A stretch of 64,000 bases of DNA from Porphyromonas sp. COT-290 OH3588. Lineage in GTDB: Bacteria; Bacteroidota; Bacteroidia; Bacteroidales; Porphyromonadaceae. Shown piece by piece: positions 1 through 64,000 of the stretch (positions are counted from its first letter, which is position 1; each line of letters begins with the position of its first letter). The translations under genes and the position numbers were made by a program. The notes below the pieces were generated by a model, which was given only the letters and a program-made list of their open reading frames with translations, made no database searches and was not told the origin of the DNA. Where the stretch lies: positions 188,023-252,022 of the forward strand of contig NZ_JRFC01000014.1 in assembly GCF_000769075.1 (NCBI RefSeq), written 5' to 3'.

Positions 1-120
1 GTTGTAGAGATTGTGTCTACTTGCAACTCGGGTTGGAAGATGTCGCCAGCCGACTCCAACACTTGGATGGCAGAGCATATGTTTAAGCACTATCCTCTCG
101 GCGATATTAAGGATATCTAA
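1..120 (+). CDS. 2-oxoacid:ferredoxin oxidoreductase beta subunit, C-terminal fragment
   Basis: Frame 1 is open from the left edge and stops with TAA at 118-120, giving the last 39 residues of a protein that begins outside the window. The tail reads VVEIVSTCNSGWKMSP and ends YPLGDIKDI, which resembles the C-terminus of thiamine-diphosphate beta subunits of anaerobic ketoacid:ferredoxin oxidoreductases (2-oxoglutarate or 2-oxoisovalerate type). The gamma subunit follows 38 bp downstream on the same strand, which supports the call. The substrate cannot be told from this fragment. Confidence 0.8.
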   Translation, partial: VVEIVSTCNSGWKMSPADSNTWMAEHMFKHYPLGDIKDI

Positions 121-158
121 CCCATTAGTACTGATTCTAATAATAACTATATAGCATC

Positions 159-707
159 ATGACATACGAAATAGTGATCGCGGGCTTCGGCGGACAAGGT
201 GTACTATCAATGGGTAAGATACTTGCTTACTCAGGGTTGATGGAAGATAAAGAAGTGAGCTGGATGCCTTCGTATGGACCAGAGCAGCGTGGAGGCACCT
301 CCAACGTGACTGTTATTGTGAGCGACGAACCCGTTAGCTCGCCCGTAGTTCAGGACTATGACGTAGTGGTTGCCCTCAACCAACCCTCACTCAATAAGTT
401 TGCTCCCCACGTTAAGCCCGGTGGAGTACTGATCTACGACTCTAATGGTATTCACCACGTGCCAGAGCGCAATGACATAGAGATCTACGAGGTAGACGCA
501 ACCAATGAGGCTAATCGTATGGGTAACCAGAAGGTATTCAATATGCTTATCCTTGGAGCTCTACTCGCCACACGTCCGATGATCCACATGGATAGCATCG
601 AGAAAGGGCTTCGCAAGTCGCTCCCAGAGCGTCACCATAAACTCATACCGATGAATATGGAGGCACTCGAGAAAGGTAAGAGCCTGCTCAAACGCCTAGA
701 GCGATAG
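159..707 (+). CDS. korC: 2-oxoacid:ferredoxin oxidoreductase gamma subunit
   Basis: A 182-residue protein of the pyruvate/ketoisovalerate oxidoreductase gamma family. The glycine-rich IAGFGGQGVLSMGKIL at residues 7-22 and the MPSYGPEQRGGTSN stretch near residue 36 are typical of this family. It would act with alpha and beta subunits in the cytoplasm to decarboxylate a 2-oxoacid to the acyl-CoA while reducing ferredoxin. It follows the beta-subunit tail by 38 bp and is probably the last gene of its operon, because a perfect hairpin starts 24 bp after the stop. 2-Oxoglutarate is the likely substrate by analogy with multi-subunit Kor systems of Bacteroidales; that is inference. A second oxoacid oxidoreductase lies at 21523-24400. 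Confidence 0.88.
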   Translation: MTYEIVIAGFGGQGVLSMGKILAYSGLMEDKEVSWMPSYGPEQRGGTSNVTVIVSDEPVSSPVVQDYDVVVALNQPSLNKFAPHVKPGGVLIYDSNGIHHVPERNDIEIYEVDATNEANRMGNQKVFNMLILGALLATRPMIHMDSIEKGLRKSLPERHHKLIPMNMEALEKGKSLLKRLER

Positions 708-731
708 CCGAGAGAATAGGTCTTTATATAT

Positions 732-774
732 AAAAGGGGCTGTGGCAAGATCAAACATTGCCACAGCCCCTTTT
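732..774. terminator. bidirectional terminator hairpin, member of a repeated family
   Basis: A perfect 17-bp stem (AAAAGGGGCTGTGGCAA paired with its complement) encloses a 9-base loop. It lies between the ends of the convergent korC and phospholipase D genes and has A/T runs on both sides, so it can serve both strands. Close relatives of the same hairpin occur at 28931-28967 and 55780-55820, and a decayed one at about 57049-57090. Confidence 0.9.
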
Positions 775-790
775 GTGTGTCTGATTACTC

Positions 791-2101
791 CTAGAGGAAG
801 GGAGTGAAGAGGTTGGCGAACCAACCTACGAACTTGCGCCAGAGGCTTCGCTTGTGCCAGTAATTTCTGTCTAGCTGGACGCAGTGCTCGGCATCTTGAC
901 GGAAGATGGTGTCGATTTGTGCCGTCATGCCTCGGTCGAAGATGAAAGCATTGGTTTCGTAGTCGTATCTGAGGCTACGGCTGTTGAGGTTGGCAGAGCC
1001 TACTGTACAGAATGTATTGTCTACTGTCATAGCCTTGGAGTGGTGGAAGCCACCTTGATAAAGTAGCACCTTAGCACCACGCTTGGAGAGCTTGTTTAGT
1101 TTGTGTAGCATTGCGTCGGGAGTAAATGGTATATCCGACTTCTCGGGTACCATAATACTGATCTCAACGCCTCGCTCTAGGGCCCTCTTGATGGCTCTAT
1201 TAATAGAGCTCGTAGGGACAAAGTAAGGATTGATGATGCGTACGTGGCTACCAGCTAGGTTGATCGAGTGAGTGTAGGCCTCCTTAATTGATTCGGGCGT
1301 CTTATTAGGACGGCGATCAACGATGGATACGCTCTGTCCGGATAAGCTATCTCGCAGGATAATAGGTGGAAAGTATTGGTCGCCCTCAATGGACTGCTTG
1401 GCTTCTTTATTCCATGCACCAAGAAAGATGCGCTGCAGATCTGCCACAGCCTCCCCCTCGATTCTCAGGTGCATATCCAGCCATGGCCCGATCTTGGGTA
1501 GTCCCTTGATGTAGTAGTCGGCTACATTCATGCCTCCAGTGTAGCCAATCAGTCCATCAATGACGACGATCTTACGGTGATCTCGGCTACTGGCATGGTT
1601 GATGTATGGGAAAACGATGGGGTCGAACTTCACGATCTCTATACCACTGGCTCGGATCGAGTCGAGGTGATGCCGCTTAAGCGGACGATTGTTGGACCAA
1701 TTGCCAAAGTCGTCGAATAGGATACGCACCTCCACCCCTTGGGCGACTTTTGCTTTGAGCAAGCTAAAGAGAGCAGAGGAGATGGAGTCGTTGCGGAAAT
1801 TAAAGTACTCCATGTGTACGTGATGCTTGGCTTGACCAATGGCATCGAAGAGGTCATTAAATTTATCTTGACCTCGAGTGAAGAGGCGTATACGATTGTG
1901 TGACGAAACGGGGAAGCCGTCTATCTCCAAGATCTTCATCAGCAAACTATCGCTGGGGATCTGGCTACCATCTGCGAGAACTGAACTATCTGGACGGGCG
2001 TATGCGATAGAGTCCGATCGGTCGATGCGAGCTGTAGAGCAGGCAAATCCGATTGCGCATATCAGAGTAAAGATGGAGAGTAGATGTAATCTGAGAAACA
2101 C
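791..2101 (-). CDS. phospholipase D-family lipoprotein (cardiolipin synthase-like)
   Basis: Two HKD motifs identify the phospholipase D superfamily: HRKIVVIDG with a following GYTGG in the middle of the protein, and HHSKAMTVDN followed by GSANLNSRS near the C-terminus. Cardiolipin synthases have this arrangement and join phosphatidyl groups at the membrane; another phosphodiesterase role is possible. The frame is open up to an ATG at 2215, but that start would place a strong hairpin (2124-2162) inside the coding region. I prefer the GTG at 2101, which yields an immediate lipoprotein-type signal (FLRLHLLSIFTLICAIGFAC, Cys near residue 21). From this start the protein has about 436 residues. 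It is the last minus-strand gene before a bidirectional terminator at 732-774. Confidence 0.82.
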   Translation of the reverse strand: MFLRLHLLSIFTLICAIGFACSTARIDRSDSIAYARPDSSVLADGSQIPSDSLLMKILEIDGFPVSSHNRIRLFTRGQDKFNDLFDAIGQAKHHVHMEYFNFRNDSISSALFSLLKAKVAQGVEVRILFDDFGNWSNNRPLKRHHLDSIRASGIEIVKFDPIVFPYINHASSRDHRKIVVIDGLIGYTGGMNVADYYIKGLPKIGPWLDMHLRIEGEAVADLQRIFLGAWNKEAKQSIEGDQYFPPIILRDSLSGQSVSIVDRRPNKTPESIKEAYTHSINLAGSHVRIINPYFVPTSSINRAIKRALERGVEISIMVPEKSDIPFTPDAMLHKLNKLSKRGAKVLLYQGGFHHSKAMTVDNTFCTVGSANLNSRSLRYDYETNAFIFDRGMTAQIDTIFRQDAEHCVQLDRNYWHKRSLWRKFVGWFANLFTPFL

Positions 2102-2123
2102 GAACGAAATAGATGTATATAGG

Positions 2124-2162
2124 CTTACCAAGGGAGGGCTTAGATAGCCTCCCCTTGGTAAG
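2124..2162 (-). terminator. hairpin downstream of the efflux operon
   Basis: The arms CTTACCAAGGGAGGGCT and AGCCTCCCCTTGGTAAG pair over 15 of 17 positions around a 5-base loop. On the minus strand the hairpin begins 19 bp after the stop of the PII-like gene, the right place for the efflux operon's terminator. No long T-run follows, so termination may be partial. It also lies in the 5' extension of the phospholipase D frame, which argues against the upstream ATG there. Confidence 0.65.
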
Positions 2163-2180
2163 ATAAACGAATCAGTTTGC

Positions 2181-2507
2181 TTAGATAGTTTGCTCGATAG
2201 ACCAGACGAAAGCACGTAAGCCCTGCTCGGGTGTAGCTTCGTCCAGAGCCTTCAGATCCGAGAGTAGCTGGGGAACTTTCTCCTCTGGTACGACTACTAG
2301 CATCGATGAGTTCATCGTAGGCCACGCATGGCTACCGAGATGCGGATCGCCTTGATGTGTCCCCTGCCCCGGAGTTTCTGCCCAACTCGTGTAGCCCTTG
2401 AGGCTGAGATGGCGCAAGATGCGTAGGATCAGCGGGTGATAAGCCTGATTATAGGCGATGAAAACCGATTTGAGAGATGTCTTGGGTGTATAGTCTGATG
2501 TGTACAT
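2181..2507 (-). CDS. small PII-like protein in the efflux operon
   Basis: A 108-residue cytoplasmic protein. The second half has a PII/CutA-like pattern: a Gly-rich loop (ETPGQGTHQGD), an N-S/T core strand (MNSSMLVVVPEEKV), a helix (LLSDLKALDEAT) and a final strand AFVWSIEQTI. PII-like proteins bind small ligands at subunit interfaces and regulate transporters, but no ligand can be read here. Its start lies 4 bp after the stop of the RND pump gene, so the two are co-transcribed. Genes for small PII-like (for example DUF3240-type) proteins are known next to RND pumps elsewhere; that family link is inference from length, pattern and position. Confidence 0.6.
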   Translation of the reverse strand: MYTSDYTPKTSLKSVFIAYNQAYHPLILRILRHLSLKGYTSWAETPGQGTHQGDPHLGSHAWPTMNSSMLVVVPEEKVPQLLSDLKALDEATPEQGLRAFVWSIEQTI

Positions 2508-2511
2508 TGCG

Positions 2512-5500
2512 CTAGGAGTGTAAGCGTTCGGTTGCCTTGCGGCGGATTTTGCGAGCTAATAGCCTCTGATCACGTTTGAGGCGGAACCCCTCTACGGAGG
2601 CGTATATCGTCGGGATAAGGATCAGGGTAACAAGTGTAGAGAAGCTCAGACCAAAGGCTACCGCCACCCCCATAGACTTCCACATATCTCCCCCCTCACC
2701 TAGGCCTAGAGCCATCGGGATCATACCTAGTACCGTAGTACAAGTGGTCATCAGTACGGGGCGTAGGCGAGAACGACCCGAGGCAATCACAGAGCGAGAG
2801 ATACCCATGCCACGCTCTCGGCAGAGCTGTATGTAGTCAATTAGTACGATACCATTCTTCACCACGATACCCACGAGCATGATCAGACCGATAAGTGCCA
2901 TAGCTCCCATAGGGATTTGGGTCACAATCAGCCCAAAGAGTACTCCCGTAAAGGCAAATGGCACAGAGAACATGATGACAAATGGAGCAGACAGACTCTC
3001 AAACTGCGCAGCCATTACAATGAATACAAGTATGATGATCAGGGCAAGAAGCGTGAAAAGCTCCCCAAAGGTTTCTTGCTGGGTTTCGTAGATCCCACCC
3101 ATCTTGTAAGTAATGTTGCTTGGCAGTGCAGTCTCGTCGATAGCATTCTGTACGCTCTCCACAAGATCGCTCAAGGCATATCCAGAGGCTAGGCTCACGC
3201 CTAGGGTAACGACTCTCGAGCGATCCTTACGCTCGATCGTTGGTGGAGTAAAGGCCTCTTCGATATGCCCTAGCTCACCTAGACGTATCTGCTTCCCTTG
3301 AGTTGTGTACACAGGGATTGCTAGGATATCCTGCATAGACTGGCGAGCCTCAGGGGCGTAGCTCACTCTTATATCGTATTCGTCACCATCTTCACGGTAG
3401 AACGAAGCCACAGAGCCATTGATCGCATTACGCAAGAAACTGGAAGCTGTCGCTAGATTTAGCCCATGAGAGGCGAGCTTCTCTCTATCGAAAATGAAGC
3501 GCATCTCGGGCGTGTACTCCTTACGACTAATCGTAACTTGCGAGCAGGCATTAGAAGACTCGATCTTAGCTTTGAGTTCCTTGGCAATCGTTGTCGTTGC
3601 ATCGAAGTCGTGGCCGAATAGATCGAGGTCCACATCGCTCTTGCCGCCTTCTCCTCCGCCACCACCTTTGACGGTCGAGCTTGTTACGGCAGGATATTCG
3701 GCTATAATCCCTCGGATATCTTCTGCAATCTGATCTTGGCTACGTGTCCTCTCGGAGAAGCCAACCAGCCCGATGCGGAAGGACACGATGTTATTACCAT
3801 TAGCTTGAGAGGCTGCGAAGGCGTTGCTCGCATCTGCTTGCCCTACCGACATAGACACAATATGGATCTCTGGGCAGGCCTTACGCCAGCGGTCTTGTAG
3901 CTCCCTCCCTAGCTCACGTGTAGTTTCTATACGTGTCCCTACTGGGAGCTCGACAGATGCCACGATGAAGCCATTGTCTTGCGCAGGCATAAACTCTGTT
4001 TTGATCAGCGAAGCTAGCATAATGCTCGTAGAGAAGAAGAGGAAAGCTAGTGCAATGGTCGTTTTGCGATGGCCGATGGCCCACGATAGAGATCGAGCAT
4101 ACACATCGTCCAGAGCACTTAGGCCACGATTGACTGGAGCAAAAACTTTGGCAGCCAAGCGGGATTGGCGTGCGTCACGCTTGAGCATCAGAGAGCTCAT
4201 CATAGGCGTCAGGGTAAGAGCTGCGAAGGTCGATACGATCATTACAATGCTAATAATCCAGCCAAGCTGGCGGAACATCAAGCCGCTCTGCCCGCTAATC
4301 ATCGTCAGAGGGAGAAACACGGCAAGCATAGTCAGCGTTGAGGCCACCACAGAGATACCTACTTCGTTCGTGCCGTGAACGGCTGCCTGCTTGGGATAGC
4401 TCCCTCGTTCAATATGTGTCGTTATATTTTCCAAAACTACGATCGCATCATCGACGACCATACCGATGGCAATGGAGAGCGAGCTCAGAGAGATGACGTT
4501 GAGCGAATTGCCCGACATCAGCAGGTAAATGAAAGCTCCTATCAGTGAAACTGGGATAGTCAGAATGATGATGAACGTCGCAGAGGCTCTAGCCAAGAAG
4601 ATATACACGACGATCATCACGATGATGAAGGTAATGGCGATCGTTTGAGATAGGCTGTTGATTGTAGAGGTGATGAAGGTCGAGGTGTCGATGATGTAGT
4701 CGATCTTGATGTCTTCGGGAAGCTCTCTCTGGATTAGAGGTAGCTCTTTGCTTACCTGCTTGGAGATCTCTACGGCATTCGCCCCAGATTGTTTGTTGAT
4801 GACGATGATTGCCCCACGCTTACCATTGGTATAGTTCTCTTGCATACGTTCAACCGTGCTATCCTCGATGCGTGCTACATCTCGCAGGTAGACACTCGCA
4901 CCATTAAACGAAGCAACGACTATACTGCCCAACTGTTGCGGATCGTTCAGTTCCCCCTGCACACGTAGAGAGTTAGTCTTGCTGCCAAGATCAATTTGAC
5001 CTGCTGGTATGTTGGAGTTTTCTGCTGAAACGATTTGTGAGATCTGACCGATGGTCAGGTTGTATGCCTCGAGTTTCTGAGGATCGCAGTAGATCTGTAT
5101 AGCACGCTCTTCTGCTCCCACGACAGAGACAGAGCCGACGCCATCTAGACGAGCTAGGCGGTTCACCAGTAGATCGTCCAGAATCTTATTCATCGCACGA
5201 GAGCTCTCCTCAGCCTCTACTGTGAGTATTGCTACGGGAATATCACTAGTACTGAACTTGAAGATCGTTGGATTCACAACTCCAGCAGGTAGTCTGCTTC
5301 GGATTGCATCAATCTTGTCACGTGTGTCGTTAGTCGCCTCAGCGATATCGGTCCCGGCCTCGAATTCTAGTGTGATGAAAGATGTGTTCTCACTGCTGAC
5401 CGACTTGATATGTTTGAGGTTATCGACACTGTTGAGGCTGTTTTCTAGTAATTTACTGACATTGGTTTCTATGTCCTCGGCACTCGCTCCGGGATATGCT

Positions 5501-5646
5501 GTGATGACCATAATCGTCGTGGGGTCAGTCTCTGGCATCAAATCGACTGATAGTCGTGTCAGAGAAAACAGCCCCACGATAGCGATGGCCACGAAGACGA
5601 GAGCCGTGGTAATCGGACGCTTGACTGCACTGCTGTATATGCTCAT
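2512..5646 (-). CDS. RND efflux pump inner-membrane transporter (AcrB/MexB type)
   Basis: The 1044 residues are the normal length of a hydrophobe/amphiphile efflux RND transporter. The N-terminus MSIYSSAVKRPITTALVF is the usual cytoplasmic start plus TM1. The TM4 proton-relay pair is visible in GMVVDDAIVVLEN (Asp at about 399-400), and the second half repeats the fold with GLIMLVGIVVKNGIVLIDY. It would export drugs, bile salts or other amphiphiles using the proton gradient, with the membrane fusion protein (20 bp upstream) and TolC-like channel of the same operon. P. gingivalis has a comparable pump described as XepCAB. The actual substrates cannot be told from sequence. Confidence 0.93.
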   Translation of the reverse strand: MSIYSSAVKRPITTALVFVAIAIVGLFSLTRLSVDLMPETDPTTIMVITAYPGASAEDIETNVSKLLENSLNSVDNLKHIKSVSSENTSFITLEFEAGTDIAEATNDTRDKIDAIRSRLPAGVVNPTIFKFSTSDIPVAILTVEAEESSRAMNKILDDLLVNRLARLDGVGSVSVVGAEERAIQIYCDPQKLEAYNLTIGQISQIVSAENSNIPAGQIDLGSKTNSLRVQGELNDPQQLGSIVVASFNGASVYLRDVARIEDSTVERMQENYTNGKRGAIIVINKQSGANAVEISKQVSKELPLIQRELPEDIKIDYIIDTSTFITSTINSLSQTIAITFIIVMIVVYIFLARASATFIIILTIPVSLIGAFIYLLMSGNSLNVISLSSLSIAIGMVVDDAIVVLENITTHIERGSYPKQAAVHGTNEVGISVVASTLTMLAVFLPLTMISGQSGLMFRQLGWIISIVMIVSTFAALTLTPMMSSLMLKRDARQSRLAAKVFAPVNRGLSALDDVYARSLSWAIGHRKTTIALAFLFFSTSIMLASLIKTEFMPAQDNGFIVASVELPVGTRIETTRELGRELQDRWRKACPEIHIVSMSVGQADASNAFAASQANGNNIVSFRIGLVGFSERTRSQDQIAEDIRGIIAEYPAVTSSTVKGGGGGEGGKSDVDLDLFGHDFDATTTIAKELKAKIESSNACSQVTISRKEYTPEMRFIFDREKLASHGLNLATASSFLRNAINGSVASFYREDGDEYDIRVSYAPEARQSMQDILAIPVYTTQGKQIRLGELGHIEEAFTPPTIERKDRSRVVTLGVSLASGYALSDLVESVQNAIDETALPSNITYKMGGIYETQQETFGELFTLLALIIILVFIVMAAQFESLSAPFVIMFSVPFAFTGVLFGLIVTQIPMGAMALIGLIMLVGIVVKNGIVLIDYIQLCRERGMGISRSVIASGRSRLRPVLMTTCTTVLGMIPMALGLGEGGDMWKSMGVAVAFGLSFSTLVTLILIPTIYASVEGFRLKRDQRLLARKIRRKATERLHS

Positions 5647-5666
5647 ATCTGTAGAGATTGGAGTAT

Positions 5667-6710
5667 TTATCGGCTCGCCTGCAATACGACAGACATACCA
5701 TTAGTAAGGGTAGATGGAGAGGAGGTGATCACGGCTTCTCCAGCATCCAAACCTGAGAGTATCTCGTAGCGATCGCCATAGAGGGATCCCAGCTCTACCA
5801 CTCGACGCATCGCTTTGCCGTCTTGATAGACATAGACGAAGCGTTCGCCGCTCCCTACTTGGCGTAGCACTGCCATATCGGGGACGAGGAGAGCCTCCTT
5901 ATCGCCCAAGTCTAGTGTGATGCGACTATACATTCCGGGGCGAAGCTCTTGCTTACGGTTGGGAGCCTCTACCTCTACTGTAATAGTATGTGTGGCAGGA
6001 TTGATTGTGGGGAAGACATTAGAGATGCGTGCGTCAAAAGCCTCGCCCGAGAGGGCATCTACCACAATCGTGGCAGGGCGTCCCTGTTTGAGCAGGCTGT
6101 AATGCTCTTCCGAAACTTGAACCTCCGCTTTGACTGGGCTAATCTGCTCGACTATGAGTATTGGCTGGCTGGGAGCAGTCATATCACCTATGTCGTAATT
6201 CTTGGCTGTTACCACCCCAGAGGTAGGGCTGCGTAGGATAGTATTGGAGTACAGATTACTATATGCCTCTTGGGCAATGCGCATCGCACTGGAGGCCTGC
6301 TCCCACTGAGCCTTCGCTACACCTCCTATCTTGTAGAGCTCGTTGAGGCGATCGTAATTAACCTTGGCATCATCAAGCTGGATTTTAGCTTGGTTAAGTG
6401 CAAAGGGATCTAGCCTACCTAGTACTTGCCCAGCTCCTACTCGATCACCGACACGTACTAGCAACTGCTGCAGGCGTCCGCCGGTCTGGGTGGAGATAGT
6501 GTTGGTTACTTTAGCTTTGAGGGCAGCACTGTACTCAAGCTCTACCGCTACTGTGTCGCGCACTGCGGTGCTGATCTCCACAACTCTAATAGAGATTGAG
6601 TCAGCCTGCTTGTTCCCTTCGGTATTGTCTTTCGCTCCTTGGCAGGCGCCTAGCCCTAGAGCGAGCATAGCGGTGAGTAGGCCAAAGAAGCTTTTCCTCG
6701 TCTGTTTCAT
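5667..6710 (-). CDS. RND efflux periplasmic adaptor (membrane fusion protein, HlyD type)
   Basis: A 347-residue lipoprotein: LLTAMLALGLGAC at the N-terminus is a signal with a lipobox. The biotinyl-lipoyl-like first half is seen in SAALKAKVTNTISTQTGG followed by VRVGDRVGAGQVLGRLD. A helical hairpin (residues about 110-150, alanine-rich), then LRSPTSGVVTAKNYDIGDM and a beta-barrel/membrane-proximal C-terminus complete the usual order. It links the RND pump to the outer-membrane channel across the periplasm. It is the middle gene of the operon, between the tolC-like gene and the pump gene. Confidence 0.92.
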   Translation of the reverse strand: MKQTRKSFFGLLTAMLALGLGACQGAKDNTEGNKQADSISIRVVEISTAVRDTVAVELEYSAALKAKVTNTISTQTGGRLQQLLVRVGDRVGAGQVLGRLDPFALNQAKIQLDDAKVNYDRLNELYKIGGVAKAQWEQASSAMRIAQEAYSNLYSNTILRSPTSGVVTAKNYDIGDMTAPSQPILIVEQISPVKAEVQVSEEHYSLLKQGRPATIVVDALSGEAFDARISNVFPTINPATHTITVEVEAPNRKQELRPGMYSRITLDLGDKEALLVPDMAVLRQVGSGERFVYVYQDGKAMRRVVELGSLYGDRYEILSGLDAGEAVITSSPSTLTNGMSVVLQASR

Positions 6711-6769
6711 ATTCCGTATATAGCCTTATTGATCTTGTGATATTAGCCTCGATCCTTGGATCAGAGGCA

Positions 6770-8167
6770 TTACTGCTGTTTGTTGGACTTCATATAGATG
6801 CGCCCCTCGAGCTGATCTAGCGTATAGGAGGCGACCATATAGTTGAAGATAGACTGGTTGAGGTTGAGCTGAGCCTGTCTGAGCGCCAGATCGGCGTCGT
6901 TGAGCTCTAGGATCGTCGCAGCACCCGTGCGGTAGCGTGCTTGTGCGATGTCGTAGCCTTTCTGTGCACTACGCACGGCCTCTTGAGAGGCTACGAATTG
7001 CGAAGCAGCGTTGCGCTGTTCGCTGCGTGAGTTCGTCAGTCCAAGGTTGAGCTCTTTCTCTGTTTGGCGTCTTTGTAGTGCCAGTTGTTGCAGCTGCAGG
7101 CGTGTGGCCTTTAGGTCGTAGTAGCGGCTCCCACCCGAGAATACTGGGATATTGAGCGAAACACCGATCATAGAGTGTGGAGACCAACGGCGGTTATTGT
7201 CTAGCTTAAACTGATCACTGGCGAAGCTGTAGTTGTAGGAGAAGCTAAGCGAGAGGGTTGGTGCGTACGCCATTTTCTTCACTTTGATGATCTTCTCAAG
7301 CTGATCGCCTTGTAGATCCAGTGTGCGTAGCGCCGAATTCTGCTCCAGAGATAGGGGGGCATCGTCCGAGAGTAGGCGTCCATATACTACATGGCTGTAG
7401 TCTTCGAGTTGCTCTTTGAGTTTAATGGGGTGATCAGGATCTATATTCATGAGTACCTTGAGCTTCATCTCTGCTAGACGAACCGACTGCTGTGCTCGTA
7501 TTACCTCTGTCACTAGATTTTTGACCTGTGCATCCATGCGAATCAGATCGTACTCGGCCACTAGACCCTGCTCAAATTTCTGTCGGATCTGCCCGTGGTT
7601 TTCTTGGGCATTGGCGAGGCTTTCCTCGAGCACCCTAAGGGCATCTCGAGCCATGAGTGCCCCCAGATAAGCCTTGCGTACCTCGGAGGTCATCTCCACT
7701 CGAGAGGCACGTGCTTTTTCCACAGCTTGCTCTACGGCATTACGGTCTAGGGCCAGACTTGCCCAGAGTTGAGGTGCCAAGACTGCTACCCCTGCCTGTA
7801 CTCCTGCTTGGATATTGTGCGTCTGCCCCATCTCAATACCCTCTTTGGGGAAAGCTGATGCAAATGGATTGGACGAATCATCTCCACCGCCGAAGTAAAC
7901 ACGTTGCTTCTTGAGTGTGTAGCCATACGAGCCAGAGAGATTGACGTTCGGTAGTAAAGCTGATAAGCCTTTGCGTTGATTATAGGTAGCCCTCGTGACC
8001 TCCATGTCGCTAGTGGTAACATTGGCATTCTGTTTGTAAGCTATCTCTATCGCACGTGCCATGTCTAGACTAAGCGTGTCGGGCTTCTCTTGAGCTGACA
8101 ACGAAGGGCTAAGCCAAGCCATTGCCAAGGCGGCAATGCTCGCTAGCCTTGTATCACATATCCGCAT
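6770..8167 (-). CDS. outer-membrane efflux channel, TolC family
   Basis: The mature part has the duplicated TolC pattern: helices rich in A/Q/R with repeated ASRVEMTSEVRKAYLGAL- and YDIAQARYRTGAATILEL-type segments, the latter ending in NDADLALRQAQLNLNQSIFN. I place the start at the ATG at 8167 because it is followed by an ordinary signal peptide (RLASIAALAMAWLSPSLSAQ). The frame is open to another ATG at 8284, but that 39-residue extension has no signal character. The protein has about 465 residues. A -7 promoter motif at 8358-8365 would give a leader of roughly 180 bases. It forms the outer-membrane exit duct of the pump encoded downstream. Confidence 0.9.
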   Translation of the reverse strand: MRICDTRLASIAALAMAWLSPSLSAQEKPDTLSLDMARAIEIAYKQNANVTTSDMEVTRATYNQRKGLSALLPNVNLSGSYGYTLKKQRVYFGGGDDSSNPFASAFPKEGIEMGQTHNIQAGVQAGVAVLAPQLWASLALDRNAVEQAVEKARASRVEMTSEVRKAYLGALMARDALRVLEESLANAQENHGQIRQKFEQGLVAEYDLIRMDAQVKNLVTEVIRAQQSVRLAEMKLKVLMNIDPDHPIKLKEQLEDYSHVVYGRLLSDDAPLSLEQNSALRTLDLQGDQLEKIIKVKKMAYAPTLSLSFSYNYSFASDQFKLDNNRRWSPHSMIGVSLNIPVFSGGSRYYDLKATRLQLQQLALQRRQTEKELNLGLTNSRSEQRNAASQFVASQEAVRSAQKGYDIAQARYRTGAATILELNDADLALRQAQLNLNQSIFNYMVASYTLDQLEGRIYMKSNKQQ

Positions 8168-8357
8168 ATCTGTTTCTGTTTTAGTTGTTGGGGGCAAAAC
8201 TTCAACTTTGGCATTCCCCTTGGGTGGACTGGAGTGGGCAAAGCAAAGATACCAAACGCATGGTTTGCTAGGAGGATACTGCATATTGTGCCCAAGCCAA
8301 CCAGAGCAAATGGTAGGCTGCTTTGCATACGGCGAACACCTCTATCTGTCTGGCTAG

Positions 8358-8365
8358 CAAAGGTA
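8358..8365 (-). promoter_or_regulatory. promoter -7 element for the efflux operon
   Basis: On the minus strand TACCTTTG matches the Bacteroidetes -7 consensus TAnnTTTG and is the only such match I see between the ygiQ terminator and the tolC-like gene. No clear TTTG sits 19-20 bp upstream, so the -33 part is weak. Confidence 0.5.
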
Positions 8366-8392
8366 CAGCAAAATATGTAAAAACACACGAAG

Positions 8393-8431
8393 ATCTATAC
8401 AAAAAGAGCGGAAACGTCTTTTTGTATAGAT
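8393..8431. terminator. terminator hairpin after ygiQ
   Basis: A perfect 15-bp stem (ATCTATACAAAAAGA and complement) around loop gcggaaacg. It begins 28 bp after the ygiQ stop on the minus strand, and its 3' arm supplies the T-run TCTTTTTG. It separates the ygiQ-ispE unit from the promoter of the efflux operon. Confidence 0.8.
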
Positions 8432-8458
8432 GACTATGTGCTATTTGTTCCTTTGTGT

Positions 8459-10312
8459 CTACCGTTTGCGTTGATGCCCATTGCCGAAGAGCTCACGCTC
8501 GAGGTCTGGGCGACCCATCTTGCGTAGGGCCTTCATGATCTTGGCGCGCTGGGCTGGCTGATACCAAAAGAAGAACTGATGCTGAGCTGTTTTCTGCGTT
8601 TCAGTGATTGCCGTGAAGACGGGTTCTAGAGTATAGGGGTGGATACCCGTGTAGTAGATCTCGGTAGCCAGAGTCATTGGTGTAGGTGTGAAGTCTTGTA
8701 TTTGCTCCAAGCGGAAGCCGAGTTTCTTGGTTTCGGCAGCTAGCTCTGCCATATCCTCCTCTGTGCAGCCAGGGTGGCTACTGATAAAGTAAGGGATAAT
8801 TTGCTGATTTTGTCCGCTGGCTTGGTTCACTTCGTCGAAGAACTTCTTAAACTCGTAGAACATCTTGAACGAAGGTTTGCGCATCAGGTTAAGCACCCGG
8901 TCACTCGTGTGCTCTGGGGCTACTTTGAGCCTGCCCGAGACGTGCTTCTCCACCAAATCACGAGCATAGACGAATGCCGCCTCTCGGTGTTTAGGGTCGT
9001 GGTGGTCGCCGAAGAATAGGTCGTAGCGGATGCCGCTAGAGATGAAGCTCTTCTTGATGCGTGGATGCTCGTCGATGCGCCTAAGCAGATTGGTCAGGCG
9101 TGTATGGTCAGCGTTTAGGTTGGGACATATCTTGGGGTGGATGCAGCTTGGGCGGCGACACATCTCACAGATCGACAGATTCTTCCCTTTCATCGCATAC
9201 ATATTGGCAGAGGGGCCACCCACATCACTTAGATAGCCCTTGAAGTCCTCCATCTGTGTGATAGCATCTACTTCCTTGAGTATAGAACGCTCGCTACGGC
9301 TGGCGACGAACTTGCCTTGATGTGCACTGATCGTGCAGAACGCACAGCCCCCGAAACACCCACGGTGCATATTGACCGAGAACTTAATCATCTCATAAGC
9401 CCCCAGTTTCTTACCTCTATATTTGGGGTGGGGCAGGCGTGTGTAAGGCAGGTCGAAGCTCGTATCAATCTCTCGGCTCGTCATCGGCGGATAGGGCGGA
9501 TTGACCACTAAGATACGTCCACCTACGGCTTGCAGGATGCGGTTAGCCTTTATCATATTGCTCTGCTGCTCGATGTGCTTGAAGTTAGCTGCCTGCTTGC
9601 GCTTATTCTCTAGGCACTCCTCATGTCCATAGAGGATGATGTCGCCTTTCTTAGCCTCGAAGTCTTTGCGTGAGGCGAGGTAAGCCGTCTGAGGAATATC
9701 CTTGAGGCTAGCGAAAGCTTCACCCGCTTGCAGTCGGCTCACGAGGCTACGCAAAGGCTGCTCGCCCATACCATATATAAGTAGGTCGGCCTTGGTCTGC
9801 GCCAGAATGGTGGGCATCAGACGGTCGCTCCAGTAGTCGTAGTGCGTGACACGCCTAAGACTGGCCTCTACGCCCCCAAGGACGATGGGGACGTCGGGGT
9901 AGAACTTGCGGATGCAGTCCGCATACACGATAGAGGGATAGTCGGGGCGCATATCGTTGCGCCCGTCGGGGGTATAGGCATCTTCCTTGCGTAAACGCTT
10001 GCGAGCCGTGTACTTATTGACCATCGAGTCCATAACCCCAGCCGAGATACCGAAGAATAGACGCGGACGACCAAGCTTCTTGAAGTCGCGCAGGTCGTCA
10101 CGCCAGTTGGGCTGTGGCACGATCGCTACCCTCAGCCCCATGGACTCGAGGAAGCGTCCTACCACTGCATTGCCAAAGGAAGGATGATCGACATACGCAT
10201 CGCCAGAGAAGATGATCACGTCGGCCTCGTCCCAGCCGCGCATCTCCATCTCTTTCTTGGTCGTCGGTAGCCACAGTGGCTTTTTGCTTTCTACGGAAGT
10301 TTGTGTTGCCAA
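8459..10312 (-). CDS. ygiQ: YgiQ family radical SAM protein
   Basis: A 617-residue protein with the radical SAM cluster motif in RGCFGGCAFCTISAHQG (Cys triad near residues 317-324), which ligates a 4Fe-4S cluster for S-adenosylmethionine cleavage. The N-terminal block around WLPTTKKEMEMRGWDEADV with GDAYVDHPSFG is characteristic of YgiQ proteins; the cellular reaction is not established. The C-terminus is basic (GNGHQRKR). The start is a TTG at 10312, needed to include the family's conserved N-terminal WLPT segment; the next in-frame ATG (10249) would cut into it. The frame overlaps the end of ispE by 22 bp, so the two are translationally linked. Confidence 0.9.
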   Translation of the reverse strand: MATQTSVESKKPLWLPTTKKEMEMRGWDEADVIIFSGDAYVDHPSFGNAVVGRFLESMGLRVAIVPQPNWRDDLRDFKKLGRPRLFFGISAGVMDSMVNKYTARKRLRKEDAYTPDGRNDMRPDYPSIVYADCIRKFYPDVPIVLGGVEASLRRVTHYDYWSDRLMPTILAQTKADLLIYGMGEQPLRSLVSRLQAGEAFASLKDIPQTAYLASRKDFEAKKGDIILYGHEECLENKRKQAANFKHIEQQSNMIKANRILQAVGGRILVVNPPYPPMTSREIDTSFDLPYTRLPHPKYRGKKLGAYEMIKFSVNMHRGCFGGCAFCTISAHQGKFVASRSERSILKEVDAITQMEDFKGYLSDVGGPSANMYAMKGKNLSICEMCRRPSCIHPKICPNLNADHTRLTNLLRRIDEHPRIKKSFISSGIRYDLFFGDHHDPKHREAAFVYARDLVEKHVSGRLKVAPEHTSDRVLNLMRKPSFKMFYEFKKFFDEVNQASGQNQQIIPYFISSHPGCTEEDMAELAAETKKLGFRLEQIQDFTPTPMTLATEIYYTGIHPYTLEPVFTAITETQKTAQHQFFFWYQPAQRAKIMKALRKMGRPDLERELFGNGHQRKR

Positions 10313-11118
10313 ATGAAGTAATCTTTTAGTTCATATCTATCTAGCTCGATCTCCTCGGCGAATATGCCGTATAGGGCAGCTCCCGAGCCAGTCATAGAGG
10401 CGTAGATCGCCCCTTGGTCGTAGAGCCAAGTCTTGATCTTCTCGAGCTCTGGGTAAAGAGGGAAGAGGCTCTCTTCAAAATCATTAACCACTCGAGAGTG
10501 CCATTGTTCTAGTGATAGGTCGAGGAGCTCGCGTAGAGGTTCGGGTGCAGGGGCTACACGTCGGAGTCCACGGAAAGCCTCTGCTGTGCTGATGTGTAGC
10601 TCGGGTTTGACGACTACAAGTACATAGCCCGAGAGGGATAATCCCTCGTAGGGCGTTAGTTGCTCCCCGATGCCTTCGCCGAAGGCGGGTACGTTGTCGA
10701 TGAAGACGGGGCAATCCGCCCCAAGCCCTAGGGCAATCTCTCGTAACTCCTCTTGGGTGACTCCTAACGCAAGCTTTCGGTTGAGCATCGTGAGCATAAA
10801 GGAGGCATCGGCCGAACCGCCACCCATACCTGCCCCCGAGGGGATATGCTTGCGGAGGTAGATGTCTAGAGGGGGAACGGCATAGCGCGCCCTAAGAGCA
10901 CGAACGGCACGCAGGGCGAGGTTGTCTGCAGGGTCGCCTAGATTGTCTGCCCCGTATAGAGTAAGCCTATCTTCCTGCCCCTCGGGTAGAGGATGCGCCT
11001 CTAGGACATCGCACAGTGGGATGGGATAGAATAGAGTCTCTAGCAGATGATAGCCGTCTGGGCGGCGACCTATGATGTTGAGCCCAAGATTGATCTTGGC
11101 ATTGGGGAATGAGATCAT
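10291..11118 (-). CDS. ispE: 4-diphosphocytidyl-2-C-methyl-D-erythritol kinase
   Basis: A 275-residue GHMP kinase. The N-terminus FPNAKINLGLNIIGRRPDGYH with HLLETLFYPI is the IspE signature, and the phosphate-binding loop PSGAGMGGGSADA is at residues 93-105. A second glycine-rich motif, MTGSGAALYGIF, is near the C-terminus. IspE phosphorylates CDP-methylerythritol in the non-mevalonate isoprenoid pathway. It is the first gene of a two-gene unit; the downstream ygiQ start lies inside its last codons. Two tRNA-Leu genes lie just upstream on the same strand. Confidence 0.95.
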   Translation of the reverse strand: MISFPNAKINLGLNIIGRRPDGYHLLETLFYPIPLCDVLEAHPLPEGQEDRLTLYGADNLGDPADNLALRAVRALRARYAVPPLDIYLRKHIPSGAGMGGGSADASFMLTMLNRKLALGVTQEELREIALGLGADCPVFIDNVPAFGEGIGEQLTPYEGLSLSGYVLVVVKPELHISTAEAFRGLRRVAPAPEPLRELLDLSLEQWHSRVVNDFEESLFPLYPELEKIKTWLYDQGAIYASMTGSGAALYGIFAEEIELDRYELKDYFIWQHKLP

Positions 11119-11194
11119 AAGCGGATAAACCTGAAAAAGGAAAATCTAAAAAGAAAAAGTGATCAACAACCTTGATTGCTGACCACTCTCTAAG

Positions 11195-11278
11195 TACGCG
11201 AGATGAGATTTGAACTCACACGCCGAAACCGGCACTACCCCCTCAAAGTAGCGTGTCTACCAATTCCACCACCCGCGC
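11195..11278 (-). tRNA. tRNA-Leu (GAG)
   Basis: The minus strand folds into a full cloverleaf with a long variable arm. The acceptor is GCGCGGG paired with CTCGCGT (including G-U pairs), discriminator A. The anticodon stem CTACT/GGTAG encloses TTGAGGG, so the anticodon is GAG. The T arm is GTGAG-TTCAAAT-CTCAT. Length is 84 bases and the 3' CCA is not encoded. Confidence 0.93.
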
Positions 11279-11322
11279 ATTATGTCTTTGCTTTAGAGAG
11301 CAAGGAGCTGATTGTATCCTCG

Positions 11323-11405
11323 TGCCCGGGACAGGAATCGAACCTGCACGTCTTTTGAACACTCGCACCTGAAACGAGCGCGTCTACCAATTCCGCCACC
11401 CGGGC
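11323..11405 (-). tRNA. tRNA-Leu (CAG)
   Basis: The minus strand gives acceptor GCCCGGG/CCCGGGC, D arm with GGTAGACGCG, anticodon stem CTCGT/GCGAG around TTCAGGT (anticodon CAG), a class II variable arm and T loop TTCGATT. Discriminator A, 83 bases, no encoded CCA. It lies 44 bp upstream of tRNA-Leu(GAG) and is probably co-transcribed with it. Confidence 0.94.
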
Positions 11406-11563
11406 TCTCTTTTGCGATGCAAAGATAGAACGAGTTTTCTAAACCACCAAACACTTCCCAAACTTTTCTGCGCCTCTCGCGTTCCGCCGCACTCAAGAGG
11501 GCTGTATAACGTTAGTTTACTCTTGATGTCTAGTATAATGATCGACAAATAGGGATAAACATC

Positions 11564-11571
11564 TATATTTG
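11564..11571 (+). promoter_or_regulatory. promoter -7 element for mgl
   Basis: TATATTTG matches TAnnTTTG 48 bp before the mgl ATG. No convincing -33 TTTG is seen at 19-20 bp, so strength is uncertain. Confidence 0.5.
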
Positions 11572-11618
11572 CTAGAAGAATGAAGCAAGTAATTGTCTAA
11601 CTCTAATAAATACACATT

Positions 11619-12818
11619 ATGCTGACACCCGAAGAGATTAAGAAGGCTGGCTTTGCAACACGCTCCATACACGTAGGTGCGGAGAAAAACATGTACGGCA
11701 CGCTTGCATCACCAATCTACCAAACCTCAACATTTATATTCGACAACGCCGAGCAGGGAGGTCGCCGCTTTGCGCTGGAGGAGGGCGGCTATATTTATAG
11801 CCGTCTAGGTAACCCAACCTGCACTACGGTCGAAGAGAAAGTAGCCTCCCTAGAGGGCGGTGAGGCCTGCGTAAGTGCGGCCTCTGGCATGGGGGCTATT
11901 ACCTCAGCGATCTGGGTATGTGTGCAGGCAGGCGACCACATCGTAGCAGGTAAGACCCTCTATGGCTGTACGTATGCCTTCCTTGAGCATGGGCTCAAGC
12001 GCTATGGCGTAGAGGTTAGCTTCGTCGATATGCGTGACCCCGAGGAGGTGCGCCGTGCGATGCGCCCAAATACCAAACTGGTTTATGTGGAAACCCCTGC
12101 CAATCCCAATATGTATCTGGCCGACATAGAGGCTATCGCCAAGATTGCCCACGCCCAAGAGGGTGTGCGCGTCATGGTAGACAATACCTACTGTACACCC
12201 TACATCTGCCGCCCGCTAAGCCATGGAGCGGATATCGTGGTACACTCGGCAACGAAGTTTCTCAACGGGCATGGTGACGTCATCGCAGGTTTCGTAGTCG
12301 GTAGCCAAGAGTACATCGACCAAGTTCGTCTAGTTGGCATCAAGGATCTTACGGGGGCATCACTCGGCCCATTCGAGGCATTTCTGATCAACAGAGGGCT
12401 CAAAACCCTACACGTGCGCATGGAGCGACACTGCGAGAATGCTCAGCAGGTGGCGGAGTTCCTAGAGCGTCACCCCAGAGTAACGAACGTAGCCTATCCC
12501 GGCCTAGAGAGTTTCCCTCAGAGAGAGCTTGCCAAGAAATATATGCGCCTACCCGGCTCGATGATTGCCTTCGAGGTAGCAGGAGGCCTCGAGGCTGGGC
12601 GCAAACTGATGAACTCTGTACATCTATGCAGCCTTGCCGTTAGCCTCGGAGATACCGAGACGCTCATTGAGCACCCCGCTTCCATGACACACTCGCCCTA
12701 CACTCCCGAAGAGCGAGCGGCCAGCGATATATCGGAGGGGCTAGTACGCCTATCAGTTGGTATTGAGGACGCCGAAGACATTATCGCTGACCTAGAGCAA
12801 GCTCTAGCCTCGATATAG
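11619..12818 (+). CDS. mgl: methionine gamma-lyase
   Basis: A 399-residue enzyme of the Cys/Met-metabolism PLP family. The PLP lysine is K213 in [17 protein letters not shown]. The substrate-binding Tyr115 and Cys117 are seen in [10 protein letters not shown]; a cysteine at this position is a hallmark of methionine gamma-lyase rather than cystathionine lyase or synthase. The R-x-GNPT motif ([10 protein letters not shown]) is present. It splits methionine to methanethiol, ammonia and 2-oxobutyrate, a source of energy and volatile sulfur in oral Porphyromonas. 2-Oxobutyrate is a possible substrate for oxoacid:ferredoxin oxidoreductases like those in this window (inference). Stand-alone gene with its own promoter motif and strong terminator. 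Confidence 0.92.
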
Positions 12819-12821
12819 TAC

Positions 12822-12883
12822 CCCCCCAAAACATAAAATCCCCTAGAGCTCACGGGCTCTAGGGGATTTTATGTTTTGGGGGG
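12822..12883. terminator. 28-bp perfect bidirectional terminator
   Basis: The arms starting CCCCCCAAAACATAAAATCC pair perfectly over 28 bp around the 6-base loop tcacgg. The hairpin fills the gap between the convergent ends of mgl (12818) and lpxK (12890). Each arm ends in A/T-rich sequence suited to termination on both strands. Confidence 0.92.
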
Positions 12884-12889
12884 CCTGCT

Positions 12890-13996
12890 CTAGATCTGCA
12901 GCGAAGCGGGCTTGGCCCTTGCAGCTAGCCAGATAGATCGCTTGAGCTCCTCCTCATTGTGCAAAACCTCCACGTGGATCGGGAGGTAATAGATACGGCT
13001 AAGCAACTCGGGGCTTAGATGAGCTTGGTACTCTATGAGCCGAACGGCATCTTTCTCCGTGCAAATGACATAGAGAGAGGTATTATCCTCTGCTAGCAAC
13101 TCGCTGTACCGTTGGTTTAGCTCTCTGATATCGTCTTGCTCGAAGTGGTGATGATCGGGGTAGATGAACTTATCCACTAGCCTAAAACGTGCCTCTAACC
13201 TCTGGACAAAAGGATCGGGATTAGCGATACCAGCCAGAGCCACGACCCTATCCACCCGACCGGGAGGTGCAGCCTCTGCCGAGGCATCTAGGGGCGGCAC
13301 CAACGGCTGCAACGCCTGATAGGCCATACGAGAGAAGTAAATCTGTTGATGAGGGAAGAGAGCCAGATTGCGCTCGATGATGCGCTGCTGTATGGGGCTC
13401 ATATCCTCTGGGCACTTGGTCACGATGATGCAGTCAGCTCTGTAGAGTGCAGAGATAGACTCTCGCAGATTGCCCTCTGGTAGTAGCCGATCGTCCCACA
13501 CTGGTCGTCTAGCATCTACAAGCAGTATCGAGTAGGAAGGCTTGAGGTAGCGGTGCTGATAGCCATCGTCCATGACCACCACCTCGGGGCGCTGATCTGC
13601 TGGCAGCGACATCAAGTAGCGCATCGCTCGCCGTCTATTGCCATCCACTACGACCTGTACCTGCGGATATTTGAGCTTGATCTGCCTAGGCTCATCACCG
13701 ATCTCTAGAGGGCTAGATACCTCGGTAGCCACGACTAGGCCTTTGCTCTTGCGCTTGTAGCCGCGACTAAGTACTGCGACGCGATACTGCTGATGCAGAT
13801 GCTGGAGAATATACTCCACATGAGGTGTCTTACCTGTACCTCCTATGGCGATATTGCCGACGCAGATAACGGGGATAGGGAAGGCTTCGCTAGGCAATAA
13901 TCCACGATCAAAACAAAAATTGCGCAGAGCCACGCCCCTGCCGTATAGCCAAGCAAGGGGACGCAGCAATGGACGGTACTTGGTGATCGTGGACAT
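12890..13996 (-). CDS. lpxK: tetraacyldisaccharide 4'-kinase
   Basis: A 368-residue protein with the LpxK P-loop variant VGNIAIGGTGKTPHV at about residues 46-60 and the following VLSRGYKRKSKG. VVMDDGYQHRYL carries the conserved DDGxQH motif. It phosphorylates the lipid A disaccharide at position 4' at the inner membrane. N-terminal hydrophobic RPLAWLYGRGVALRN is the usual membrane-associated helix. It starts 33 bp after the sppA stop on the same strand and no promoter motif is seen between them, so they are probably one operon. Confidence 0.94.
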   Translation of the reverse strand: MSTITKYRPLLRPLAWLYGRGVALRNFCFDRGLLPSEAFPIPVICVGNIAIGGTGKTPHVEYILQHLHQQYRVAVLSRGYKRKSKGLVVATEVSSPLEIGDEPRQIKLKYPQVQVVVDGNRRRAMRYLMSLPADQRPEVVVMDDGYQHRYLKPSYSILLVDARRPVWDDRLLPEGNLRESISALYRADCIIVTKCPEDMSPIQQRIIERNLALFPHQQIYFSRMAYQALQPLVPPLDASAEAAPPGRVDRVVALAGIANPDPFVQRLEARFRLVDKFIYPDHHHFEQDDIRELNQRYSELLAEDNTSLYVICTEKDAVRLIEYQAHLSPELLSRIYYLPIHVEVLHNEEELKRSIWLAARAKPASLQI

Positions 13997-14029
13997 ATTC
14001 TACTCGCTATTGATGCACACGCTCTAAGT

Positions 14030-15841
14030 TTAGTAGACCGAGATCTCGTAGGGCAGACGAGCTTGCACGCCTAAGCTTGCGGTCTGTCGCTCAAGCAGGA
14101 GCAGGAGCTCACGCTCACGAGGGCTCATGAAGCTATACTTGAGTCTAGCCACGAAGTCGCTGCTGCTCTGACTCTCTAGGAGCTCCGAGAGGATATTGCG
14201 AGAGGTTTGGCCGTAGTCCAGTCTATACTCAGAGAGGTTCGCTAGTTTGGCTGCAGCCTCCACGGCGGTAGATAGGCCGCCCAACTCATCTACTAGACCT
14301 AGCTCTAGAGCCTTACTACCTAACCATACACGCCCCTGAGCAACCTGATCGACCTGCTCCAAGGTCATGTTGCGCCCCTCGGCCACTCGACTCAGGAACG
14401 TCCGATAGCCTCGCTCTACCATACGCTGTATGAGGGCACGCTCCTCATCTGTCATAGGGTTGATGGGTAGCCCTGCTAGACCACCGCTCTCTAGATTGGC
14501 AAACTTGCTCGTCTTGACAATATCCAAATTGACCCCTAGGCGACTAGCCAGCTCACTGGCGTTCTGCACTAGGCCGAAGATACCGATGGACCCAGTGAGC
14601 GTATTCGCCTCGGCTACGATGCGGTCGGCTGCCGAAGCTATGTAGTAACCACCAGAGGCTGCCACATCACCCATGGATACAACCACAGGCTTTAGCTCTT
14701 GCAGCGCCTTAACCTCTCTCCATATCTGCTCCGATAGGAATGCACTTCCCCCGGGAGAATTGATGCGCAGCACTACTGCCTTGACGTCCTCTCGCTTAGC
14801 TACCTCTTGTAGCTTATCGACTAGGTCGTATGTGATGCTAGTTACACCACCGTATAGAGATGCTTTCTCTGGCATGATCTCCCCCTCTGCGACGATCACA
14901 GAGATCGCATCGCCAGAGATAGGGGCACCAACCTCGGGCTGATTAACCATCTCCGACAGAGTAACCATATTGACTTCCTCGGGCTTACCTAGCTGCAAGC
15001 GCTCTGCCATAAGCCCCTTGATGTCACGTCTGTACAGCAGGGTATCGACCAGTTTGCGCTCAACGAAGAGTTGAGCTGGTGCAAACGCTTCACCACGCTC
15101 TGCTATCAGGCGTATAGAGTCGGGCTCGATGCCTCGGGCCTCTGCTATGGTAGAGGTAATGTTGTGCCAGAGGCCATCGATATAGGTCTGTACCTGCTCC
15201 TTGTTGGCCTCGCTCATGTGGTCGAGAATGAAGGGCTCTACGGCAGACTTGTATGTACCCACCTTGAAGACCTCGGTCTTGATGCCGAGCTTGGAGAGAG
15301 CGCTGCGCATCATCAAGGTGCTTGAAGCGATACCCATAATGCTTACCGAACCCTCGGGGTTGAGAGTAATCTGATCGGCAACAGAAGCCAAATAGTATGC
15401 TTTCTGACTGAAGTCGTCTGCGTAGGCTACGATAACCTTACCCGAAGCACGGAAGTCTTGCAGCGCTCTACGGAGCTCATCGACAGAAGCCATACCAGCC
15501 TGTATATGCTCTACATTGAGGTAAATGCCAGAGATATTGGGGTTATTCTTGGCCTTCTTGATCGCACGCACTGCTTCGGTCAGCGAAACGGGCATATCCT
15601 CCTTGCTTGAGCTAAGCAGGTTGTCTAGCGGATTGCTCTCGACAATCTCGGAGATCTGCGACAGATTGATCTTGAGTACCGTATTAGCTTTGATTGCCAC
15701 TGGCTCTACATCGCTACTGCCGAAAGATGCCAAGCTGGCTATAGCTCCTGCGATGAAGGTAAACAGTATGAAAATCAAACACCCCGAGCCTGCTACGATC
15801 CCAAGCAAAGAGGCCAAAAACATTTTAAGGAAACTTTTCAT
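14030..15841 (-). CDS. sppA: signal peptide peptidase SppA, 67K type
   Basis: About 603 residues from the ATG at 15841. An N-terminal TM segment (SLLGIVAGSGCLIFILFTFI) is followed by tandem S49 peptidase domains. The C-terminal domain shows LRINSPGGSAFLSEQIW and the catalytic serine in MGDVAASGGYYIAS; the N-terminal domain supplies the lysine. It degrades cleaved signal peptides in the inner membrane. The frame is open up to 15961, but the promoter at 15892-15922 lies inside that stretch, so 15841 is the real start. Upstream lies a truncated, co-oriented copy of the dispersed repeat (15980-16068). Confidence 0.93.
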   Translation of the reverse strand: MKSFLKMFLASLLGIVAGSGCLIFILFTFIAGAIASLASFGSSDVEPVAIKANTVLKINLSQISEIVESNPLDNLLSSSKEDMPVSLTEAVRAIKKAKNNPNISGIYLNVEHIQAGMASVDELRRALQDFRASGKVIVAYADDFSQKAYYLASVADQITLNPEGSVSIMGIASSTLMMRSALSKLGIKTEVFKVGTYKSAVEPFILDHMSEANKEQVQTYIDGLWHNITSTIAEARGIEPDSIRLIAERGEAFAPAQLFVERKLVDTLLYRRDIKGLMAERLQLGKPEEVNMVTLSEMVNQPEVGAPISGDAISVIVAEGEIMPEKASLYGGVTSITYDLVDKLQEVAKREDVKAVVLRINSPGGSAFLSEQIWREVKALQELKPVVVSMGDVAASGGYYIASAADRIVAEANTLTGSIGIFGLVQNASELASRLGVNLDIVKTSKFANLESGGLAGLPINPMTDEERALIQRMVERGYRTFLSRVAEGRNMTLEQVDQVAQGRVWLGSKALELGLVDELGGLSTAVEAAAKLANLSEYRLDYGQTSRNILSELLESQSSSDFVARLKYSFMSPRERELLLLLERQTASLGVQARLPYEISVY

Positions 15842-15891
15842 ACGAACTGGTATAATACTGATTCTTATTCTGCTATAATGTATATGGGCTA

Positions 15892-15922
15892 CAAATATAG
15901 CACATTGGGGTAAGAGAAACAA
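15892..15922 (-). promoter_or_regulatory. promoter of sppA-lpxK
   Basis: On the minus strand a TTG (15920-15922) is separated by 20 bp from TATATTTG (15892-15899), matching the Bacteroidetes -33/-7 arrangement. The expected start site lies about 45 bp before the sppA ATG. Confidence 0.7.
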
Positions 15923-15979
15923 GCTCGCTAAACGCACTTGACCATACGTGAAGCAGGCCATTCACTAGACTCATGGAGC

Positions 15980-16068
15980 TCCGGCTATATGCCACCTAAG
16001 GAAGAGTCTGCTTGCACCATACATGAGGGCAGCCACTGACTACCCAAGGAAAACAAAAATAACCGCCT
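15980..16068 (-). repeat. dispersed intergenic repeat, truncated copy D
   Basis: On the minus strand this segment starts AGGCGGTTATTTT and, 61-62 bases later, has CTCTTCCTTAGGTGGCATATA, matching the second half of copies A, B and C in motif order and spacing. The first half (the GATTGATGGGAAG blocks) is not recognisable where expected. It sits head-to-head with copy A and directly upstream of the sppA promoter. Confidence 0.6.
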
Positions 16069-16185
16069 ATCAAACAGACTATTAAAACACTAGAGGCTCT
16101 CTACTGACATTATTTACCCAAAGGGCATCTATGAAACAAGGACAAGGGTGAGGCGACTACGGATAGCTCTCACTGGCCCCCCCCG

Positions 16186-16545
16186 TTCGTATAAACATTC
16201 TGTAAAAAAATAACAACAACACTAGCTATCAATTCGGCGATTGTCATACAGCAATCAATCATTTCAATGGGAACATTTTTTAGAATTGGTGGACTAATCT
16301 GCCCAGATCTATCCTACAATCTGTCAAGATTGATGGGAAGAAATGCCAAGCAATAAGCCGAAAATCTATAAAATCGCCTAAGTTCGCAATTTATATTGCT
16401 GGGGAATAGACATTTGTATAGAGGGCGTTTTAGGCAGTTATTTTCATCGCACTAGGGTAAAGGTGTGCCAGCGAGGTCGGACGCCGTGTAGCGCCCGCTA
16501 GGGGGCGAATACGCAATCTACCCCTTTTTTCCGCCTCGGGAAGTA
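16186..16545 (+). repeat. dispersed intergenic repeat, copy A
   Basis: Landmarks shared with copies B and C in the same order: GATTGGTGGACTAATC-like block at 16283-16299, AGATTGATGGGAAGAAATGCC from 16327, AGGCAGTTATTTTC from 16432, GAGGTCGGACGC at about 16473, the imperfect CTAG palindrome GCCCGCTAGGGGGC from 16493, then GAATACGCAATCTACC. Distance from the second GATTGATGGG to the palindrome is 165 bases, as in copy C. The left boundary (GTTCGTATA) is less certain. No open reading frame is conserved. Confidence 0.75.
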
Positions 16546-16652
16546 AATGCCCCAACAATACTCAGAAAACTGATCCAAAATATAAATTATGTAATCCTCG
16601 ACATCTCGCCAGAGTACGTCTAAAATAGTGCGATAAATCTAATTAGTTTTCG

Positions 16653-16660
16653 TATCTTTG
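16653..16660 (+). promoter_or_regulatory. promoter -7 element for the M60 peptidase operon
   Basis: TATCTTTG matches TAnnTTTG 88 bp before the small gene at 16748 and about 110 bp after repeat copy A. The -33 part is not clear. Confidence 0.5.
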
Positions 16661-16747
16661 CAGTTCGAAATAAAAAATTAAGAAGCGAGGCGCTGCATCA
16701 CCCACAGCTATACCTTCGTCCAAATTCTATCATCTCTTACATATAAT

Positions 16748-16912
16748 ATGACATACCAAGAAGGGGCTAGGCATAGCTATGTCGCTCCAGAGACTTATCA
16801 CATCCAGCTCTCAGGGCAAGGGATCAGTCTATTAACTCAAATATCGTATCTCGCCACAATCATAGACGAGGATCTCCTAGTTGATGATTGGGACGAAGAG
16901 GGCGAACTATAA
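16748..16912 (+). CDS. small conserved-type protein upstream of the M60 peptidase (54 aa)
   Basis: An ATG at 16748 opens a 54-codon frame ending TAA at 16910-16912. The product contains SYVAPETYHIQLSGQG and an acidic tail DDWDEEGEL. Short Bacteroidetes proteins with a Y-x-x-P-E start, one amphipathic stretch and an acidic DW end are commonly encoded just before surface lipoprotein genes; their function is unknown. It lies 15 bp before the peptidase gene and after a -7 promoter motif, so it is probably the first gene of that transcript. The function is not recognised. Confidence 0.65.
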   Translation: MTYQEGARHSYVAPETYHIQLSGQGISLLTQISYLATIIDEDLLVDDWDEEGEL

Positions 16913-16927
16913 AACTACAGACCCCGA

Positions 16928-19900
16928 ATGAATACAAAAATCGCAAAGAATACAATGAAAATCAACTCCTTGAGATGCACGACACTGCTCGTCCTCCTGC
17001 TCTCGATATGGGGCTGTACTGCCGAGGATCGTGAGGCCATACTCAGCGACAATGAGGCAGCAGCAACCGCCTCTACGGAGCCCGTATTAATCTCTGTGAC
17101 TACCAATGCCAAGCAGGAGGTAGATGCACTGATGCTCTCACTCGACATTGACCTTGAGGGGGAGGATCTGAGAGCCAATAAATACGAAGAAGACGAAGCT
17201 ACAACGACTCTGAAAAAGTCAGACGTTCGAGCTGAAGAAACGGCCCACTGCATCATCAGGAAAAAGGGCGATCGCTCGGCGACGATCTATGCCGACATCA
17301 CTTGGAAAGGACGCAGTGGCAATCGGCTCAAGCTAGAGAAAGTGCGCCTCCCCTCGGATAAAAAAATAGACCGTGCAGGTCAGTGGTACATAACCGCAAT
17401 CATCGGAGGTAAGAGCTTCGACCTCAGTAACGGACAGCTACGAATGGGAGAGGCTGGCTCGGAGCCGACTTCTCTGCCAGCAGACGGTAGCCTTGATGCC
17501 CCCTATATCTTAGCTTGGACAAGGCTAGAGCTACCTGCCAACAGCCAGACAGCCTTGATCCCAGCGGCGGCTCGCTTCCGCCCCCACGGGACGATCCTTA
17601 GGTTGCAGTTCAATAGCGATATGGCTCAAGACTACAAGGCTATAGGGCTCAAGATATCGACCAATGCTTGGCGAGATACAGGAGTATTCGACCCCATGGC
17701 TATCGAGGACGACGCCCTCGATTCGCCCAATCAGCTCCCTCAGTGGCGTGCAGATGTCACCAATACCGATATCGTGGAGCGGAGGTTCACACTTGCCCCA
17801 GCAGGAGCCTCTACGAACCATAGCCTCGTCTTACCCGCAGGAGCTGGCTGGTCGCCAGAGCGCACGATCTACACTTGGGGTATGCCTACCAATGTAGAGC
17901 AGCCCAACCTAAGCACCAAGATAGAGCTAGAGGTAGAGGCGCTGGAGACCCCACAAGCAGGCGAAATCAATGTCGCCCAGCATGTCGTTACCTACGACAA
18001 GCAGAGGCATCGCCCTCTGAAAATCGGGAGCACCTACAAGCTAAGCAATATCTTGACGAGCGGTCTGATCATCTCAGAGGTCTTCTACGACTATGCTCGA
18101 GAGGAGAACCCCAGCCAGCCACAGAACCGCAACAACTACTCTATCGTCGAGATCTACAACCCCACCACTAGCCCCATAGACCTAGCCGAGTATGCGCTAG
18201 CTAGGGCTATCAACAGCTACTCGGAGGGCTATACCTTCTATGTAGCCAATACCCCTAGAGGACAGAACAACCCCAACACAGCTCTACTACTACCCTTATC
18301 GATCATCTCGGGAGATGCACCCAACAAAGTGCCATTTGGAGGCAATGTAGGTCAAAACTACCCTCGCATGGGCGAGTACGAGGGGGCGTGGTTTCATCGT
18401 TTCTTAGGTAGCCGATCCACAATCCTAGAGCCGGGGAAGACAGTACTCATAGCAGGCCCGGGTTACGCCAAAACACGCAAGAGCCCCAAGAGTAGCATCG
18501 ATGCTTTTGACCGTGCCGTACAGCAAGGCACCCTCCCTGCAACCCTATTTGCAGGGAATAACACCAGCGACCCTAAGTATAGGTCTCTCAAACAAGCCGT
18601 GCAGGATCTAGAAGATGCACAAGCCACCAATCCAAGAGCTGGCGGACAGATCGACTCCGCCTTCAGCAGAGGATATACCCAAGCCTTCGTAGCAGCCGAC
18701 AATGGTATCACACACGAGGGTGGCAATAGATGGCCAGCCGTCCTAGACCTAGCACCCACCGATGGTCTTGTTTTGGTTAGATACAACTCAGACAATCGCT
18801 CGCCCGAGGTAGTAGATGCGGCCGTCCCCGTCCTACAAGGACGAGCAGTAGCTTCGTCCTTCAATCAGCTTCGCTCAACGAGCCTCAACCAAGGCCTCGA
18901 GTTGGAAGATCATATCCAAGACCTCGATGCCGATAGCGACTTGCCTTACTCACTAGTACGCTCTAGAGGCTACAACTTCTCTACCGCACAGATGATTACC
19001 AAGGTGGGTGCTTGGCACTTTGAGCGTAGCGAGAACGGTGGGCGCAAGTCGCTCGGCTCTAGAAACTATGTAGCCGGACGCTCCCCATACGCCTCAACTT
19101 GGGCTGGCTACACCCAGCTCAACAACCCCAAGAACCTCCCCTTCTGGCGAGAGGTATCAGGAGTGAACATCGTACCAGAGCGAGGCTGGAGTAGCACCTC
19201 CGAGGCACAAGCAAATGGGGTGTATAATGACGGATTCGATCGCAAGCAGTCGGCCATCAAGCAGCAGAACAAGATCAAGGTTGCCCGAGCCAAAGCCTCT
19301 TCTGAGCATGCGCACAGCAAGATACCCAATGCAATAGACGGCAACACCAATGGAACTACAGATGCCACCATCTATCATTCTCGCTGGGGACGAAATGATT
19401 TGCCAATTGAGCTAGATTTCATCTTTGAGCAGACCGAGCAAGTCGGCTCGATTACTTACTATCCTCGTCAGGGAGGTAATGACAATGGCAACTTCCAAGA
19501 GGTAGAGATCTTGTACTCAAACGATGGGCAGAACTACACTTCGCTGCAGAGGCACACCTTCAACGGGACGAAAGCTATGCAAGAGCTTGCACTCAAACAG
19601 GTAGTTACCGCTGGAGCTATCCGCATCAAGGTCCTGTCGGGTGTGGGTGGCTATGCTTCGGCCTCAGAGGTAGAGTTCTACCGCTCGGGCTATAATCCTA
19701 GAGCGTATGAGCAGCTAATGGCAGATCTATTCTCCGACAAGGCTTGTACTGTGCTGCGCCCCAACCTCTCACGAGAGCAGATCCTCCAGCACTCCGACCC
19801 ATTCCTCAAGGATATCGCCCTGCGGATGTACGACAGGAAGTATCCTAGAGAGTTCCGCATCGACGACTTCGAGGCCTACCCAGACCCTTGGATACAAGCC

Positions 19901-21454
19901 AACGAGCTCAAGACTTACCCACATTCTGTACATGACAACCCCACGGGTATAGCAGTGAAGAAGGACGAAGTGCTAGTCGTTTTCGTCGGGGATACGCATG
20001 GGCACTCTGGTCTACAACTTAGGATTCAGAACTTGGATAAGCCCAATAGCGACGGCTTCGGTGGAGCTATGTATCCGCTCAAGGAAGGCTTCAATGCAAT
20101 CAAGGTTAGAGAGAAGGGGCTGATCTACGTCAATTATCTGACCAGCACAATGCAGGCTCTTAGCACAGCCAAACCCATCACTATCCACTTCGCCACGGGT
20201 ACAGTCAATGGCTACTTCGACAGCCAGAGGGAGAGCCACCGTGGGCGTTGGCTAGAGCTACTCAGCAGAGCTACGGACCGCTACTTCGACATCATCGGAG
20301 CTCACGCACATATGACCTATGAGACTAGAGTGTTCCGTGGTCTGACCCCAGATGGTAAGGCACTCGCAGACGTGGCAGATAAGATCGTCGTGGCTGAGAT
20401 GGAGCATCTAGGGCTCTACAAATACGACCGAGTACGTAAGAATAGATCTTATATGCATGTGATGTATCATGCCTTTATGTATGCAACGCATTACCATACA
20501 GCCTACGTCCACACTACGATGGAGACGCTAGCAAGCGCACAGAAAATGGAGAGTGCTTGGGGCCCCTACCACGAGATTGGACACACCAATCAGACGCAAG
20601 GCCTCAAGTGGAAGGGTATGACCGAGTGTACGGTCAATATCTTCTCCTTCTATGTGATGTACAATGTCTTCAAGAAACAGACACGTATGATCAATGAGAA
20701 CCGCTACCACGAGGCTTGGAATGGACTATTAAGGCGCAATATCAAATCCCTAAGTGACCAAGAGCCCAATAAGGTTGTGCCCAGTGATAGCCATGCCTCC
20801 AAGACGACCAATGTCTTCGGCAAGCTAGTACCATTCGTACAGCTAGAGCTCTACTTCGGCAACGTGTTAGGCAAGACACCCGCCATACAGACCTCCGACA
20901 AGGGAGGCTTCTATCCAGACCTCTACGAGTACCTCCGTGTCCATGCGACAAACGATGCTACCAAGAGAGCACCGGGCTACGAGCAGAGTGAGTTTGCCCT
21001 CATCGCCTCCAAGGTAGCGGGCTATGACCTGACGGACTTCTTCGACAAGTGGGGCTTCCTCACTCCTGTCGATATGGAGATTGATGATTATGGCAAGGGT
21101 AGGCTCACTGTGACAGAGCAGAGAGGCCAAGAGGTGCGAGAGCAGATCAAGGCGCTCCGTAAGCCTAAGCTCAACGTAGCCCTAGAGTATATTACGGAGA
21201 ACAATCTAGATTTGTACCGCAATCCTCAGCCCATGACGGTCGGCACGATTATCCGCAACAATCGTCAGATCTCCACACAGGGCTTCTCTCGTGTCGTAGC
21301 ATACGAGGTGGCGGATGCTGCCGGAGAGATCCTACACATCGAGTACGGCGACAAGACTTCGTGGACGCTCCCCGCAAGCATAACTTGGACAGCCAGTCAT
21401 CGTATCATCGCTGTTGATGCGACAGGCAAACGCACCCGCCTAAGCGTTAGCTAG
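16928..21454 (+). CDS. M60-type (enhancin-like) metallopeptidase lipoprotein with lamin-tail and F5/8C domains
   Basis: A 1508-residue surface lipoprotein. The signal is TTLLVLLLSIWGC; the start could also be the ATG at 16955, which gives a more usual signal. Domains in order: a beta-rich N-terminal region (about 60-370); a lamin-tail/DUF4876-like domain from about 377 (LIISEVFYDY and SIVEIYNPTTSPIDLAEYAL); a discoidin/F5/8C-type domain at about 786-920 (KIPNAIDGNTNG, PIELDFIFEQTEQVGSITYY); and an M60 peptidase domain with zinc motif HEIGH at 1215-1219 and the second glutamate at about 1233 (MTEC). M60 enzymes cleave O-glycosylated mucins, so the protein probably binds and degrades host glycoprotein outside the cell. 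A perfect terminator follows. Confidence 0.88.
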   Translation: MNTKIAKNTMKINSLRCTTLLVLLLSIWGCTAEDREAILSDNEAAATASTEPVLISVTTNAKQEVDALMLSLDIDLEGEDLRANKYEEDEATTTLKKSDVRAEETAHCIIRKKGDRSATIYADITWKGRSGNRLKLEKVRLPSDKKIDRAGQWYITAIIGGKSFDLSNGQLRMGEAGSEPTSLPADGSLDAPYILAWTRLELPANSQTALIPAAARFRPHGTILRLQFNSDMAQDYKAIGLKISTNAWRDTGVFDPMAIEDDALDSPNQLPQWRADVTNTDIVERRFTLAPAGASTNHSLVLPAGAGWSPERTIYTWGMPTNVEQPNLSTKIELEVEALETPQAGEINVAQHVVTYDKQRHRPLKIGSTYKLSNILTSGLIISEVFYDYAREENPSQPQNRNNYSIVEIYNPTTSPIDLAEYALARAINSYSEGYTFYVANTPRGQNNPNTALLLPLSIISGDAPNKVPFGGNVGQNYPRMGEYEGAWFHRFLGSRSTILEPGKTVLIAGPGYAKTRKSPKSSIDAFDRAVQQGTLPATLFAGNNTSDPKYRSLKQAVQDLEDAQATNPRAGGQIDSAFSRGYTQAFVAADNGITHEGGNRWPAVLDLAPTDGLVLVRYNSDNRSPEVVDAAVPVLQGRAVASSFNQLRSTSLNQGLELEDHIQDLDADSDLPYSLVRSRGYNFSTAQMITKVGAWHFERSENGGRKSLGSRNYVAGRSPYASTWAGYTQLNNPKNLPFWREVSGVNIVPERGWSSTSEAQANGVYNDGFDRKQSAIKQQNKIKVARAKASSEHAHSKIPNAIDGNTNGTTDATIYHSRWGRNDLPIELDFIFEQTEQVGSITYYPRQGGNDNGNFQEVEILYSNDGQNYTSLQRHTFNGTKAMQELALKQVVTAGAIRIKVLSGVGGYASASEVEFYRSGYNPRAYEQLMADLFSDKACTVLRPNLSREQILQHSDPFLKDIALRMYDRKYPREFRIDDFEAYPDPWIQANELKTYPHSVHDNPTGIAVKKDEVLVVFVGDTHGHSGLQLRIQNLDKPNSDGFGGAMYPLKEGFNAIKVREKGLIYVNYLTSTMQALSTAKPITIHFATGTVNGYFDSQRESHRGRWLELLSRATDRYFDIIGAHAHMTYETRVFRGLTPDGKALADVADKIVVAEMEHLGLYKYDRVRKNRSYMHVMYHAFMYATHYHTAYVHTTMETLASAQKMESAWGPYHEIGHTNQTQGLKWKGMTECTVNIFSFYVMYNVFKKQTRMINENRYHEAWNGLLRRNIKSLSDQEPNKVVPSDSHASKTTNVFGKLVPFVQLELYFGNVLGKTPAIQTSDKGGFYPDLYEYLRVHATNDATKRAPGYEQSEFALIASKVAGYDLTDFFDKWGFLTPVDMEIDDYGKGRLTVTEQRGQEVREQIKALRKPKLNVALEYITENNLDLYRNPQPMTVGTIIRNNRQISTQGFSRVVAYEVADAAGEILHIEYGDKTSWTLPASITWTASHRIIAVDATGKRTRLSVS

Positions 21455-21463
21455 ACTTAAACG

Positions 21464-21505
21464 CAAGCGGGGCAGCACCGAATGTAATCGGTGCTGCCCC
21501 GCTTG
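21464..21505. terminator. bidirectional terminator
   Basis: A perfect 18-bp stem (CAAGCGGGGCAGCACCGA and complement) with loop atgtaa lies between the convergent ends of the M60 peptidase gene and the oxoacid oxidoreductase beta gene. Confidence 0.9.
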
Positions 21506-21522
21506 GCTTATATTCTATTGAG

Positions 21523-22539
21523 CTACTTAACCTCCCAATAAGAATCGGTCAGTAGAAGCTCCTCAAGTGTGCGTTGAGACTTCTTGGCTTGTACATCGGC
21601 AATCTGCTGGTGCACGGCTTTTTCGTAAGAGATATCCTGCACATCACGGATCACACCAAGAGCAATAGGTAGCTCACCACCCATCATCGCCAGCATATTG
21701 TGCATCGTCACGTCTGGTTCGTGCGCGTCGTGTACAAGTACATCGTCGATCGTGTAGCCATCTTCGCCTATTGTAACGGCCTTTAGCTTAAGCCCGTCGA
21801 GCACGAGTCCCTTGTTCCTATCTTTACCAAAGATCATCTTCTCGCCATGCTGGAGCATGATCGTACGGTCATCTCGTACGTCCTTCATGGCATAGGAGCG
21901 ATGAATACCATCGTTGAAGATCACACAATTGACCAGCACCTCCACCACTGATGCACCTTCGTGCTTAGCACTCTCCTGCATACAGTACTGTAGATTTTTC
22001 ATATCAACATCAATAGCTCTGGCGAAGAACTTTCCTCGTGCTCCCAAGCAAAGCTCGGCTGGAATGAAAGGGTCCTCAACCGTACCGTAGGGAGAGCTCT
22101 TGGAGATAAAACCTCTGTCGCTCGTAGGTGAGTACTGCCCCTTCGTCAAGCCGTAGATGCGGTTGTTGAAAAGAATGATATTCAGATTGACATTACGACG
22201 GATCGCATGAATAAAGTGATTACCACCGATAGCCAAGCTGTCACCATCACCCGAGATAACCCAAACGCTTAGGTCGGGATTGGCAGTCTTGACGCCCGTG
22301 GCAATAGCCGCTGCACGGCCATGGATCGTATGGAAGCCATACGTATTCATATAGTAAGGCAAGCGGGACGAACAGCCAATACCCGAGATAACCGCTGTCC
22401 TATGAGTAGGAATACCGACCTCAGCCATCGCCTTGTGTAGTACCGCCAACACTGCGTGGTCACCGCAACCGGGACACCAGCGTACGTACTGATCGCTCTT
22501 GAAATCTTTTGCTTCTAGCTTACACATATTCGTATCCAT
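21523..22539 (-). CDS. korB: 2-oxoacid:ferredoxin oxidoreductase beta subunit (thiamine-diphosphate subunit)
   Basis: A 338-residue beta subunit. The cluster/TPP-binding start is VRWCPGCGDHAVLAVLHKAM, followed by SGIGCSSRLPYYMNTYGFH; the thiamine-diphosphate/Mg motif is GDGDSLAIGGNHFIHAIRRN. An internal ATG four codons in (MCKLEAKD) is a possible alternative start. It works with the fused alpha subunit encoded 4 bp upstream on the transcript to decarboxylate a 2-oxoacid, reduce ferredoxin and form acyl-CoA. This two-subunit type is distinct from the multi-subunit one at the left edge. Substrate not determined. Confidence 0.92.
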   Translation of the reverse strand: MDTNMCKLEAKDFKSDQYVRWCPGCGDHAVLAVLHKAMAEVGIPTHRTAVISGIGCSSRLPYYMNTYGFHTIHGRAAAIATGVKTANPDLSVWVISGDGDSLAIGGNHFIHAIRRNVNLNIILFNNRIYGLTKGQYSPTSDRGFISKSSPYGTVEDPFIPAELCLGARGKFFARAIDVDMKNLQYCMQESAKHEGASVVEVLVNCVIFNDGIHRSYAMKDVRDDRTIMLQHGEKMIFGKDRNKGLVLDGLKLKAVTIGEDGYTIDDVLVHDAHEPDVTMHNMLAMMGGELPIALGVIRDVQDISYEKAVHQQIADVQAKKSQRTLEELLLTDSYWEVK

Positions 22540-22543
22540 GGTT

Positions 22544-24400
22544 TTATTGCTCTATGATTTTGGTGAATGCCTCGGTCAGCTCAGCCACTGTGAAGGGCTG
22601 ACCAGTAATGCGATTGTACTGCAATGGGCAGAAACCGGGTAGCAAACCTCTCAAATAGCTAGCAAATTGCCCCGTATTCTGCTCCGCTATGACCACACGC
22701 TTGTAGCGTCGTAGCACTTCCTCGGCATTGCTGGGCAGAGGGTTGATGAAAGCGAAGTGAGCCAGTGCTATCTTGTGGCCTACTGCTCTCATCTCCTGCA
22801 TTGTTTCGTAGAGGTGCCCGTAGGTACCACCCCACCCAACGATGAGTAGCTCGGCATCAAGGTCTCCCTCTACCTCCAGCTGTGGTATCTTATCGGCGAT
22901 CTTGGCGACTTTCTCTGCACGGGTGCGAACCATCAATTCGTGGTTATCGGCATCTGTGCTGATCGCACTAGTATGGTAATCCTTCTCTAGGCCGCCAAGA
23001 CGATGTTCGTAGCCCTCCATTCCGGGTTTGGCCCAATAGCGCACCTGAGTCTCGGAGTTACGCTCATACGGGCGCCATCTTTTGTCTGTTTCGGGGCGAA
23101 GATCTACTGTGTGTTGCTTGATCTCTGGTAGGTCGTGCATCTGAGGGATGCGCCACGCAGACGAACCATTGGCGATGAACGAGTCCGTCAATAGAATAAC
23201 GGGCGTCATGTGCTCTAGTGCAATCTTAGCTGCCCAATAGGCAGAGTAGAAGCAATCGCTAGGAGTAGTGGCCGCAATAACCGGCATAGGGCTCTCACCG
23301 TTGCGTCCGTAGAGCGCCTGCATAAGGTCCGTCTGTTCGCTCTTGGTAGGCATACCCGTTGAGGGTCCTGCACGCTGCACATCGACGATGACTAGCGGGA
23401 TCTCGGCGATAACGGATAGTCCCATAGCTTCACCCTTGAGGGCTAGACCCGGACCCGAAGTTGTCGTTACCGCTAGATCACCTGCAAACGAAGCTCCGAT
23501 AGCGGTACAGATACCTGCAATTTCGTCCTCGGCCTGCACTGTCTTGACACCAAGTGCCTTGTGTTTGGCTAGCTCATGTAGGATATCTGTAGCAGGGGTA
23601 ATGGGATAGCTCCCGAGGAATAGCTCTAGGCCTGCACGTTCGGCTGCCGCAATCAGACCATAGGCCGTAGCCTTATTACCATTAATATCTAGGTAGCGCC
23701 CGGGCTTGGGTTGCTGATTTTCCACTCGATAGACGGTGGTGGAGGCGTGTGTGTTGGCTCCGAAGTTGAAGCCGTCGTGTAGTGCTTTGATGTTGGCGTT
23801 GCGTAGATCGGGTTTCTTGCCAAACTTGCGGTCGAGAAACTCCTCTGCATGCTCAAGAGGACGATCGAAGAGCCAGCAGATAAGCCCTAGCGCAAACATA
23901 TTCTTGCATCGTACGGCGCTCTTGTTGTCAAGACCAAACTCCTTGAGGCCGTCCTTGACCATCGAAGTAATGGGGGCAGCGATGACTTGCTGTGTGGTCA
24001 GCCCTAGCTCGGTGAATGGATCGTCGGTAGAGAACTCAGCTTTCTTTAGGTCGCCTGCACCAAAGGAGTCATTGTCGATGATGATGACTGACTCACGCTT
24101 GAGGTGCTTCTTGTTTACCTTGAGTGCTGCGGGATTCATCGCCACCAGCACATCCGCACTATCCCCAGGAGCACGCACGCTCTCTGAACCGATGTGCACC
24201 TGATAGCCAGATACACCGCTAAGTGTCCCTTGGGGAGCACGAATTTCGGCAGGAAAGTCTGGGAAGGTAGAGATGGTGTTGCCTAACATGGCCGAGAGAT
24301 CTGAGAAGATCGTCCCTGTGAGCTGCATTCCGTCTCCAGAGTCACCAGAGAATCGAATGACAACGTCTTTCAAAGTTTTGACTGTCACTTGTCCGTCCAT
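22544..24400 (-). CDS. korA: 2-oxoacid:ferredoxin oxidoreductase alpha subunit (fused gamma-alpha)
   Basis: A 618-residue fusion. Residues 1-200 are a gamma domain (VIRFSGDSGDGMQLTGTIFSD, FPAEIRAPQGTLSG). From about residue 220 comes the alpha, pyrimidine-binding domain (GLELFLGSYPITPATDILHE, QAEDEIAGICTAIGASFAGD, TTTSGPGLALKGE). This fusion is normal in two-subunit KorAB enzymes of anaerobes. It is first in a two-gene operon with korB and has a well-formed promoter at 24483-24514, which leaves a leader of about 75 bases. Confidence 0.93.
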   Translation of the reverse strand: MDGQVTVKTLKDVVIRFSGDSGDGMQLTGTIFSDLSAMLGNTISTFPDFPAEIRAPQGTLSGVSGYQVHIGSESVRAPGDSADVLVAMNPAALKVNKKHLKRESVIIIDNDSFGAGDLKKAEFSTDDPFTELGLTTQQVIAAPITSMVKDGLKEFGLDNKSAVRCKNMFALGLICWLFDRPLEHAEEFLDRKFGKKPDLRNANIKALHDGFNFGANTHASTTVYRVENQQPKPGRYLDINGNKATAYGLIAAAERAGLELFLGSYPITPATDILHELAKHKALGVKTVQAEDEIAGICTAIGASFAGDLAVTTTSGPGLALKGEAMGLSVIAEIPLVIVDVQRAGPSTGMPTKSEQTDLMQALYGRNGESPMPVIAATTPSDCFYSAYWAAKIALEHMTPVILLTDSFIANGSSAWRIPQMHDLPEIKQHTVDLRPETDKRWRPYERNSETQVRYWAKPGMEGYEHRLGGLEKDYHTSAISTDADNHELMVRTRAEKVAKIADKIPQLEVEGDLDAELLIVGWGGTYGHLYETMQEMRAVGHKIALAHFAFINPLPSNAEEVLRRYKRVVIAEQNTGQFASYLRGLLPGFCPLQYNRITGQPFTVAELTEAFTKIIEQ

Positions 24401-24482
24401 AACTTCTTAATTTAAACTTGTCGTTTAAGTGCCTACATAGCTATTGAGCCAGCAGAGCAATGTACTTTACATAACTACGATG

Positions 24483-24514
24483 CAAAGCTATGTATTTACA
24501 TATACCTAGACAAA
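24483..24514 (-). promoter_or_regulatory. promoter of korA-korB
   Basis: On the minus strand TTTG (24511-24514), a 20-bp spacer and TAGCTTTG (24483-24490) match the Bacteroidetes -33/-7 consensus exactly. It is one of the best matches in the window. Confidence 0.8.
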
Positions 24515-24684
24515 TATTTTCACAACAAAATTCATAAATCAGATCACTCTCTCAAGGGGTTAATAAATATCCATCTCAATATCCACAGAGAGGGGTCGCA
24601 GATATAAAGATTATTGGGCCGATTGAAGCTGATGAAGACTGATAATATGGCGAAGGGAGGAGGACAACTTACCTACATATATAA
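24515..24684. other. intergenic stretch with no recognised gene
   Basis: AT-rich spacer between the korAB promoter and the exoA terminator. I see no open frame with protein character and no copy of the dispersed repeat. Confidence 0.5.
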
Positions 24685-24723
24685 ATAGGTTGTGCTCGGG
24701 CTTAACACTCGAGCACAACCTAT
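24685..24723 (-). terminator. terminator after exoA
   Basis: A 14-bp perfect stem (ATAGGTTGTGCTCG and complement) with a 12-base loop starts 18 bp after the exoA stop on the minus strand. Confidence 0.8.
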
Positions 24724-24740
24724 CATAGCAGCATGATACA

Positions 24741-25493
24741 TTAACCCAGCACCACCTCTACGGGGCAATGGTCGGAGCCAAAGACGTCTGCGTGGATCTT
24801 GGCGGAAGACAAGCTCGACTTGAGCCGGTCGGAAACAAGGAAGTAGTCGATACGCCAGCCTGCGTTCTTCTCTCTAGCCTTGAAGCGGTAGGACCACCAC
24901 GAATAGGCCCCCTCTAGATCGGGGTAGAAATGGCGGAATGTATCGACAAAACCAGCATCTAGAAGCGTCTGAAACTTCTCACGCTCCTCGTCGGTAAAGC
25001 CTGCATTGCGCCTATTGGTCTTGGGGTTCTTTAGGTCGATCTCCTTATGTGCCACGTTGAGATCGCCACAGAGAATAACGGGCTTGTGCCGATCTAAATT
25101 CGTAATATGCTGGCGAAAAGCATCGTCCCAAGTCATACGATAGTCTAGGCGACGTAGCTCATCCTGAGAATTGGGTGTATAGACCGTAACGAGGTAGAAG
25201 TCTGGCATCTCCAGAGTAATGACACGTCCCTCTTGGTCATGCTCCTCGACACCCAAGCCATAGGCGACCGATAGAGGCTCATGTTTGGTATAGATGGCCG
25301 TACCAGAATAACCTTTTTTCTCGGCATAGCTCCAGTAGCTCCTATAGCCCTCGATCTCGGCATCGAGCTGCCCCTGCTGCATTTTGGTTTCTTGTAGGCA
25401 GAAGAAGTCGGCATCGAGCTCCTGCATAATTAGGGGGAAGCCTTTGTCGAAGCAAGCCCTAAGGCCATTGACATTCCACGATATAAATTTCAT
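24741..25493 (-). CDS. xth: exodeoxyribonuclease III / AP endonuclease
   Basis: A 250-residue member of the ExoIII family of the EEP nuclease fold. Motifs in order: [15 protein letters not shown] at the start, [23 protein letters not shown] with the catalytic Asp and Asn, and the terminal [11 protein letters not shown] with the catalytic His. It repairs abasic sites and trims 3' ends in DNA. The ATG at 25493 is chosen because the conserved MKFISWN begins there; an in-frame ATG seven codons upstream also exists. It is the last gene of the pyrE unit, about 26 bp after the Rieske-like gene, and is followed by a terminator. Confidence 0.94.
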
Positions 25494-25519
25494 TGCTTTA
25501 CGTTCGATATTCATTAGTG

Positions 25520-25984
25520 TTAGTTCACAACCCGAACCACTCGGGTGCTACTTATATACTGAGTTCTATAAGGTCGAAGAGGGCTGCGCGAAGGTCCCGA
25601 TATAGGCGCACCGCTCCCCGAGAGCACATCATACTGGCTCCCACACTCGGGGCAGCGCACCTGCAAGTCGTCCTGCACAAGTTGGACGCTCGGCGACATC
25701 TCGTAGGGACAAGCCAAATCGTAGGCAAAGAATGCCTCCTCCGTGAGTGAGCGAACCACCAATACCCCAGCGAAACCTAAGCGATCATGAGCCAGTCTGG
25801 CCTGCGTGATGCGCTCCATCCCCCCCGGCGAGAGCAGACTTGTATGGCTCTGCAAGGGGAGCTCTAGCCACACTGGTAGGCTTGGCGTAGTAGGCGCTAG
25901 CCTATCGCCACAAGCACAAAGGATGCCGAGGAGCATCAGCCCATACAGCACCCTTTGCATCAGTCTTTTGCTCGGCACAAGCAT
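25520..25984 (-). CDS. Rieske-fold-like lipoprotein
   Basis: A 154-residue lipoprotein with signal [14 protein letters not shown]. The C-terminal half has the shape of a Rieske domain: [11 protein letters not shown], then [17 protein letters not shown] and a terminal RPYR. In true Rieske proteins the two motifs are CxH and CxxH; here they are C-P-Y-E and C-x-x-C, so binding of an ordinary [2Fe-2S] Rieske cluster is unlikely. Similar degenerate lipoproteins are seen in Bacteroidetes; their role is unknown. I use the ATG at 25984; a GTG one codon upstream overlaps the preceding TAG. Co-transcribed with the SRPBCC gene. Confidence 0.68.
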
Positions 25985-25986
25985 CA

Positions 25987-26412
25987 CTAGCGATAGGGAA
26001 CGGCAGCCATCATATCGGCCATTCTCTCTACCCCGTCTTGTAGCTTCCCGCCGATCATTTTTTTCATCAAGAAGTTCAGCTCCGTCCTTAGAGTCAGCCT
26101 AAGCCGAGTATCCTCTGGGGCAGCCTCTAGGAGCTGTACCCAAAGGGTAATGGGGACGGGCGACTGCTCGGCCTCGAGCTTGATAGTCTTATCTGGCTCT
26201 CGCTCCACAACCTTGAGTGTGAGTCTACCAGCTCCCGAGATCACGAAGGCACAAGAGTCTTGGTCTATTGCCTCGATCTGTATTTTGCTCGCCTCGGGGT
26301 GCTGCTTGAGAGCCTCGCCTATGCGAGATAGCCCAGTCAAGTCGCTCAGAGTCGCATAGACACGATGCCTACTGGCGGCGATGCTTTTGATATTACTAAC
26401 GTAGTCTGCCAT
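25987..26412 (-). CDS. SRPBCC (START/polyketide cyclase-like) domain protein
   Basis: A 141-residue cytoplasmic protein with the helix-grip pattern of SRPBCC domains: an N-terminal strand and helix (YVSNIKSIAASRHRVYATLSD), a central beta-sheet (CAFVISGAGRLTLKVVERE, ITLWVQLLEA, TRLRLTLRTEL) and a long C-terminal helix (KMIGGKLQDGVERMADMMA). The fold binds hydrophobic ligands, but the ligand is unknown. It sits 12 bp after pyrE and directly before the Rieske-like lipoprotein gene. The adjacency gives no clear functional link. Confidence 0.75.
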   Translation of the reverse strand: MADYVSNIKSIAASRHRVYATLSDLTGLSRIGEALKQHPEASKIQIEAIDQDSCAFVISGAGRLTLKVVEREPDKTIKLEAEQSPVPITLWVQLLEAAPEDTRLRLTLRTELNFLMKKMIGGKLQDGVERMADMMAAVPYR

Positions 26413-26424
26413 AAGTTCTGTCGG

Positions 26425-27060
26425 TTATTTTCCTGTCCAAGTAGATGGGCTCTTGCGCCACTGGGCGAGTACCTGCTCATCGTCCTTGCTAATATAATTG
26501 GTACGTACTGCCTCTGCGAGCACGGCGTCGTAGTCGCTTAGGGTGATGAGGCGCACATCTGCCGCCTCGAAGTTGCGTACCGCATCGGGGAAGCCATGCG
26601 TATAGATAGCCACCATGCCCAGCACCTGAGCGCCATGCTTGCGCACAGCCTCTACGGCCTTGAGGCTACTGCCCCCAGTAGAGATCAGATCCTCCACGAT
26701 CACGACCCGACTACCGGGTTTGAGGTCCCCCTCGATCAGATTCTCCATACCATGATCCTTGGGAGCGGAACGTATGTAGGAGAATGGGAGCGAGAGGGCA
26801 TCTGCAACCAAAGCACCCTGTGCGATAGCCCCCGTAGCCACCCCTGCGATAGCCTCTGCCTCGGGGAATTGCTCGGCGATCACTCGAGCGAGCTCTAGTT
26901 TGATGAGCGACCTGAGCTGAGGGTAACTGAGCGTCTTGCGGTTGTCACAGTAGATGGGGGACTTCCAGCCACTAGCCCATGTGAATGGTTTGTCTGGCTG
27001 TAACCTAACTGCCTGAACCTCGATCAGCTTCTGTGCTATGAGTTGCTTTACCTGTTCCAT
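26425..27060 (-). CDS. pyrE: orotate phosphoribosyltransferase
   Basis: A 211-residue type I phosphoribosyltransferase. The PRPP-binding motif is RVVIVEDLISTGGSSLKAV, and KPFTWASGWKSPIYCDNRK at the N-terminus is typical of PyrE. It joins orotate to PRPP to form orotidine monophosphate in pyrimidine synthesis. I place the start at the ATG at 27060 (MEQVKQLIAQ): the frame is open to 27105, but the promoter -7 box at 27107-27114 would put the transcript start inside that extension. First gene of the pyrE / SRPBCC / Rieske-like / exoA unit. Confidence 0.95.
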   Translation of the reverse strand: MEQVKQLIAQKLIEVQAVRLQPDKPFTWASGWKSPIYCDNRKTLSYPQLRSLIKLELARVIAEQFPEAEAIAGVATGAIAQGALVADALSLPFSYIRSAPKDHGMENLIEGDLKPGSRVVIVEDLISTGGSSLKAVEAVRKHGAQVLGMVAIYTHGFPDAVRNFEAADVRLITLSDYDAVLAEAVRTNYISKDDEQVLAQWRKSPSTWTGK

Positions 27061-27106
27061 TATTTCGATATTTTGGATATTTATTAATGCAGATGATTTG
27101 CTCACA

Positions 27107-27114
27107 CAAAGATA
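27107..27114 (-). promoter_or_regulatory. promoter -7 element for the pyrE operon
   Basis: On the minus strand TATCTTTG matches TAnnTTTG and lies about 47 bp before the pyrE ATG. It decides the start choice for pyrE. Confidence 0.6.
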
Positions 27115-27154
27115 AGAAACCGTTTATAGTTATCCCTATCGCAGAGCAATCGGC

Positions 27155-28678
27155 CTACTTACCACTGCTGTAGACCTGATTGTTTTTGAGGGTTCTACCT
27201 GCGAACAGCTCGTCTAGGGTGACAATGCGGTAGCCCTTGGCTTTGAGATTGCGAATTACCTGTGGAATCGCCTCTATCGTCGTCTTATGAATATCGTGCG
27301 CCAGTACGATGGCGTTGGGGCCTGCCTTAGACATCTCCAGAGCCACTCGGTCGGCGTCTTTGTACTTCCAATCCAGAGGATCCACGCTCCAACCCATAAT
27401 GGGGCGATTGACTAGCGTGAGCTTATCTTGAGTATAGGCCCCATAAGGGAAGCGGAAGTAACTAGGTCGCTGTCCTGCCACCTCACCGACGATCTCGTCC
27501 GTACGCCCAATCTGGCGGCGTGCCTCCTCGACCGATATCTTGGCGAAATTCTTATGGTCATACGAGTGGTTGCCTATGTTGTGCCCCTCCTCTACCATAC
27601 GCTTCATCGTCTGCTTCTGTACGGCGGCCGACTTGCCGAGAACGAAGAAAGTCGCCTTGACGCCCTCCTGCTTGAGGATATCTAGTAGGCGTGGGGTGTA
27701 GACCGATGGCCCATCGTCGAAGGTCAGTGCCACTCGTGATGCACTCGAGTCATCGTCCGTCAAAGGACGAGCGGCCTCTTCCGGCTTCTCGAGATCAGCA
27801 ATCTCTTGCGGCGCGTCTGGCTCAAGTGATCGCCCTAGACGTCTGAGGATATCTGGGTGTACATACCTGCGTACGACCCAGCTAGGCACAGGTACGGTAA
27901 AGGTGCCCATCGAGCCACTAGCAATCTGATACTTATCAAAAGTCACATACCAGTTGCCTTCATGGTCAAAGAAGAGAGCATCGTAATTCGCATCAACAGC
28001 CAGAGTGCCCTCCTCAATACCAGACTGCATCTCCACCCAAACGGTCTGTCGCTCATGCTCGCTACCGAAGTCTTTGCTCTGCATCAAGCGCAGCCTAACA
28101 GCCTCACTTGCGGCAGCCCTCATCTCCGAGGCAAAGCCCTCGAAGGCATCTTCGTCTACAAACAAATCAGCTATTGATACAACACGCCTATGCTCTAGGT
28201 CGAAGATAGAGGCATAAGAGGAGTCGTCGTAGTTATTGCCCCGAGAGGTGCTGCGTGTGTAGAGGAAAACGATAAAGCTATCGCCTCGGTACTTGACCTC
28301 GAAGTGCTGATTATAGTCTAGAGTAGCCGTAGACTCCTGAGAGAGCTGTGCCACCTCTGCTCTAAACTCATCAATGAACTGCTGAGAGAGGTTGCGCTCT
28401 CGCTCGTTGATGAACTCATATTTGGTAAAAGGGAACGACACAGTCAAGTGGCTTCTCTCTGGGTCATTGCCTATTTTCATCGTGAAGACCTGCACATCCT
28501 CGTCCGTATCATCGAGCGTGAGATCCTCCGTCAAGGTCGCCAGATCCGTCACTTCTACCACATCGGCAGAGGCTAAGCTATCGGCGGAGGCTGACGAATC
28601 GCCCGACTGCCTAGATCCGCAACTAGCCATAAGGAAGAGCGCCAATACCCCGAATAGTAATGTGTTATATCTTTTCAT
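27155..28678 (-). CDS. polysaccharide deacetylase lipoprotein with DUF3298-type N-terminal domain (PdaC-like)
   Basis: About 507 residues. Signal TLLFGVLALFLMASC makes it a lipoprotein. The middle part (about 50-280) looks like the DUF4163/DUF3298 pair (TATLDYNQHFEVKYRGDSFIVFL, VWVEMQSGIEEGTLAVDANY, DALFFDHEGNWYVTFDKYQI). The C-terminal NodB domain shows VALTFDDGPSVYTPRLLD with the metal/catalytic Asp pair and GHNIGNHSYDHKNF with the His pair. It probably deacetylates peptidoglycan or another glycan at the cell envelope. The ATG at 28678 is preferred over 28720 because of the signal peptide and because a -7 box lies between them. Confidence 0.86.
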   Translation of the reverse strand: MKRYNTLLFGVLALFLMASCGSRQSGDSSASADSLASADVVEVTDLATLTEDLTLDDTDEDVQVFTMKIGNDPERSHLTVSFPFTKYEFINERERNLSQQFIDEFRAEVAQLSQESTATLDYNQHFEVKYRGDSFIVFLYTRSTSRGNNYDDSSYASIFDLEHRRVVSIADLFVDEDAFEGFASEMRAAASEAVRLRLMQSKDFGSEHERQTVWVEMQSGIEEGTLAVDANYDALFFDHEGNWYVTFDKYQIASGSMGTFTVPVPSWVVRRYVHPDILRRLGRSLEPDAPQEIADLEKPEEAARPLTDDDSSASRVALTFDDGPSVYTPRLLDILKQEGVKATFFVLGKSAAVQKQTMKRMVEEGHNIGNHSYDHKNFAKISVEEARRQIGRTDEIVGEVAGQRPSYFRFPYGAYTQDKLTLVNRPIMGWSVDPLDWKYKDADRVALEMSKAGPNAIVLAHDIHKTTIEAIPQVIRNLKAKGYRIVTLDELFAGRTLKNNQVYSSGK

Positions 28679-28698
28679 AAACTTAGTTTTTTCGTATG

Positions 28699-28706
28699 CA
28701 AAAGTA
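28699..28706 (-). promoter_or_regulatory. promoter -7 element for the deacetylase gene
   Basis: On the minus strand TACTTTTG matches TAnnTTTG 20 bp before the ATG at 28678, implying a very short leader. The -33 part is weak. Confidence 0.5.
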
Positions 28707-28930
28707 ATCAAAATAAGCACATTCCTCTACCCTAGCCCACGGTAACTCCCCCCAAGCTACTGCGATGCTATTCACTACATTCAGCCTCGGCCATACGCTT
28801 GGCATACTCCCGTCAGACTTAAAGCCTTCTAGGGCACGATTACTTAGCTTGGTATAGCTAGAGCAACCGCTACTCTTACTCTCGTCTTACGACACAATCC
28901 TTGCATTTTGTACATTTTCACGCATCTAAA
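28707..28930. other. intergenic stretch with no recognised gene
   Basis: About 220 bp between the deacetylase promoter and a terminator-type hairpin. No convincing frame or RNA structure was found. A homopolymer of six Cs occurs at about 28748. Confidence 0.4.
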
Positions 28931-28967
28931 AGGGGCTGAGCCAAAAATAAATTTTGACACAGCCCCT
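28931..28967 (-). terminator. repeated terminator hairpin, orphan copy
   Basis: AGGGGCTGAGCCAAAAAT and ATTTTGACACAGCCCCT form an imperfect stem. The arms are recognisably the same family as the hairpins at 732-774 and 55780-55820. No intact gene ends here; the only stop codon nearby on the minus strand is that of the short remnant at 28997-29098. Confidence 0.65.
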
Positions 28968-28996
28968 CTCTAAATCCTTGCCCTTAGGAATAAGCC

Positions 28997-29098
28997 TTAC
29001 GTCTCCTGCTTGGTCATGATAACTAGATCCTGATAGTTGGGTGGCACTTCATCTCCTCTCCAGCGGCCAAAAAACGATCGTCTTGTGTACTCATTCGT
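28997..29098 (-). pseudogene. possible 3'-end remnant of a lost minus-strand gene
   Basis: Read on the minus strand, an open stretch of 33 codons ends in TAA at 28997-28999. The peptide (SFFGRWRGDEVPPNYQDL, ending MTKQET) has normal protein-like composition but no start codon and no upstream continuation. The terminator-type hairpin begins 30 bp downstream, as expected for the end of a real gene. The open stretch stops where the dispersed repeat copy B begins. The family was not recognised, and a chance open stretch remains possible. Confidence 0.35.
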
Positions 29099-29475
29099 CT
29101 ACTTTCTTATTAAGGAGTGTTAATAGGTTTGTAAAGAATTTCGAGAAACAAGCATAAGATTTATAAAGGACGGCGGGACTATCTAGAAAAATTGATGGGA
29201 AGACTTCCTCCGATTGGTGGACTAATCCCTTGAGATGTGTCCACCAATCTTAGTAGATTGATGGGAAGAAATTCTTCAAAATGTGATACAATTGCATATA
29301 CACAGCCGAGAATACATCATAAATACCTTTATATAAGCACATTACAAATGCCCGTTTTAGGCGAGTATTTTGTCTAGGCTGGGACTAAGTGCCCAAATGA
29401 GGTCGGACGCAACAGAGAGCCTCCTAGAGGGCAAATACGAGGTGTGCCACCTCCTACCCGAGAGGGGCGGATTGA
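29094..29475 (+). repeat. dispersed intergenic repeat, copy B
   Basis: Begins TTCGTCTACTTT..TTAAGGAGTGT (shared with copy C). Next come ATTGATGGGAAGA at about 29191, the hairpin arms GATTGGTGGAC (from 29212) and GTCCACCAATC (to 29249), and a second GATTGATGGGAAGAAAT from 29256. Then AGGCGAGTATTTTG is at 29359, GAGGTCGGACGC at 29399, GCCTCCTAGAGGGC from 29419 and AAATACG after it. From its left end to the second GATTG is 162 bases, the same as in copy C. Confidence 0.8.
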
Positions 29476-29597
29476 CACTCAAACAAGCCCTCAATCGTTA
29501 CAGAGTGTAAACTCCTGAATTATCTCAACTAGACAGCAAAGTATTGGGAGGTGTAGGACTTACATCAGTCAGATTTTGGTTTTTCGCCCAAAGTTCG

Positions 29598-29629
29598 TTT
29601 GTTTATTATGGCACACCGCTTTACTTTTG
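29598..29629 (+). promoter_or_regulatory. promoter of tsaB and the helicase gene
   Basis: TTTG (29598-29601), a 20-bp spacer and TACTTTTG (29622-29629) match the Bacteroidetes consensus. The -7 box is enclosed by an inverted repeat listed separately. The expected transcript start is about 65 bp before the tsaB ATG. Confidence 0.75.
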
Positions 29630-29644
29630 TAGTCAGGCGGTGTG
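29612..29644. promoter_or_regulatory. inverted repeat around the -7 box (possible operator)
   Basis: CACACCGC (29612-29619) and GCGGTGTG (29637-29644) are perfect 8-bp inverted arms separated by 17 bp that include the whole TACTTTTG box. A third related half (GGGCACCGC) follows at about 29692. A repressor could bind here, or the arms could form a transcript hairpin. Confidence 0.4.
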
Positions 29645-29701
29645 TTATGATGCGCAATTTGCTCTATTGCTTGCACATTATGGGGCACCGCTGAGGTGTA
29701 A

Positions 29702-30448
29702 ATGAATTATAAACGGACAGATATGATACAGCAACAGGAGGCTCCCGTTCTCCTAATGATAGATACCGCTACGCCTGTATGTAGCTTAGCCATAGCTCAT
29801 GGCGAGGAGCTAATCGCCTGCCACACAGAGCAGGATCGCCGAGGTGAACACGCCGCAATAGCTGCCCCGATTGCCGAGCAGCTCATCGCAGAGCTAGAGA
29901 GCCGAGGCCTTAGCCCCGATGCTATCGTTGTGAGTGCCGGGCCGGGGAGCTATACGGGGCTACGCATAGGCTCTTCACTAGCCAAGGGACTATGCCAAGG
30001 CTATGGCATACCACTGATTGCGATCTCCACTCTAGAGATGATGGCTCAGGGCTATCTGGCCAGCATATCCAACCCAACAGATACACTGCGTCTATGCCCA
30101 ATGATCGATGCTAGGCGTATGGAAGTCTACACAGCCACATTCGACAGCAAGGGCAATCGCCTAAGCGAGGACAAGCCTTGTGTACTCTCGGCCGATACTC
30201 TTCTGGACGATGAGATGCGTTCGTACCGCTATCATTTCTTCGGTTCGGGAGCTGGCAAATGCAGTGGCCTCTGGGAGGGCATAGACTATGTAGTGGTCGA
30301 GAGCTTCGCCCCCGAGGCTCGCTATATGCATCAGCTCGCCCTAGGAGCATACGAGCGAGGCGCATTCGTCGATCTAGCCTACTGGACGCCCAATTACCTC
30401 AAGGAGTATGTAGCCGTCGTGGCACAAAACAAGGTTCTAGGTCGCTAA
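29702..30448 (+). CDS. tsaB: tRNA threonylcarbamoyladenosine biosynthesis protein TsaB
   Basis: A 248-residue ASKHA-fold protein. The N-terminal strand LMIDTATPVCSLAIAHGEEL, the conserved DRRGEHAA and the signature VSAGPGSYTGLRIGSSLAKG with GIPLIAISTLEMMAQG are typical of TsaB. It is the non-catalytic partner of TsaD in making t6A on ANN-decoding tRNAs. The first ATG (29702) has GAGGTG just upstream; a second ATG seven codons in is possible. The helicase gene begins 4 bp after its stop, so the two form one transcript. Confidence 0.92.
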   Translation: MNYKRTDMIQQQEAPVLLMIDTATPVCSLAIAHGEELIACHTEQDRRGEHAAIAAPIAEQLIAELESRGLSPDAIVVSAGPGSYTGLRIGSSLAKGLCQGYGIPLIAISTLEMMAQGYLASISNPTDTLRLCPMIDARRMEVYTATFDSKGNRLSEDKPCVLSADTLLDDEMRSYRYHFFGSGAGKCSGLWEGIDYVVVESFAPEARYMHQLALGAYERGAFVDLAYWTPNYLKEYVAVVAQNKVLGR

Positions 30449-30452
30449 CCTC

Positions 30453-32462
30453 ATGAGCACTGAGGAAGTACTGCTGGATAGTAGCAATGTAGAGCAGGCA
30501 GCTCTACTAGATCTGCTGGAGAAAACCAACCAAAGCCTTTTCCTCACGGGTAAGGCTGGCACGGGTAAGTCCACGCTCCTACGCTACATCGCTCGACATA
30601 CGCACAAGCGACATGTGATACTTGCCTCAACGGGCATTGCAGCACTCAACGTAGGGGGGCAGACCATTCACTCCTTTTTTAAGCTCCCCTTGCGCCCTCT
30701 ACTCCCAGACGACCCAGACCTGAGTACCGCCAAAAATCAGGTCTACGAAGCCTTTCGCTACACCAAGGAGCACAAAGCTCTGCTTCGCAGCCTAGACCTA
30801 ATCATCATCGACGAGATCTCGATGGTGCGTGCCGACATCATTGACGCCATTGATAAGCTCCTGCGGGTCTATACGGGACGTAGCAGTACGGCTTTCGGTG
30901 GGGTACAGATGCTTTTTGTGGGCGACCTCTTCCAGCTAGAGCCCGTGGTCAAAGCGGACGAAAAGAGTATCCTCGACAGGTACTACAAGTCGCACTTCTT
31001 CTTCGGGGCTCAGGTATTCCGAGCTCACGAACTAGTGACCATAGAGCTGCAAAAAGTCTACCGTCAAGCAGACGCACACTTCGTGGGGATCCTAGATCGT
31101 GTGCGCAGTGGCGTGGTAACCCACCCGGATATCTGGGACATCAACGCCCGAGTCAATGCCGATTATGTAGCACCCGAGGGCGAGCTGGTCGTTACGCTCG
31201 GCACTAGGCGTAGCCAAGTAACCTACATCAACGAGAAGAGGCTGGAGCAGCTCCTCACATCTGCCTTTACCTTCGAGGGTGTGGTCGATGGCGACTTCCC
31301 CGACAGCACACTACCCACGGAGCGAGAGCTAACACTCAAGGAGGGAGCGCAAGTCATGTTTCTGGCTAACGACCGAGAGAAACGCTGGGCCAATGGCACG
31401 ATCGGGATAATTGACTCAATAGATGCCGAGGAGCGTAAGATCTACATTCGCCTTGAGAATGGTCAGGTACACACCGTAGACCCATACATCTGGGAGCACA
31501 AACGCTACACCTACGACGAAGAGGAGCGGCGCATTCGTACCGAGACGCTCGGTCAATTTATCCAGTTCCCCCTACGCTTGGCTTGGGCAATCACCATACA
31601 CAAGAGCCAAGGGCTAACTTTCGACCGTGTGATCATTGACTTCGGCGAGCGTGTCTTCGCAGGCGGACAAGCCTATGTCGCCCTGAGCCGCTGCCGAAGC
31701 CTAGAGGGCATGGTGCTACGCACGCCGATGAATATGCGGGACATCATCGTACGCCACGAAGTGCAACGCTTCTATATGCAAGCCAACAACCCCGAGGCAA
31801 TAGCCTCGTCACTGGAGCGAGCAAAGGCGCTACAAGGCTATATAGAGGCGTGTAGGACATGGAGTAGAGGGCAGTACACTGCCGCAATAGAGCATCTGAA
31901 GCATGCCATCGCGGCGAAAAACGAGCTAGACAACCCTGCCTACCTGCGTCTGATGGCTCAGAAGCTGCAAGTCGTGGCGCAACAGAAAAGGCAGCTGCAA
32001 GAACTAAGGGTAGAGCTGGAAGAGAAGAAACAGCTCCTGAGAGCCCTGTCTCAGGAGCACAAAACGATGGGCGACGAGTGTCTACTCGAGGCACACGACC
32101 CCGAGGCAGCACTGCGCTGCTACGACAAGGCGCTTCGCTTCGATGAGCTCAACGTGGCAGCCTTGATCGGTCGAGCGAGAGCTCTACACGAGAAGCGAGA
32201 TCGCAAGGGAGCGCTCTCTGCTCTAGCCGAAGCCGTGGCTCTAGCTCCCGTAGATATACAGGTACTATTGGCCCAAGGAGAGCTACTACTAGGCTATGGT
32301 CTACACGAGGAGGCACTACAACCACTACAGAGGGCCCATAGCCTACAACCTAGATACATCCCAGTGCTGGAGCTTATGGCAGAGGCGTACGATAGGCTAG
32401 AGCAAGAAGATGAGGCAGAGGCGTGCCGCCAAGAGATCAAGCGCATCGAGCGCAAGAGCTAG
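30453..32462 (+). CDS. PIF1-like helicase with C-terminal TPR repeats
   Basis: A 669-residue AAA/superfamily 1 helicase. Walker A is GKAGTGKS at residues 33-40 and Walker B is LIIIDEISMV near 130. ASTGIAALNVGGQTIHSFF is the PIF1-type motif Ia, and AWAITIHKSQGLTFDRVIID with AYVALSRCRSLEG are C-terminal helicase motifs. From about residue 450 a coiled-coil/Lys-Glu-rich linker leads into three to four TPR-like units (PEAALRCYDKALRFDELNVA, GALSALAEAVALAP). The TPR tail suggests protein partners. Such helicases unwind 5'-3' DNA substrates; the specific process is not known here. Shares its promoter with tsaB. Confidence 0.87.
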   Translation: MSTEEVLLDSSNVEQAALLDLLEKTNQSLFLTGKAGTGKSTLLRYIARHTHKRHVILASTGIAALNVGGQTIHSFFKLPLRPLLPDDPDLSTAKNQVYEAFRYTKEHKALLRSLDLIIIDEISMVRADIIDAIDKLLRVYTGRSSTAFGGVQMLFVGDLFQLEPVVKADEKSILDRYYKSHFFFGAQVFRAHELVTIELQKVYRQADAHFVGILDRVRSGVVTHPDIWDINARVNADYVAPEGELVVTLGTRRSQVTYINEKRLEQLLTSAFTFEGVVDGDFPDSTLPTERELTLKEGAQVMFLANDREKRWANGTIGIIDSIDAEERKIYIRLENGQVHTVDPYIWEHKRYTYDEEERRIRTETLGQFIQFPLRLAWAITIHKSQGLTFDRVIIDFGERVFAGGQAYVALSRCRSLEGMVLRTPMNMRDIIVRHEVQRFYMQANNPEAIASSLERAKALQGYIEACRTWSRGQYTAAIEHLKHAIAAKNELDNPAYLRLMAQKLQVVAQQKRQLQELRVELEEKKQLLRALSQEHKTMGDECLLEAHDPEAALRCYDKALRFDELNVAALIGRARALHEKRDRKGALSALAEAVALAPVDIQVLLAQGELLLGYGLHEEALQPLQRAHSLQPRYIPVLELMAEAYDRLEQEDEAEACRQEIKRIERKS

Positions 32463-32568
32463 AGGGTTGCGCCAGCACTGCTATATCACTTACTTTGGGG
32501 GTAGTATCCTAGCCGAAAACACACATAATTCACTATTAATAGGTATAGTTCGGTATCGGCTTATCCCA

Positions 32569-32576
32569 TACCTTTG
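32569..32576 (+). promoter_or_regulatory. promoter -7 element for the DUF2023 gene
   Basis: TACCTTTG matches TAnnTTTG 38 bp before the ATG at 32615. The -33 part is not clear. Confidence 0.5.
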
Positions 32577-32614
32577 TTCCTAGCAATTTAATTCATCGCC
32601 AAAGGAGCATTGAT

Positions 32615-33034
32615 ATGACGACTGACTATTTAACTAGAGGGATGACCGAGTACCCAGTTAGTTTGCCATCTAGCGAAACGACGATGCAGCGCATCGCCAT
32701 ACACCATATCTATGAGTACGAAAAAGGTATCCGCTGCATGGTACTCTGTACACTAGAGCTAGAGGAGCTGGCTCTGATACAGCGCAAGCTCGAGGGACGT
32801 GGCATCGCTTATTTTACTCAGCCCACGCCGAAGCAAACCAAGATTAATCTCTTTTTTGGACGCAAGGAATGTGTGGATATGATCAGCTATTTCCTGCAAG
32901 ACAAGTATCTGCACGAACTGAATGCAGAGCAGGACTTCATACTCGGCTCTCTACTCGGGTATGACTTGTGTGGTCAATGTGCACGGTATCAGAAGCGCAT
33001 GCAGCTCATAGGTCAGGAGGGGACGATCGCTTAG
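32615..33034 (+). CDS. DUF2023 family protein
   Basis: A 139-residue protein. The segment IAIHHIYEYEKGIRCMVLCT followed by LIQRKLEGRGIAYF and KINLFFGRKECVDMI matches my memory of the DUF2023 family, found in Porphyromonas and Helicobacter relatives and often next to a flavodoxin gene. No flavodoxin gene is adjacent here. The good ribosome site AAAGGAG supports the ATG at 32615 even though the domain itself begins around residue 24. Function unknown. CxxC-containing tail (LCGQCARYQ). Confidence 0.75.
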   Translation: MTTDYLTRGMTEYPVSLPSSETTMQRIAIHHIYEYEKGIRCMVLCTLELEELALIQRKLEGRGIAYFTQPTPKQTKINLFFGRKECVDMISYFLQDKYLHELNAEQDFILGSLLGYDLCGQCARYQKRMQLIGQEGTIA

Positions 33035-33060
33035 TAGGCTTTCGTTAAGCAGTAGAAAAT

Positions 33061-33099
33061 CAAATCGGTCTAAGGTAGCAGTTACCTTAGACCGATTTG
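33061..33099. terminator. terminator overlapping the end of holB
   Basis: A perfect 17-bp stem (CAAATCGGTCTAAGGTA and complement) with loop gcagt. On the plus strand it follows the DUF2023 gene by 26 bp. On the minus strand its 5' arm is the last six codons plus stop of holB, so one hairpin closes both convergent genes. Confidence 0.85.
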
Positions 33100-34230
33100 T
33101 CTATAATGGGGGGCGAGGGCTGCCGTTAGCCTTAGAATCATATCGTAGAAGACCATACGGCTATTGACGTTTTGGGCGATATGGCGCATCGCCAAATCTA
33201 GCTCGTCGTGTAGAGAGCGGATATTCCGGCCATTGATGCAGGTACGTAGGTAATCGACAATCCGCTGCTCGGTCGGATTGATGTAGTTAATCTCTGGCAT
33301 TTGTAGACCATGCAGGTAGCTCTCCCTAAACATCTGCCCTACATAGGTCAGTAGCTCCATTTGCTCCTCTCGGCTTAGCCCCGCCAGTTCGTCAGCTAGA
33401 GCTTTGATCTCGAGCGGACGTGCATTGACCGTGGCACGCAGGATACGCCCATAGAGCGTCGTGAGCTTATCGGTAGAGTCAGCTCTGCCGAGGTAGTGAT
33501 CGAGAGCTTTGCGGTAGTTACCCGAGGCGAGGTGTGCAGAGAGTGAGCTATCCGCCCCAGCGGGAGGGTTCGCCACCTTCGCCAACCCCATAGCTATCTC
33601 GGCTTCGCTTAGCGGCCTTAGATGCAGCGTCTGCATACGGCTACGTAGTGTCCCGAGCACTTCACGTTCGTTCATCGTGACCATAAGAATAATCGTATGC
33701 TCGGGAGGCTCCTCTGTTAACTTAAGCAACTTATTGGCAAGCGCCTCGTGCATTCTCTCTGGCAGCCAAATGAGCAAAATACGGTAGCGTGCGTCTGTAA
33801 CCTGATAGGAGAGCTTATCTTGGAGCACTTCGCCCTCTCGGGTAAATATGCCCAGTCGTTTGCTCTCGGCATCCTCTAGACGGAGCCAGTCCGCATAGGT
33901 CGTGTAAGGCGATGAAGCGAGGAACTCACGCCAGCGTGGTAGCTCATCATCACAGAGATTACGAGAACCAACATTGACAATCGGGAAGAGGAAATGTAGA
34001 TCCTGCCCAGCGTATTGGTCAAACTTCTGGCACGAGGGACACACACCGCAGGCGTCCTCGGCATCGGGTGTGGAGCAGTTGATGTAGCGTGCGTAGGCAT
34101 AAGCTAGAGCTAGAGCTCCACTCCCGTCTTCGCCTACGAAGAGCCGTGCATGTGGCACGACACCTGAGAGGAAGCTCCGACGCAATTCGTCTTTGGCCGT
34201 GGACTGACCGATAGTATCTCTGAAGTACAT
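33082..34230 (-). CDS. holB: DNA polymerase III subunit delta'
   Basis: A 382-residue clamp-loader ATPase-like protein. IGQSTAKDELRRSFLSG and PHARLFVGEDGSGALALAYA replace a normal P-loop, as in delta' subunits that do not bind ATP. The zinc-binding cysteines are in CSTPDAEDACGVCPSCQKF. LLIWLPERMHEALANKLLKLTEEPPEHTII is the usual family core. Part of the DNA polymerase clamp loader. It is the last gene of a minus-strand run starting at hemL, and its final codons lie in the terminator stem. Confidence 0.9.
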   Translation of the reverse strand: MYFRDTIGQSTAKDELRRSFLSGVVPHARLFVGEDGSGALALAYAYARYINCSTPDAEDACGVCPSCQKFDQYAGQDLHFLFPIVNVGSRNLCDDELPRWREFLASSPYTTYADWLRLEDAESKRLGIFTREGEVLQDKLSYQVTDARYRILLIWLPERMHEALANKLLKLTEEPPEHTIILMVTMNEREVLGTLRSRMQTLHLRPLSEAEIAMGLAKVANPPAGADSSLSAHLASGNYRKALDHYLGRADSTDKLTTLYGRILRATVNARPLEIKALADELAGLSREEQMELLTYVGQMFRESYLHGLQMPEINYINPTEQRIVDYLRTCINGRNIRSLHDELDLAMRHIAQNVNSRMVFYDMILRLTAALAPHYRQIGLR

Positions 34231-34233
34231 ACG

Positions 34234-34833
34234 CTAACAATCTTTGGTCTGATGAGCCTGAGCAATAGTAAGGAAATTGTGAATGTAACGCCAGCCCTCC
34301 TCCGTTATCATACTCTCTGGGTGGAACTGTAAGCCATAGATCGGTAGATCCTTGTGTCTAATGGCCATAATCTCCGTCCGCTCCTCGGTACATGTTGCGA
34401 TTATTTCGAGAACCTCAGGAAGAGCTTGCTCCGAGGTAACCCAGCTATGGTACCTGCCGACTGCAGTGCCTTGCTCCAGCCCATGGAAGATCGGATCACC
34501 CGTGTGCTTTAGTTGGCTCAGATGTCCATGTCTTGGGTGTACAATCTGCCTAAGTGAGCCAGAGAAGTGTAGCGTGAGCGCCTGATGACCAAGGCAGATC
34601 CCGAGCATGGCGTGCGTGCGCTCACATTGAGCGATGGCCTGCATCAGAAGAGGCAGCTCGTCCGGAGTGCCGGGGCCGGGAGATAGCAGTAGGGCATCAT
34701 ACAGGTGCAACTTGTCGAGCGGTACAGCATCTACCGAGCAAATATCAAACTCTGCCAATGTCTGCTCTCGTAGGAGCTGAACTAGGTTGTAGACAAACGA
34801 ATCGTGACAGTCGATGACGAGTATTCGTAGCAT
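34234..34833 (-). CDS. pabA: anthranilate/aminodeoxychorismate synthase glutamine amidotransferase subunit
   Basis: A 199-residue class I amidotransferase. Visible motifs are DCHDSFVYNLVQLL, LSPGPGTPDELPLL, the nucleophile elbow GICLGHQAL (catalytic Cys at about residue 80) and the His-Glu pair LQFHPESMIT. It releases ammonia from glutamine for a chorismate-using partner (PabB or TrpE), which is not encoded nearby. Without tryptophan genes around it, the folate (PabA) role is more likely; that is inference. Its ATG overlaps the acyltransferase stop by one base (TAATG). Confidence 0.85.
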   Translation of the reverse strand: MLRILVIDCHDSFVYNLVQLLREQTLAEFDICSVDAVPLDKLHLYDALLLSPGPGTPDELPLLMQAIAQCERTHAMLGICLGHQALTLHFSGSLRQIVHPRHGHLSQLKHTGDPIFHGLEQGTAVGRYHSWVTSEQALPEVLEIIATCTEERTEIMAIRHKDLPIYGLQFHPESMITEEGWRYIHNFLTIAQAHQTKDC

Positions 34834-35834
34834 TAGGCTTGTCTAGGGCGAAGCTTGAGGTGAAACAATCCGTGTAGTAGGTCAGCCGCAAGTATCGACC
34901 CCACGACAACGGCCAAGGCATAGGTATAGTCGCTACAGATATAGATGAGATCGCCCCGAAAGACTATGATCAGTACGCCATGCACGAGGTACAACTCATA
35001 AGAGATACGCGCCAAATAGGCCATTAGTTGTCTGATGCCTTGATGGATTTGAGCTCCAATGGAAGTCTTTGGCTCTCCGCTTTTACCCCCCTTTCGGTCT
35101 ATCCACGCAGCGTATCCTAGACGGTTCATCAAAACGATCGCAACGACTGGGATAACTAGATAGGCAAGCGGGAGAAGATATTCGATATCGGCAACCACAA
35201 GCGAGGCGACGAAGAGCAAAGCTAGAGCCAGAGCCCACCAACGTTTGGCGTAGCGATAGATCTTGGACTCGTATTCGGCATACAAGCTCCCTGAGAAGAA
35301 AGCGAGTGTCGTTGCCCACCAAGCGCGCTCGTATCCCTGTACTTGGCACCATATCACACCTACGACAGAGAGCAGAAGTAAGATGATAAGAGCGGGAGTA
35401 CGGCGCCTCTGCAGATAGCGGAAGGCAAGCCAAAAACTGATGTAGAGCCACATCAAGACGAAAACAAACCAAGAGTTGGGCAGAGGTGTCCTTCCTTGCC
35501 AAACGAGCTGAGATAGCCATTGGTCGCTATACCCACTACCATAGAATATTTGGTAGACCCCAAACATCAGGGTAATGAAGAGCATCGGCTTAAATATCCC
35601 CCAGAGGCGTTTGCCTAGATGGCCAACGCCACGACCTGCTCGCACCGACTGCATCAGACCATAGCCCGATATGAAAAAGTATAGGGCGATGATACTCGTC
35701 CCGAACTTATTGGCTAGAGTAAAAAGGAGGGCAGGCTCGGCAGAGGTGTAGGAAAGATGAGAGAGCATAATGCCTACCTGCATCACTCCTCGAAGCGAAT
35801 CGCTAACGCCTCTGGAGAATGTTTGCTGATGCAT
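34833..35834 (-). CDS. acyltransferase 3 family membrane protein
   Basis: A 333-residue multi-spanning membrane protein with about ten hydrophobic helices. LSHLSYTSAEPALLFT, then FGTSIIALYFFISGYGLMQS, fits the start of acyltransferase family 3 (the conserved His and the F-F-x-S-G-Y motif), followed by LPNSWFVFVLMWLYISFW. Such enzymes O-acetylate surface sugars or other envelope molecules. No glycan cluster lies nearby, so the acceptor is unknown. Translationally coupled to pabA. Confidence 0.75.
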   Translation of the reverse strand: MHQQTFSRGVSDSLRGVMQVGIMLSHLSYTSAEPALLFTLANKFGTSIIALYFFISGYGLMQSVRAGRGVGHLGKRLWGIFKPMLFITLMFGVYQIFYGSGYSDQWLSQLVWQGRTPLPNSWFVFVLMWLYISFWLAFRYLQRRRTPALIILLLLSVVGVIWCQVQGYERAWWATTLAFFSGSLYAEYESKIYRYAKRWWALALALLFVASLVVADIEYLLPLAYLVIPVVAIVLMNRLGYAAWIDRKGGKSGEPKTSIGAQIHQGIRQLMAYLARISYELYLVHGVLIIVFRGDLIYICSDYTYALAVVVGSILAADLLHGLFHLKLRPRQA

Positions 35835-35839
35835 CTATC

Positions 35840-37519
35840 CTAGTCGTGGTCGAGGATCTCGGTGATTGGGCGGCCGATGCAACCGCTTGGTAACTGAGTT
35901 TTGAGCATAAAGGCTAGAGTAGCTGCTATATCGGTGATATGTACCTCACGATACAGATGACCAGCTTCTACACCATGCCCCATGAAGATGAGGGGGATAT
36001 GCGTATCATATGGCGACCACACAGCGTGCGAGGTACCCTGAGCAGCCTTATCACCCCTGTGGCTATACCACCCGGGGTGTAGGATGACGAAGATAGAACC
36101 GCTACGGTTATGGTTGTAACCATTGACAATACGAGTGCGTATGTCCTCTGGTAGAGAAGCCGAGCCTGCACGATCGGATTGCACGGCATAGGCAACCCCG
36201 GGCATATTGGCCAGCTCTCTGCAAATAGCATCGTAGAGCTTCTGTCGGTTGGCACCCAGCTCATCAATTTTGGCTTCGTCAAGGAATACCTGATAGTTGG
36301 CGATGTCAATGAAAACCTCGGCATCTGCTCCGAGCTGTGCTTGGCAAATTTCACTCACCTTTTGGCGAGCAATGTCCACTCTCCAAGCTCTCCCCGGAAG
36401 TTTCTTGTCCTCTAAGAAAGTCAGATTGTGCGCTGCAGCATGGTCGGCAGTGAGGAAGAACAGATAGCCATCTTTACCATACCGCCCATCAAGGTAGTCA
36501 AAGAACTCCTTGAGCTCTTGGTCGAGTCGCAGATAGGTATCCTCGATCTCCATAGAATAGGTCGCATAGCGATGACCGATATAGTCGGTAGATGAGAGGC
36601 TAACAGCAAGGAAGTCTGTATCGCCGTCCTCACGAGTCCCGAGCTCTTCGCCCTCGATCGCTGCTTTTGCCATATCAAGCGTAAGAGTATTACCCATAGG
36701 AGTTGTGCGAATGACGCCCAAGCCAAACTCCTTCTCTAGCTTACGTGTATCTAGTGGTAGCGTCGCCTTGGCTACCTCCTTCCATGGCTGCTCAAAGTTG
36801 TTTTCATCTGCCACGCTCTCCACATAGCTACGTTTGTTGTGTAGTGGCTTCCAGCCGTCACGCAGATACTTCTTGGCTAGTTTACGGTTGTTGAAGCGCT
36901 CTACCCAGCGAGGGAGCTTATCCATGTAATAAGTGCTGGTAATGAAGTTGCCACTCTGATCGTCGAACCAATAAGCTCCATCGGCCGAATGTCCTGCTGG
37001 TAGGATAGCTCCTCGATCCTTGAGGGCAACGCCGATTACTTTGCTACGGAAGTTTGTGGCAAGCTTGAGCTCGTCTGTAATAGTAGTGCTGAGCATATTG
37101 CGAGGCGACATCTGCCCACTCTTGCCTTCGTCTGCCCCTACGGTTCGCACCGCTTCGTCCTGAGTACAGTAGAGCGACTTACACTGGCTGTAGAAGTTGT
37201 TGCCTGCAATACCGTGAATGCTTGGCACACTACCTGTATAGACGGAGGCATGGCCGATAGCAGTAACCGAGGGGATATAGTTGATGCGCGTGTTGTGGCA
37301 GTTGAAACCTTCGTTAAGTAGCCGCTTGAAGCCACCCTCTACGAAACGGTTATTGTAGCGATATAGGTAGTCCCAGCACATCTGATCTACCACCATGCCC
37401 ACCACAATCGCTGGGCGATCGGGCTTATTGTGCTCTAGCTTCTTGCCTGCGAAGGCGGGTAGCGTAGCGGTCAGAATGGTCAATGCGATGAGCCAACTAC
37501 GCGATTTGTTCGTCTTCAT
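35840..37519 (-). CDS. PafA-type alkaline phosphatase (exported)
   Basis: A 559-residue protein with signal ALTILTATLPAFAG. The alkaline phosphatase superfamily pattern is visible: GMVVDQMCWDYLYRY (first metal Asp), the nucleophile region YIPSVTAIGHASVYTGS with a threonine as in PafA, SSTDYIGHRYA and FLTADHAAAHN for the second metal site, and a late GTSHAVWSPYDTHIPL. PafA enzymes hydrolyse phosphate monoesters in the periplasm without phosphate repression. Sits between prmA and an acyltransferase gene in a long minus-strand run. Confidence 0.88.
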   Translation of the reverse strand: MKTNKSRSWLIALTILTATLPAFAGKKLEHNKPDRPAIVVGMVVDQMCWDYLYRYNNRFVEGGFKRLLNEGFNCHNTRINYIPSVTAIGHASVYTGSVPSIHGIAGNNFYSQCKSLYCTQDEAVRTVGADEGKSGQMSPRNMLSTTITDELKLATNFRSKVIGVALKDRGAILPAGHSADGAYWFDDQSGNFITSTYYMDKLPRWVERFNNRKLAKKYLRDGWKPLHNKRSYVESVADENNFEQPWKEVAKATLPLDTRKLEKEFGLGVIRTTPMGNTLTLDMAKAAIEGEELGTREDGDTDFLAVSLSSTDYIGHRYATYSMEIEDTYLRLDQELKEFFDYLDGRYGKDGYLFFLTADHAAAHNLTFLEDKKLPGRAWRVDIARQKVSEICQAQLGADAEVFIDIANYQVFLDEAKIDELGANRQKLYDAICRELANMPGVAYAVQSDRAGSASLPEDIRTRIVNGYNHNRSGSIFVILHPGWYSHRGDKAAQGTSHAVWSPYDTHIPLIFMGHGVEAGHLYREVHITDIAATLAFMLKTQLPSGCIGRPITEILDHD

Positions 37520-37558
37520 TGTCTTTAGTCGTGTTATAGTGAATTTACTTCTAATTGC

Positions 37559-38422
37559 TTAACCCTTACATAGCTCCAGTAGTGTCCAGCGGTTGCGGCT
37601 CGTCTGGCTGACGAAGCTCAACCCCAGAGTGCGGCCACGCTCGATGAGCAGAGGTGCGTCCTCTTCGTAGAAACCGCTGAGGATGACCCTCGCACCAGAA
37701 GCCATAACCTCTGCGTATGCTGGCAGGTCTTGGAGCAAGATGTTACGAGTGATGTTGGCTAGTACCAGATCGTATGGGCCTCTTCCCTCTAGACTTGTCG
37801 CATCACCTTGTAGTGCTTCGTCAATATGAACGGCATTGAGGTTGGCATTCTCTAGAACGTTTTGATACGCCCATTCGTCTATATCTATAGCCGTGAGGCT
37901 ACGAGCCCCTTGCTTCAAGGCGAGAATACCTAGGATACCTGTACCACAGCCCATATCTAGGACACGTAGCCCCTCGATGTCGTGCTCGAGCAGATAGGCA
38001 ATGATGAGCGAGGTCGTCTCGTGATTGCCCGTTCCGAACGCCATCTTGGGTTGTATGATGACTTCCGTACGGATAGACGGATCTGGTGCGTGAAACGGAG
38101 CACGGATCATACACAAGTTATCGCCTAGGACGATGGGCTGGAAGTAATGCTTTTCCCACTCTTCGTTCCAATTGACCTCGGGGATTATCTCCATTTCGTA
38201 ATCAAATCGAATGCCCTGCCAAGGCTGCTCTTCTAGAGCCGTGGCTATGCTGCTCTCGTCAATCAGTTCTGTAGGTATGTAGGCCTTGAGGCTGTCACCC
38301 TCGACCTCGAAGCTATCGAAACCTAGTTCGCCGAGCGAAGCGGCTAGCAAGTCGTAAACGACTTCTAGATCCACCCCCTCGGCTTGGTTGGTCGCACGGA
38401 ATGTATACCCTGTATATTGCAT
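37559..38422 (-). CDS. prmA: ribosomal protein L11 methyltransferase
   Basis: A 287-residue SAM-dependent methyltransferase. NWNEEWEKHYFQPIVLG, IIQPKMAFGTGNHETTSL and the SAM motif VLDMGCGTGILGILALKQGA are the PrmA signatures, followed by DLVLANITRNILLQ. It trimethylates ribosomal protein L11. I choose the ATG at 38422 (MQYTGYTF) because the frame upstream (open to 38539) would overlap hemL and lacks family character. It starts 17 bp after the hemL stop. Confidence 0.94.
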   Translation of the reverse strand: MQYTGYTFRATNQAEGVDLEVVYDLLAASLGELGFDSFEVEGDSLKAYIPTELIDESSIATALEEQPWQGIRFDYEMEIIPEVNWNEEWEKHYFQPIVLGDNLCMIRAPFHAPDPSIRTEVIIQPKMAFGTGNHETTSLIIAYLLEHDIEGLRVLDMGCGTGILGILALKQGARSLTAIDIDEWAYQNVLENANLNAVHIDEALQGDATSLEGRGPYDLVLANITRNILLQDLPAYAEVMASGARVILSGFYEEDAPLLIERGRTLGLSFVSQTSRNRWTLLELCKG

Positions 38423-38439
38423 TGCTAATTGTCTGTGAT

Positions 38440-39741
38440 TTAGTCTTTGTCCCCAAAGGTTTGCTCCAAGGCTATGGCCATGGCCTGAGCAGTACGCTCT
38501 AGATCGGCCTCGGTGTGTGCAATAGAGAGGAACATACACTCAAACTGCGAGGGCGGCAGATAGATACCCTGCTCCAGCATGCTGCGGAAGTAGCGAGTAT
38601 ACTGCTCCGTATTGGCCTCCTTGGCGTGGGCGTTGCTACGCACCTCGCCAGAGTGGAAGAATAGCGTGGAGAGGGAGCCGACTCGGTTGTATGAAATATG
38701 ACCTGCATATCGCTCTAGTAGTGGCTGGATAAGTGCTTCTAGATATGCTCCCTTGCGCTCCAGCTCGTCGTAGAAATTGGAGACCGAGAGTTCTTGGAGC
38801 ATAGCGATGCCAGCCGATAGCGCTAGCGGATTGCCCGAGAGTGTACCAGCTTGATACACGGGGCCTAGTGGCGACAAGTAGTCCATGATGTCGGCTCGTC
38901 CGCCGAAAGCTCCTACTGGTAGTCCGCCACCAATAATCTTACCGAGGCAAGTCAAGTCGGGGCGAATCTGGCACAGCTGCTGAGCACCTCCCTTGGCCAC
39001 ACGAAAGCCGCTAATGACTTCGTCGAAAATGAGCAAAACACCAGACTGCTCGGTGAGCAAACGTAGCTCGGCGAGGAAGCCTACCTCAGGGAGTATCAGC
39101 CCCATATTGCCCATAATAGGCTCGAGGATTACGGCAGCGACCTCGTCGGGATAGAGCTCCAGCAGGCGTCGCACGCTGGCAATATCATTGTATGTAGCGA
39201 CTAACGTATTCTCAGCTGTCTGCTGGGTAACGCCTGCGCTACCCGCTTGTCCAAAGGTCGCTAGCCCAGAACCAGCTTGTATCAAGAAGCTATCGGCGTG
39301 ACCATGGTAGCACCCCTCAAACTTGATGATACGGCTACGCCCTGTAAATCCTCTCGCTAACCTAATCGCACTCATCGTAGCCTCGGTACCAGAATTGACC
39401 ATGCGTACCTTCTCAATCGAGGGGAAGAAGCGACAGATGAGCTCTGCCATCTCTACCTCTCGCTCGTTACAAGCCCCATAGCTCGTCCCTCGCTCCAGCT
39501 CACCAGTAATGGCTGCTTGTATCTTGGGATTGGAGTGCCCGACGATCAGAGGCCCCCAAGAGCTGATAAAGTCGATGTATTCATTGCCGTCTACGTCCCA
39601 TATATGGCTTCCTAGACCTCGCTCTATATATAATGGTGTAAGGCCAACCGAGCGAAAGGCTCTTACGGGGCTATTAACGCCACCGGGAATCACACGCTGA
39701 GCTCGCTCGAAGAGCTCCTGCGAACGCTTGATATGTTGCAT
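38440..39741 (-). CDS. hemL: glutamate-1-semialdehyde 2,1-aminomutase
   Basis: A 433-residue class III PLP aminotransferase-type enzyme. RVIPGGVNSPVRAFR at the N-terminus, MVNSGTEATMSAIRLARGFT, the PLP Asp in LIFDEVISGFR and the PLP lysine in LGKIIGGGLPVGAFGG all match HemL. It makes 5-aminolevulinate for the C5 tetrapyrrole route. hemD is elsewhere in the window (60132-60881). First gene of the long minus-strand run, with a -7 box 60 bp upstream. Confidence 0.95.
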   Translation of the reverse strand: MQHIKRSQELFERAQRVIPGGVNSPVRAFRSVGLTPLYIERGLGSHIWDVDGNEYIDFISSWGPLIVGHSNPKIQAAITGELERGTSYGACNEREVEMAELICRFFPSIEKVRMVNSGTEATMSAIRLARGFTGRSRIIKFEGCYHGHADSFLIQAGSGLATFGQAGSAGVTQQTAENTLVATYNDIASVRRLLELYPDEVAAVILEPIMGNMGLILPEVGFLAELRLLTEQSGVLLIFDEVISGFRVAKGGAQQLCQIRPDLTCLGKIIGGGLPVGAFGGRADIMDYLSPLGPVYQAGTLSGNPLALSAGIAMLQELSVSNFYDELERKGAYLEALIQPLLERYAGHISYNRVGSLSTLFFHSGEVRSNAHAKEANTEQYTRYFRSMLEQGIYLPPSQFECMFLSIAHTEADLERTAQAMAIALEQTFGDKD

Positions 39742-39801
39742 CTTAATCCTTTAGATTAGTTCATCGCTAGTGCCACCCTAGTCTGAGCGCACTCACAGCT
39801 A

Positions 39802-39809
39802 CAAAGATA
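39802..39809 (-). promoter_or_regulatory. promoter -7 element for the hemL operon
   Basis: On the minus strand TATCTTTG matches TAnnTTTG 60 bp before the hemL ATG. The -33 region has no clear TTTG. Confidence 0.5.
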
Positions 39810-39858
39810 CCTAAAATCTAGGCTTCCTCCCGATTGACATCCTCCTCCGATATAGAGG

Positions 39859-39901
39859 GATCGCATAGCTAGGCTCAAACGATTGGGCTGGCTATGCGAT
39901 C
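39859..39901 (-). terminator. terminator after fabK
   Basis: GATCGCATAGC and GCTATGCGATC are perfect 11-bp arms that extend imperfectly inward. The hairpin starts 65 bp after the fabK stop and ends before the hemL promoter. Confidence 0.65.
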
Positions 39902-39965
39902 TGTTGAGGGCATCTATCTCGTCGCACCGGTCAAGGACACTTGGCGAGGCAATAGATTCAATGGA

Positions 39966-40910
39966 CTAGAGCTCTGGAGTCAGGCGAGAGGAGGCAGCTT
40001 GATAGCCCGAGATAAGCTCACGGAAGACATCTGCCACAGACTCCTCCTGCTGCGTGAGGGCTACGCTCTGCCCGATCTCTAGCATACCCTCTGTAAGATC
40101 TCCCTCGAAGATACCACGCTTGGCACGTCCCTTACCTTGTAGCTCTCGGAGTGCCTCTACTGTTGCGCCTGCGGCCTCGGCTCTAGCTACCTGCTCGTAG
40201 AAGTCGTTTTTGAGCAGACGTGTGGGACTAATAGACTTGAGCGAAAGCATGGTACCGCCCTCGCCCGTGGCACGACACAGACGTTTGAACTCCTCGCTGG
40301 CAGAGCTCTCGGTCGTCATAGCGAAGCGTGTGCCGATCTGTACGCCATCTGCACCCAGAGCTAGGGCAGCCGCTACACTATCGCCCTGTGAGATACCGCC
40401 AGCAGCCACGACTGGGATTGTAACAGCTCGTGCGACGGCAGGTATGAGGCACATGGTCGTCGTTTCGTCACGGCCATTGTGTCCGCCTGCCTCAAAGCCT
40501 TCGGCAATCACAGCATCTACACCAGCCTCTTGGCTCTTGAGGGCAAACTTGGTACTGGCCACCACATGTAGCACCTTACAGCCCGCAGCCTTGAGCTTAG
40601 CCGTGTAGGTCTTGGGGTTGCCGGCCGAGGTTACCACGACTGGCACCTGCTCCTCGATGATGATGTCGATGATCGCATCTAGCTCTGGGTAGAGCATGGG
40701 CACATTCACCCCGAAGGGCTTATCGGTGGCAGCCTTGCATTTGCGGATGTGCTCACGCAGGTTGTCTGGGTGCATGGAGCCAGCACCGATGAGGCCTAGT
40801 CCACCCTCACGGCTCACGGCAGAGGCGAGCTTCCAGCCGCTACACCAGACCATCCCGCCAGAGATAATCGGATAGCGTATGCCAAGTAATTGGCAGAGTC
40901 TATTTGCCAT
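39966..40910 (-). CDS. fabK: FabK-type enoyl-ACP reductase / nitronate monooxygenase family
   Basis: A 314-residue FMN-binding TIM-barrel protein. IRYPIISGGMVWCSGWKLAS, the core EGFEAGGHNGRDETTTMCLI with its conserved His, VVAAGGISQGDSVAAALALG and GADGVQIGTRFAMT fit the 2-nitropropane dioxygenase/FabK family. FabK reduces enoyl-ACP in fatty-acid synthesis and is the known enoyl reductase of P. gingivalis; sequence alone does not fully exclude a nitronate monooxygenase. It is third in an operon, 18 bp after a LuxR-type regulator gene. Confidence 0.82.
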   Translation of the reverse strand: MANRLCQLLGIRYPIISGGMVWCSGWKLASAVSREGGLGLIGAGSMHPDNLREHIRKCKAATDKPFGVNVPMLYPELDAIIDIIIEEQVPVVVTSAGNPKTYTAKLKAAGCKVLHVVASTKFALKSQEAGVDAVIAEGFEAGGHNGRDETTTMCLIPAVARAVTIPVVAAGGISQGDSVAAALALGADGVQIGTRFAMTTESSASEEFKRLCRATGEGGTMLSLKSISPTRLLKNDFYEQVARAEAAGATVEALRELQGKGRAKRGIFEGDLTEGMLEIGQSVALTQQEESVADVFRELISGYQAASSRLTPEL

Positions 40911-40928
40911 AGTTGTATTTATCTAAGT

Positions 40929-41543
40929 TTAGTTTTTTTGATTGATTTCGTTGAGCTCTACAAGCTTATTCATTATGGCGTAGATCGTCAGACCGCTAGG
41001 GCTATGGATCTGTAGCTTCTTGGTGATGTTGCGTCGGTGTGTGATGACGGTGTGGGTAGAGAGGAAGAGCGCACTAGCGATCTCTTTGTTGGTCATACCC
41101 TTGACCACGCACACAACGATCTCACGCTCTCGAGGTGTCAGGCTCTGCGAATCCAAAGAGGGTGTCCCCTGCGCCTCTTCCTCGACACGCACCAAGCGGT
41201 CGAATAGGTCTGCGATCTGCTGCACCGAGTCGGTGATGCGCAGGACGTCGTCATACTCACGCAGGAGCGTTTCGTCTGTGGTTCCATAGCTCAGAGCGAC
41301 GAACTTGGCGACCTCTCTCTGAGCCGAGAAGTAAGTCTGTGGGCTAATACCAGAGAGTAGCGGATTGAGAATAAAAATATCTGCTGTGATCAGACCTATG
41401 GCTTCGCTCCAATCCCTACGAAAATCCTCTACCAGATGGAGCACCTGTACTTTGTAGCGTGCCAACTTCTTGAGTTGTGCCTCAAGTCCACTGCGTATAA
41501 TGGGGCATGGCTCGGCGATGGCTACACGTATCGCTGTCGTCAT
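40929..41543 (-). CDS. LuxR-type regulator with a degenerate receiver domain (CdhR-like)
   Basis: A 204-residue protein. The C-terminal LuxR helix-turn-helix is clear: SLTPREREIVVCVVKGMTNK, EIASALFLSTHTVITHRRNI. The N-terminal half has receiver-like topology (IRVAIAEPCPIIRSGLEAQL), but the acidic pair is reduced (AEPC) and the expected phospho-acceptor position reads FILNPLLSG, with Asn instead of Asp. Regulation by phosphorylation is therefore unlikely. P. gingivalis CdhR (PG1237) is a LuxR-type regulator next to a hypothetical gene; the hemerythrin-like gene 21 bp upstream here makes orthology plausible but unproven. Confidence 0.78.
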   Translation of the reverse strand: MTTAIRVAIAEPCPIIRSGLEAQLKKLARYKVQVLHLVEDFRRDWSEAIGLITADIFILNPLLSGISPQTYFSAQREVAKFVALSYGTTDETLLREYDDVLRITDSVQQIADLFDRLVRVEEEAQGTPSLDSQSLTPREREIVVCVVKGMTNKEIASALFLSTHTVITHRRNITKKLQIHSPSGLTIYAIMNKLVELNEINQKN

Positions 41544-41564
41544 AATGTCATGGTTTTACATCGG

Positions 41565-42299
41565 TTATTTGATCTGTGGCGATATGAGTCCGTCCTCTAG
41601 AGCCTCTATATAGGGCGTGAAGATGTTGTCTTCGATGAGGTTGTGAGCAGCTAGGTCTGCCTCGCTAGTAAAGATATCGTGCAGTACATTGTTGAGCTCG
41701 TATCCGCTGGGAGCAGGGTAGTACTTGATGAGCAAATTCTTGAGCTCGGTAATTTTCAGCTCAATCTGATCGTGACGCTTGCTAAACACCCTGATGCTGT
41801 AGCGACTATCACGCTCGCCTTTCGCCAACTTACGAGCATAGGGGAAGACCGTTTTGTCTTCGTAGTTCATGTGCTTGCGCACCTCCTCTACATATTCGTC
41901 GAAGAAATTGCGGATCGCCAAAGCCACCTCGTTTGGGCAATTGGAGAGGGCCGAGAGGAGCTGTTGACGTAGCAAAGGCAACCTGAAGTCGAGGAAGTAG
42001 GAGTGAGAGTTGGAGAGATAGCTCAGCAGGCTATGAATGTCGAGCGCAGAGAGCTGCTCCACACAAGGCTTCTCTTCGGGATGCACCGAGCTATTGAGCA
42101 GTAAGAGCAGGGTTGGTGCATCAACCTCGTGCTCCTCGCAGACCTGCCCAATCGTCTTCTCACCGAAACCCAGCGGGATCCCAAAGCGAGTAATGATGAG
42201 CAGAAGTGGGAAGTTGTCGCAGATGAGGTCGCTCATCTTCGTGTTTGCTCCGAAAGGTTTGGTTACAGCTTTCGCACTACCATATTTGTATAGATTCAT
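41565..42299 (-). CDS. hemerythrin-like (DUF542/ScdA-related) protein
   Basis: A 244-residue helical cytoplasmic protein. It has a ScdA/DUF542-like N-terminal helical part (KMSDLICDNFPLLLIITRFG, GEKTIGQVCEEHEVD) and a hemerythrin-type C-terminal region with spaced His/Glu: SHSYFLDFRLP, VRKHMNYEDKTVFPYARKL, KRHDQIELKITELK and LAAHNLIEDNIFTPYIEAL. A di-iron site that senses oxygen or nitric oxide, or helps repair iron centres, is possible. First gene of the operon with the LuxR-type regulator and fabK, behind an excellent promoter and repeat copy C. Confidence 0.78.
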   Translation of the reverse strand: MNLYKYGSAKAVTKPFGANTKMSDLICDNFPLLLIITRFGIPLGFGEKTIGQVCEEHEVDAPTLLLLLNSSVHPEEKPCVEQLSALDIHSLLSYLSNSHSYFLDFRLPLLRQQLLSALSNCPNEVALAIRNFFDEYVEEVRKHMNYEDKTVFPYARKLAKGERDSRYSIRVFSKRHDQIELKITELKNLLIKYYPAPSGYELNNVLHDIFTSEADLAAHNLIEDNIFTPYIEALEDGLISPQIK

Positions 42300-42359
42300 A
42301 TTTTGATAAGTTTGAATTTTGTCTTGAGCTATATTATTTGTTGTAATAACGAATGATTA

Positions 42360-42391
42360 CAAATATAGTTCATTATCTCCTGCAGGGCAAA
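42360..42391 (-). promoter_or_regulatory. promoter of the hemerythrin-LuxR-fabK operon
   Basis: On the minus strand TTTG (42388-42391), 20-bp spacer, TATATTTG (42360-42367): an exact consensus match about 60 bp before the ATG. Confidence 0.8.
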
Positions 42392-42524
42392 TGGCACACT
42401 CATAGGATAATCAAAACCTTAGCACCGCTCTCCTTTTTTGACCTGATCTCATGCCTAGGCAGAGCATCATTGCAATGGGAAAGCGCCGAATTAGGGTTAC
42501 ATAAATTTACACTTTCGATGCACA

Positions 42525-42926
42525 TTTGCTCCTCTAGCAAGGGGTGTATCGCTAGAGAGGGCAAAAATCGGCAGACTGCGTATTTGCCTTCTAGAAGGCT
42601 CTACACGCCATCTAGCCTCATTGCAGCCCCTTGGGTGCAGAAGTACGAAAACAACCGCCTTAAAAGCGACAAGCACAACAGACTGATTACAAGAAATATA
42701 AACAAACACTGTAATCATTTGAATACACTTGAGGCTCACTTCTTGGCATTTCTTCCCATCAATCTCTGGAGATCAGTGGGCACATCTCGGAGCACTAACC
42801 CACCAATCTGAGCAGCTCTTCCCATCAATCCTCCAGAGAGACCCAACCAGTCTTCACAAATCACCTCTCCATTACTTCAAATCTCTTAGTAAATCCTTTA
42901 CACTCCTTAACTAAAAAGTAGACGAA
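42525..42926 (-). repeat. dispersed intergenic repeat, copy C
   Basis: On the minus strand it begins TTCGTCTACTTTTTAGTTAA followed by GGAGTGT. Then come GATTGATGGGAAGAGC, GATTGGTGGG with its pairing partner CCCACTGATC, and AGATTGATGGGAAGAAATGCC (G at 42764). AGGCGGTTGTTTTC follows from 42660, the perfect palindrome GCCTTCTAGAAGGC at 42586-42599, and AAATACGCAGTCTGCC after it. Motif spacings equal those of copies A and B within two bases. Plus-strand frames crossing this region are not conserved between copies and are not taken as genes. Confidence 0.8.
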
Positions 42927-42933
42927 CAAGCCT

Positions 42934-43245
42934 CTAAATCCGCTGTGCTGACCACGGCAACATTCTCCACTTTGTCGCCACTGCTAGGCAAGACTAGTAA
43001 CTTACAGCTTTACAGCCACCGACATTCCCACCAAGCAACACCTAATTATCCTTGGTCATTGAGCAAAAAGATCTTAATCTCGCAGACATAATACCCTAGG
43101 ATTTGCGACCCTAAGGAGGGGCGAGAAGCTCGCCTTGGAGGACACTTCTCTCCTACTCCAGCGAGATGCGTGAATTGAAACCCATAATCTCGGTGGACGG
43201 ACACCGTGCCGATGTCGTTGTATCCCGCTTACCACACCAACGAAT
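42934..43245. other. intergenic stretch before cobyrinate synthase, no recognised gene
   Basis: About 310 bp between repeat C and the cobyrinate synthase promoter. It contains a short hairpin GGCGAG-AAG-CTCGCC at 43120-43134. I looked for a cobalamin riboswitch here and did not find its ordered motifs. Confidence 0.45.
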
Positions 43246-43277
43246 TTTGGCACAGCCCACAGAGCACACTATCTTTG
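43246..43277 (+). promoter_or_regulatory. promoter of the cobyrinate diamide synthase gene
   Basis: TTTG (43246-43249), 20-bp spacer, TATCTTTG (43270-43277). The transcript would start about 20 bp before the ATG at 43304, which rules out the upstream ATG at 43166. Confidence 0.8.
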
Positions 43278-43303
43278 GCTTGTATTATCAAACCAAAACA
43301 TCA

Positions 43304-44659
43304 ATGAAACGCAAGCCTCAACTACTCATCGCTGCTACATCGTCTGGATGTGGCAAGACTACTTTTACCCTAGGGCTACTAAGGGCTCTACGCAAACGTG
43401 GTCTATCCGTAGCGAGCTTCAAGTGTGGCCCCGACTACATAGATCCCAAATTTCATGCTCTAGCCTCTAGCCCATCACTCGAGGAGCTACACCTACACAC
43501 AAGTATTAACCTAGACCAATATATGATGAGCTCGGAGCACCTTCGAGAGGTCTACACTCGACACAGCAAGGCAGCCGATGCGATGATTGTTGAGGGCGTC
43601 ATGGGTCTATTCGACGGAGCGACACGTATGCAGGGCAGTAGCGCTAGCCTAGCCCAAACTCTAGACATACCTGTTGTCCTGCTGGTCAATGCCGCCTCAT
43701 CGGCGTACTCCGTGGGAGCACTCATCTATGGCTTCGCACACTGGAAACCTGATGTGCAGATCGCAGGTGTTATCTTCAACCGTGTCGCCTCCGAGAGCCA
43801 CTATCGCTTCCTCGTCGAGGCAGCAGAGGACGCCGGCGTCCCCTCCCTCGGCTATATCCCACGCACCCAACTCCTAGATGTTCCCTCACGACACCTAGGA
43901 CTCTCGCTCTCGGAGCTTGAGCGCCTAGACGAGCTACCCGAGAGTATCGCTACACTCATCGAGCAGCACGTCGAGGTAAATAGACTACTAGAGCTATGTC
44001 TGCGCCCTACTCCACCGCAACCAATCGCCACCTCCCAAGAGTCTACACAGGGCAACCTGCGTATCTCAGTGGCTCGTGACGAGGCCTTCAACTTCATCTA
44101 TCAGGAAAATATCCTCGCGCTAGAGCGCTTGGGAGAGATAAGCTACTTTAGCCCAATCCGAGATAGAGCCCTACCAGCCACAGACTTGGTATATCTACCG
44201 GGAGGATACCCCGAGTTTTACTTAGAGCAACTATCGGCCAATGCAGCCATGCGAGAGCAGATATACAACTATGTTCTAGGGGGAGGCAAGGTACTCGCCG
44301 AGTGTGGTGGCATGATGTACCTCTGCCGTACCATCATCGACGAGGCTGGCACAAGCTACCCGATGTGTGGGGTACTAGACAATGAGGCAACCATGGAGGA
44401 GATGAAGCTCAGCCTAGGCTATCGTAGTGTGCACACAGCAGGGCTGACACTCCGAGGGCATGAGTTCCACTACTCCAAACTCAAGCACACTGGCTCCGAA
44501 GACAACATAGCCCAGCAGCACAATGCCAGAGGCATAGAGGTACCGACTGCTATGTATCGCAAGGGAAACGTGATCGCAGGCTACACACACCTGTACTGGG
44601 CCGAGCAAAATATCCTAGACCTGTGGTCGGCTCAGGACAACGAAGAAGCGAATGCCTAA
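43304..44659 (+). CDS. cbiA: cobyrinate a,c-diamide synthase
   Basis: A 451-residue enzyme. The N-terminal P-loop domain reads IAATSSGCGKTTFTLGLLRA followed by SFKCGPDYIDPKFH; the C-terminal amidotransferase domain has YLPGGYPEFYLEQLS and the nucleophile region GGGKVLAECGGMMYLC, then YRSVHTAG and RGHEFHYSKL. CbiA amidates the a and c side chains of cobyrinate using glutamine and ATP in cobamide synthesis. The start at 43304 follows from the promoter at 43246-43277. No other cobalamin gene is adjacent, so it may serve partial synthesis or salvage (inference). Confidence 0.92.
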   Translation: MKRKPQLLIAATSSGCGKTTFTLGLLRALRKRGLSVASFKCGPDYIDPKFHALASSPSLEELHLHTSINLDQYMMSSEHLREVYTRHSKAADAMIVEGVMGLFDGATRMQGSSASLAQTLDIPVVLLVNAASSAYSVGALIYGFAHWKPDVQIAGVIFNRVASESHYRFLVEAAEDAGVPSLGYIPRTQLLDVPSRHLGLSLSELERLDELPESIATLIEQHVEVNRLLELCLRPTPPQPIATSQESTQGNLRISVARDEAFNFIYQENILALERLGEISYFSPIRDRALPATDLVYLPGGYPEFYLEQLSANAAMREQIYNYVLGGGKVLAECGGMMYLCRTIIDEAGTSYPMCGVLDNEATMEEMKLSLGYRSVHTAGLTLRGHEFHYSKLKHTGSEDNIAQQHNARGIEVPTAMYRKGNVIAGYTHLYWAEQNILDLWSAQDNEEANA

Positions 44660-44791
44660 CCGAATAAATAAGATTAGCATGATATATTGTGAGAGATTTT
44701 GTATATATTTGCTAATGCTTGCTTTAGAGCGAGGTACGCTGTTAGATAAAAAAATAGTTACTTTGCAGCTCAGTTGGCAAAACAAGGACCG

Positions 44792-45541
44792 GTGAACTTA
44801 GTAATCGATCAAGGCAATACGATCTGCAAAGTAGCAGTTTATATAGAGGACGAGCTACGCTCTGTGCGTACCTTACCTCGCTTCTGTGAGCAAACCTTTG
44901 ATGAGCTCATGGAGGAGTTTCCCTCTATATCCTCGGCTATCTACAGCTCTGTAGGCGAGCAGGACGATCGGGCAATGGCGTTGCTCACATCTCGCATACC
45001 AACAGTGGTAGAGTTGGGCGCAGACTCGCTTGTCCCCATTGAGGTTCACTACGACCGCTCTCGCCTAGGGAGCGACAGACTGGCTGCCGCTGTGGGAGCA
45101 TGCGCTCTGACCGGTGGTACGGGCGAACATTTGGCTATCGATGCTGGCACGGCTATCACATACGAACGTATCGGGGCATCTGGGTGCTATCTCGGAGGTA
45201 ACATATCACCGGGGCTGCATGCTCGTCTTAGGGCAATGCACGAGTTTACCAATCGGCTACCTCTAGTAGAGGAGGTACAGAGGAGTGAAGGCTTCGGGCA
45301 GGACACCGTGTCGGCTATGGAGTGCGGAGCTCTGCTAGGGCTTCTCTACGAGATAGAGGGGTATATATCAGCTCTCAGGGAGCAGCACCCCGAGGGTCGG
45401 GTATTCCTTACGGGAGGAGATGCCGACCTGCTGGGACAGAAGCTCAAGAGCGAACTGGAGATCGTACCAGACCTAGTGCTGTACGGTCTAAACTACATAT
45501 TGGAGTATAACAAACATGCTAAAGAAAATAATCACCTCTAG
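44792..45541 (+). CDS. coaX: type III pantothenate kinase
   Basis: A 249-residue ASKHA-fold kinase. NLVIDQGNTICKVAVY is the first phosphate loop, YDRSRLGSDRLAAAVGA and LAIDAGTAITYE the second, and GGNISPGLHARLRAMHEFT the CoaX-specific segment. It phosphorylates pantothenate in CoA synthesis. No ATG is available; I prefer GTG at 44792, just before NLVIDQGNT and after AAGGA. A TTG at 44774 is the alternative. A possible TATATTTG box is at 44704-44711. The gene overlaps the next one by 26 bp. Confidence 0.9.
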   Translation: MNLVIDQGNTICKVAVYIEDELRSVRTLPRFCEQTFDELMEEFPSISSAIYSSVGEQDDRAMALLTSRIPTVVELGADSLVPIEVHYDRSRLGSDRLAAAVGACALTGGTGEHLAIDAGTAITYERIGASGCYLGGNISPGLHARLRAMHEFTNRLPLVEEVQRSEGFGQDTVSAMECGALLGLLYEIEGYISALREQHPEGRVFLTGGDADLLGQKLKSELEIVPDLVLYGLNYILEYNKHAKENNHL

Positions 45542-46841
45542 AGGCTCTGCGTGTGCTTGGGCTCTGGCCCTGCTACTGAGTTTAGGCATGGCTGGTGAGG
45601 CTCTGCAAGCTCAGAGCAACAACGACCGCTCGCCCTATAGCCGCTTTGGCTATGGAACGCTTGGGCAGTCTACCACCGCTGGTGCTCGGGCTCTAGGAGG
45701 GCTAGGAATAGGGCTCCGCGATCCGATGATTACCAACCCGCTCAACCCAGCCTCATATACGGCCGTAGACTCTATGACCTTCTTGATGGATCTAGGGGTG
45801 TCACTACGCACCTCTATCCTCTCCGAGGGCAAAGAGAGCGACAGCAAAACACTAGGCAACCTCGAGTATGTGACGATGATCTTCCCGATGAGTAAGCGCA
45901 TGGCACTGAGTGCTGGTATGATGCCCCTAGGGACTACGGGCTATAGCTTCGGCAATACGACAAGTCTAGGAGGCGACCGCAACGAGCGAGAATCACTGCG
46001 TACCTACCAAGGCACTGGCAACTACAACAATCTCTACCTCGGTCTGGGGACTCGCCCACTCAAGCACCTCTCCGTCGGGGTCAATGGGGCAATCGTCTTT
46101 GGGCATACGACCCACACAAGGCAGGTGACTTACTTCTCCTCTGGCGCATATAATAGTGTGCACAGCGAAGAGCTAGCCCTCAGAGGCCTCAAGCTTGACG
46201 CAGGGGCTCAATACGAGTTTAGACTCGACTCACTCGACCAACACAGCCACAGCCTAGTGGTGGGTGCTATCTTTTCGCCCAAGGTTGGTTTCTCCTCCGA
46301 GAGGACTCGTATTCACCGTCTCCTCAGCTCCAGCGGTAGTGGAGAGTTGATGAGTAGCGACACGATTAAGAATCGCCCCTATTCGCTCCCCTTGACGATG
46401 GGACTTGGGCTGACCTACCGCATCGCCAATAAACTTATGGTTGGTTCCGATGTCCAATATAGTAAGTGGTCAGAGGCACAGTTCGACGACCCCAAAGCTC
46501 AATTCCAAGATCAATGGCGCATAGCCGTCGGGGCGGAGTGGACACCCAACTATAGAGCACGTAGTCCTTTCCGGAGGGCGAGGTATCGCTTCGGGCTCAA
46601 CGCAAGCAACTCATATATGCAGGTTCCCACATCTGCGGGGCAGTTCGCTGGCTACTACGACCTCGGCGCTACAGCAGGTATAGGGCTACCATTGGTAGAT
46701 CGCAGGTCGATGCTCAACATAAGCCTAGACTACAAGCACCTGATGCCTAAGGTGAGTGGTATGATACGTGAGCATTATCTAGGACTTAACCTAGGTATTA
46801 GCTTCAACGAGGGCTGGTTCCGCAAGGCACGTGTCGATTAA
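45516..46841 (+). CDS. outer-membrane beta-barrel protein, conserved in Bacteroidetes
   Basis: A 441-residue protein with signal ALALLLSLGMAGEALQAQ. The mature part begins DRSPYSRFGYGTLGQSTTAG, then GLGIGLRDPMITNPLNPASYTAVDS, a pattern seen in conserved Bacteroidetes barrel proteins. Alternating strands (LYLGLGTRPLKHLSVGVNGA, LTMGLGLTYRIANKLMVGSD) and a C-terminal barrel strand fit an outer-membrane location. Function not known. Its start overlaps coaX by 26 bp, and the TPR and lptC genes follow, which suggests an envelope-related unit. Confidence 0.78.
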   Translation: MLKKIITSRGSACAWALALLLSLGMAGEALQAQSNNDRSPYSRFGYGTLGQSTTAGARALGGLGIGLRDPMITNPLNPASYTAVDSMTFLMDLGVSLRTSILSEGKESDSKTLGNLEYVTMIFPMSKRMALSAGMMPLGTTGYSFGNTTSLGGDRNERESLRTYQGTGNYNNLYLGLGTRPLKHLSVGVNGAIVFGHTTHTRQVTYFSSGAYNSVHSEELALRGLKLDAGAQYEFRLDSLDQHSHSLVVGAIFSPKVGFSSERTRIHRLLSSSGSGELMSSDTIKNRPYSLPLTMGLGLTYRIANKLMVGSDVQYSKWSEAQFDDPKAQFQDQWRIAVGAEWTPNYRARSPFRRARYRFGLNASNSYMQVPTSAGQFAGYYDLGATAGIGLPLVDRRSMLNISLDYKHLMPKVSGMIREHYLGLNLGISFNEGWFRKARVD

Positions 46842-46885
46842 GAGAGTAGAAGTAATGTTATTTTAGGTATAAAAACGAAGAACAA

Positions 46886-48241
46886 ATGAAACTGAACAAA
46901 TCTCTCCTGAGCCTAGCAGCTATGCTTATGGCTACGTCTGCAATGGCTCAGACAGGGGTGGCTACAGGCACACCCTTTGGCTCTGGACAGGATAGTATCC
47001 GTTGTCGTCAGAACCTAAGTCTATTCAGTGGCTATGCCAAGGCTGGTAGCTTCCAAGATGCCTACGAGCCATGGAAGCAAGCATACGCTGAGTGCCCGGG
47101 CTCTAGCAAAAACATCTATATATATGGCGCTCGTATCCTCAAATGGAAGATCGAGCAGGAGAAAGACGCAGCCAAACGTGACGAACTCGTAGGGCAACTC
47201 CTAAAGATGTACGACACACGTGCCAAATACTTCGGTGACGACCAGAAGTATGGTCTAGACGTGATCATGGGTAATAAGATCCACGACTACGTAACGCTCC
47301 AAGGCGACAAGGTAGACTATGCTCAGGTCTACGAGTGGGCTAAGCCTGCCGTGGAGAAGTATGCAGAGAGCGCTACACCACAGCTCCTCTACTACTATGT
47401 ATTCTCCTCTCGTGCCGTAGCCCAGAAGGACGAGGCCAAGCACGAAACCTACATCAACGACTACCTGCTTGCCTCGGAGTATATGGACAAGCAACTCGAG
47501 GCTGCCGCAGGCGACGAGAAGATGACAAGCCGCATCGAGCTCTACAAAAAGCCAATGGACGAGAACTTCGCCAGCAGTGGTCTAGCAGGCTGCGACATCT
47601 TGACGAAGATCTACACCCTAGAGAAGGTAGATGCCAACAAAGACAATAAGCCCTTCCTCAAGCAGACTTGCGCCCTCTTCGGTAGCACACCCGACTGCGA
47701 CGCTCCTGCCTACTATCAGGCTAGCCGCTATCTCTTCGCTCTAGAGCCATCATCTGGCGCTGCAATGGGCTTAGCAGGCAAGGCTATCCGTGACAAGAAC
47801 TACAGCGAGGCAAACTCTTATCTGCAGAAAGCTATTGAGCTGGCAGACAAGGCTAGCGACAAGGTGAAGTGCTACGAAGTGCTTGCCGACCTAGCTATGG
47901 TACAAGGGAACTATGGTGCTGCTCGTACACATAGCAACAATGCCCTTGCCCTCAACCCCAAGAGCGGTCGCTCGCTGATCAAGATTGCACAGATCATCGG
48001 CTCGTCTGCCGACAACATCTTCCCAGACGACAAGGTGAAGCAACGTGCCGTTTACTTCCTAGTCATCGATAAGCTACGTGCTGCTGCCGCTGCCGATCCT
48101 AGAGTATCGAGCGAAGCTAACCGTCTGATCGGTATATATAGCAAATCTCTACCCTCTGCTGCCGATATCTTTATGCACCCAGAGCTAGGTCAGGGCAAGA
48201 GCTTCACGGTACCCGGCTACGGTACTACGACCATTCGCTAA
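46886..48241 (+). CDS. secreted TPR-repeat protein
   Basis: A 451-residue exported protein (signal SLLSLAAMLMATSAMAQ). Helical repeats of TPR type are seen in the C-terminal third (NYSEANSYLQKAIELADKAS, KCYEVLADLAMVQGNYGAAR, THSNNALALNPKSGRS). Paired cysteines occur throughout (SIRCRQ, YAECPG, LAGCDI, QTCALFGSTPDCDAP), fitting a periplasmic protein. Located between an outer-membrane barrel gene and lptC. Function unknown. Confidence 0.75.
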   Translation: MKLNKSLLSLAAMLMATSAMAQTGVATGTPFGSGQDSIRCRQNLSLFSGYAKAGSFQDAYEPWKQAYAECPGSSKNIYIYGARILKWKIEQEKDAAKRDELVGQLLKMYDTRAKYFGDDQKYGLDVIMGNKIHDYVTLQGDKVDYAQVYEWAKPAVEKYAESATPQLLYYYVFSSRAVAQKDEAKHETYINDYLLASEYMDKQLEAAAGDEKMTSRIELYKKPMDENFASSGLAGCDILTKIYTLEKVDANKDNKPFLKQTCALFGSTPDCDAPAYYQASRYLFALEPSSGAAMGLAGKAIRDKNYSEANSYLQKAIELADKASDKVKCYEVLADLAMVQGNYGAARTHSNNALALNPKSGRSLIKIAQIIGSSADNIFPDDKVKQRAVYFLVIDKLRAAAAADPRVSSEANRLIGIYSKSLPSAADIFMHPELGQGKSFTVPGYGTTTIR

Positions 48242-48259
48242 TCACTAGTTGTTCTTTTC

Positions 48260-48988
48260 ATGGACGACCCTCAATCGACCCATACGGGTCGTGATAGGCA
48301 GACAAGCCACCCAAGCAAGCCTCTCGTAGGCTCGCCTTGGGGGCTTTTGTCTTTTACCCATTTGTGGCCTGCACTGCTGCCTACTCTAGCCGTTTGCTTA
48401 ATGATTGCCTTGGCCAGTTGTGGTAAGAAAAAAGTAGACACTGAGCAGCTCGGCATCAACCTAGACTCTAGCTACCGCATCCGTACGCTCGATGTAGATA
48501 TGCTGGTTTCCGACACTTCGGGAGTAGTCAAGTATCGCCTGCAGAGCCCCGTCTGGCTTGTCTATGACCAGCCAGAGAGGAAAGAATGGGTCTTCCCCGA
48601 GGGGCTTCGTCTAGAGGACTATGACACGATCAAGACAAGTGAGATGCTCGTTTTGGCAGACCATGCCGTCTACCAAACCAGCCAAGATGAGTGGATCCTC
48701 ACTGGCAATGTACGCATCCATGGCCCAGAGGGGCGTAGGCTCTACACCCCCAAGCTCTACTGGGATAGGAGCAAGCGCAAGCTCTACTCCAACGATACGA
48801 CCTACTTCGTCACTCAAGGACGTGAGCTCCATGGAGATCGCTTCGATGCCCTCGATGACCTTAGTCAATACTCGATCTACAACAATCGGGGAGTAGTCGA
48901 GTTCGAGGAGGACAAGGAGGGTAGCCCCACGACAGTACAAACAGACACCACAAGGCGAGATAGCCTAGCGCTTCGCCCAACTCAATAA
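48260..48988 (+). CDS. lptC: LPS export protein LptC-like lipoprotein
   Basis: A 242-residue protein. The hydrophobic LLPTLAVCLMIALASCGKKK ends in a lipobox Cys near residue 54, and the rest has LptC features: DMLVSDTSGVVKYRLQSPVW, ADHAVYQTSQDEWILTGNVR, YTPKLYWDRSKRKLYSNDTT. It would pass lipopolysaccharide between LptB2FG and LptA. The first 30 residues before the signal are unusual, so translation may really start at an internal TTG (about 48347 or 48362). A possible terminator lies in this extension. Confidence 0.82.
   Translation: MDDPQSTHTGRDRQTSHPSKPLVGSPWGLLSFTHLWPALLPTLAVCLMIALASCGKKKVDTEQLGINLDSSYRIRTLDVDMLVSDTSGVVKYRLQSPVWLVYDQPERKEWVFPEGLRLEDYDTIKTSEMLVLADHAVYQTSQDEWILTGNVRIHGPEGRRLYTPKLYWDRSKRKLYSNDTTYFVTQGRELHGDRFDALDDLSQYSIYNNRGVVEFEEDKEGSPTTVQTDTTRRDSLALRPTQ
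48310..48354 (+). terminator. possible terminator at the lptC 5' end
   Basis: Nested arms CCCAAG/CTTGGG (48310-48315 and 48336-48341) and GCCT/AGGC are followed by GGCTTTTGTCTTTT. If real, it partly ends the upstream transcript within the first codons of the lptC frame from 48260. Confidence 0.35.
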
Positions 48989-49015
48989 GGATTGTAACCA
49001 CCACATAAGCCGAGT

Positions 49016-50254
49016 ATGATTTACATTTATCTGCTTATTAGCCTCGTTGCCTCTGCATTCTTCTCTGGCATAGAGATCGCTTTCCTATCTTCGGATAAGC
49101 TACGCCTAGAGCTAGATAGGAACAAAGGAGGTGTGACGGCCAAGATCCTAAGCCTCTTCTACGGTCGCCCAGACCGTTTCATCACAGCGATGCTACTAGG
49201 CAACAACATCGCCCTAGTCATCTATGGTCTGCTCATGGCACGACTGATGGAGCCACAGCTGATGCATTGGTTGCAGAATGATATATTGGTACTATTTACA
49301 CAGTCGATCCTCAGTACCATACTCATTCTCTTCGTGGGCGAATTTATTCCCAAGGTTACCTTCCGCACGAACCCCAACCTCATTCTACACATCTGTGCCC
49401 TACCTCTGTGGCTCATCTATGTGGTACTATACCCGAGCGTCTTCTTGATTTCTCTGCTCTCACGGGCAATTCTTTGGCTCTTTGGGCAGAAGCAAGAGAG
49501 TGCAGGGATCACACCAAGCCTCTCTCTGATCGACATCGAGCACTACCTAGAGAGCAACCAGCCCTCTGGGGGAGAGGGCGAGACGGAAGTCAAGATTATC
49601 CAAAATGCTATCTCCTTCCCCAGCCTACAAGTACGTGACTGTATGATACCACGAAACGAAATCGTAGGTGTAGAATACGGAGCAGAGATGAGCACACTGG
49701 AAGATACCTTCATCAAGACGGGGCTATCAAAAATCATCGTCTACAAGGAGAATATAGATGAAGTGATTGGCTATATACACTCGAGCGAGATGTTTGGATC
49801 CCCCGACTGGCAGAAGCGTATCGTGCCACCTCTCTTCGTCCCAGGGAGTATGTTTGCCAGCAAGCTGATGAAGCAACTGATGCAGCGCAAGAAGAGCATC
49901 GCCATCGTGATTGATGAGCTGGGAGGTACCGCTGGCCTCGTTACCCTAGAGGACGTAGTCGAGGAGATCTTCGGCGATATCGAAGACGAACACGACTTCC
50001 AAAAACGTGTGGCCAAGCAGGTGGACGACAAGACCTTCATCCTCAGTGGACGCATGGAGATCGACGACGTGAACGAACGATTTGGCCTTACCCTACCCGA
50101 CGACGAAGACTTTATGACCGTAGCAGGCTTTATCCTACATCATCACCCCAGCATTCCAAGTCAAGGAGAGAAGATCGAGATTGGCGAACTAAGGTTTGAG
50201 ATCCTAAGATCTACCTCAACCAAGATCGTACTTGTGAAGATGACCATACCCTAA
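49016..50254 (+). CDS. CNNM/CBS-domain membrane protein (CorC/HlyC family, GldE-like)
   Basis: A 412-residue protein. N-terminal CNNM-type membrane domain with about four helices (LLISLVASAFFSGIEIAFLS, RFITAMLLGNNIALVIYGLL). Then comes a pair of CBS domains (LQVRDCMIPRNEIVGVEY; KKSIAIVIDELGGTAGLVTL) and the CorC_HlyC acidic C-terminal domain. Members handle divalent cations; the Bacteroidetes GldE branch is linked to gliding and type IX secretion. It is the last gene of the coaX-lptC run and lies before T9SS cargo genes; the GldE assignment is inference. Confidence 0.82.
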   Translation: MIYIYLLISLVASAFFSGIEIAFLSSDKLRLELDRNKGGVTAKILSLFYGRPDRFITAMLLGNNIALVIYGLLMARLMEPQLMHWLQNDILVLFTQSILSTILILFVGEFIPKVTFRTNPNLILHICALPLWLIYVVLYPSVFLISLLSRAILWLFGQKQESAGITPSLSLIDIEHYLESNQPSGGEGETEVKIIQNAISFPSLQVRDCMIPRNEIVGVEYGAEMSTLEDTFIKTGLSKIIVYKENIDEVIGYIHSSEMFGSPDWQKRIVPPLFVPGSMFASKLMKQLMQRKKSIAIVIDELGGTAGLVTLEDVVEEIFGDIEDEHDFQKRVAKQVDDKTFILSGRMEIDDVNERFGLTLPDDEDFMTVAGFILHHHPSIPSQGEKIEIGELRFEILRSTSTKIVLVKMTIP

Positions 50255-50332
50255 GCCAAGCATCTCACCCTACAGAGCAGACTCATCGTGGGCTAAGACC
50301 TAGATCAATCGGCACAAAGCTTACTTTGTCGC

Positions 50333-50362
50333 TTGAAAAAATATGCGCTGTGTATATATTTG
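50333..50362 (+). promoter_or_regulatory. promoter of the transglutaminase-LRR gene
   Basis: TTG (50333-50335), 19-bp spacer, TATATTTG (50355-50362) match the consensus. The leader would be about 105 bases. Confidence 0.7.
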
Positions 50363-50476
50363 CACGCCTAATCGCTCGAAAATGTCACAAAATAGGGATA
50401 GACATCGAGCATTGGCAAAACTCAACCGAAGCACTAAACCAATCAGATAAATCAACTCTCAAACACTATTAGACGT

Positions 50477-51805
50477 ATGCACCAAAGACACCTGCTTGCC
50501 TATCTGCTTCTAGGGGTAGCACTGACGACCTCTTGCAAAAAGCAAGACCCCATTCTCCCCAAGCAAGAAGACACTACAAAAACAGAGGAGCCTAAGGTCA
50601 AGGAATCAAAGGAAGAAGAGCCTAAACCTGAGGGACCAAAGGAAGAGCAACCTAAACCTACCGAGCCCAGTGGCGAAGAAACAGCCACATTCCCCATACC
50701 CGACAATTCTGTAGAGCTAACAGGCTATCCTGCAGAGAGGCTATTGGCCATGCTCTCTAGTAAACAGCTAGATCAACCTATCGCTCTAGGAGAAACTCAG
50801 ATCTCTCAGACGGAGCTAGCGGAAATCAAGAAACTATCAGACAAGCTAGTCAAGGAGAGCCAAGCAAGCAATCAGCTAGAGAAGCACAGAGCCCTCTTCA
50901 AGTGGATTACTTCAAACGTGAAATATGGGCATATCTTAGATACAACAATTCCCAACTACAACAGCGCCTACTCAAGCTATAAGTATAAGAATGCTATCTG
51001 CCAAGGCTACGCAAACCTCCTCAAAGTAATGTGCTATACTCAAGGCATCAACGCACCAGTGGTCAATGGCTTGGCCAAGTTCCGCACCGTGGGACCTCCC
51101 GTGGGACATGCATGGAACTATACCTTGCTAGACGGGAAATGGTATGTTTCGGATCCAACGAATAATATCTTCTACGAGGCCGAACGCAAGGATAAGTTTG
51201 ACTTCTTGCTGCCTGAGCGTCTAGACTTCGCTCTGTGGCAAGATGATAAGCTAACTTATATCTACGAGAATAAAGAACTCACTGTCGGCAATGTGCATGG
51301 AGAAGCGGCTAATGGTAAACTCATAGTGCCCTACAGCATAGGAGGCTTCCGCATTACGAACTTCAACCCCAACACTCTGCCCAAGTCCATTCGTGAGATC
51401 TATCTAGGAGCCAACATCAAGCATCTAGGCCTATCGGGCAATCGCAAACTACTCTATGCAGGAGCTGAGCTAGAGAAGATTGCCATTGATCCAGAAAACA
51501 AACACCTAGAGGACTATCGCGGAAGTATATATGAGCGAGGAGAAGGAGCAGGTAAGCTGCTCCTCATACCAGCACGACTAAAGAGAGCCTACCTAAAGGC
51601 AGAGAAAGAGATCGGCAAGAATATCATCTACAACCACCAAGGCATCGAAGAGCTACACTTCGCCGAGGGGACAGAAGTCATTATGGATTACGCTGTCGAG
51701 AAATGCCCCAATCTCCAAACTGTCTATGTTCCCCAATCAATCAAGACAATAGCCCCCAAAGCCTTCGCTGGTTGTGACGAAAATCTAAAAATAGTTCGCT
51801 ACTAA
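50477..51805 (+). CDS. transglutaminase-like lipoprotein with C-terminal leucine-rich repeats
   Basis: A 442-residue lipoprotein (signal LLLGVALTTSC). After the Cys comes a repetitive Lys/Glu/Pro linker (KEEEPKPEGP, KEEQPKPTEP) that should span the cell wall region. The transglutaminase-like core has its triad in AICQGYANLL (Cys near 175), GHAWNYTLLDG (His near 210) and VSDPTNN (Asp near 224). The C-terminal third has BspA-type leucine-rich repeat units (LPKSIREIYLGANIKHLG; CPNLQTVYVPQSIKTIAP). A surface protease or crosslinking role is likely; the substrate is unknown. Confidence 0.83.
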   Translation: MHQRHLLAYLLLGVALTTSCKKQDPILPKQEDTTKTEEPKVKESKEEEPKPEGPKEEQPKPTEPSGEETATFPIPDNSVELTGYPAERLLAMLSSKQLDQPIALGETQISQTELAEIKKLSDKLVKESQASNQLEKHRALFKWITSNVKYGHILDTTIPNYNSAYSSYKYKNAICQGYANLLKVMCYTQGINAPVVNGLAKFRTVGPPVGHAWNYTLLDGKWYVSDPTNNIFYEAERKDKFDFLLPERLDFALWQDDKLTYIYENKELTVGNVHGEAANGKLIVPYSIGGFRITNFNPNTLPKSIREIYLGANIKHLGLSGNRKLLYAGAELEKIAIDPENKHLEDYRGSIYERGEGAGKLLLIPARLKRAYLKAEKEIGKNIIYNHQGIEELHFAEGTEVIMDYAVEKCPNLQTVYVPQSIKTIAPKAFAGCDENLKIVRY

Positions 51806-51834
51806 GCATTACCTCCAAGCAATAAATAGATAGA

Positions 51835-51884
51835 CAAAGCGTGCCGCAGACCCTATAAAATCGGGGGCATTGCGGCACGCTTTG
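51835..51884 (+). terminator. terminator of the transglutaminase-LRR gene
   Basis: CAAAGCGTGCCGCA and TGCGGCACGCTTTG form a perfect 14-bp stem around a 22-base loop, followed by a T-rich run (GTTGTTTATT). Confidence 0.8.
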
Positions 51885-51960
51885 GTTGTTTATTAAGGCT
51901 TGAAATCAAAAAATATCTAAAAACACAGAGCGACATTAGTTAATAGTTGAAACACTTTTG

Positions 51961-51968
51961 TATATTTG
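51961..51968 (+). promoter_or_regulatory. promoter -7 element for the T9SS cargo pair
   Basis: TATATTTG matches TAnnTTTG 52 bp before the ATG at 52021. The -33 part is not clear. Confidence 0.5.
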
Positions 51969-52020
51969 TATCCACTGAGTGTGACAAATTGCTTAATAAC
52001 ACCTTCAACATAGACAAAAA

Positions 52021-53886
52021 ATGAAGAAAATTCTTTACTCATTTCTCTTCTTGAGCATAGTCCTCTTATGCCTTGGTACATCTAGACCAGCCATGGCTCA
52101 GGGTTCTACGCCATCTTTTAAGTTTGGCTACGCCGATCCCAAAGCTTCCAGTAGGGGCCTAGGGGCTGGTACGACAAGCTATCTATCGGTTGCTATCAAA
52201 ATTCCTCAGTCACCCGGCAATGTCATCAAGGGTATTTCATTCGATGTCATTCCGGACCAAAAAGCTTACAGTCCTAGTGTTTTCATTGCGAATCAAACCG
52301 ACAAAAAAATCGTGATGATTCAACAGCTAGACGAGTTTAAGGCTGGCCGTAATGAGGTAACACTCGAGAAGCCTTTTACTATGGAGAAAGGCAAGCAATA
52401 TCTAGTAGGGTACCAACTACAGGCTGTAGGCAAAGCTCAGCCAGTGGCATTTGAATCTACACAGGGGGCTAATCTCCCTCAGACGAACTTCATCGAGATT
52501 GGAGGGAACTATGTAGAAGAGGGGGATTCAACCGAACTATCTGAGTACGACAGCCCAGAGTTGGGAAATGCCATGATCTTCGTTGACATCGAAGACAAAG
52601 CCAACGCTCTGGCTCATGTGGCTTGTCTAGTAGGTGGCGGCTTCTACGGCAAGGAACTATCACCTAATCAGCCTGCCACAATCAAATTCAAAGTTCGTAA
52701 CCTAGGGCATCAAGCAATCAATAGCCTGAGCCTATCAACCCAGTATAGCAAAAACCCTAAAGAAGGAGTTGTAATACAAGGAGTCAATATCGCTCCAGGG
52801 ACTACTCAGGAGGTTGAAGCCACGACCAAAGCTCCCAACAGAGGCATAGGTATCGCATACGCTTCGATCACACAAATTAACGGCAAACCTCAGTCAATGA
52901 GCCACTACGTTAAGCACTATCCTTACAAGGTAACCACCCCCAATGGCTCATGGGCTAGAAACAGTATTCTCATAGAGCGCTTCACAACGGAGAGATGTCC
53001 CAACTGCCCTGCATCCGAAAAGCCACTTAGAGAACTTATCGGACAGATGAAAGCAGACGGTATGGAGGTAAGTGTGATCGCCCACCACGTCGGCTATGGT
53101 GAGGACAGCTTCACGATCGCAGAGTCCGTGCCAGTAATGTATTTTTCCTTTACTCCGGGCGAGACATACGCCCCTGCTCTGATGCTCAATAGAGTATCAG
53201 ATGACAAGGACCAAAACTCTCTCGTTGGCAAATATTCAGTCAAAGAAGCTAAATACGAAAAGGCTAAGAACATAAAAGAAGCACTCCGTTTCACCGAGAT
53301 TGCATCTACAGCTAAGGAAGGCAAGATCAACCTAGTTGTCAAAGGACAGACTGGCTATATAGACTCGGAAGACTTGTATCTGACAGCTGTAATTACAGAG
53401 GATCACGTCCCATCTATCAACCAGTCGAACGCTCCCAAAAGCTTCACACACGACCAAGTGGCACGGAAGTTTCTCACACCTCCTCTTGGACAAGAGATCA
53501 AGCTAGAGGCTGATGGGTCATTTGCCCTAGAGGTTAAAGATGTGGCCTACGATAAGAATTGGAAGACGGAGAATCTAAAGATTGTAGTTTTCGCACATCA
53601 GAATATGTCGGCTATCAATCATGACAAACGACAGGTGTATGCCTCCAAGACAATCTGGTGGAATAGCTCCACATCAAACTCAGACGTTCTTGCTATCGAA
53701 CACATACGTCCATACGCTGTAGATGGCTACATCTTACTCGATGAGCTAGTTGAGAGCCTAGAGGTCTATGAGCTATCTGGACGACTTGTTACCCGCTCAA
53801 ATCAAAAGAAACTAGCTCCAGGAATATATGTGGTGCGTGTGAAAATAAACGGTGCCTACCACAGCCATAAGCTATTCGTACATTAA
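52021..53886 (+). CDS. T9SS-exported Omp28-like protein with a CxxC thioredoxin-like segment
   Basis: A 621-residue secreted protein (signal SFLFLSIVLLCLGTSRPAMAQ). A beta-rich N-terminal part precedes an Omp28/thioredoxin-like segment with ERFTTERCPNCPASEKPL at about residue 322 and VIAHHVGYGEDSF after it. The last 70 residues form a type A T9SS sorting domain (LEVYELSGRLVTRS, APGIYVVRVK, SHKLFVH). It should be exported through the type IX system and anchored or released. Its likely role is surface redox or binding; no direct partner is seen. Followed 34 bp later by an LRR cargo gene. Confidence 0.83.
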   Translation: MKKILYSFLFLSIVLLCLGTSRPAMAQGSTPSFKFGYADPKASSRGLGAGTTSYLSVAIKIPQSPGNVIKGISFDVIPDQKAYSPSVFIANQTDKKIVMIQQLDEFKAGRNEVTLEKPFTMEKGKQYLVGYQLQAVGKAQPVAFESTQGANLPQTNFIEIGGNYVEEGDSTELSEYDSPELGNAMIFVDIEDKANALAHVACLVGGGFYGKELSPNQPATIKFKVRNLGHQAINSLSLSTQYSKNPKEGVVIQGVNIAPGTTQEVEATTKAPNRGIGIAYASITQINGKPQSMSHYVKHYPYKVTTPNGSWARNSILIERFTTERCPNCPASEKPLRELIGQMKADGMEVSVIAHHVGYGEDSFTIAESVPVMYFSFTPGETYAPALMLNRVSDDKDQNSLVGKYSVKEAKYEKAKNIKEALRFTEIASTAKEGKINLVVKGQTGYIDSEDLYLTAVITEDHVPSINQSNAPKSFTHDQVARKFLTPPLGQEIKLEADGSFALEVKDVAYDKNWKTENLKIVVFAHQNMSAINHDKRQVYASKTIWWNSSTSNSDVLAIEHIRPYAVDGYILLDELVESLEVYELSGRLVTRSNQKKLAPGIYVVRVKINGAYHSHKLFVH

Positions 53887-53920
53887 GAACATCAATCTAT
53901 CAGTTACAAGTACAAAAATT

Positions 53921-55738
53921 ATGAAGAAAACATTACAACATTGTCTAGCCATTGCGCTTGGCTGTGCCATTGCTATGCCTCTGGCCTCTGCCCAAACAGA
54001 ACCTAAGGACTATAAGATCGTCCTAGAGGCGACAGAGGGTGAAGGAGATACTCCTGTGCCTATGCCATGGGGAATATATCTAGGGGCTGCTCAGAAAGAC
54101 CGCTCTCTAGTCTGGGTGGACTTCAATGGCAACGGAAAAAGGGATGCCAATGAAGGCTGGAATGACGAAGCCACTGACTCCGAAGGGCTATGGACTATTG
54201 ATGCAGAGAAGTCAAACCTCAAGCTCACCATATATGGTCCTGTAACTACTCTATTCTGTGGGTTCAACAATTTGATTAAGCTAGAAACTAAGGGTAACCC
54301 TGCACTAGAGAAGCTCGCAGCTCAGGACAATAGCATCGCGATCGTTGATCTATCAGCCAATACAAATCTGACAGTATTGAGCCTGAGCAAAAATCAGATT
54401 AAGCGTATTGACCTAACTGGGCTAAGCAAGCTAAGGGATCTACGTGTTGCACAAAACCCAAGACTCTCGGAGCTTGACCTGAGCCCTGTAAAGGCTCTAC
54501 AGGTTTTGGATATTAGCGAAACGAAGATGAGCAAACTGCCTCAAGGTAATCTTAGCGAAATGATAGCCCTAAACATCAGCACACTCCCCGGGTTCGAGCT
54601 TGACCTAAAGAGACTACCTAAGCTGTCTGTGCTAAATATGGCAGATTGTGCTATCTCCGAGCTTGAGTTTCAGTACGTTCCTGAGCTGGAAAGTCTTTGG
54701 GCCCCTAACAACAAGCTTGCCAAGCTAGACCTATCCAACAACCTAGAGATTACTCAGATGCAACTTAACTACAACGAGCTCAAGCGTGTTGACTTATCCA
54801 AAAATATCAAGCTAAGCAAGCTCTATTTGGGTAATAATCAGCTATCAGAGGTGCTACTCCCTGAGAAAGACAGTAAGTTGCTTATAATAAATTACTCTGG
54901 AAACAAGGGCATCACCAACATTGACATATCTAAACTCAGGGAGCTGAGAGTTCTGCAACTTGACGCAACTGGAGTCTCCAAAATAGATATATCTCAAAAT
55001 CCAGAGCTAGAGGAACTCACAATCTTCGACACAGAGCTTAGCGAGCTTGATCTATCGAAGAATAAAGCTCTTTTAACCCTGAATATCTCGGACTGCAAAT
55101 TCACAAAGATTGATGTGACATCCTGCCCCGAGCTAACAACGCTATACTGTAGTGGTAATCAACTCACGAAGCTTGATCTATCTAAGAATACCAAGCTTGA
55201 AAATCTCAAATGTCAGAAGAATCAGCTCAGCGAGTTAGTAATCTATTCACCCGCCTTGAAAGAGATCGGTTGCTATAGTAATGGGATCAAGAAACAGGCG
55301 ATGAGTAGACTCATCGAGAGCCTACCTACTGTGTCTAGAAGCAATAAATTCTTCGTAGTGGACCTATCGGGCGAACAAGAAGGAAACCAATGCACCATCA
55401 AGCACGTAAATCAAGCCAAAGCTAAGGGCTGGTCAGTACTAAACTGGAACACTGCGGGAGGGAGAGCAGAATCATACCCTGGATACGATGATAGCAGTGC
55501 CCTAGAGCTGGAACAACATCTAGCCAAGGTTTATCCCAGTGTAACCTCAGAGATGATCACGATCTCAGGAGCTTCAGGCAAATACTATAGTATTTATAAT
55601 CTAGAAGGTGCGATTGTTGCTCAAGGTCTGTGCACGGAGGAGTTACAGACAGTCGCAGTAGATACATTAACCGAAGGGACATACTTCGTGAAGATCTCTG
55701 GGGTAGCGAAGGCTTACCGGATCCGTATCGTCAGATAG
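53921..55738 (+). CDS. T9SS-exported leucine-rich repeat protein
   Basis: A 605-residue protein. I use the ATG at 53921 because it is followed by a signal peptide (HCLAIALGCAIAMPLASAQ); the frame is open to 53852, inside the previous gene. Residues about 95-465 are leucine-rich repeats of about 20-22 residues (L-x-x-L-D-L-S-x-N type, e.g. NNKLAKLDLSNNLEITQMQ). The last 70 residues are a T9SS sorting domain (YYSIYNLEGAIVAQG, EGTYFVKISG, AYRIRIVR). Probably a surface adhesin-like protein. Co-transcribed with the preceding cargo gene and followed by a terminator. Confidence 0.85.
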   Translation: MKKTLQHCLAIALGCAIAMPLASAQTEPKDYKIVLEATEGEGDTPVPMPWGIYLGAAQKDRSLVWVDFNGNGKRDANEGWNDEATDSEGLWTIDAEKSNLKLTIYGPVTTLFCGFNNLIKLETKGNPALEKLAAQDNSIAIVDLSANTNLTVLSLSKNQIKRIDLTGLSKLRDLRVAQNPRLSELDLSPVKALQVLDISETKMSKLPQGNLSEMIALNISTLPGFELDLKRLPKLSVLNMADCAISELEFQYVPELESLWAPNNKLAKLDLSNNLEITQMQLNYNELKRVDLSKNIKLSKLYLGNNQLSEVLLPEKDSKLLIINYSGNKGITNIDISKLRELRVLQLDATGVSKIDISQNPELEELTIFDTELSELDLSKNKALLTLNISDCKFTKIDVTSCPELTTLYCSGNQLTKLDLSKNTKLENLKCQKNQLSELVIYSPALKEIGCYSNGIKKQAMSRLIESLPTVSRSNKFFVVDLSGEQEGNQCTIKHVNQAKAKGWSVLNWNTAGGRAESYPGYDDSSALELEQHLAKVYPSVTSEMITISGASGKYYSIYNLEGAIVAQGLCTEELQTVAVDTLTEGTYFVKISGVAKAYRIRIVR

Positions 55739-55779
55739 GAGCAAAATATAGAGGTCTGTCTAACCTCTCCTAACGACTA

Positions 55780-55820
55780 AGGGGGCTGTGGTAAAATTGT
55801 TTTTTGCCACAGCCCCTTTT
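55780..55820. terminator. repeated terminator hairpin, left bracket of the HU cassette
   Basis: AGGGGGCTGTGGTAAAA and TTTTTGCCACAGCCCCTTTT pair over about 15 bp with one G-T pair. It ends the T9SS cargo transcript and belongs to the same hairpin family as 732-774 and 28931-28967. Confidence 0.85.
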
Positions 55821-55950
55821 CCCTTCATTCAGAGAGCTTCGGTTAATAGCCCTAGCAATCATCTGAGGGCGTAAGGCTTTATCTTGGGATACTCATGCCA
55901 GTAGCCAGCTACCTATCGGTTTGTAGCGCTTTCGCCACGTCCATCGGATT

Positions 55951-56031
55951 GGGTATATACGGCGGCAAATTTTCGTATATAAGAAAATTTATCGGAGTAT
56001 ATACGGAAATTTATTTTCGTATATACGAAAA
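55951..56031. repeat. tandem palindromic repeats upstream of the HU-like gene
   Basis: Two direct units of about 44 bp. Each has GTATATACGG followed by a TTTTCGTATATA-centred palindrome: TTTTCGTATATAAGAAAA at 55970-55987 (one mismatch) and the perfect 18-bp TTTTCGTATATACGAAAA at 56014-56031. The second palindrome fills the spacer of the HU gene promoter. This looks like an operator array. Confidence 0.65.
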
Positions 56032-56045
56032 TCTAGCTACTTTTG
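56014..56045 (+). promoter_or_regulatory. promoter of the HU-like gene
   Basis: TACTTTTG (56038-56045) matches TAnnTTTG, with TTTT (56014-56017) 20 bp upstream in the -33 place. The perfect palindrome 56014-56031 overlaps the -33 site and most of the spacer. Confidence 0.6.
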
Positions 56046-56088
56046 AGCCTTGATAAAACACATTTATTCACAGTAAATTAACTCTAGT

Positions 56089-56580
56089 ATGATTAAGATT
56101 AAAGCAATCGAGAGAAAAGCAGGCTTCGGCAAGACCAGCAAGACGCTTTGGTATCCTGCAATTCATTTGCATTCTGATGTAAAGTTTGAGGAGTTTATCG
56201 ACCTTGTGGCGGACGAGACGACAGTTTCTTCGGCTGATGTTAAGGCAGTCTTTGACCGCGCCTCGAAGGTGCTTATCCGTCTGCTCCAAGACGGCAAGAG
56301 CGTGGATTGTGGCGATATGGGAACGTTCCGCCCTAGCATCACGGCTAAGACTGGTTCGGGTGTCGATAGCGCCGATAAGGTCAGCATCGAACTCGTAGAC
56401 AAGGCGAAGGTCATCTACACGCCTCGTGTTAAGGTTAAGACGGCACTCAAGGGCGTTCGCATGGAGCGTGCCGAACGCGTGCTTGATGTCACCTACAATT
56501 CCTCGGGCAAGAAGGACGAAAAGCCCAACAGCGGCGGCAGCTCTTCACCCATCAACAACGGCGACCACGCCGGCCTGTAA
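56089..56580 (+). CDS. HU-like DNA-binding protein (HU-HIG family)
   Basis: A 163-residue protein. IKIKAIERKAGFGKTSKTLW starts the HU-HIG variant, which has extra strands compared with ordinary HU. EEFIDLVADETTVSSADVKAVF and the CGDMGTFRPSITAKT hairpin are HU-like. The basic stretch RVKVKTALKGVRMERAERV continues the DNA-binding arm, and the tail (PNSGGSSSPINNGDHAGL) is flexible. It should bind and bend DNA non-specifically or at structured sites. Palindromes in its promoter suggest autoregulation (inference). The 3' codons are more GC-rich than those of the neighbours. Confidence 0.85.
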   Translation: MIKIKAIERKAGFGKTSKTLWYPAIHLHSDVKFEEFIDLVADETTVSSADVKAVFDRASKVLIRLLQDGKSVDCGDMGTFRPSITAKTGSGVDSADKVSIELVDKAKVIYTPRVKVKTALKGVRMERAERVLDVTYNSSGKKDEKPNSGGSSSPINNGDHAGL

Positions 56581-56624
56581 AAAAGGAGCAGAGAGTTTTT
56601 AAGCATATAAACTAACGAAATATC

Positions 56625-57029
56625 ATGAAGAAAATTATTTGTTTATACGGTAGTGCTAATAAGGGTAAAACACCTACTTTAAACATTCTAATCGGCTTAC
56701 TAGAGCCAACAAAAGTAATAGCTCCCGAAGAATTACATCTGGATCATCGCGAAGTTGTAGTCTATAAGGGACACCGGATTGCAGTTACCACAGCAGGAGA
56801 TAGGGACTACGATTTAACCGAAAACATCAAATTCTGCAAAGAAAATGAATGCGATATATTAGTTACTGCAACGAGAACTAGAGGAGGCTCAACTAAGGAA
56901 GTACATAAATTCTCTCAAGAAGTTTCATGCAAGATAACATGGTTGAGGAAAAATGAGGCTATTGAACTAATAGACTTGGTTAACGAATCTCAAGCAAAAG
57001 ACATTCAAGCTATCATTGATAAGTTGTAG
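56625..57029 (+). CDS. small P-loop protein following the HU-like gene
   Basis: A 134-residue protein not assigned to a family. The Walker A motif is in LYGSANKGKTPTLNIL (residues about 7-22). A hydrophobic strand ending in Asp and Thr (CDILVTATRTRGGS) around residue 80 could be the Walker B/switch region, and the end is helical (AKDIQAIIDKL). This is the size of a minimal nucleotide-binding domain without any added domain. The gene is clearly more AT-rich than its surroundings, which suggests transfer. It lies 44 bp after the HU-like gene on the same strand. Confidence 0.7.
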   Translation: MKKIICLYGSANKGKTPTLNILIGLLEPTKVIAPEELHLDHREVVVYKGHRIAVTTAGDRDYDLTENIKFCKENECDILVTATRTRGGSTKEVHKFSQEVSCKITWLRKNEAIELIDLVNESQAKDIQAIIDKL

Positions 57030-57048
57030 TTCTTTTCTTTAGAGAGTA

Positions 57049-57090
57049 AAGGGGGTGTGGTGAAATTAAGTTTTGACTATGACACATTCG
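57049..57090. repeat. decayed copy of the repeated terminator hairpin
   Basis: AAAGGGGGTGTGGTGAAATT resembles the left arm of the hairpin family, but the right arm (GTTTTGACTATGACACA) no longer pairs well and lacks the final GCCCCTT. It lies just after the small P-loop gene and so brackets the HU cassette together with 55780-55820. Confidence 0.45.
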
Positions 57091-57166
57091 TCCTGCAACC
57101 GTTCTATGCTCTTTTGTTTAAGGGGGCAAGGCTTCACCATCAGCCTGTCTATTTGCCCTCGTATAA

Positions 57167-60019
57167 TCAAACGAGAGGACGGAGGAAGCGTCCTGTCCAG
57201 CTCTCTTCACATTCGGCGACTTCCTCGGGAGTTCCCTCTACGACGATTTTTCCGCCTCCTGCTCCACCCTCTGGACCGAGGTCAATGACCCAGTCAGCAC
57301 TCTTAATAACCTCGAGGTTGTGCTCTACGACGATCAGAGAGTGTCCGCTGTCGATGAGAGAGTTGAAGGCTTTGAGTAGAGTTTTGATGTCGTGGAAGTG
57401 CAAACCCGTAGTTGGTTCGTCGAAGATGAAGAGCGTTGGGTCTTTTTTGCCTTGCCCTAGATAATAGGCTAGCTTGACGCGCTGATTCTCCCCACCCGAG
57501 AGTGTAGAGCTTGGTTGGCCGAGTTTGATGTATCCCAAACCAACCTCCTGCAAAGGTCTGAGCTTCTCGATAATCGTGTGGGAGAGGCTAGAGTGACTGC
57601 TGTGGGTGTCGAAGAAGCCAATCGCTTCGTCTACACTCATCTCTAGGATCTGATGTATATTCTTGCCCTGATACTCCACCTCTAGAAGCTCTTTGCGAAA
57701 TCGCTTACCACCACACTCCTCACATTGCAGCGTGATATCTGCCATAAACTGCATCTCTACAGTCGTGAAGCCATCTCCCTTACAAGCCTCGCATCGTCCG
57801 CCTTCCTTATTGAAGCTAAAGTAGTAGGGTTTGTAGCCCATTTGCTTGGCTAGAGGCTGTTCGCTATAGAGCTTTCGGATCTCCTCGTAGGCGCCGATGT
57901 AGATACTTGGGTTGGAGCGAGAGCTTCGCCCGATGTTGTTCTGATCCACATACTCAATCTGTTTGATGCTTCCAAGCTCTCCCTCTAGCGATGTGCAGGA
58001 CACTCCGTCCAGCGACTCGCCTGCGAGCCGACGGCGCACGCCTTCGAAGAGAATATCTCGAATGAGTGTACTCTTCCCCGAGCCACTGACGCCGCTGACA
58101 ACAGTCATCGTATTGAGCGGGAAACGAACGTGCAAACCATGCAGATTGTGCTTGCGTGCTCCCTTAAGCTCAATGTAGTTATTCCATTGGCGGCGATACT
58201 TAGGGAGCTGTATCTGTTCTCGACCAGATAGATAGGCTGCAGTATGTCCGGGAGTCTGCTTGTCGATCGCATCCGTAGGGCCAGAGTAGACCACCTCGCC
58301 CCCTAGACGTCCTGCATTGGGGCCTATATCAACGATGTAGTCTGAGGCACGCATCATCTCTTCGTCATGCTCCACGACTACAACCGTATTGCCTAAATCC
58401 CTTAGGCGCTTAACCACGCCAATCAATCTAGAGGTGTCGCGTTGATGCAGACCTATGCTTGGTTCGTCGAGGACATAGAGCGAGCCGACAAGGCTACTAC
58501 CCAGCTGAGAAGCTAGAGTAACACGCTGACTCTCTCCTCCCGAGAGTGTATTGGAGAGGCGATCGAGGGTGAGATAGCTTAGCCCAACCTCGATGAGGAA
58601 GCCAACTCTATTTCTAAGCTCTTGGAGTAGGCGACGTGCGATCATTTCTTCTGTGGTAGTGAGGATCAATTCATCGAAGAATGTCTTAGCCTCCGTCAGT
58701 GTCATGGATACGACCTCTGCGATATTCTTGCCACCCACCTGTACGCATAGAGCATCCGATTTGAGGCGTCCACCTCGACAGCTTGGGCAGGTCGTTTTGC
58801 CTTTGAAGTGCGAGAGGCGTACCCTATTCTGTATCTTGTGTAGGTCACGTTGGAGTACGGCGAAGTAAGAGTCGATTCCCACGGTCTTTACATATGTATC
58901 CCCCTCGACCGGTACACCACGCCAGAGCATTTCCTTATGTTCGGCGTTAAGGTCGCAATAGGGACGATGGATTGGGAAACCCAATGGCTGAGCATGTCGA
59001 ATGAAGTACCGCTTCCATTCGCTAGAGACATTGCCTTTCCAGCAGGCTACGGCATCGTCGTAGACCGAGAGTTCTTTGTTGGGGATTACTAGATCTTCCT
59101 CGATGCCCATCACCTTACCGAAGCCTTCGCATTCGGGACAAGCGCCTACAGGATTGTTAAAGCTGAACATCTCGGGCGATGGTTCTTGGAAGATACGTCC
59201 ATCGGCCTCATAGATATTGCTAAAGTCATGCGTCGATAGTACACCCTCGGGCGACTGTACGACCAATCGGCATCTGCCCTTACCCTCGAAGAAAGCTAGC
59301 TCTCCACTATCACCTAGACGCTTGAGGCTCTCCTTGTCTTCGCTCACGACCATGCGGTCGATCAGTAGATAGAGTTCATCTCCTTTCTTGGGTTTACCCA
59401 CGAGGTAGTCCTCGATGTTGATGACTGCTCCATCTAGCCAGAGGCGTGTGTAGCCCTGCTGGAGCTGTATGTCTAGATGTTCTTTGATTTTGCGCCCTGC
59501 TGGAAGGTAGAGAGGCGTTACTAAATAGATCCTAGAGCCAGCGACCTGAGCCGAGGCGAAGTTGAGCAAATCCTCTACCGTATGCTTCTTGACCTCGACT
59601 CCACTGATTGGGGAGATCATGCGCCCCACGCGTGCATAAAGCAGGCGTAGATACTCGTAGATCTCTGTAGAGGTCGCCACCGTACTGCGTGGATTGCGGC
59701 TGATGACACGTTGCTCGATAGCGATCGCAGGCGGTAGCCCTCTGATCCAGTCGCACTCTGGCTTAGGCATACGCCCTAGAAACTGGCGTGCGTATGCCGA
59801 GAGACTCTCTACATAGCGTCTCTGTCCCTCTGCATAGAGGGTCTCGAAGGCAAGCGAACTCTTACCAGAGCCACTGACTCCTGTTACGACCAATAGCTTT
59901 CCTCTCGGGATCTCTAGGTCTATATTTTTGAGGTTATTGACCCGAACCCCTTTGAGGGTGATTAGGCCTGCTTGTTCGGAGACAAAACCTTGAGGTTTAT
60001 CCGATTTCTTTTTTGCCAT
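57167..60019 (-). CDS. uvrA: excinuclease ABC subunit UvrA
   Basis: A 950-residue DNA-damage sensor. It has two ABC ATPase modules: Walker [21 protein letters not shown] near residue 45 and [18 protein letters not shown] near 640; signatures [12 protein letters not shown] and [16 protein letters not shown]; and zinc-finger cysteines ([18 protein letters not shown] and CEECGGKRF). UvrA with UvrB locates bulky lesions for nucleotide excision repair. It is convergent with the HU/P-loop genes. A hairpin at 60043-60081 separates it from the hemD unit. Confidence 0.97.
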
Positions 60020-60042
60020 AGCGTCGACTTTTTAATCAGAAA

Positions 60043-60081
60043 CCCCGTACGTATAGGTAGGGCTTACCAGTACGTACGGGG
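60043..60081 (-). terminator. terminator after hemD
   Basis: CCCCGTACGTA and TACGTACGGGG are perfect 11-bp arms with a 17-base loop, about 50 bp after the hemD stop and just before uvrA. Confidence 0.7.
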
Positions 60082-60131
60082 CAGTATATAGGATTGATAG
60101 GTCTATCCAAATCCGATTTCTCGGCTCGTGC

Positions 60132-60881
60132 CTATTTCTTTTCTTTGGCCAGATACTGCTCTAGAGCCATCACCATAGATGGAGCGGCTGGGGTTGGAGC
60201 GGAGAGATCTAGGCGGAAGCCAGCCTCCTCGACAGCCTTGGCAGTCTGTGGGCCGAAGGCGCCGATGTGCACCTCGGTTTGCTTGATCTGAGGGTAGTTC
60301 TGCTGTAGAGAAGTAACCCCCACTGGGCTGAAGAAAATCATCATATCATATTGCTCTGCACGCTCTTCCTCAGTGAAGGTACAAGGTACGGTGCGGAACA
60401 TAATCCCCTTGGAGAAGCTGATCCTCTTCACCGTAAGCATATCAATCAGGTCATTCTTATGCTCCTCGGGTAGAGGGAGGAAGTATGTTTCCTTATTGTG
60501 CTTGTGGATGAGGGTTACTAACGCATCCGTAGTTCCCGTAGGAGGAAAGAATACCTTGCGCTTGCGATAGACAATAAACTTCTGTAGGTAGTTGGCGACC
60601 TGCTCACTAATGCAGAAGTATTTCATAGTCTCGGGCATGGTCAGGCGAAGCTCCTCAGATAGCTGGAAGAAGTGTTCCATAGCTTTACGTGTCGTGAAGA
60701 TTACAGCCGAGTGCTCAAGAATATTGATTTTTTGATTACGAAACTCACGAGTCGACAAGGACTCTACCTGAATGAAGGGGCGGAAGGTAATCTCTGCGCC
60801 AAACTTAGCGGCGATGTCGTAGTAGGGCGACTTACCAGACTCAGGTTGTGGCTGTGAGATGAGAATTTTCTTTATTGCCAT
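60132..60881 (-). CDS. hemD: uroporphyrinogen-III synthase
   Basis: A 249-residue two-domain protein of the HemD family. IKKILISQPQPESGKSPYYD starts it, HSAVIFTTRKAMEHFF is the first inter-domain region, and MMIFFSPVGVTSLQQNYP followed by VHIGAFGPQTAKAVEEAGF is the second. It closes and inverts hydroxymethylbilane to uroporphyrinogen III. Sequence conservation in HemD is low, so the pattern and neighbours carry the call. Its ATG abuts the stop of the DUF4271 gene (TAAATG), showing translational coupling. Confidence 0.85.
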   Translation of the reverse strand: MAIKKILISQPQPESGKSPYYDIAAKFGAEITFRPFIQVESLSTREFRNQKINILEHSAVIFTTRKAMEHFFQLSEELRLTMPETMKYFCISEQVANYLQKFIVYRKRKVFFPPTGTTDALVTLIHKHNKETYFLPLPEEHKNDLIDMLTVKRISFSKGIMFRTVPCTFTEEERAEQYDMMIFFSPVGVTSLQQNYPQIKQTEVHIGAFGPQTAKAVEEAGFRLDLSAPTPAAPSMVMALEQYLAKEKK

Positions 60882-61586
60882 TTATATTATGTACTCTATG
60901 TATTCGCTACTTCTCAAACAGCTAATTCCTAGAACTAAATAGATCCAGGGGAGCAATTCGTGGGCGCAAAGGTACAAAAAAATATAAATATAGGAGTCCT
61001 CTCCATACCATAGACGTCTTACCGCCTGTAACCATCTGAGGCTCTGGCAGAGCACGAATGAGCCACCTAATAGCCATAGACACATAGATGTAGATACGGG
61101 CGATAGCAAGATCAATGTGAGTGGGAGCATCAGCAGACCTCGAATCGCTGAGATGACGAAATAGTCTTGCTTGAGAAGTTGGGCACCCTCGGCAGGCATG
61201 TAGATGTAGCTCCACATGGAGAAGCTGATGCGGTAGAAAGCAAACCAAACAAGTAGCCCCAAGAAGATGCCCAAATAGATGCCCCACACCTCGGCTGGGC
61301 CGCTGCTGAGTTCAAATAGCTCTAGCCTCTGCATCAGGCGTAGCAGTAGATTGGCTCCTAGTAGCGCGTTGAGCAGGTGTACTGCTCCCGAATATATTGG
61401 GTAGGGGACGTAACGGGCTATGTAGGCCGACACACGCTCTGTACGGCTATGTAGATAGGAGTTGACCGTCAGACCAATAAGCCCCGGTACTAGCAGCAGA
61501 AGCAGTAACCCCAGTAGCCAGCCTATCCCTGCCGTCAGATACAGAACGTCTATAGTGGGCTGAGATGCCCAAACCCCCTGTGCCAT
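60882..61586 (-). CDS. DUF4271 membrane protein
   Basis: A 234-residue integral membrane protein with about six helices (LYLTAGIGWLLGLLLLLLVP, IYLGIFLGLLVWFAFYRISF, LMLPLTLILLSPVSTSMCLW). Its size, topology and position directly before hemD match the DUF4271 family of Bacteroidetes. ATG at 61586 is used; a GTG two codons upstream is also possible. Function unknown; the tight link to hemD suggests an envelope or tetrapyrrole role (inference). Confidence 0.75.
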   Translation of the reverse strand: MAQGVWASQPTIDVLYLTAGIGWLLGLLLLLLVPGLIGLTVNSYLHSRTERVSAYIARYVPYPIYSGAVHLLNALLGANLLLRLMQRLELFELSSGPAEVWGIYLGIFLGLLVWFAFYRISFSMWSYIYMPAEGAQLLKQDYFVISAIRGLLMLPLTLILLSPVSTSMCLWLLGGSFVLCQSLRWLQAVRRLWYGEDSYIYIFLYLCAHELLPWIYLVLGISCLRSSEYIEYII

Positions 61587-61613
61587 AGCCACGCGATAAA
61601 ACCGATAGAGGGA

Positions 61614-62051
61614 TTAGCGCCCAAAGACGCGATCCCAAAAGCTCTTTTTAGGCGCTTGGTAGACGTCGTCGGAGAATAGCGACAAGCGCCCCCAGTCGGC
61701 GTCGTGTGCCTTACCTGCCTTGATGCGGTGGTAGATAACCCCCCAGTCGGGTAAGCCGCCGAAGCTACGATCGTCAATGAATAGATCTGCCTTGAGTTTG
61801 CGCGAGAAGCCCTCTCCGGTCGCATCCTCCTCTGGGAAGTCTCTATTGACGGCGTAGAACTCTAGCCCACGTTTGAGACACCACTCAACGGCTTCGTCAA
61901 GGAGCTTGCCCTCGCGTACCGTCCAGAGGATTAGGCGATGCCTCTCCTCTTGGAGCATCTTGAGCGTGTCGATGGCAAATGGAATCTCTTCTCCGATGGC
62001 TGGATAACGATGTTTGACGATTGTCCCGTCGAAGTCAACAGCTATAATCAT
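61614..62051 (-). CDS. HAD-like small hydrolase
   Basis: A 145-residue protein. IIAVDFDGTIVKHRYPAIGE has the HAD motif I nucleophile DxDGT, LILWTVREGKLLDEAVEWC is motif II-like, and ADLFIDDRSFGG near residue 104 is motif III/IV-like. It has no cap domain. Probably a phosphatase on a small substrate. The frame is open to 62294, but the ATG at 62051 is where HAD sequence begins; the longer start would overlap the acyltransferase gene by about 200 bp. Confidence 0.8.
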   Translation of the reverse strand: MIIAVDFDGTIVKHRYPAIGEEIPFAIDTLKMLQEERHRLILWTVREGKLLDEAVEWCLKRGLEFYAVNRDFPEEDATGEGFSRKLKADLFIDDRSFGGLPDWGVIYHRIKAGKAHDADWGRLSLFSDDVYQAPKKSFWDRVFGR

Positions 62052-62089
62052 ACGATATGGTCTCTGTCTAGTTCTTATTGTTTGGTGGA

Positions 62090-63253
62090 TTACTCGCTCG
62101 ATGCCCTCTCGGCATTGATCACGGGGTTGGCATACATCTCGAGCATACGGCGACGTAGGAAGTCGATATCGGGTTCGATGCCCTCTGGCATCTTGACGAG
62201 TGCTAGGCGCTCGGCGATGTAGGTCTCGAAGGTTTGCTTCTCGGCCTCTGTATAGCGGTCTAGATACCTGCTCTCGCCGTTGAGCCAGTCGCATGCCACG
62301 TAGTTGCCAGGGTAAAGCCTATAGTTGAGGTGGATCTCCTTGTCGATAAGGCGAGCCAGTACTTCTACTCGGTCGGTTTCTTTGATCTCGTCCCACTCAA
62401 TCGGCTCAACTAGATCGGCAAGCGGACGTCCTGCCTGCATGTGTACTCGACCCTTGTAGCCGAAGACGCCAGTGTGCATATTGAGTCCATCCTCCGCTTT
62501 CGTTTTGCGGTAGTCGGTTTGGTCGCGTTTGAGCTGCATCTCGCGAGCTTTGAGCCAGTCGCAGGGGTCATACTCGTAGCTACAGCATGTAGGCACGATG
62601 TTTAGCGGTAGTAGGGACTCGACGATACCCTTGCGCCCCGAGCCCATGGCTAACATCTTGAGCAGAGCTGGTTGCGTACGGTCGGTAGAGTCCTTGGAGC
62701 GGCCTTCCCGCTGAGCGATCCACATAGATATGCCCTCGGCTGCAGCATCGTGCATATACTCCGAGAGCTGCTTGGCTGCGAGGAGGATGTCGCGTCCCTG
62801 TAGGCCTCTACGTACGATGAAGCTACTATTCAGCTTGGCTAGCGTTTCTACCCACGGATAGAGCATCAGGTTATCCCCGATAGCGACCTGTGGCATTCGA
62901 CGTCCGACCTCTAGGAGTAGCACGTTGAGGAAGGCGGAGTCTAGAATAATATCTCGATGGTTGGAGATGTAGGTGTAGCCAGCCTCGGCTGCTAGATGCT
63001 CCTCGCCCAAGAAGCTAACGGCTGAGCAAGTGCTATCCATCACGTGCTTGACCAGCATGTAGCCAGCACGGCGTTTGAATTCGTCCGTCGAGTCCGTCCC
63101 TTCTAAGAACTTGCCAAGATCTGCCCAGCTCTTGCCCGTTTTGAGAACCTCGAAGGTTGCCTGTAGTGTAGCATTGCCAAGCAACATCTCAATCGCCCCC
63201 GGCACCTCCTCGGGCGTCAGAGGGCGTATATCTCGATACTTATCGTAATCCAT
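62090..63253 (-). CDS. 1-acyl-glycerol-3-phosphate acyltransferase family protein
   Basis: A 387-residue PlsC-superfamily enzyme. The catalytic His-Asp motif is in YISNHRDIILDSAFLN and the glycerophosphate-binding motif in WIAQREGRSKDSTDRTQP. NIVPTCCSYEYDPCDWLKAR fits a third acyltransferase motif. It is longer than an ordinary PlsC (about 250), as in several Bacteroidetes members. It acylates a lysophospholipid or related acceptor at the inner membrane. ATG at 63253 is preferred over a TTG two codons upstream. It lies 21 bp after ddl. Confidence 0.85.
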   Translation of the reverse strand: MDYDKYRDIRPLTPEEVPGAIEMLLGNATLQATFEVLKTGKSWADLGKFLEGTDSTDEFKRRAGYMLVKHVMDSTCSAVSFLGEEHLAAEAGYTYISNHRDIILDSAFLNVLLLEVGRRMPQVAIGDNLMLYPWVETLAKLNSSFIVRRGLQGRDILLAAKQLSEYMHDAAAEGISMWIAQREGRSKDSTDRTQPALLKMLAMGSGRKGIVESLLPLNIVPTCCSYEYDPCDWLKAREMQLKRDQTDYRKTKAEDGLNMHTGVFGYKGRVHMQAGRPLADLVEPIEWDEIKETDRVEVLARLIDKEIHLNYRLYPGNYVACDWLNGESRYLDRYTEAEKQTFETYIAERLALVKMPEGIEPDIDFLRRRMLEMYANPVINAERASSE

Positions 63254-63274
63254 AGCCAAAAATCATAGTTTAAG

Positions 63275-64000
63275 TTAATGTTTGTCTTGCAGGCCTGCTT
63301 GGATAATATCCGTCAAGACTGCACCAATCTCTAGCCCTGCTACAGCTATTTGCTGTGGAATGAAGCTCGTGGGAGTCATTCCCGGTGTTGTATTGACCTC
63401 GAGTAGGGTAGGCAAGCCGTCCTGCTCGATGATGTAGTCTACTCTGATGATGCCACGTGCATCGACATAGCCGTAGATCGCCTCCGTGAGGGCTTGGATG
63501 CGTCGGGTCAGTTCGTCCGAGATGCGCGCGGGAGTGATCTCCTCGACTTGCCCATTATACTTGGCGTCGAAGTCGAAGAACCTATTGTGCGTAACGACCT
63601 CCGTCACGGGCAGAGCCTTGGTCTCTCCGCCTACTTGGTAGCAACCACAGGTTACCTCCGTACCCGAGATGAAACGCTCGAGCAGGACCTCTCGACTCTC
63701 GGCAAATGCAGTCTGTATGGCCTGCTCGAGCTCCTCTATCCCCTCCACTCGGCTGGTGGCTACGCTCGAGCCACCAGTATTAGGCTTGACGAAGAGGGGC
63801 AGGCCCAGTTGCTCCACTATATGCTCCGACTTGGGAATTGCTTGCTCGCGCAGTAGGCGCAGAGACTGGGCGACTCTTACCCCCTCGTAGGTAGAGAGGT
63901 AGCGGTTGCAGAAGTATTTGTTGAAGGTAAGCGACTCGGTAAGCACTCCGCCCGTATTGTAGGGGATACCTTTCATATCGAGGTAGCCCTGTAGCAGACC
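63275..64000 (-). CDS. ddl: D-alanine--D-alanine ligase, C-terminal part (continues beyond the right edge)
   Basis: The minus-strand frame stops at 63275 and remains open through the edge; the residues just before the internal ATG at 63976 read GLLQGYLD, continuing into MKGIPYNTGGV, which matches the Ddl core, so the gene is cut and does not start at that ATG. ATP-grasp features: GLPLFVKPNTGGSSVATSR, EVLLERFISGTEVTCGCYQ, and the metal-binding end IIRVDYIIEQDGLPTLLEVN followed by TTPGMTPTSFIPQ. It makes D-Ala-D-Ala for peptidoglycan. First gene seen of the run ddl / acyltransferase / HAD / DUF4271 / hemD. Confidence 0.93.
   Translation of the reverse strand, partial: GLLQGYLDMKGIPYNTGGVLTESLTFNKYFCNRYLSTYEGVRVAQSLRLLREQAIPKSEHIVEQLGLPLFVKPNTGGSSVATSRVEGIEELEQAIQTAFAESREVLLERFISGTEVTCGCYQVGGETKALPVTEVVTHNRFFDFDAKYNGQVEEITPARISDELTRRIQALTEAIYGYVDARGIIRVDYIIEQDGLPTLLEVNTTPGMTPTSFIPQQIAVAGLEIGAVLTDIIQAGLQDKH

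What the first reader, a model, noticed from the sequence alone, without database searches (positions are those of the whole stretch)
16186..42926. A family of about 380-bp non-coding repeats with fixed internal spacing (copies A, B, C)
Copies at 16186-16545 (+), 29094-29475 (+) and 42525-42926 (-) share blocks in the same order: TTCGTCTAC start, GATTGATGGGAAG, GATTGGTGGAC, second GATTGATGGGAAGAAAT, AGGCxGTTATTTT, GAGGTCGGACGC and a CTAG-centred palindrome followed by AAATACG. Distances are nearly constant: left end to the second GATTG is 162 bases in B and C, and second GATTG to the palindrome is 165, 163 and 165. Sequence between blocks has diverged strongly, including a spacer of about 100 bases kept in length but not in sequence. 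No shared reading frame exists. It could be an old mobile element (MITE-like) or a structured regulatory RNA. I do not recognise it as one of the described P. gingivalis MITEs or BrickBuilt repeats, but could not check.
Basis: seen in the sequence. Interest (0 to 1): 0.8.

Follow-up and report, generated by a model that had tools for sequence, protein, structure and literature searches.

The report
Evenly spaced species-specific intergenic DNA elements
An unnamed bacterium of the gum-microbe genus Porphyromonas carries about 150 copies of a non-coding DNA element of fixed length, evenly spread between its genes and built around four binding-site-like units 22 bases apart; other species tested have arrays with the same 22-base step but other site sequences, and gene order between two sister species is broken at nearly every element that could be tested.

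Summary
The repeat family is real and much larger than reported. The genome (2.29 Mb, Porphyromonas) holds about 150 copies, roughly one per 14 kb, spaced far more evenly than chance. Copies are ~425 bp with few indels although mean identity is only 53-57%. They do not code, show no covarying RNA helix, and lack terminal inverted repeats or clear target duplications. They sit upstream of promoter-like motifs, mostly between divergent genes. The core is four sites on an exact 22-bp step. All seven other genus genomes that I sampled also show 22-bp-step intergenic arrays, six of them with other, mostly palindromic sites. The sister species G023 shares the element, but 31 of 32 copies seen carry another array 'dialect'. 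Gene order between the sisters is broken at 9 of 10 testable elements against 5 of 119 other regions. Best reading: chromosome-wide docking sites for a cooperative DNA-binding protein with fast-evolving specificity, which also act as rearrangement junctions. The protein and the function are not identified. A MITE or a structured RNA is not supported.

The parts
16263..16587 (+). Copy A, part that fits the family profile (positions 102-425 of 425); diverged 5' part from about 16169
   Evidence: nhmmer of the family profile, C6:204285-204609, 249.8 bits; sequence
29091..29511 (+). Copy B, whole element (profile 2-424)
   Evidence: C6:217113-217533, 338.3 bits; sequence
42505..42928 (-). Copy C, whole element (profile 3-425)
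   Evidence: C6:230527-230950 minus, 288.8 bits; sequence
29190..29205 (+). Copy B array site 1 (ATTGATGGGAAG type)
   Evidence: read; first unit of the 22-bp step
29212..29227 (+). Copy B array site 2 GATTGGTGGACTAATC
   Evidence: read; 22 bp after site 1
29234..29249 (-). Copy B array site 3, inverted (GATGTGTCCACCAATC on the plus strand); in L008 and L015 this unit is direct
   Evidence: read; alignment
29256..29271 (+). Copy B array site 4 GATTGATGGGAAGAAA, the best-conserved unit
   Evidence: read; alignment
16262..16343 (+). Copy A array: four units starting at 16262, 16284, 16306, 16328 (22-bp step)
   Evidence: read
42749..42830 (-). Copy C array: four units starting (minus strand) at 42830, 42808, 42786, 42764 (22-bp step)
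   Evidence: read
29353..29439 (+). Copy B 3' conserved half: CGTTTTAGGC, GAGGTCGGACGC, GCCTCCTAGAGGGC and CAAATACG blocks
   Evidence: conservation
16653..16660 (+). TAnnTTTG (-7-like promoter motif) between copy A and the downstream gene
   Evidence: read; motif found toward the gene in 81 of 106 element-gene gaps, 12 of 106 in the reverse control

Best explanation
Chromosome-wide cis-acting docking elements. A cooperative, probably dimeric DNA-binding protein (not identified) is inferred to occupy four 16-bp sites placed every 22 bp (two helical turns) inside each element. Further conserved blocks at fixed distances are inferred to contact the same or other proteins, so the whole ~425-bp stretch forms one nucleoprotein complex and tolerates substitutions in spacers but hardly any change of length. 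Complexes stand upstream of promoters about every 14 kb and are inferred to act as domain boundaries or anchors of the chromosome. The binding specificity changes between species and the sites follow, giving dialects. Ectopic exchange between elements spreads a dialect and leaves them as junctions of chromosome rearrangement. SHOWN: copy number, length, spacing, context, the 22-bp step, dialects, synteny breaks at elements, one element kept under constraint over its whole length in both sisters, part-chimeric elements. INFERRED: the protein, its cooperativity, the boundary or anchor role, and the exchange mechanism.
For: 148 places in 2.29 Mb. Spacing mean 14.0 kb, CV 0.52 over 123 intervals; C23 CV 0.35 against 0.96 for random points; more even than random choices of the same kinds of intergenic region (C6 P 0.006, C23 0 of 5000, C13 P 0.002). 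The one 68-kb gap contains a conjugative-transposon-type island (integrase, TraJ, TraM, DUF4138); taking out ~51 kb leaves 17.3 kb. 46 of 80 divergent, 29 of 656 co-directional and 3 of 80 convergent regions carry one. -7-like motifs lie between element and gene in 81 of 106 gaps (12 in reverse control), no strand bias inside elements (17 and 17 of 82). Length 419-426 nt in 32 copies at 57% mean identity. Pair alike throughout (G000 C6:650732 / G023 L149): identity 0.63 at the least and 0.93 at the most conserved third of columns, one gap mismatch. Intergenic 22-bp direct peak: G000 68 against ~6, G011 93/~4, G022 47/~2, G023 8/~2; G020 17/0.7, G041 39/0.6, G017 14/1.4, G003 34/0.5. Dialects: 14 of 21 species-diagnostic columns fall in the array (94 of 425 columns); 31 of 32 G023 and 78 of 79 G000 copies follow their species. 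Synteny broken at 9 of 10 testable element regions against 5 of 119 others (Fisher P 9e-10). Of 32 genes that flank G023 elements and have a G000 orthologue in hand, 24 have it within 900 bp of a G000 element.
Against: No binding protein found: only one ParB_N protein, so no Noc-like paralogue, and the few low-identity syntenic genes in the part at hand offered no candidate. No expression, binding or contact data. Strong constraint and spread would also fit a signal for DNA uptake or exchange. Even spacing and preference for divergent regions are shown for G000; 16 G011 arrays have CV 0.75 and lie in 13 co-directional and 3 divergent regions; 18 within-contig intervals in G023 have CV 0.38 (from a capped list). 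The G023 22-bp peak is small. Length is partly fixed by extending profile matches to the model ends; one search is the independent measure. Diagnostic columns were picked from the same sequences. No divergent region without an element was testable for synteny, so 'divergent' and 'element' are not separated there (the 2 co-directional element regions were both broken). Three of four orthologous pairs are orthologous only in part. Flank side was kept in 16 and switched in 8 cases, which simple in-register crossing-over does not give.
Confidence: 0.45

Rival explanations
1. DNA-uptake or DNA-exchange signal. The arrays are species-specific marks that favour uptake or recombination of own DNA, like the DUS dialects of Neisseriaceae; biased exchange spreads and keeps them, spaces them evenly and leaves breakpoints near them.
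For: Species dialects with single foreign-type copies, even spacing, absence from an island of conjugative-transposon type, exchange inside elements. Neisseriaceae show eight DUS dialects, and ICEs there were found by atypical DUS distribution (PMC3630211 passages; PMC7371117 abstract and outline).
Against: A 425-bp composite element with internal spacing rules and ~150 copies is unlike a short signal with thousands of copies. Strong preference for promoter regions and fixed length over 425 bp are not needed for uptake. No uptake protein was tested.
Confidence: 0.17
2. Non-autonomous mobile elements (MITE-like) that favour upstream regions, with each species invaded by its own family.
For: Dispersed copies in both orientations (79 plus, 69 minus); orientation to flanks switched in 8 of 24 cases between sister species; species-specific families, some with roughly 76-92% similar copies (G017, G003); mean longest 4-9-bp flank match slightly above control (1.59 against 1.13).
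Against: No TIR (best 12-mer between ends 8.71 against 8.62 shuffled, 101 elements) and flank repeats of >=6 bp in 1.3% of elements against 2.6% of controls. 79 of 82 copies cover at least 300 of 425 positions. Near-constant length and block conservation at an orthologous site. Even spacing. The same 22-bp step in families of other sequence.
Confidence: 0.2
3. Operators of a global transcription regulator: the array is an upstream activating or silencing site of about 150 operons, like scattered phage stoperators (comparison recalled).
For: Position upstream of -7-like motifs; 124 gene 5' ends but 36 gene 3' ends face elements; 16-bp palindromes 22 bp apart resemble cooperative repressor operators (recalled).
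Against: Spacing more even than random choices of the same region types; a 425-bp fixed architecture goes beyond an operator; sharing of flanking genes with arrays in the distant G011 is weak (6 of 14 against 10 of 50).
Confidence: 0.15
4. Structured non-coding RNA made from every copy.
For: Conserved blocks and an inverted repeat GATTGGTGGAC..GTCCACCAATC, two of whose six predicted pairs change on both sides in some copies; a hairpin whose arms change together exists in the G041 family.
Against: No covarying helix above the shuffled null (the few top-scoring column pairs are not complementary), consensus -3.8 kcal/mol with 6 pairs in 264 columns; no Rfam match; the inverted repeat is explained by one array site lying in reverse, which is direct in L008 and L015.
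Confidence: 0.03

Closest known systems
BrickBuilt and other P. gingivalis MITEs (MITE239, MITE464/PgRS, MITE700)
   Same: Intergenic, dispersed repeat families of Porphyromonas; BrickBuilt and PgRS hold short tandem units (PMC4596501).
   Different: 23- or 41-nt tandem units (BrickBuilt without spacers), around 10-20 copies, TIRs like those of IS5-family elements, variable length in BrickBuilt; here four separate 16-bp sites on a 22-bp step, no TIR, fixed length, ~150 copies.
DNA uptake sequence dialects of Neisseriaceae
   Same: Species-specific dialects spread over a whole genome, atypical in ICEs (PMC3630211, PMC7371117).
   Different: Short single motifs in thousands of copies; here a 425-bp composite element in ~150 copies at promoter regions.
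Chromosome-organising site families (Noc/NBS, SlmA/SBS, MatP/matS, parS; recalled)
   Same: Palindromic sites of about 13-20 bp scattered along a chromosome and bound by one protein.
   Different: Single sites, not 22-bp-step arrays in a 425-bp element; no second ParB_N protein here.
Iteron arrays of plasmid origins and abutting 22-bp TnsB sites of Tn7 ends (recalled)
   Same: Several sites repeated every ~22 bp.
   Different: Here ~150 chromosomal copies with no TIR or clear target duplication; I did not search for an initiator or transposase gene tied to the copies.

Membership tests
MITE | Terminal inverted repeats | tested here: not met
   best 12-mer match between the 60-nt ends 8.71, shuffled 8.62, 101 elements
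MITE | Target-site duplication | tested here: not met
   >=6-bp flank repeat in 1.3% of elements, 2.6% of shifted controls; mean longest match 1.59 against 1.13
MITE | Empty sites among close relatives | not testable with these tools
   one genome per species; synteny is broken at 9 of 10 testable elements
BrickBuilt | 23-nt tandem unit without spacer, variable number | tested here: not met
   22-bp step, four units with 6-bp spacers; BrickBuilt as described
Rfam family / structured RNA | Covariance-model match or covarying helices | tested here: not met
DNA uptake sequence | Preferred uptake of DNA that carries the motif | not testable with these tools
   needs an uptake assay
DNA uptake sequence | Genome-wide species dialect | tested here: met
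   31 of 32 G023 and 78 of 79 G000 copies follow species type; diagnostic columns chosen from the same sequences; about half of G000 and 0.5 Mb of G023 seen
DNA uptake sequence | Short motif in very high copy | tested here: not met
   ~425 bp, ~150 copies against thousands of DUS copies
Noc / ParB-family sites | A second ParB-family protein to bind them | tested here: not met
   one ParB_N match in the genome, C13:17342
Chromosome-organising site family | Even chromosome-wide spacing | tested here: met
   G000; not shown in G011 (CV 0.75, 15 intervals)
Chromosome-organising site family | Cognate protein bound in vivo | not testable with these tools
   no ChIP or pull-down data

The most novel reading that the evidence does not exclude
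Porphyromonas chromosomes carry a genus-wide marking system: a cooperative DNA-binding protein with fast-changing specificity and up to about 150 elements built on a constant 22-bp step. Protein and sites switch dialect together, and the marked points are the joints at which the chromosome is divided into modules (~14 kb in this species) and reshuffled between species.
Probability: 0.3. Interest if true: 0.95.

Novelty: categorically new. Interest (0 to 1): 0.85.

Why it matters
If the reading holds, a common bacterial genus organises its chromosome with composite elements whose geometry is constant but whose site sequence is species-specific, and gene order evolves in modules set by them. That would give a handle on bacterial chromosome domains, on co-evolution of a DNA-binding protein with ~150 sites at once, and on genome rearrangement in Porphyromonas. 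It makes direct tests possible: which protein binds the array, and what happens when elements are removed.

Tried and rejected
Coding gene: stops in all frames of 32 copies. Structured RNA. TIR, TSD. Replication-direction signal: 79 plus and 69 minus copies, both strands mixed along C6. Terminus-avoiding site family: the 68-kb gap contains an island of conjugative-transposon type with lower GC; where the real terminus lies was not settled. ParB/Noc paralogue. Binding protein beside the one foreign-dialect copy of each species: an LRR protein with a secretion tail, a lyase and a TIR-domain protein, none a DNA-binding family. Low-identity syntenic genes as candidate binder: four seen, none convincing. 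Mobile or viral origin: no match of copy B in 50,697 phage or 72,556 plasmid records, nor of one exact degenerate pattern in viral contigs or genome contigs; the source genome and near ones may be left out there. Shared array positions with the distant genome G011: weak. P. gulae: 0 arrays in 6 intergenic regions of 20 kb, inconclusive. Literature: searches listed nothing that I recognise as this family or as 22-bp-step arrays as a genus feature; [quoted passage not shown] Seen: PMC4596501 abstract, outline, section 5, section 7 part 1 of 2; PMC5771137 and PMC3630211 passages; PMC7371117 abstract and outline; the rest search listings only.
Full report
1. The observation. The three copies are there as described. 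Within 1.2 Mb fetched as stretches, a full-length profile finds 82 elements above 60 bits; 79 of 82 cover at least 300 of 425 positions, the other three being a contig-end piece and two shorter pieces. Of 65 weaker matches 62 overlap an element (mostly the array matching itself in reverse), so there is no population of decayed fragments. Between the same alignment columns 32 copies measure 419-426 nt although mean pairwise identity is 56.7%; over 79 copies it is 53.3%.

2. What it is not. All 32 copies have stops in all six frames. RNAalifold gives 6 pairs and -3.8 kcal/mol, all in the array's inverted repeat; a mutual-information scan finds no helix above column-shuffled alignments; Rfam has no match on the copies. 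Element ends share no more than shuffled ends; flank repeats of 6 bp or more are no commoner than in shifted controls, though the mean longest match is slightly higher (1.59 against 1.13). No match of copy B in phage or plasmid records.

3. Anatomy. Four sites stand exactly 22 bp apart (ATTG at alignment columns 3, 25, 47, 69 of A2). Around the array lie a 5' block (GTTAAGGAGTGTAAA), a middle block, a strongly conserved 3' half (CGTTTTAGGC, AAGTGCCCAAACGAGGTCGGACGC, TAGAGCCTCCTAGAGGGCAAATACG) and a 3' end (CAACATTCTGAAA..TAAAAT.TAAAT), with spacers that keep length but not sequence.

4. Place in the genome. Mean spacing is 14.0 kb, CV 0.52 over 123 intervals; for C6 and C23 it is 0.65 and 0.35 against 0.98 and 0.96 for random points. 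Drawing at random from intergenic regions of the same orientation types does not give this evenness (P 0.006, 0 of 5000, 0.002 for C6, C23, C13). The one very large gap (68 kb; the next are 34 and 30 kb) holds an integrase, TraJ, TraM and DUF4138 genes of a conjugative-transposon-type island; subtracting about 51 kb leaves 17.3 kb and C6 CV 0.42. With a crude open-reading-frame gene call, 46 of 80 divergent regions, 29 of 656 co-directional and 3 of 80 convergent ones carry an element (78 of 82 elements could be classed). 44 of 52 divergent regions longer than 560 bp have one. Between element and gene start, 81 of 106 gaps hold TAnnTTTG pointing to the gene, 12 of 106 in the reverse control; inside elements the motif shows no strand bias (17 and 17 of 82). 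Elements therefore stand behind promoter-like motifs.

5. The genus. Of 26 genus genomes only G000 and G023 carry this sequence family at E <= 1e-6; marginal matches of 17-21 bits in a few other genomes, among them P. gulae and a close MAG, could be remote relatives or chance. But intergenic self-comparison showed other families in G011 and G022, and these too contain arrays with a 22-bp step: TGAGGGATATCCCTCA in G011 (16 loci in 200 kb) and ATTTTAGTTAAAACAC in G022 (4 loci); with either motif no other step from 18 to 26 gives any locus at the same score. In G011 the arrays are less even (CV 0.75) and lie in 13 co-directional and 3 divergent regions. A motif-free count of similar 16-mers by distance peaks at 22 in the intergenic DNA of all eight genomes examined, weakly in G023. 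Site sequences differ: CCACGTGG in G017 and G020, TTCCnnnnGGAA-like sites in G020, GATnTATATAnAGATC in G041, GACCnATATnGGTC and AAGCTATATAGCTT in G003. Arrays were found in 5 of 24, 6 of 27, 6 of 36 and 8 of 25 intergenic regions of G020, G041, G017 and G003 (of the six in G041 one is a near-exact tandem repeat and others have different motifs). Controls: G000 coding DNA has 23 at distance 22 against 12-19 at other distances (17-29) that are not multiples of 3; 76 loci of other genomes, mostly UvrA coding DNA and so a weak control, have 17 against 4-18; four Porphyromonas UvrA loci (19 kb) have 9 against a mean of 0.6. Only 20 kb of P. gulae and 20 kb of one genome of another family were seen, without arrays in 6 and 7 regions.

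6. The sister species. G023 orthologues have a median 92.6% protein identity to G000. Adjacent gene pairs could be judged at 129 intergenic regions: at 10 with an element, order was kept in 1 and broken in 9; at 119 without, kept in 114 and broken in 5. 205 more pairs were undetermined, largely because only half of G000 was at hand. One of the nine rests on a 64% match that may be a paralogue, one (L138) has an uncalled reading frame in between, and no divergent region without element was among the 119. Of 61 gene flanks of 32 G023 elements 32 had an orthologue in hand; 24 of these lie within 900 bp of a G000 element. In these 24 the side of the element is kept in 16 and switched in 8; in the 8 further away it would be 3 and 5. 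Parts of elements are inherited separately: the 5' part of g44_40525 is rank 1 of 79 with C6:669854 whose 5' flank it shares, its middle and 3' parts are not; the 5' part of L144_4033 is rank 1 with C6:570238; the 3' part of L138 is rank 1 with C23:65719. L149 and C6:650732 are alike throughout (rank 1-2 in all parts), with identity 0.63, 0.70 and 0.93 in the least, middle and most conserved thirds of columns and one gap mismatch. Pooled over four pairs, three of them orthologous only in part, the figures are 0.48, 0.63 and 0.87 against 0.34, 0.52 and 0.77 for unrelated pairs. For most same-flank pairs tested the elements themselves are no more alike than unrelated ones, so elements turn over faster than their neighbours.

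7. Dialects. 21 columns separate the two species' consensus; 14 lie in the 94 array columns. By 13 array columns 31 of 32 G023 copies are of G023 type and one (L138) of G000 type; 78 of 79 G000 copies are of G000 type and one (C6:650732) matches the G023 type at 21 of 21 columns. L144_4033 keeps both flanks of C6:570238 but has the other dialect, so at least one site changed dialect in place.

8. Mechanism. Constant step, changing palindromes, conserved spacing and constraint point to a nucleoprotein complex whose protein changes specificity (inferred). Even spacing, absence from an ICE-like island and placement behind promoters point to a chromosome-scale role such as boundary or anchor (inferred). 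Chimeric elements and synteny breaks point to ectopic exchange or replacement at elements (partly shown). The main rivals are an uptake or exchange signal, a mobile element, and a global regulator's operator; none is excluded.

9. Known relatives. It fails TIR and TSD tests for a MITE and differs from BrickBuilt in unit, spacer, length and copy number. It works most like a dialect system such as DUS or a chromosome-organising site family, but is not shown to belong to either. The host is a Porphyromonas species without a name here; its UvrA is 73% identical to those of Porphyromonas sp. COT-239 OH1446 and of MAG S17M_Sa_38.

Noticed in passing
G000 C6:480422-527360 (L100-L102): Conjugative-transposon-type island (integrase, topoisomerase, TraJ, TraM, DUF4138) free of elements; its removal restores normal element spacing.
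   Followed up: partly
L289, L290, L291 (G041, probably P. gingivalis ATCC 33277 by recalled size): Three ~310-bp intergenic copies, 71-75% alike, with a 22-bp-step GATnTATATA array and a 3' hairpin GAGGCAC..GTGCCTTA whose two arms change together between copies.
   Followed up: partly
L290 around 5366 (G041): Near-exact 22-bp tandem repeat GAGCTATTAGGACGACGTTACC in an intergenic region, possibly one of the 22-nt direct repeats reported for W83.
   Followed up: no
L159:13606-17514 (G011): A 3.9-kb intergenic region full of ~120-bp repeats in both orientations, shared with other intergenic regions, next to a 22-bp-step array.
   Followed up: no
L171-L177 (G022): A ~188-bp intergenic repeat 95-98% identical in several places, a probable young MITE distinct from the arrays.
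   Followed up: no
L138:2632-3681 (G023): Gene with a CAP12/Pycsar-type TIR domain next to the only G000-dialect element among the 32 G023 copies examined.
   Followed up: no
G000 C23:145032-196355: Five successive elements much more alike (76-89%) than the family mean (53%), near a change of GC skew.
   Followed up: partly
window 16928-21454: 1508-aa protein with M60 peptidase, F5/8 type C and lamin-tail domains just downstream of copy A.
   Followed up: no
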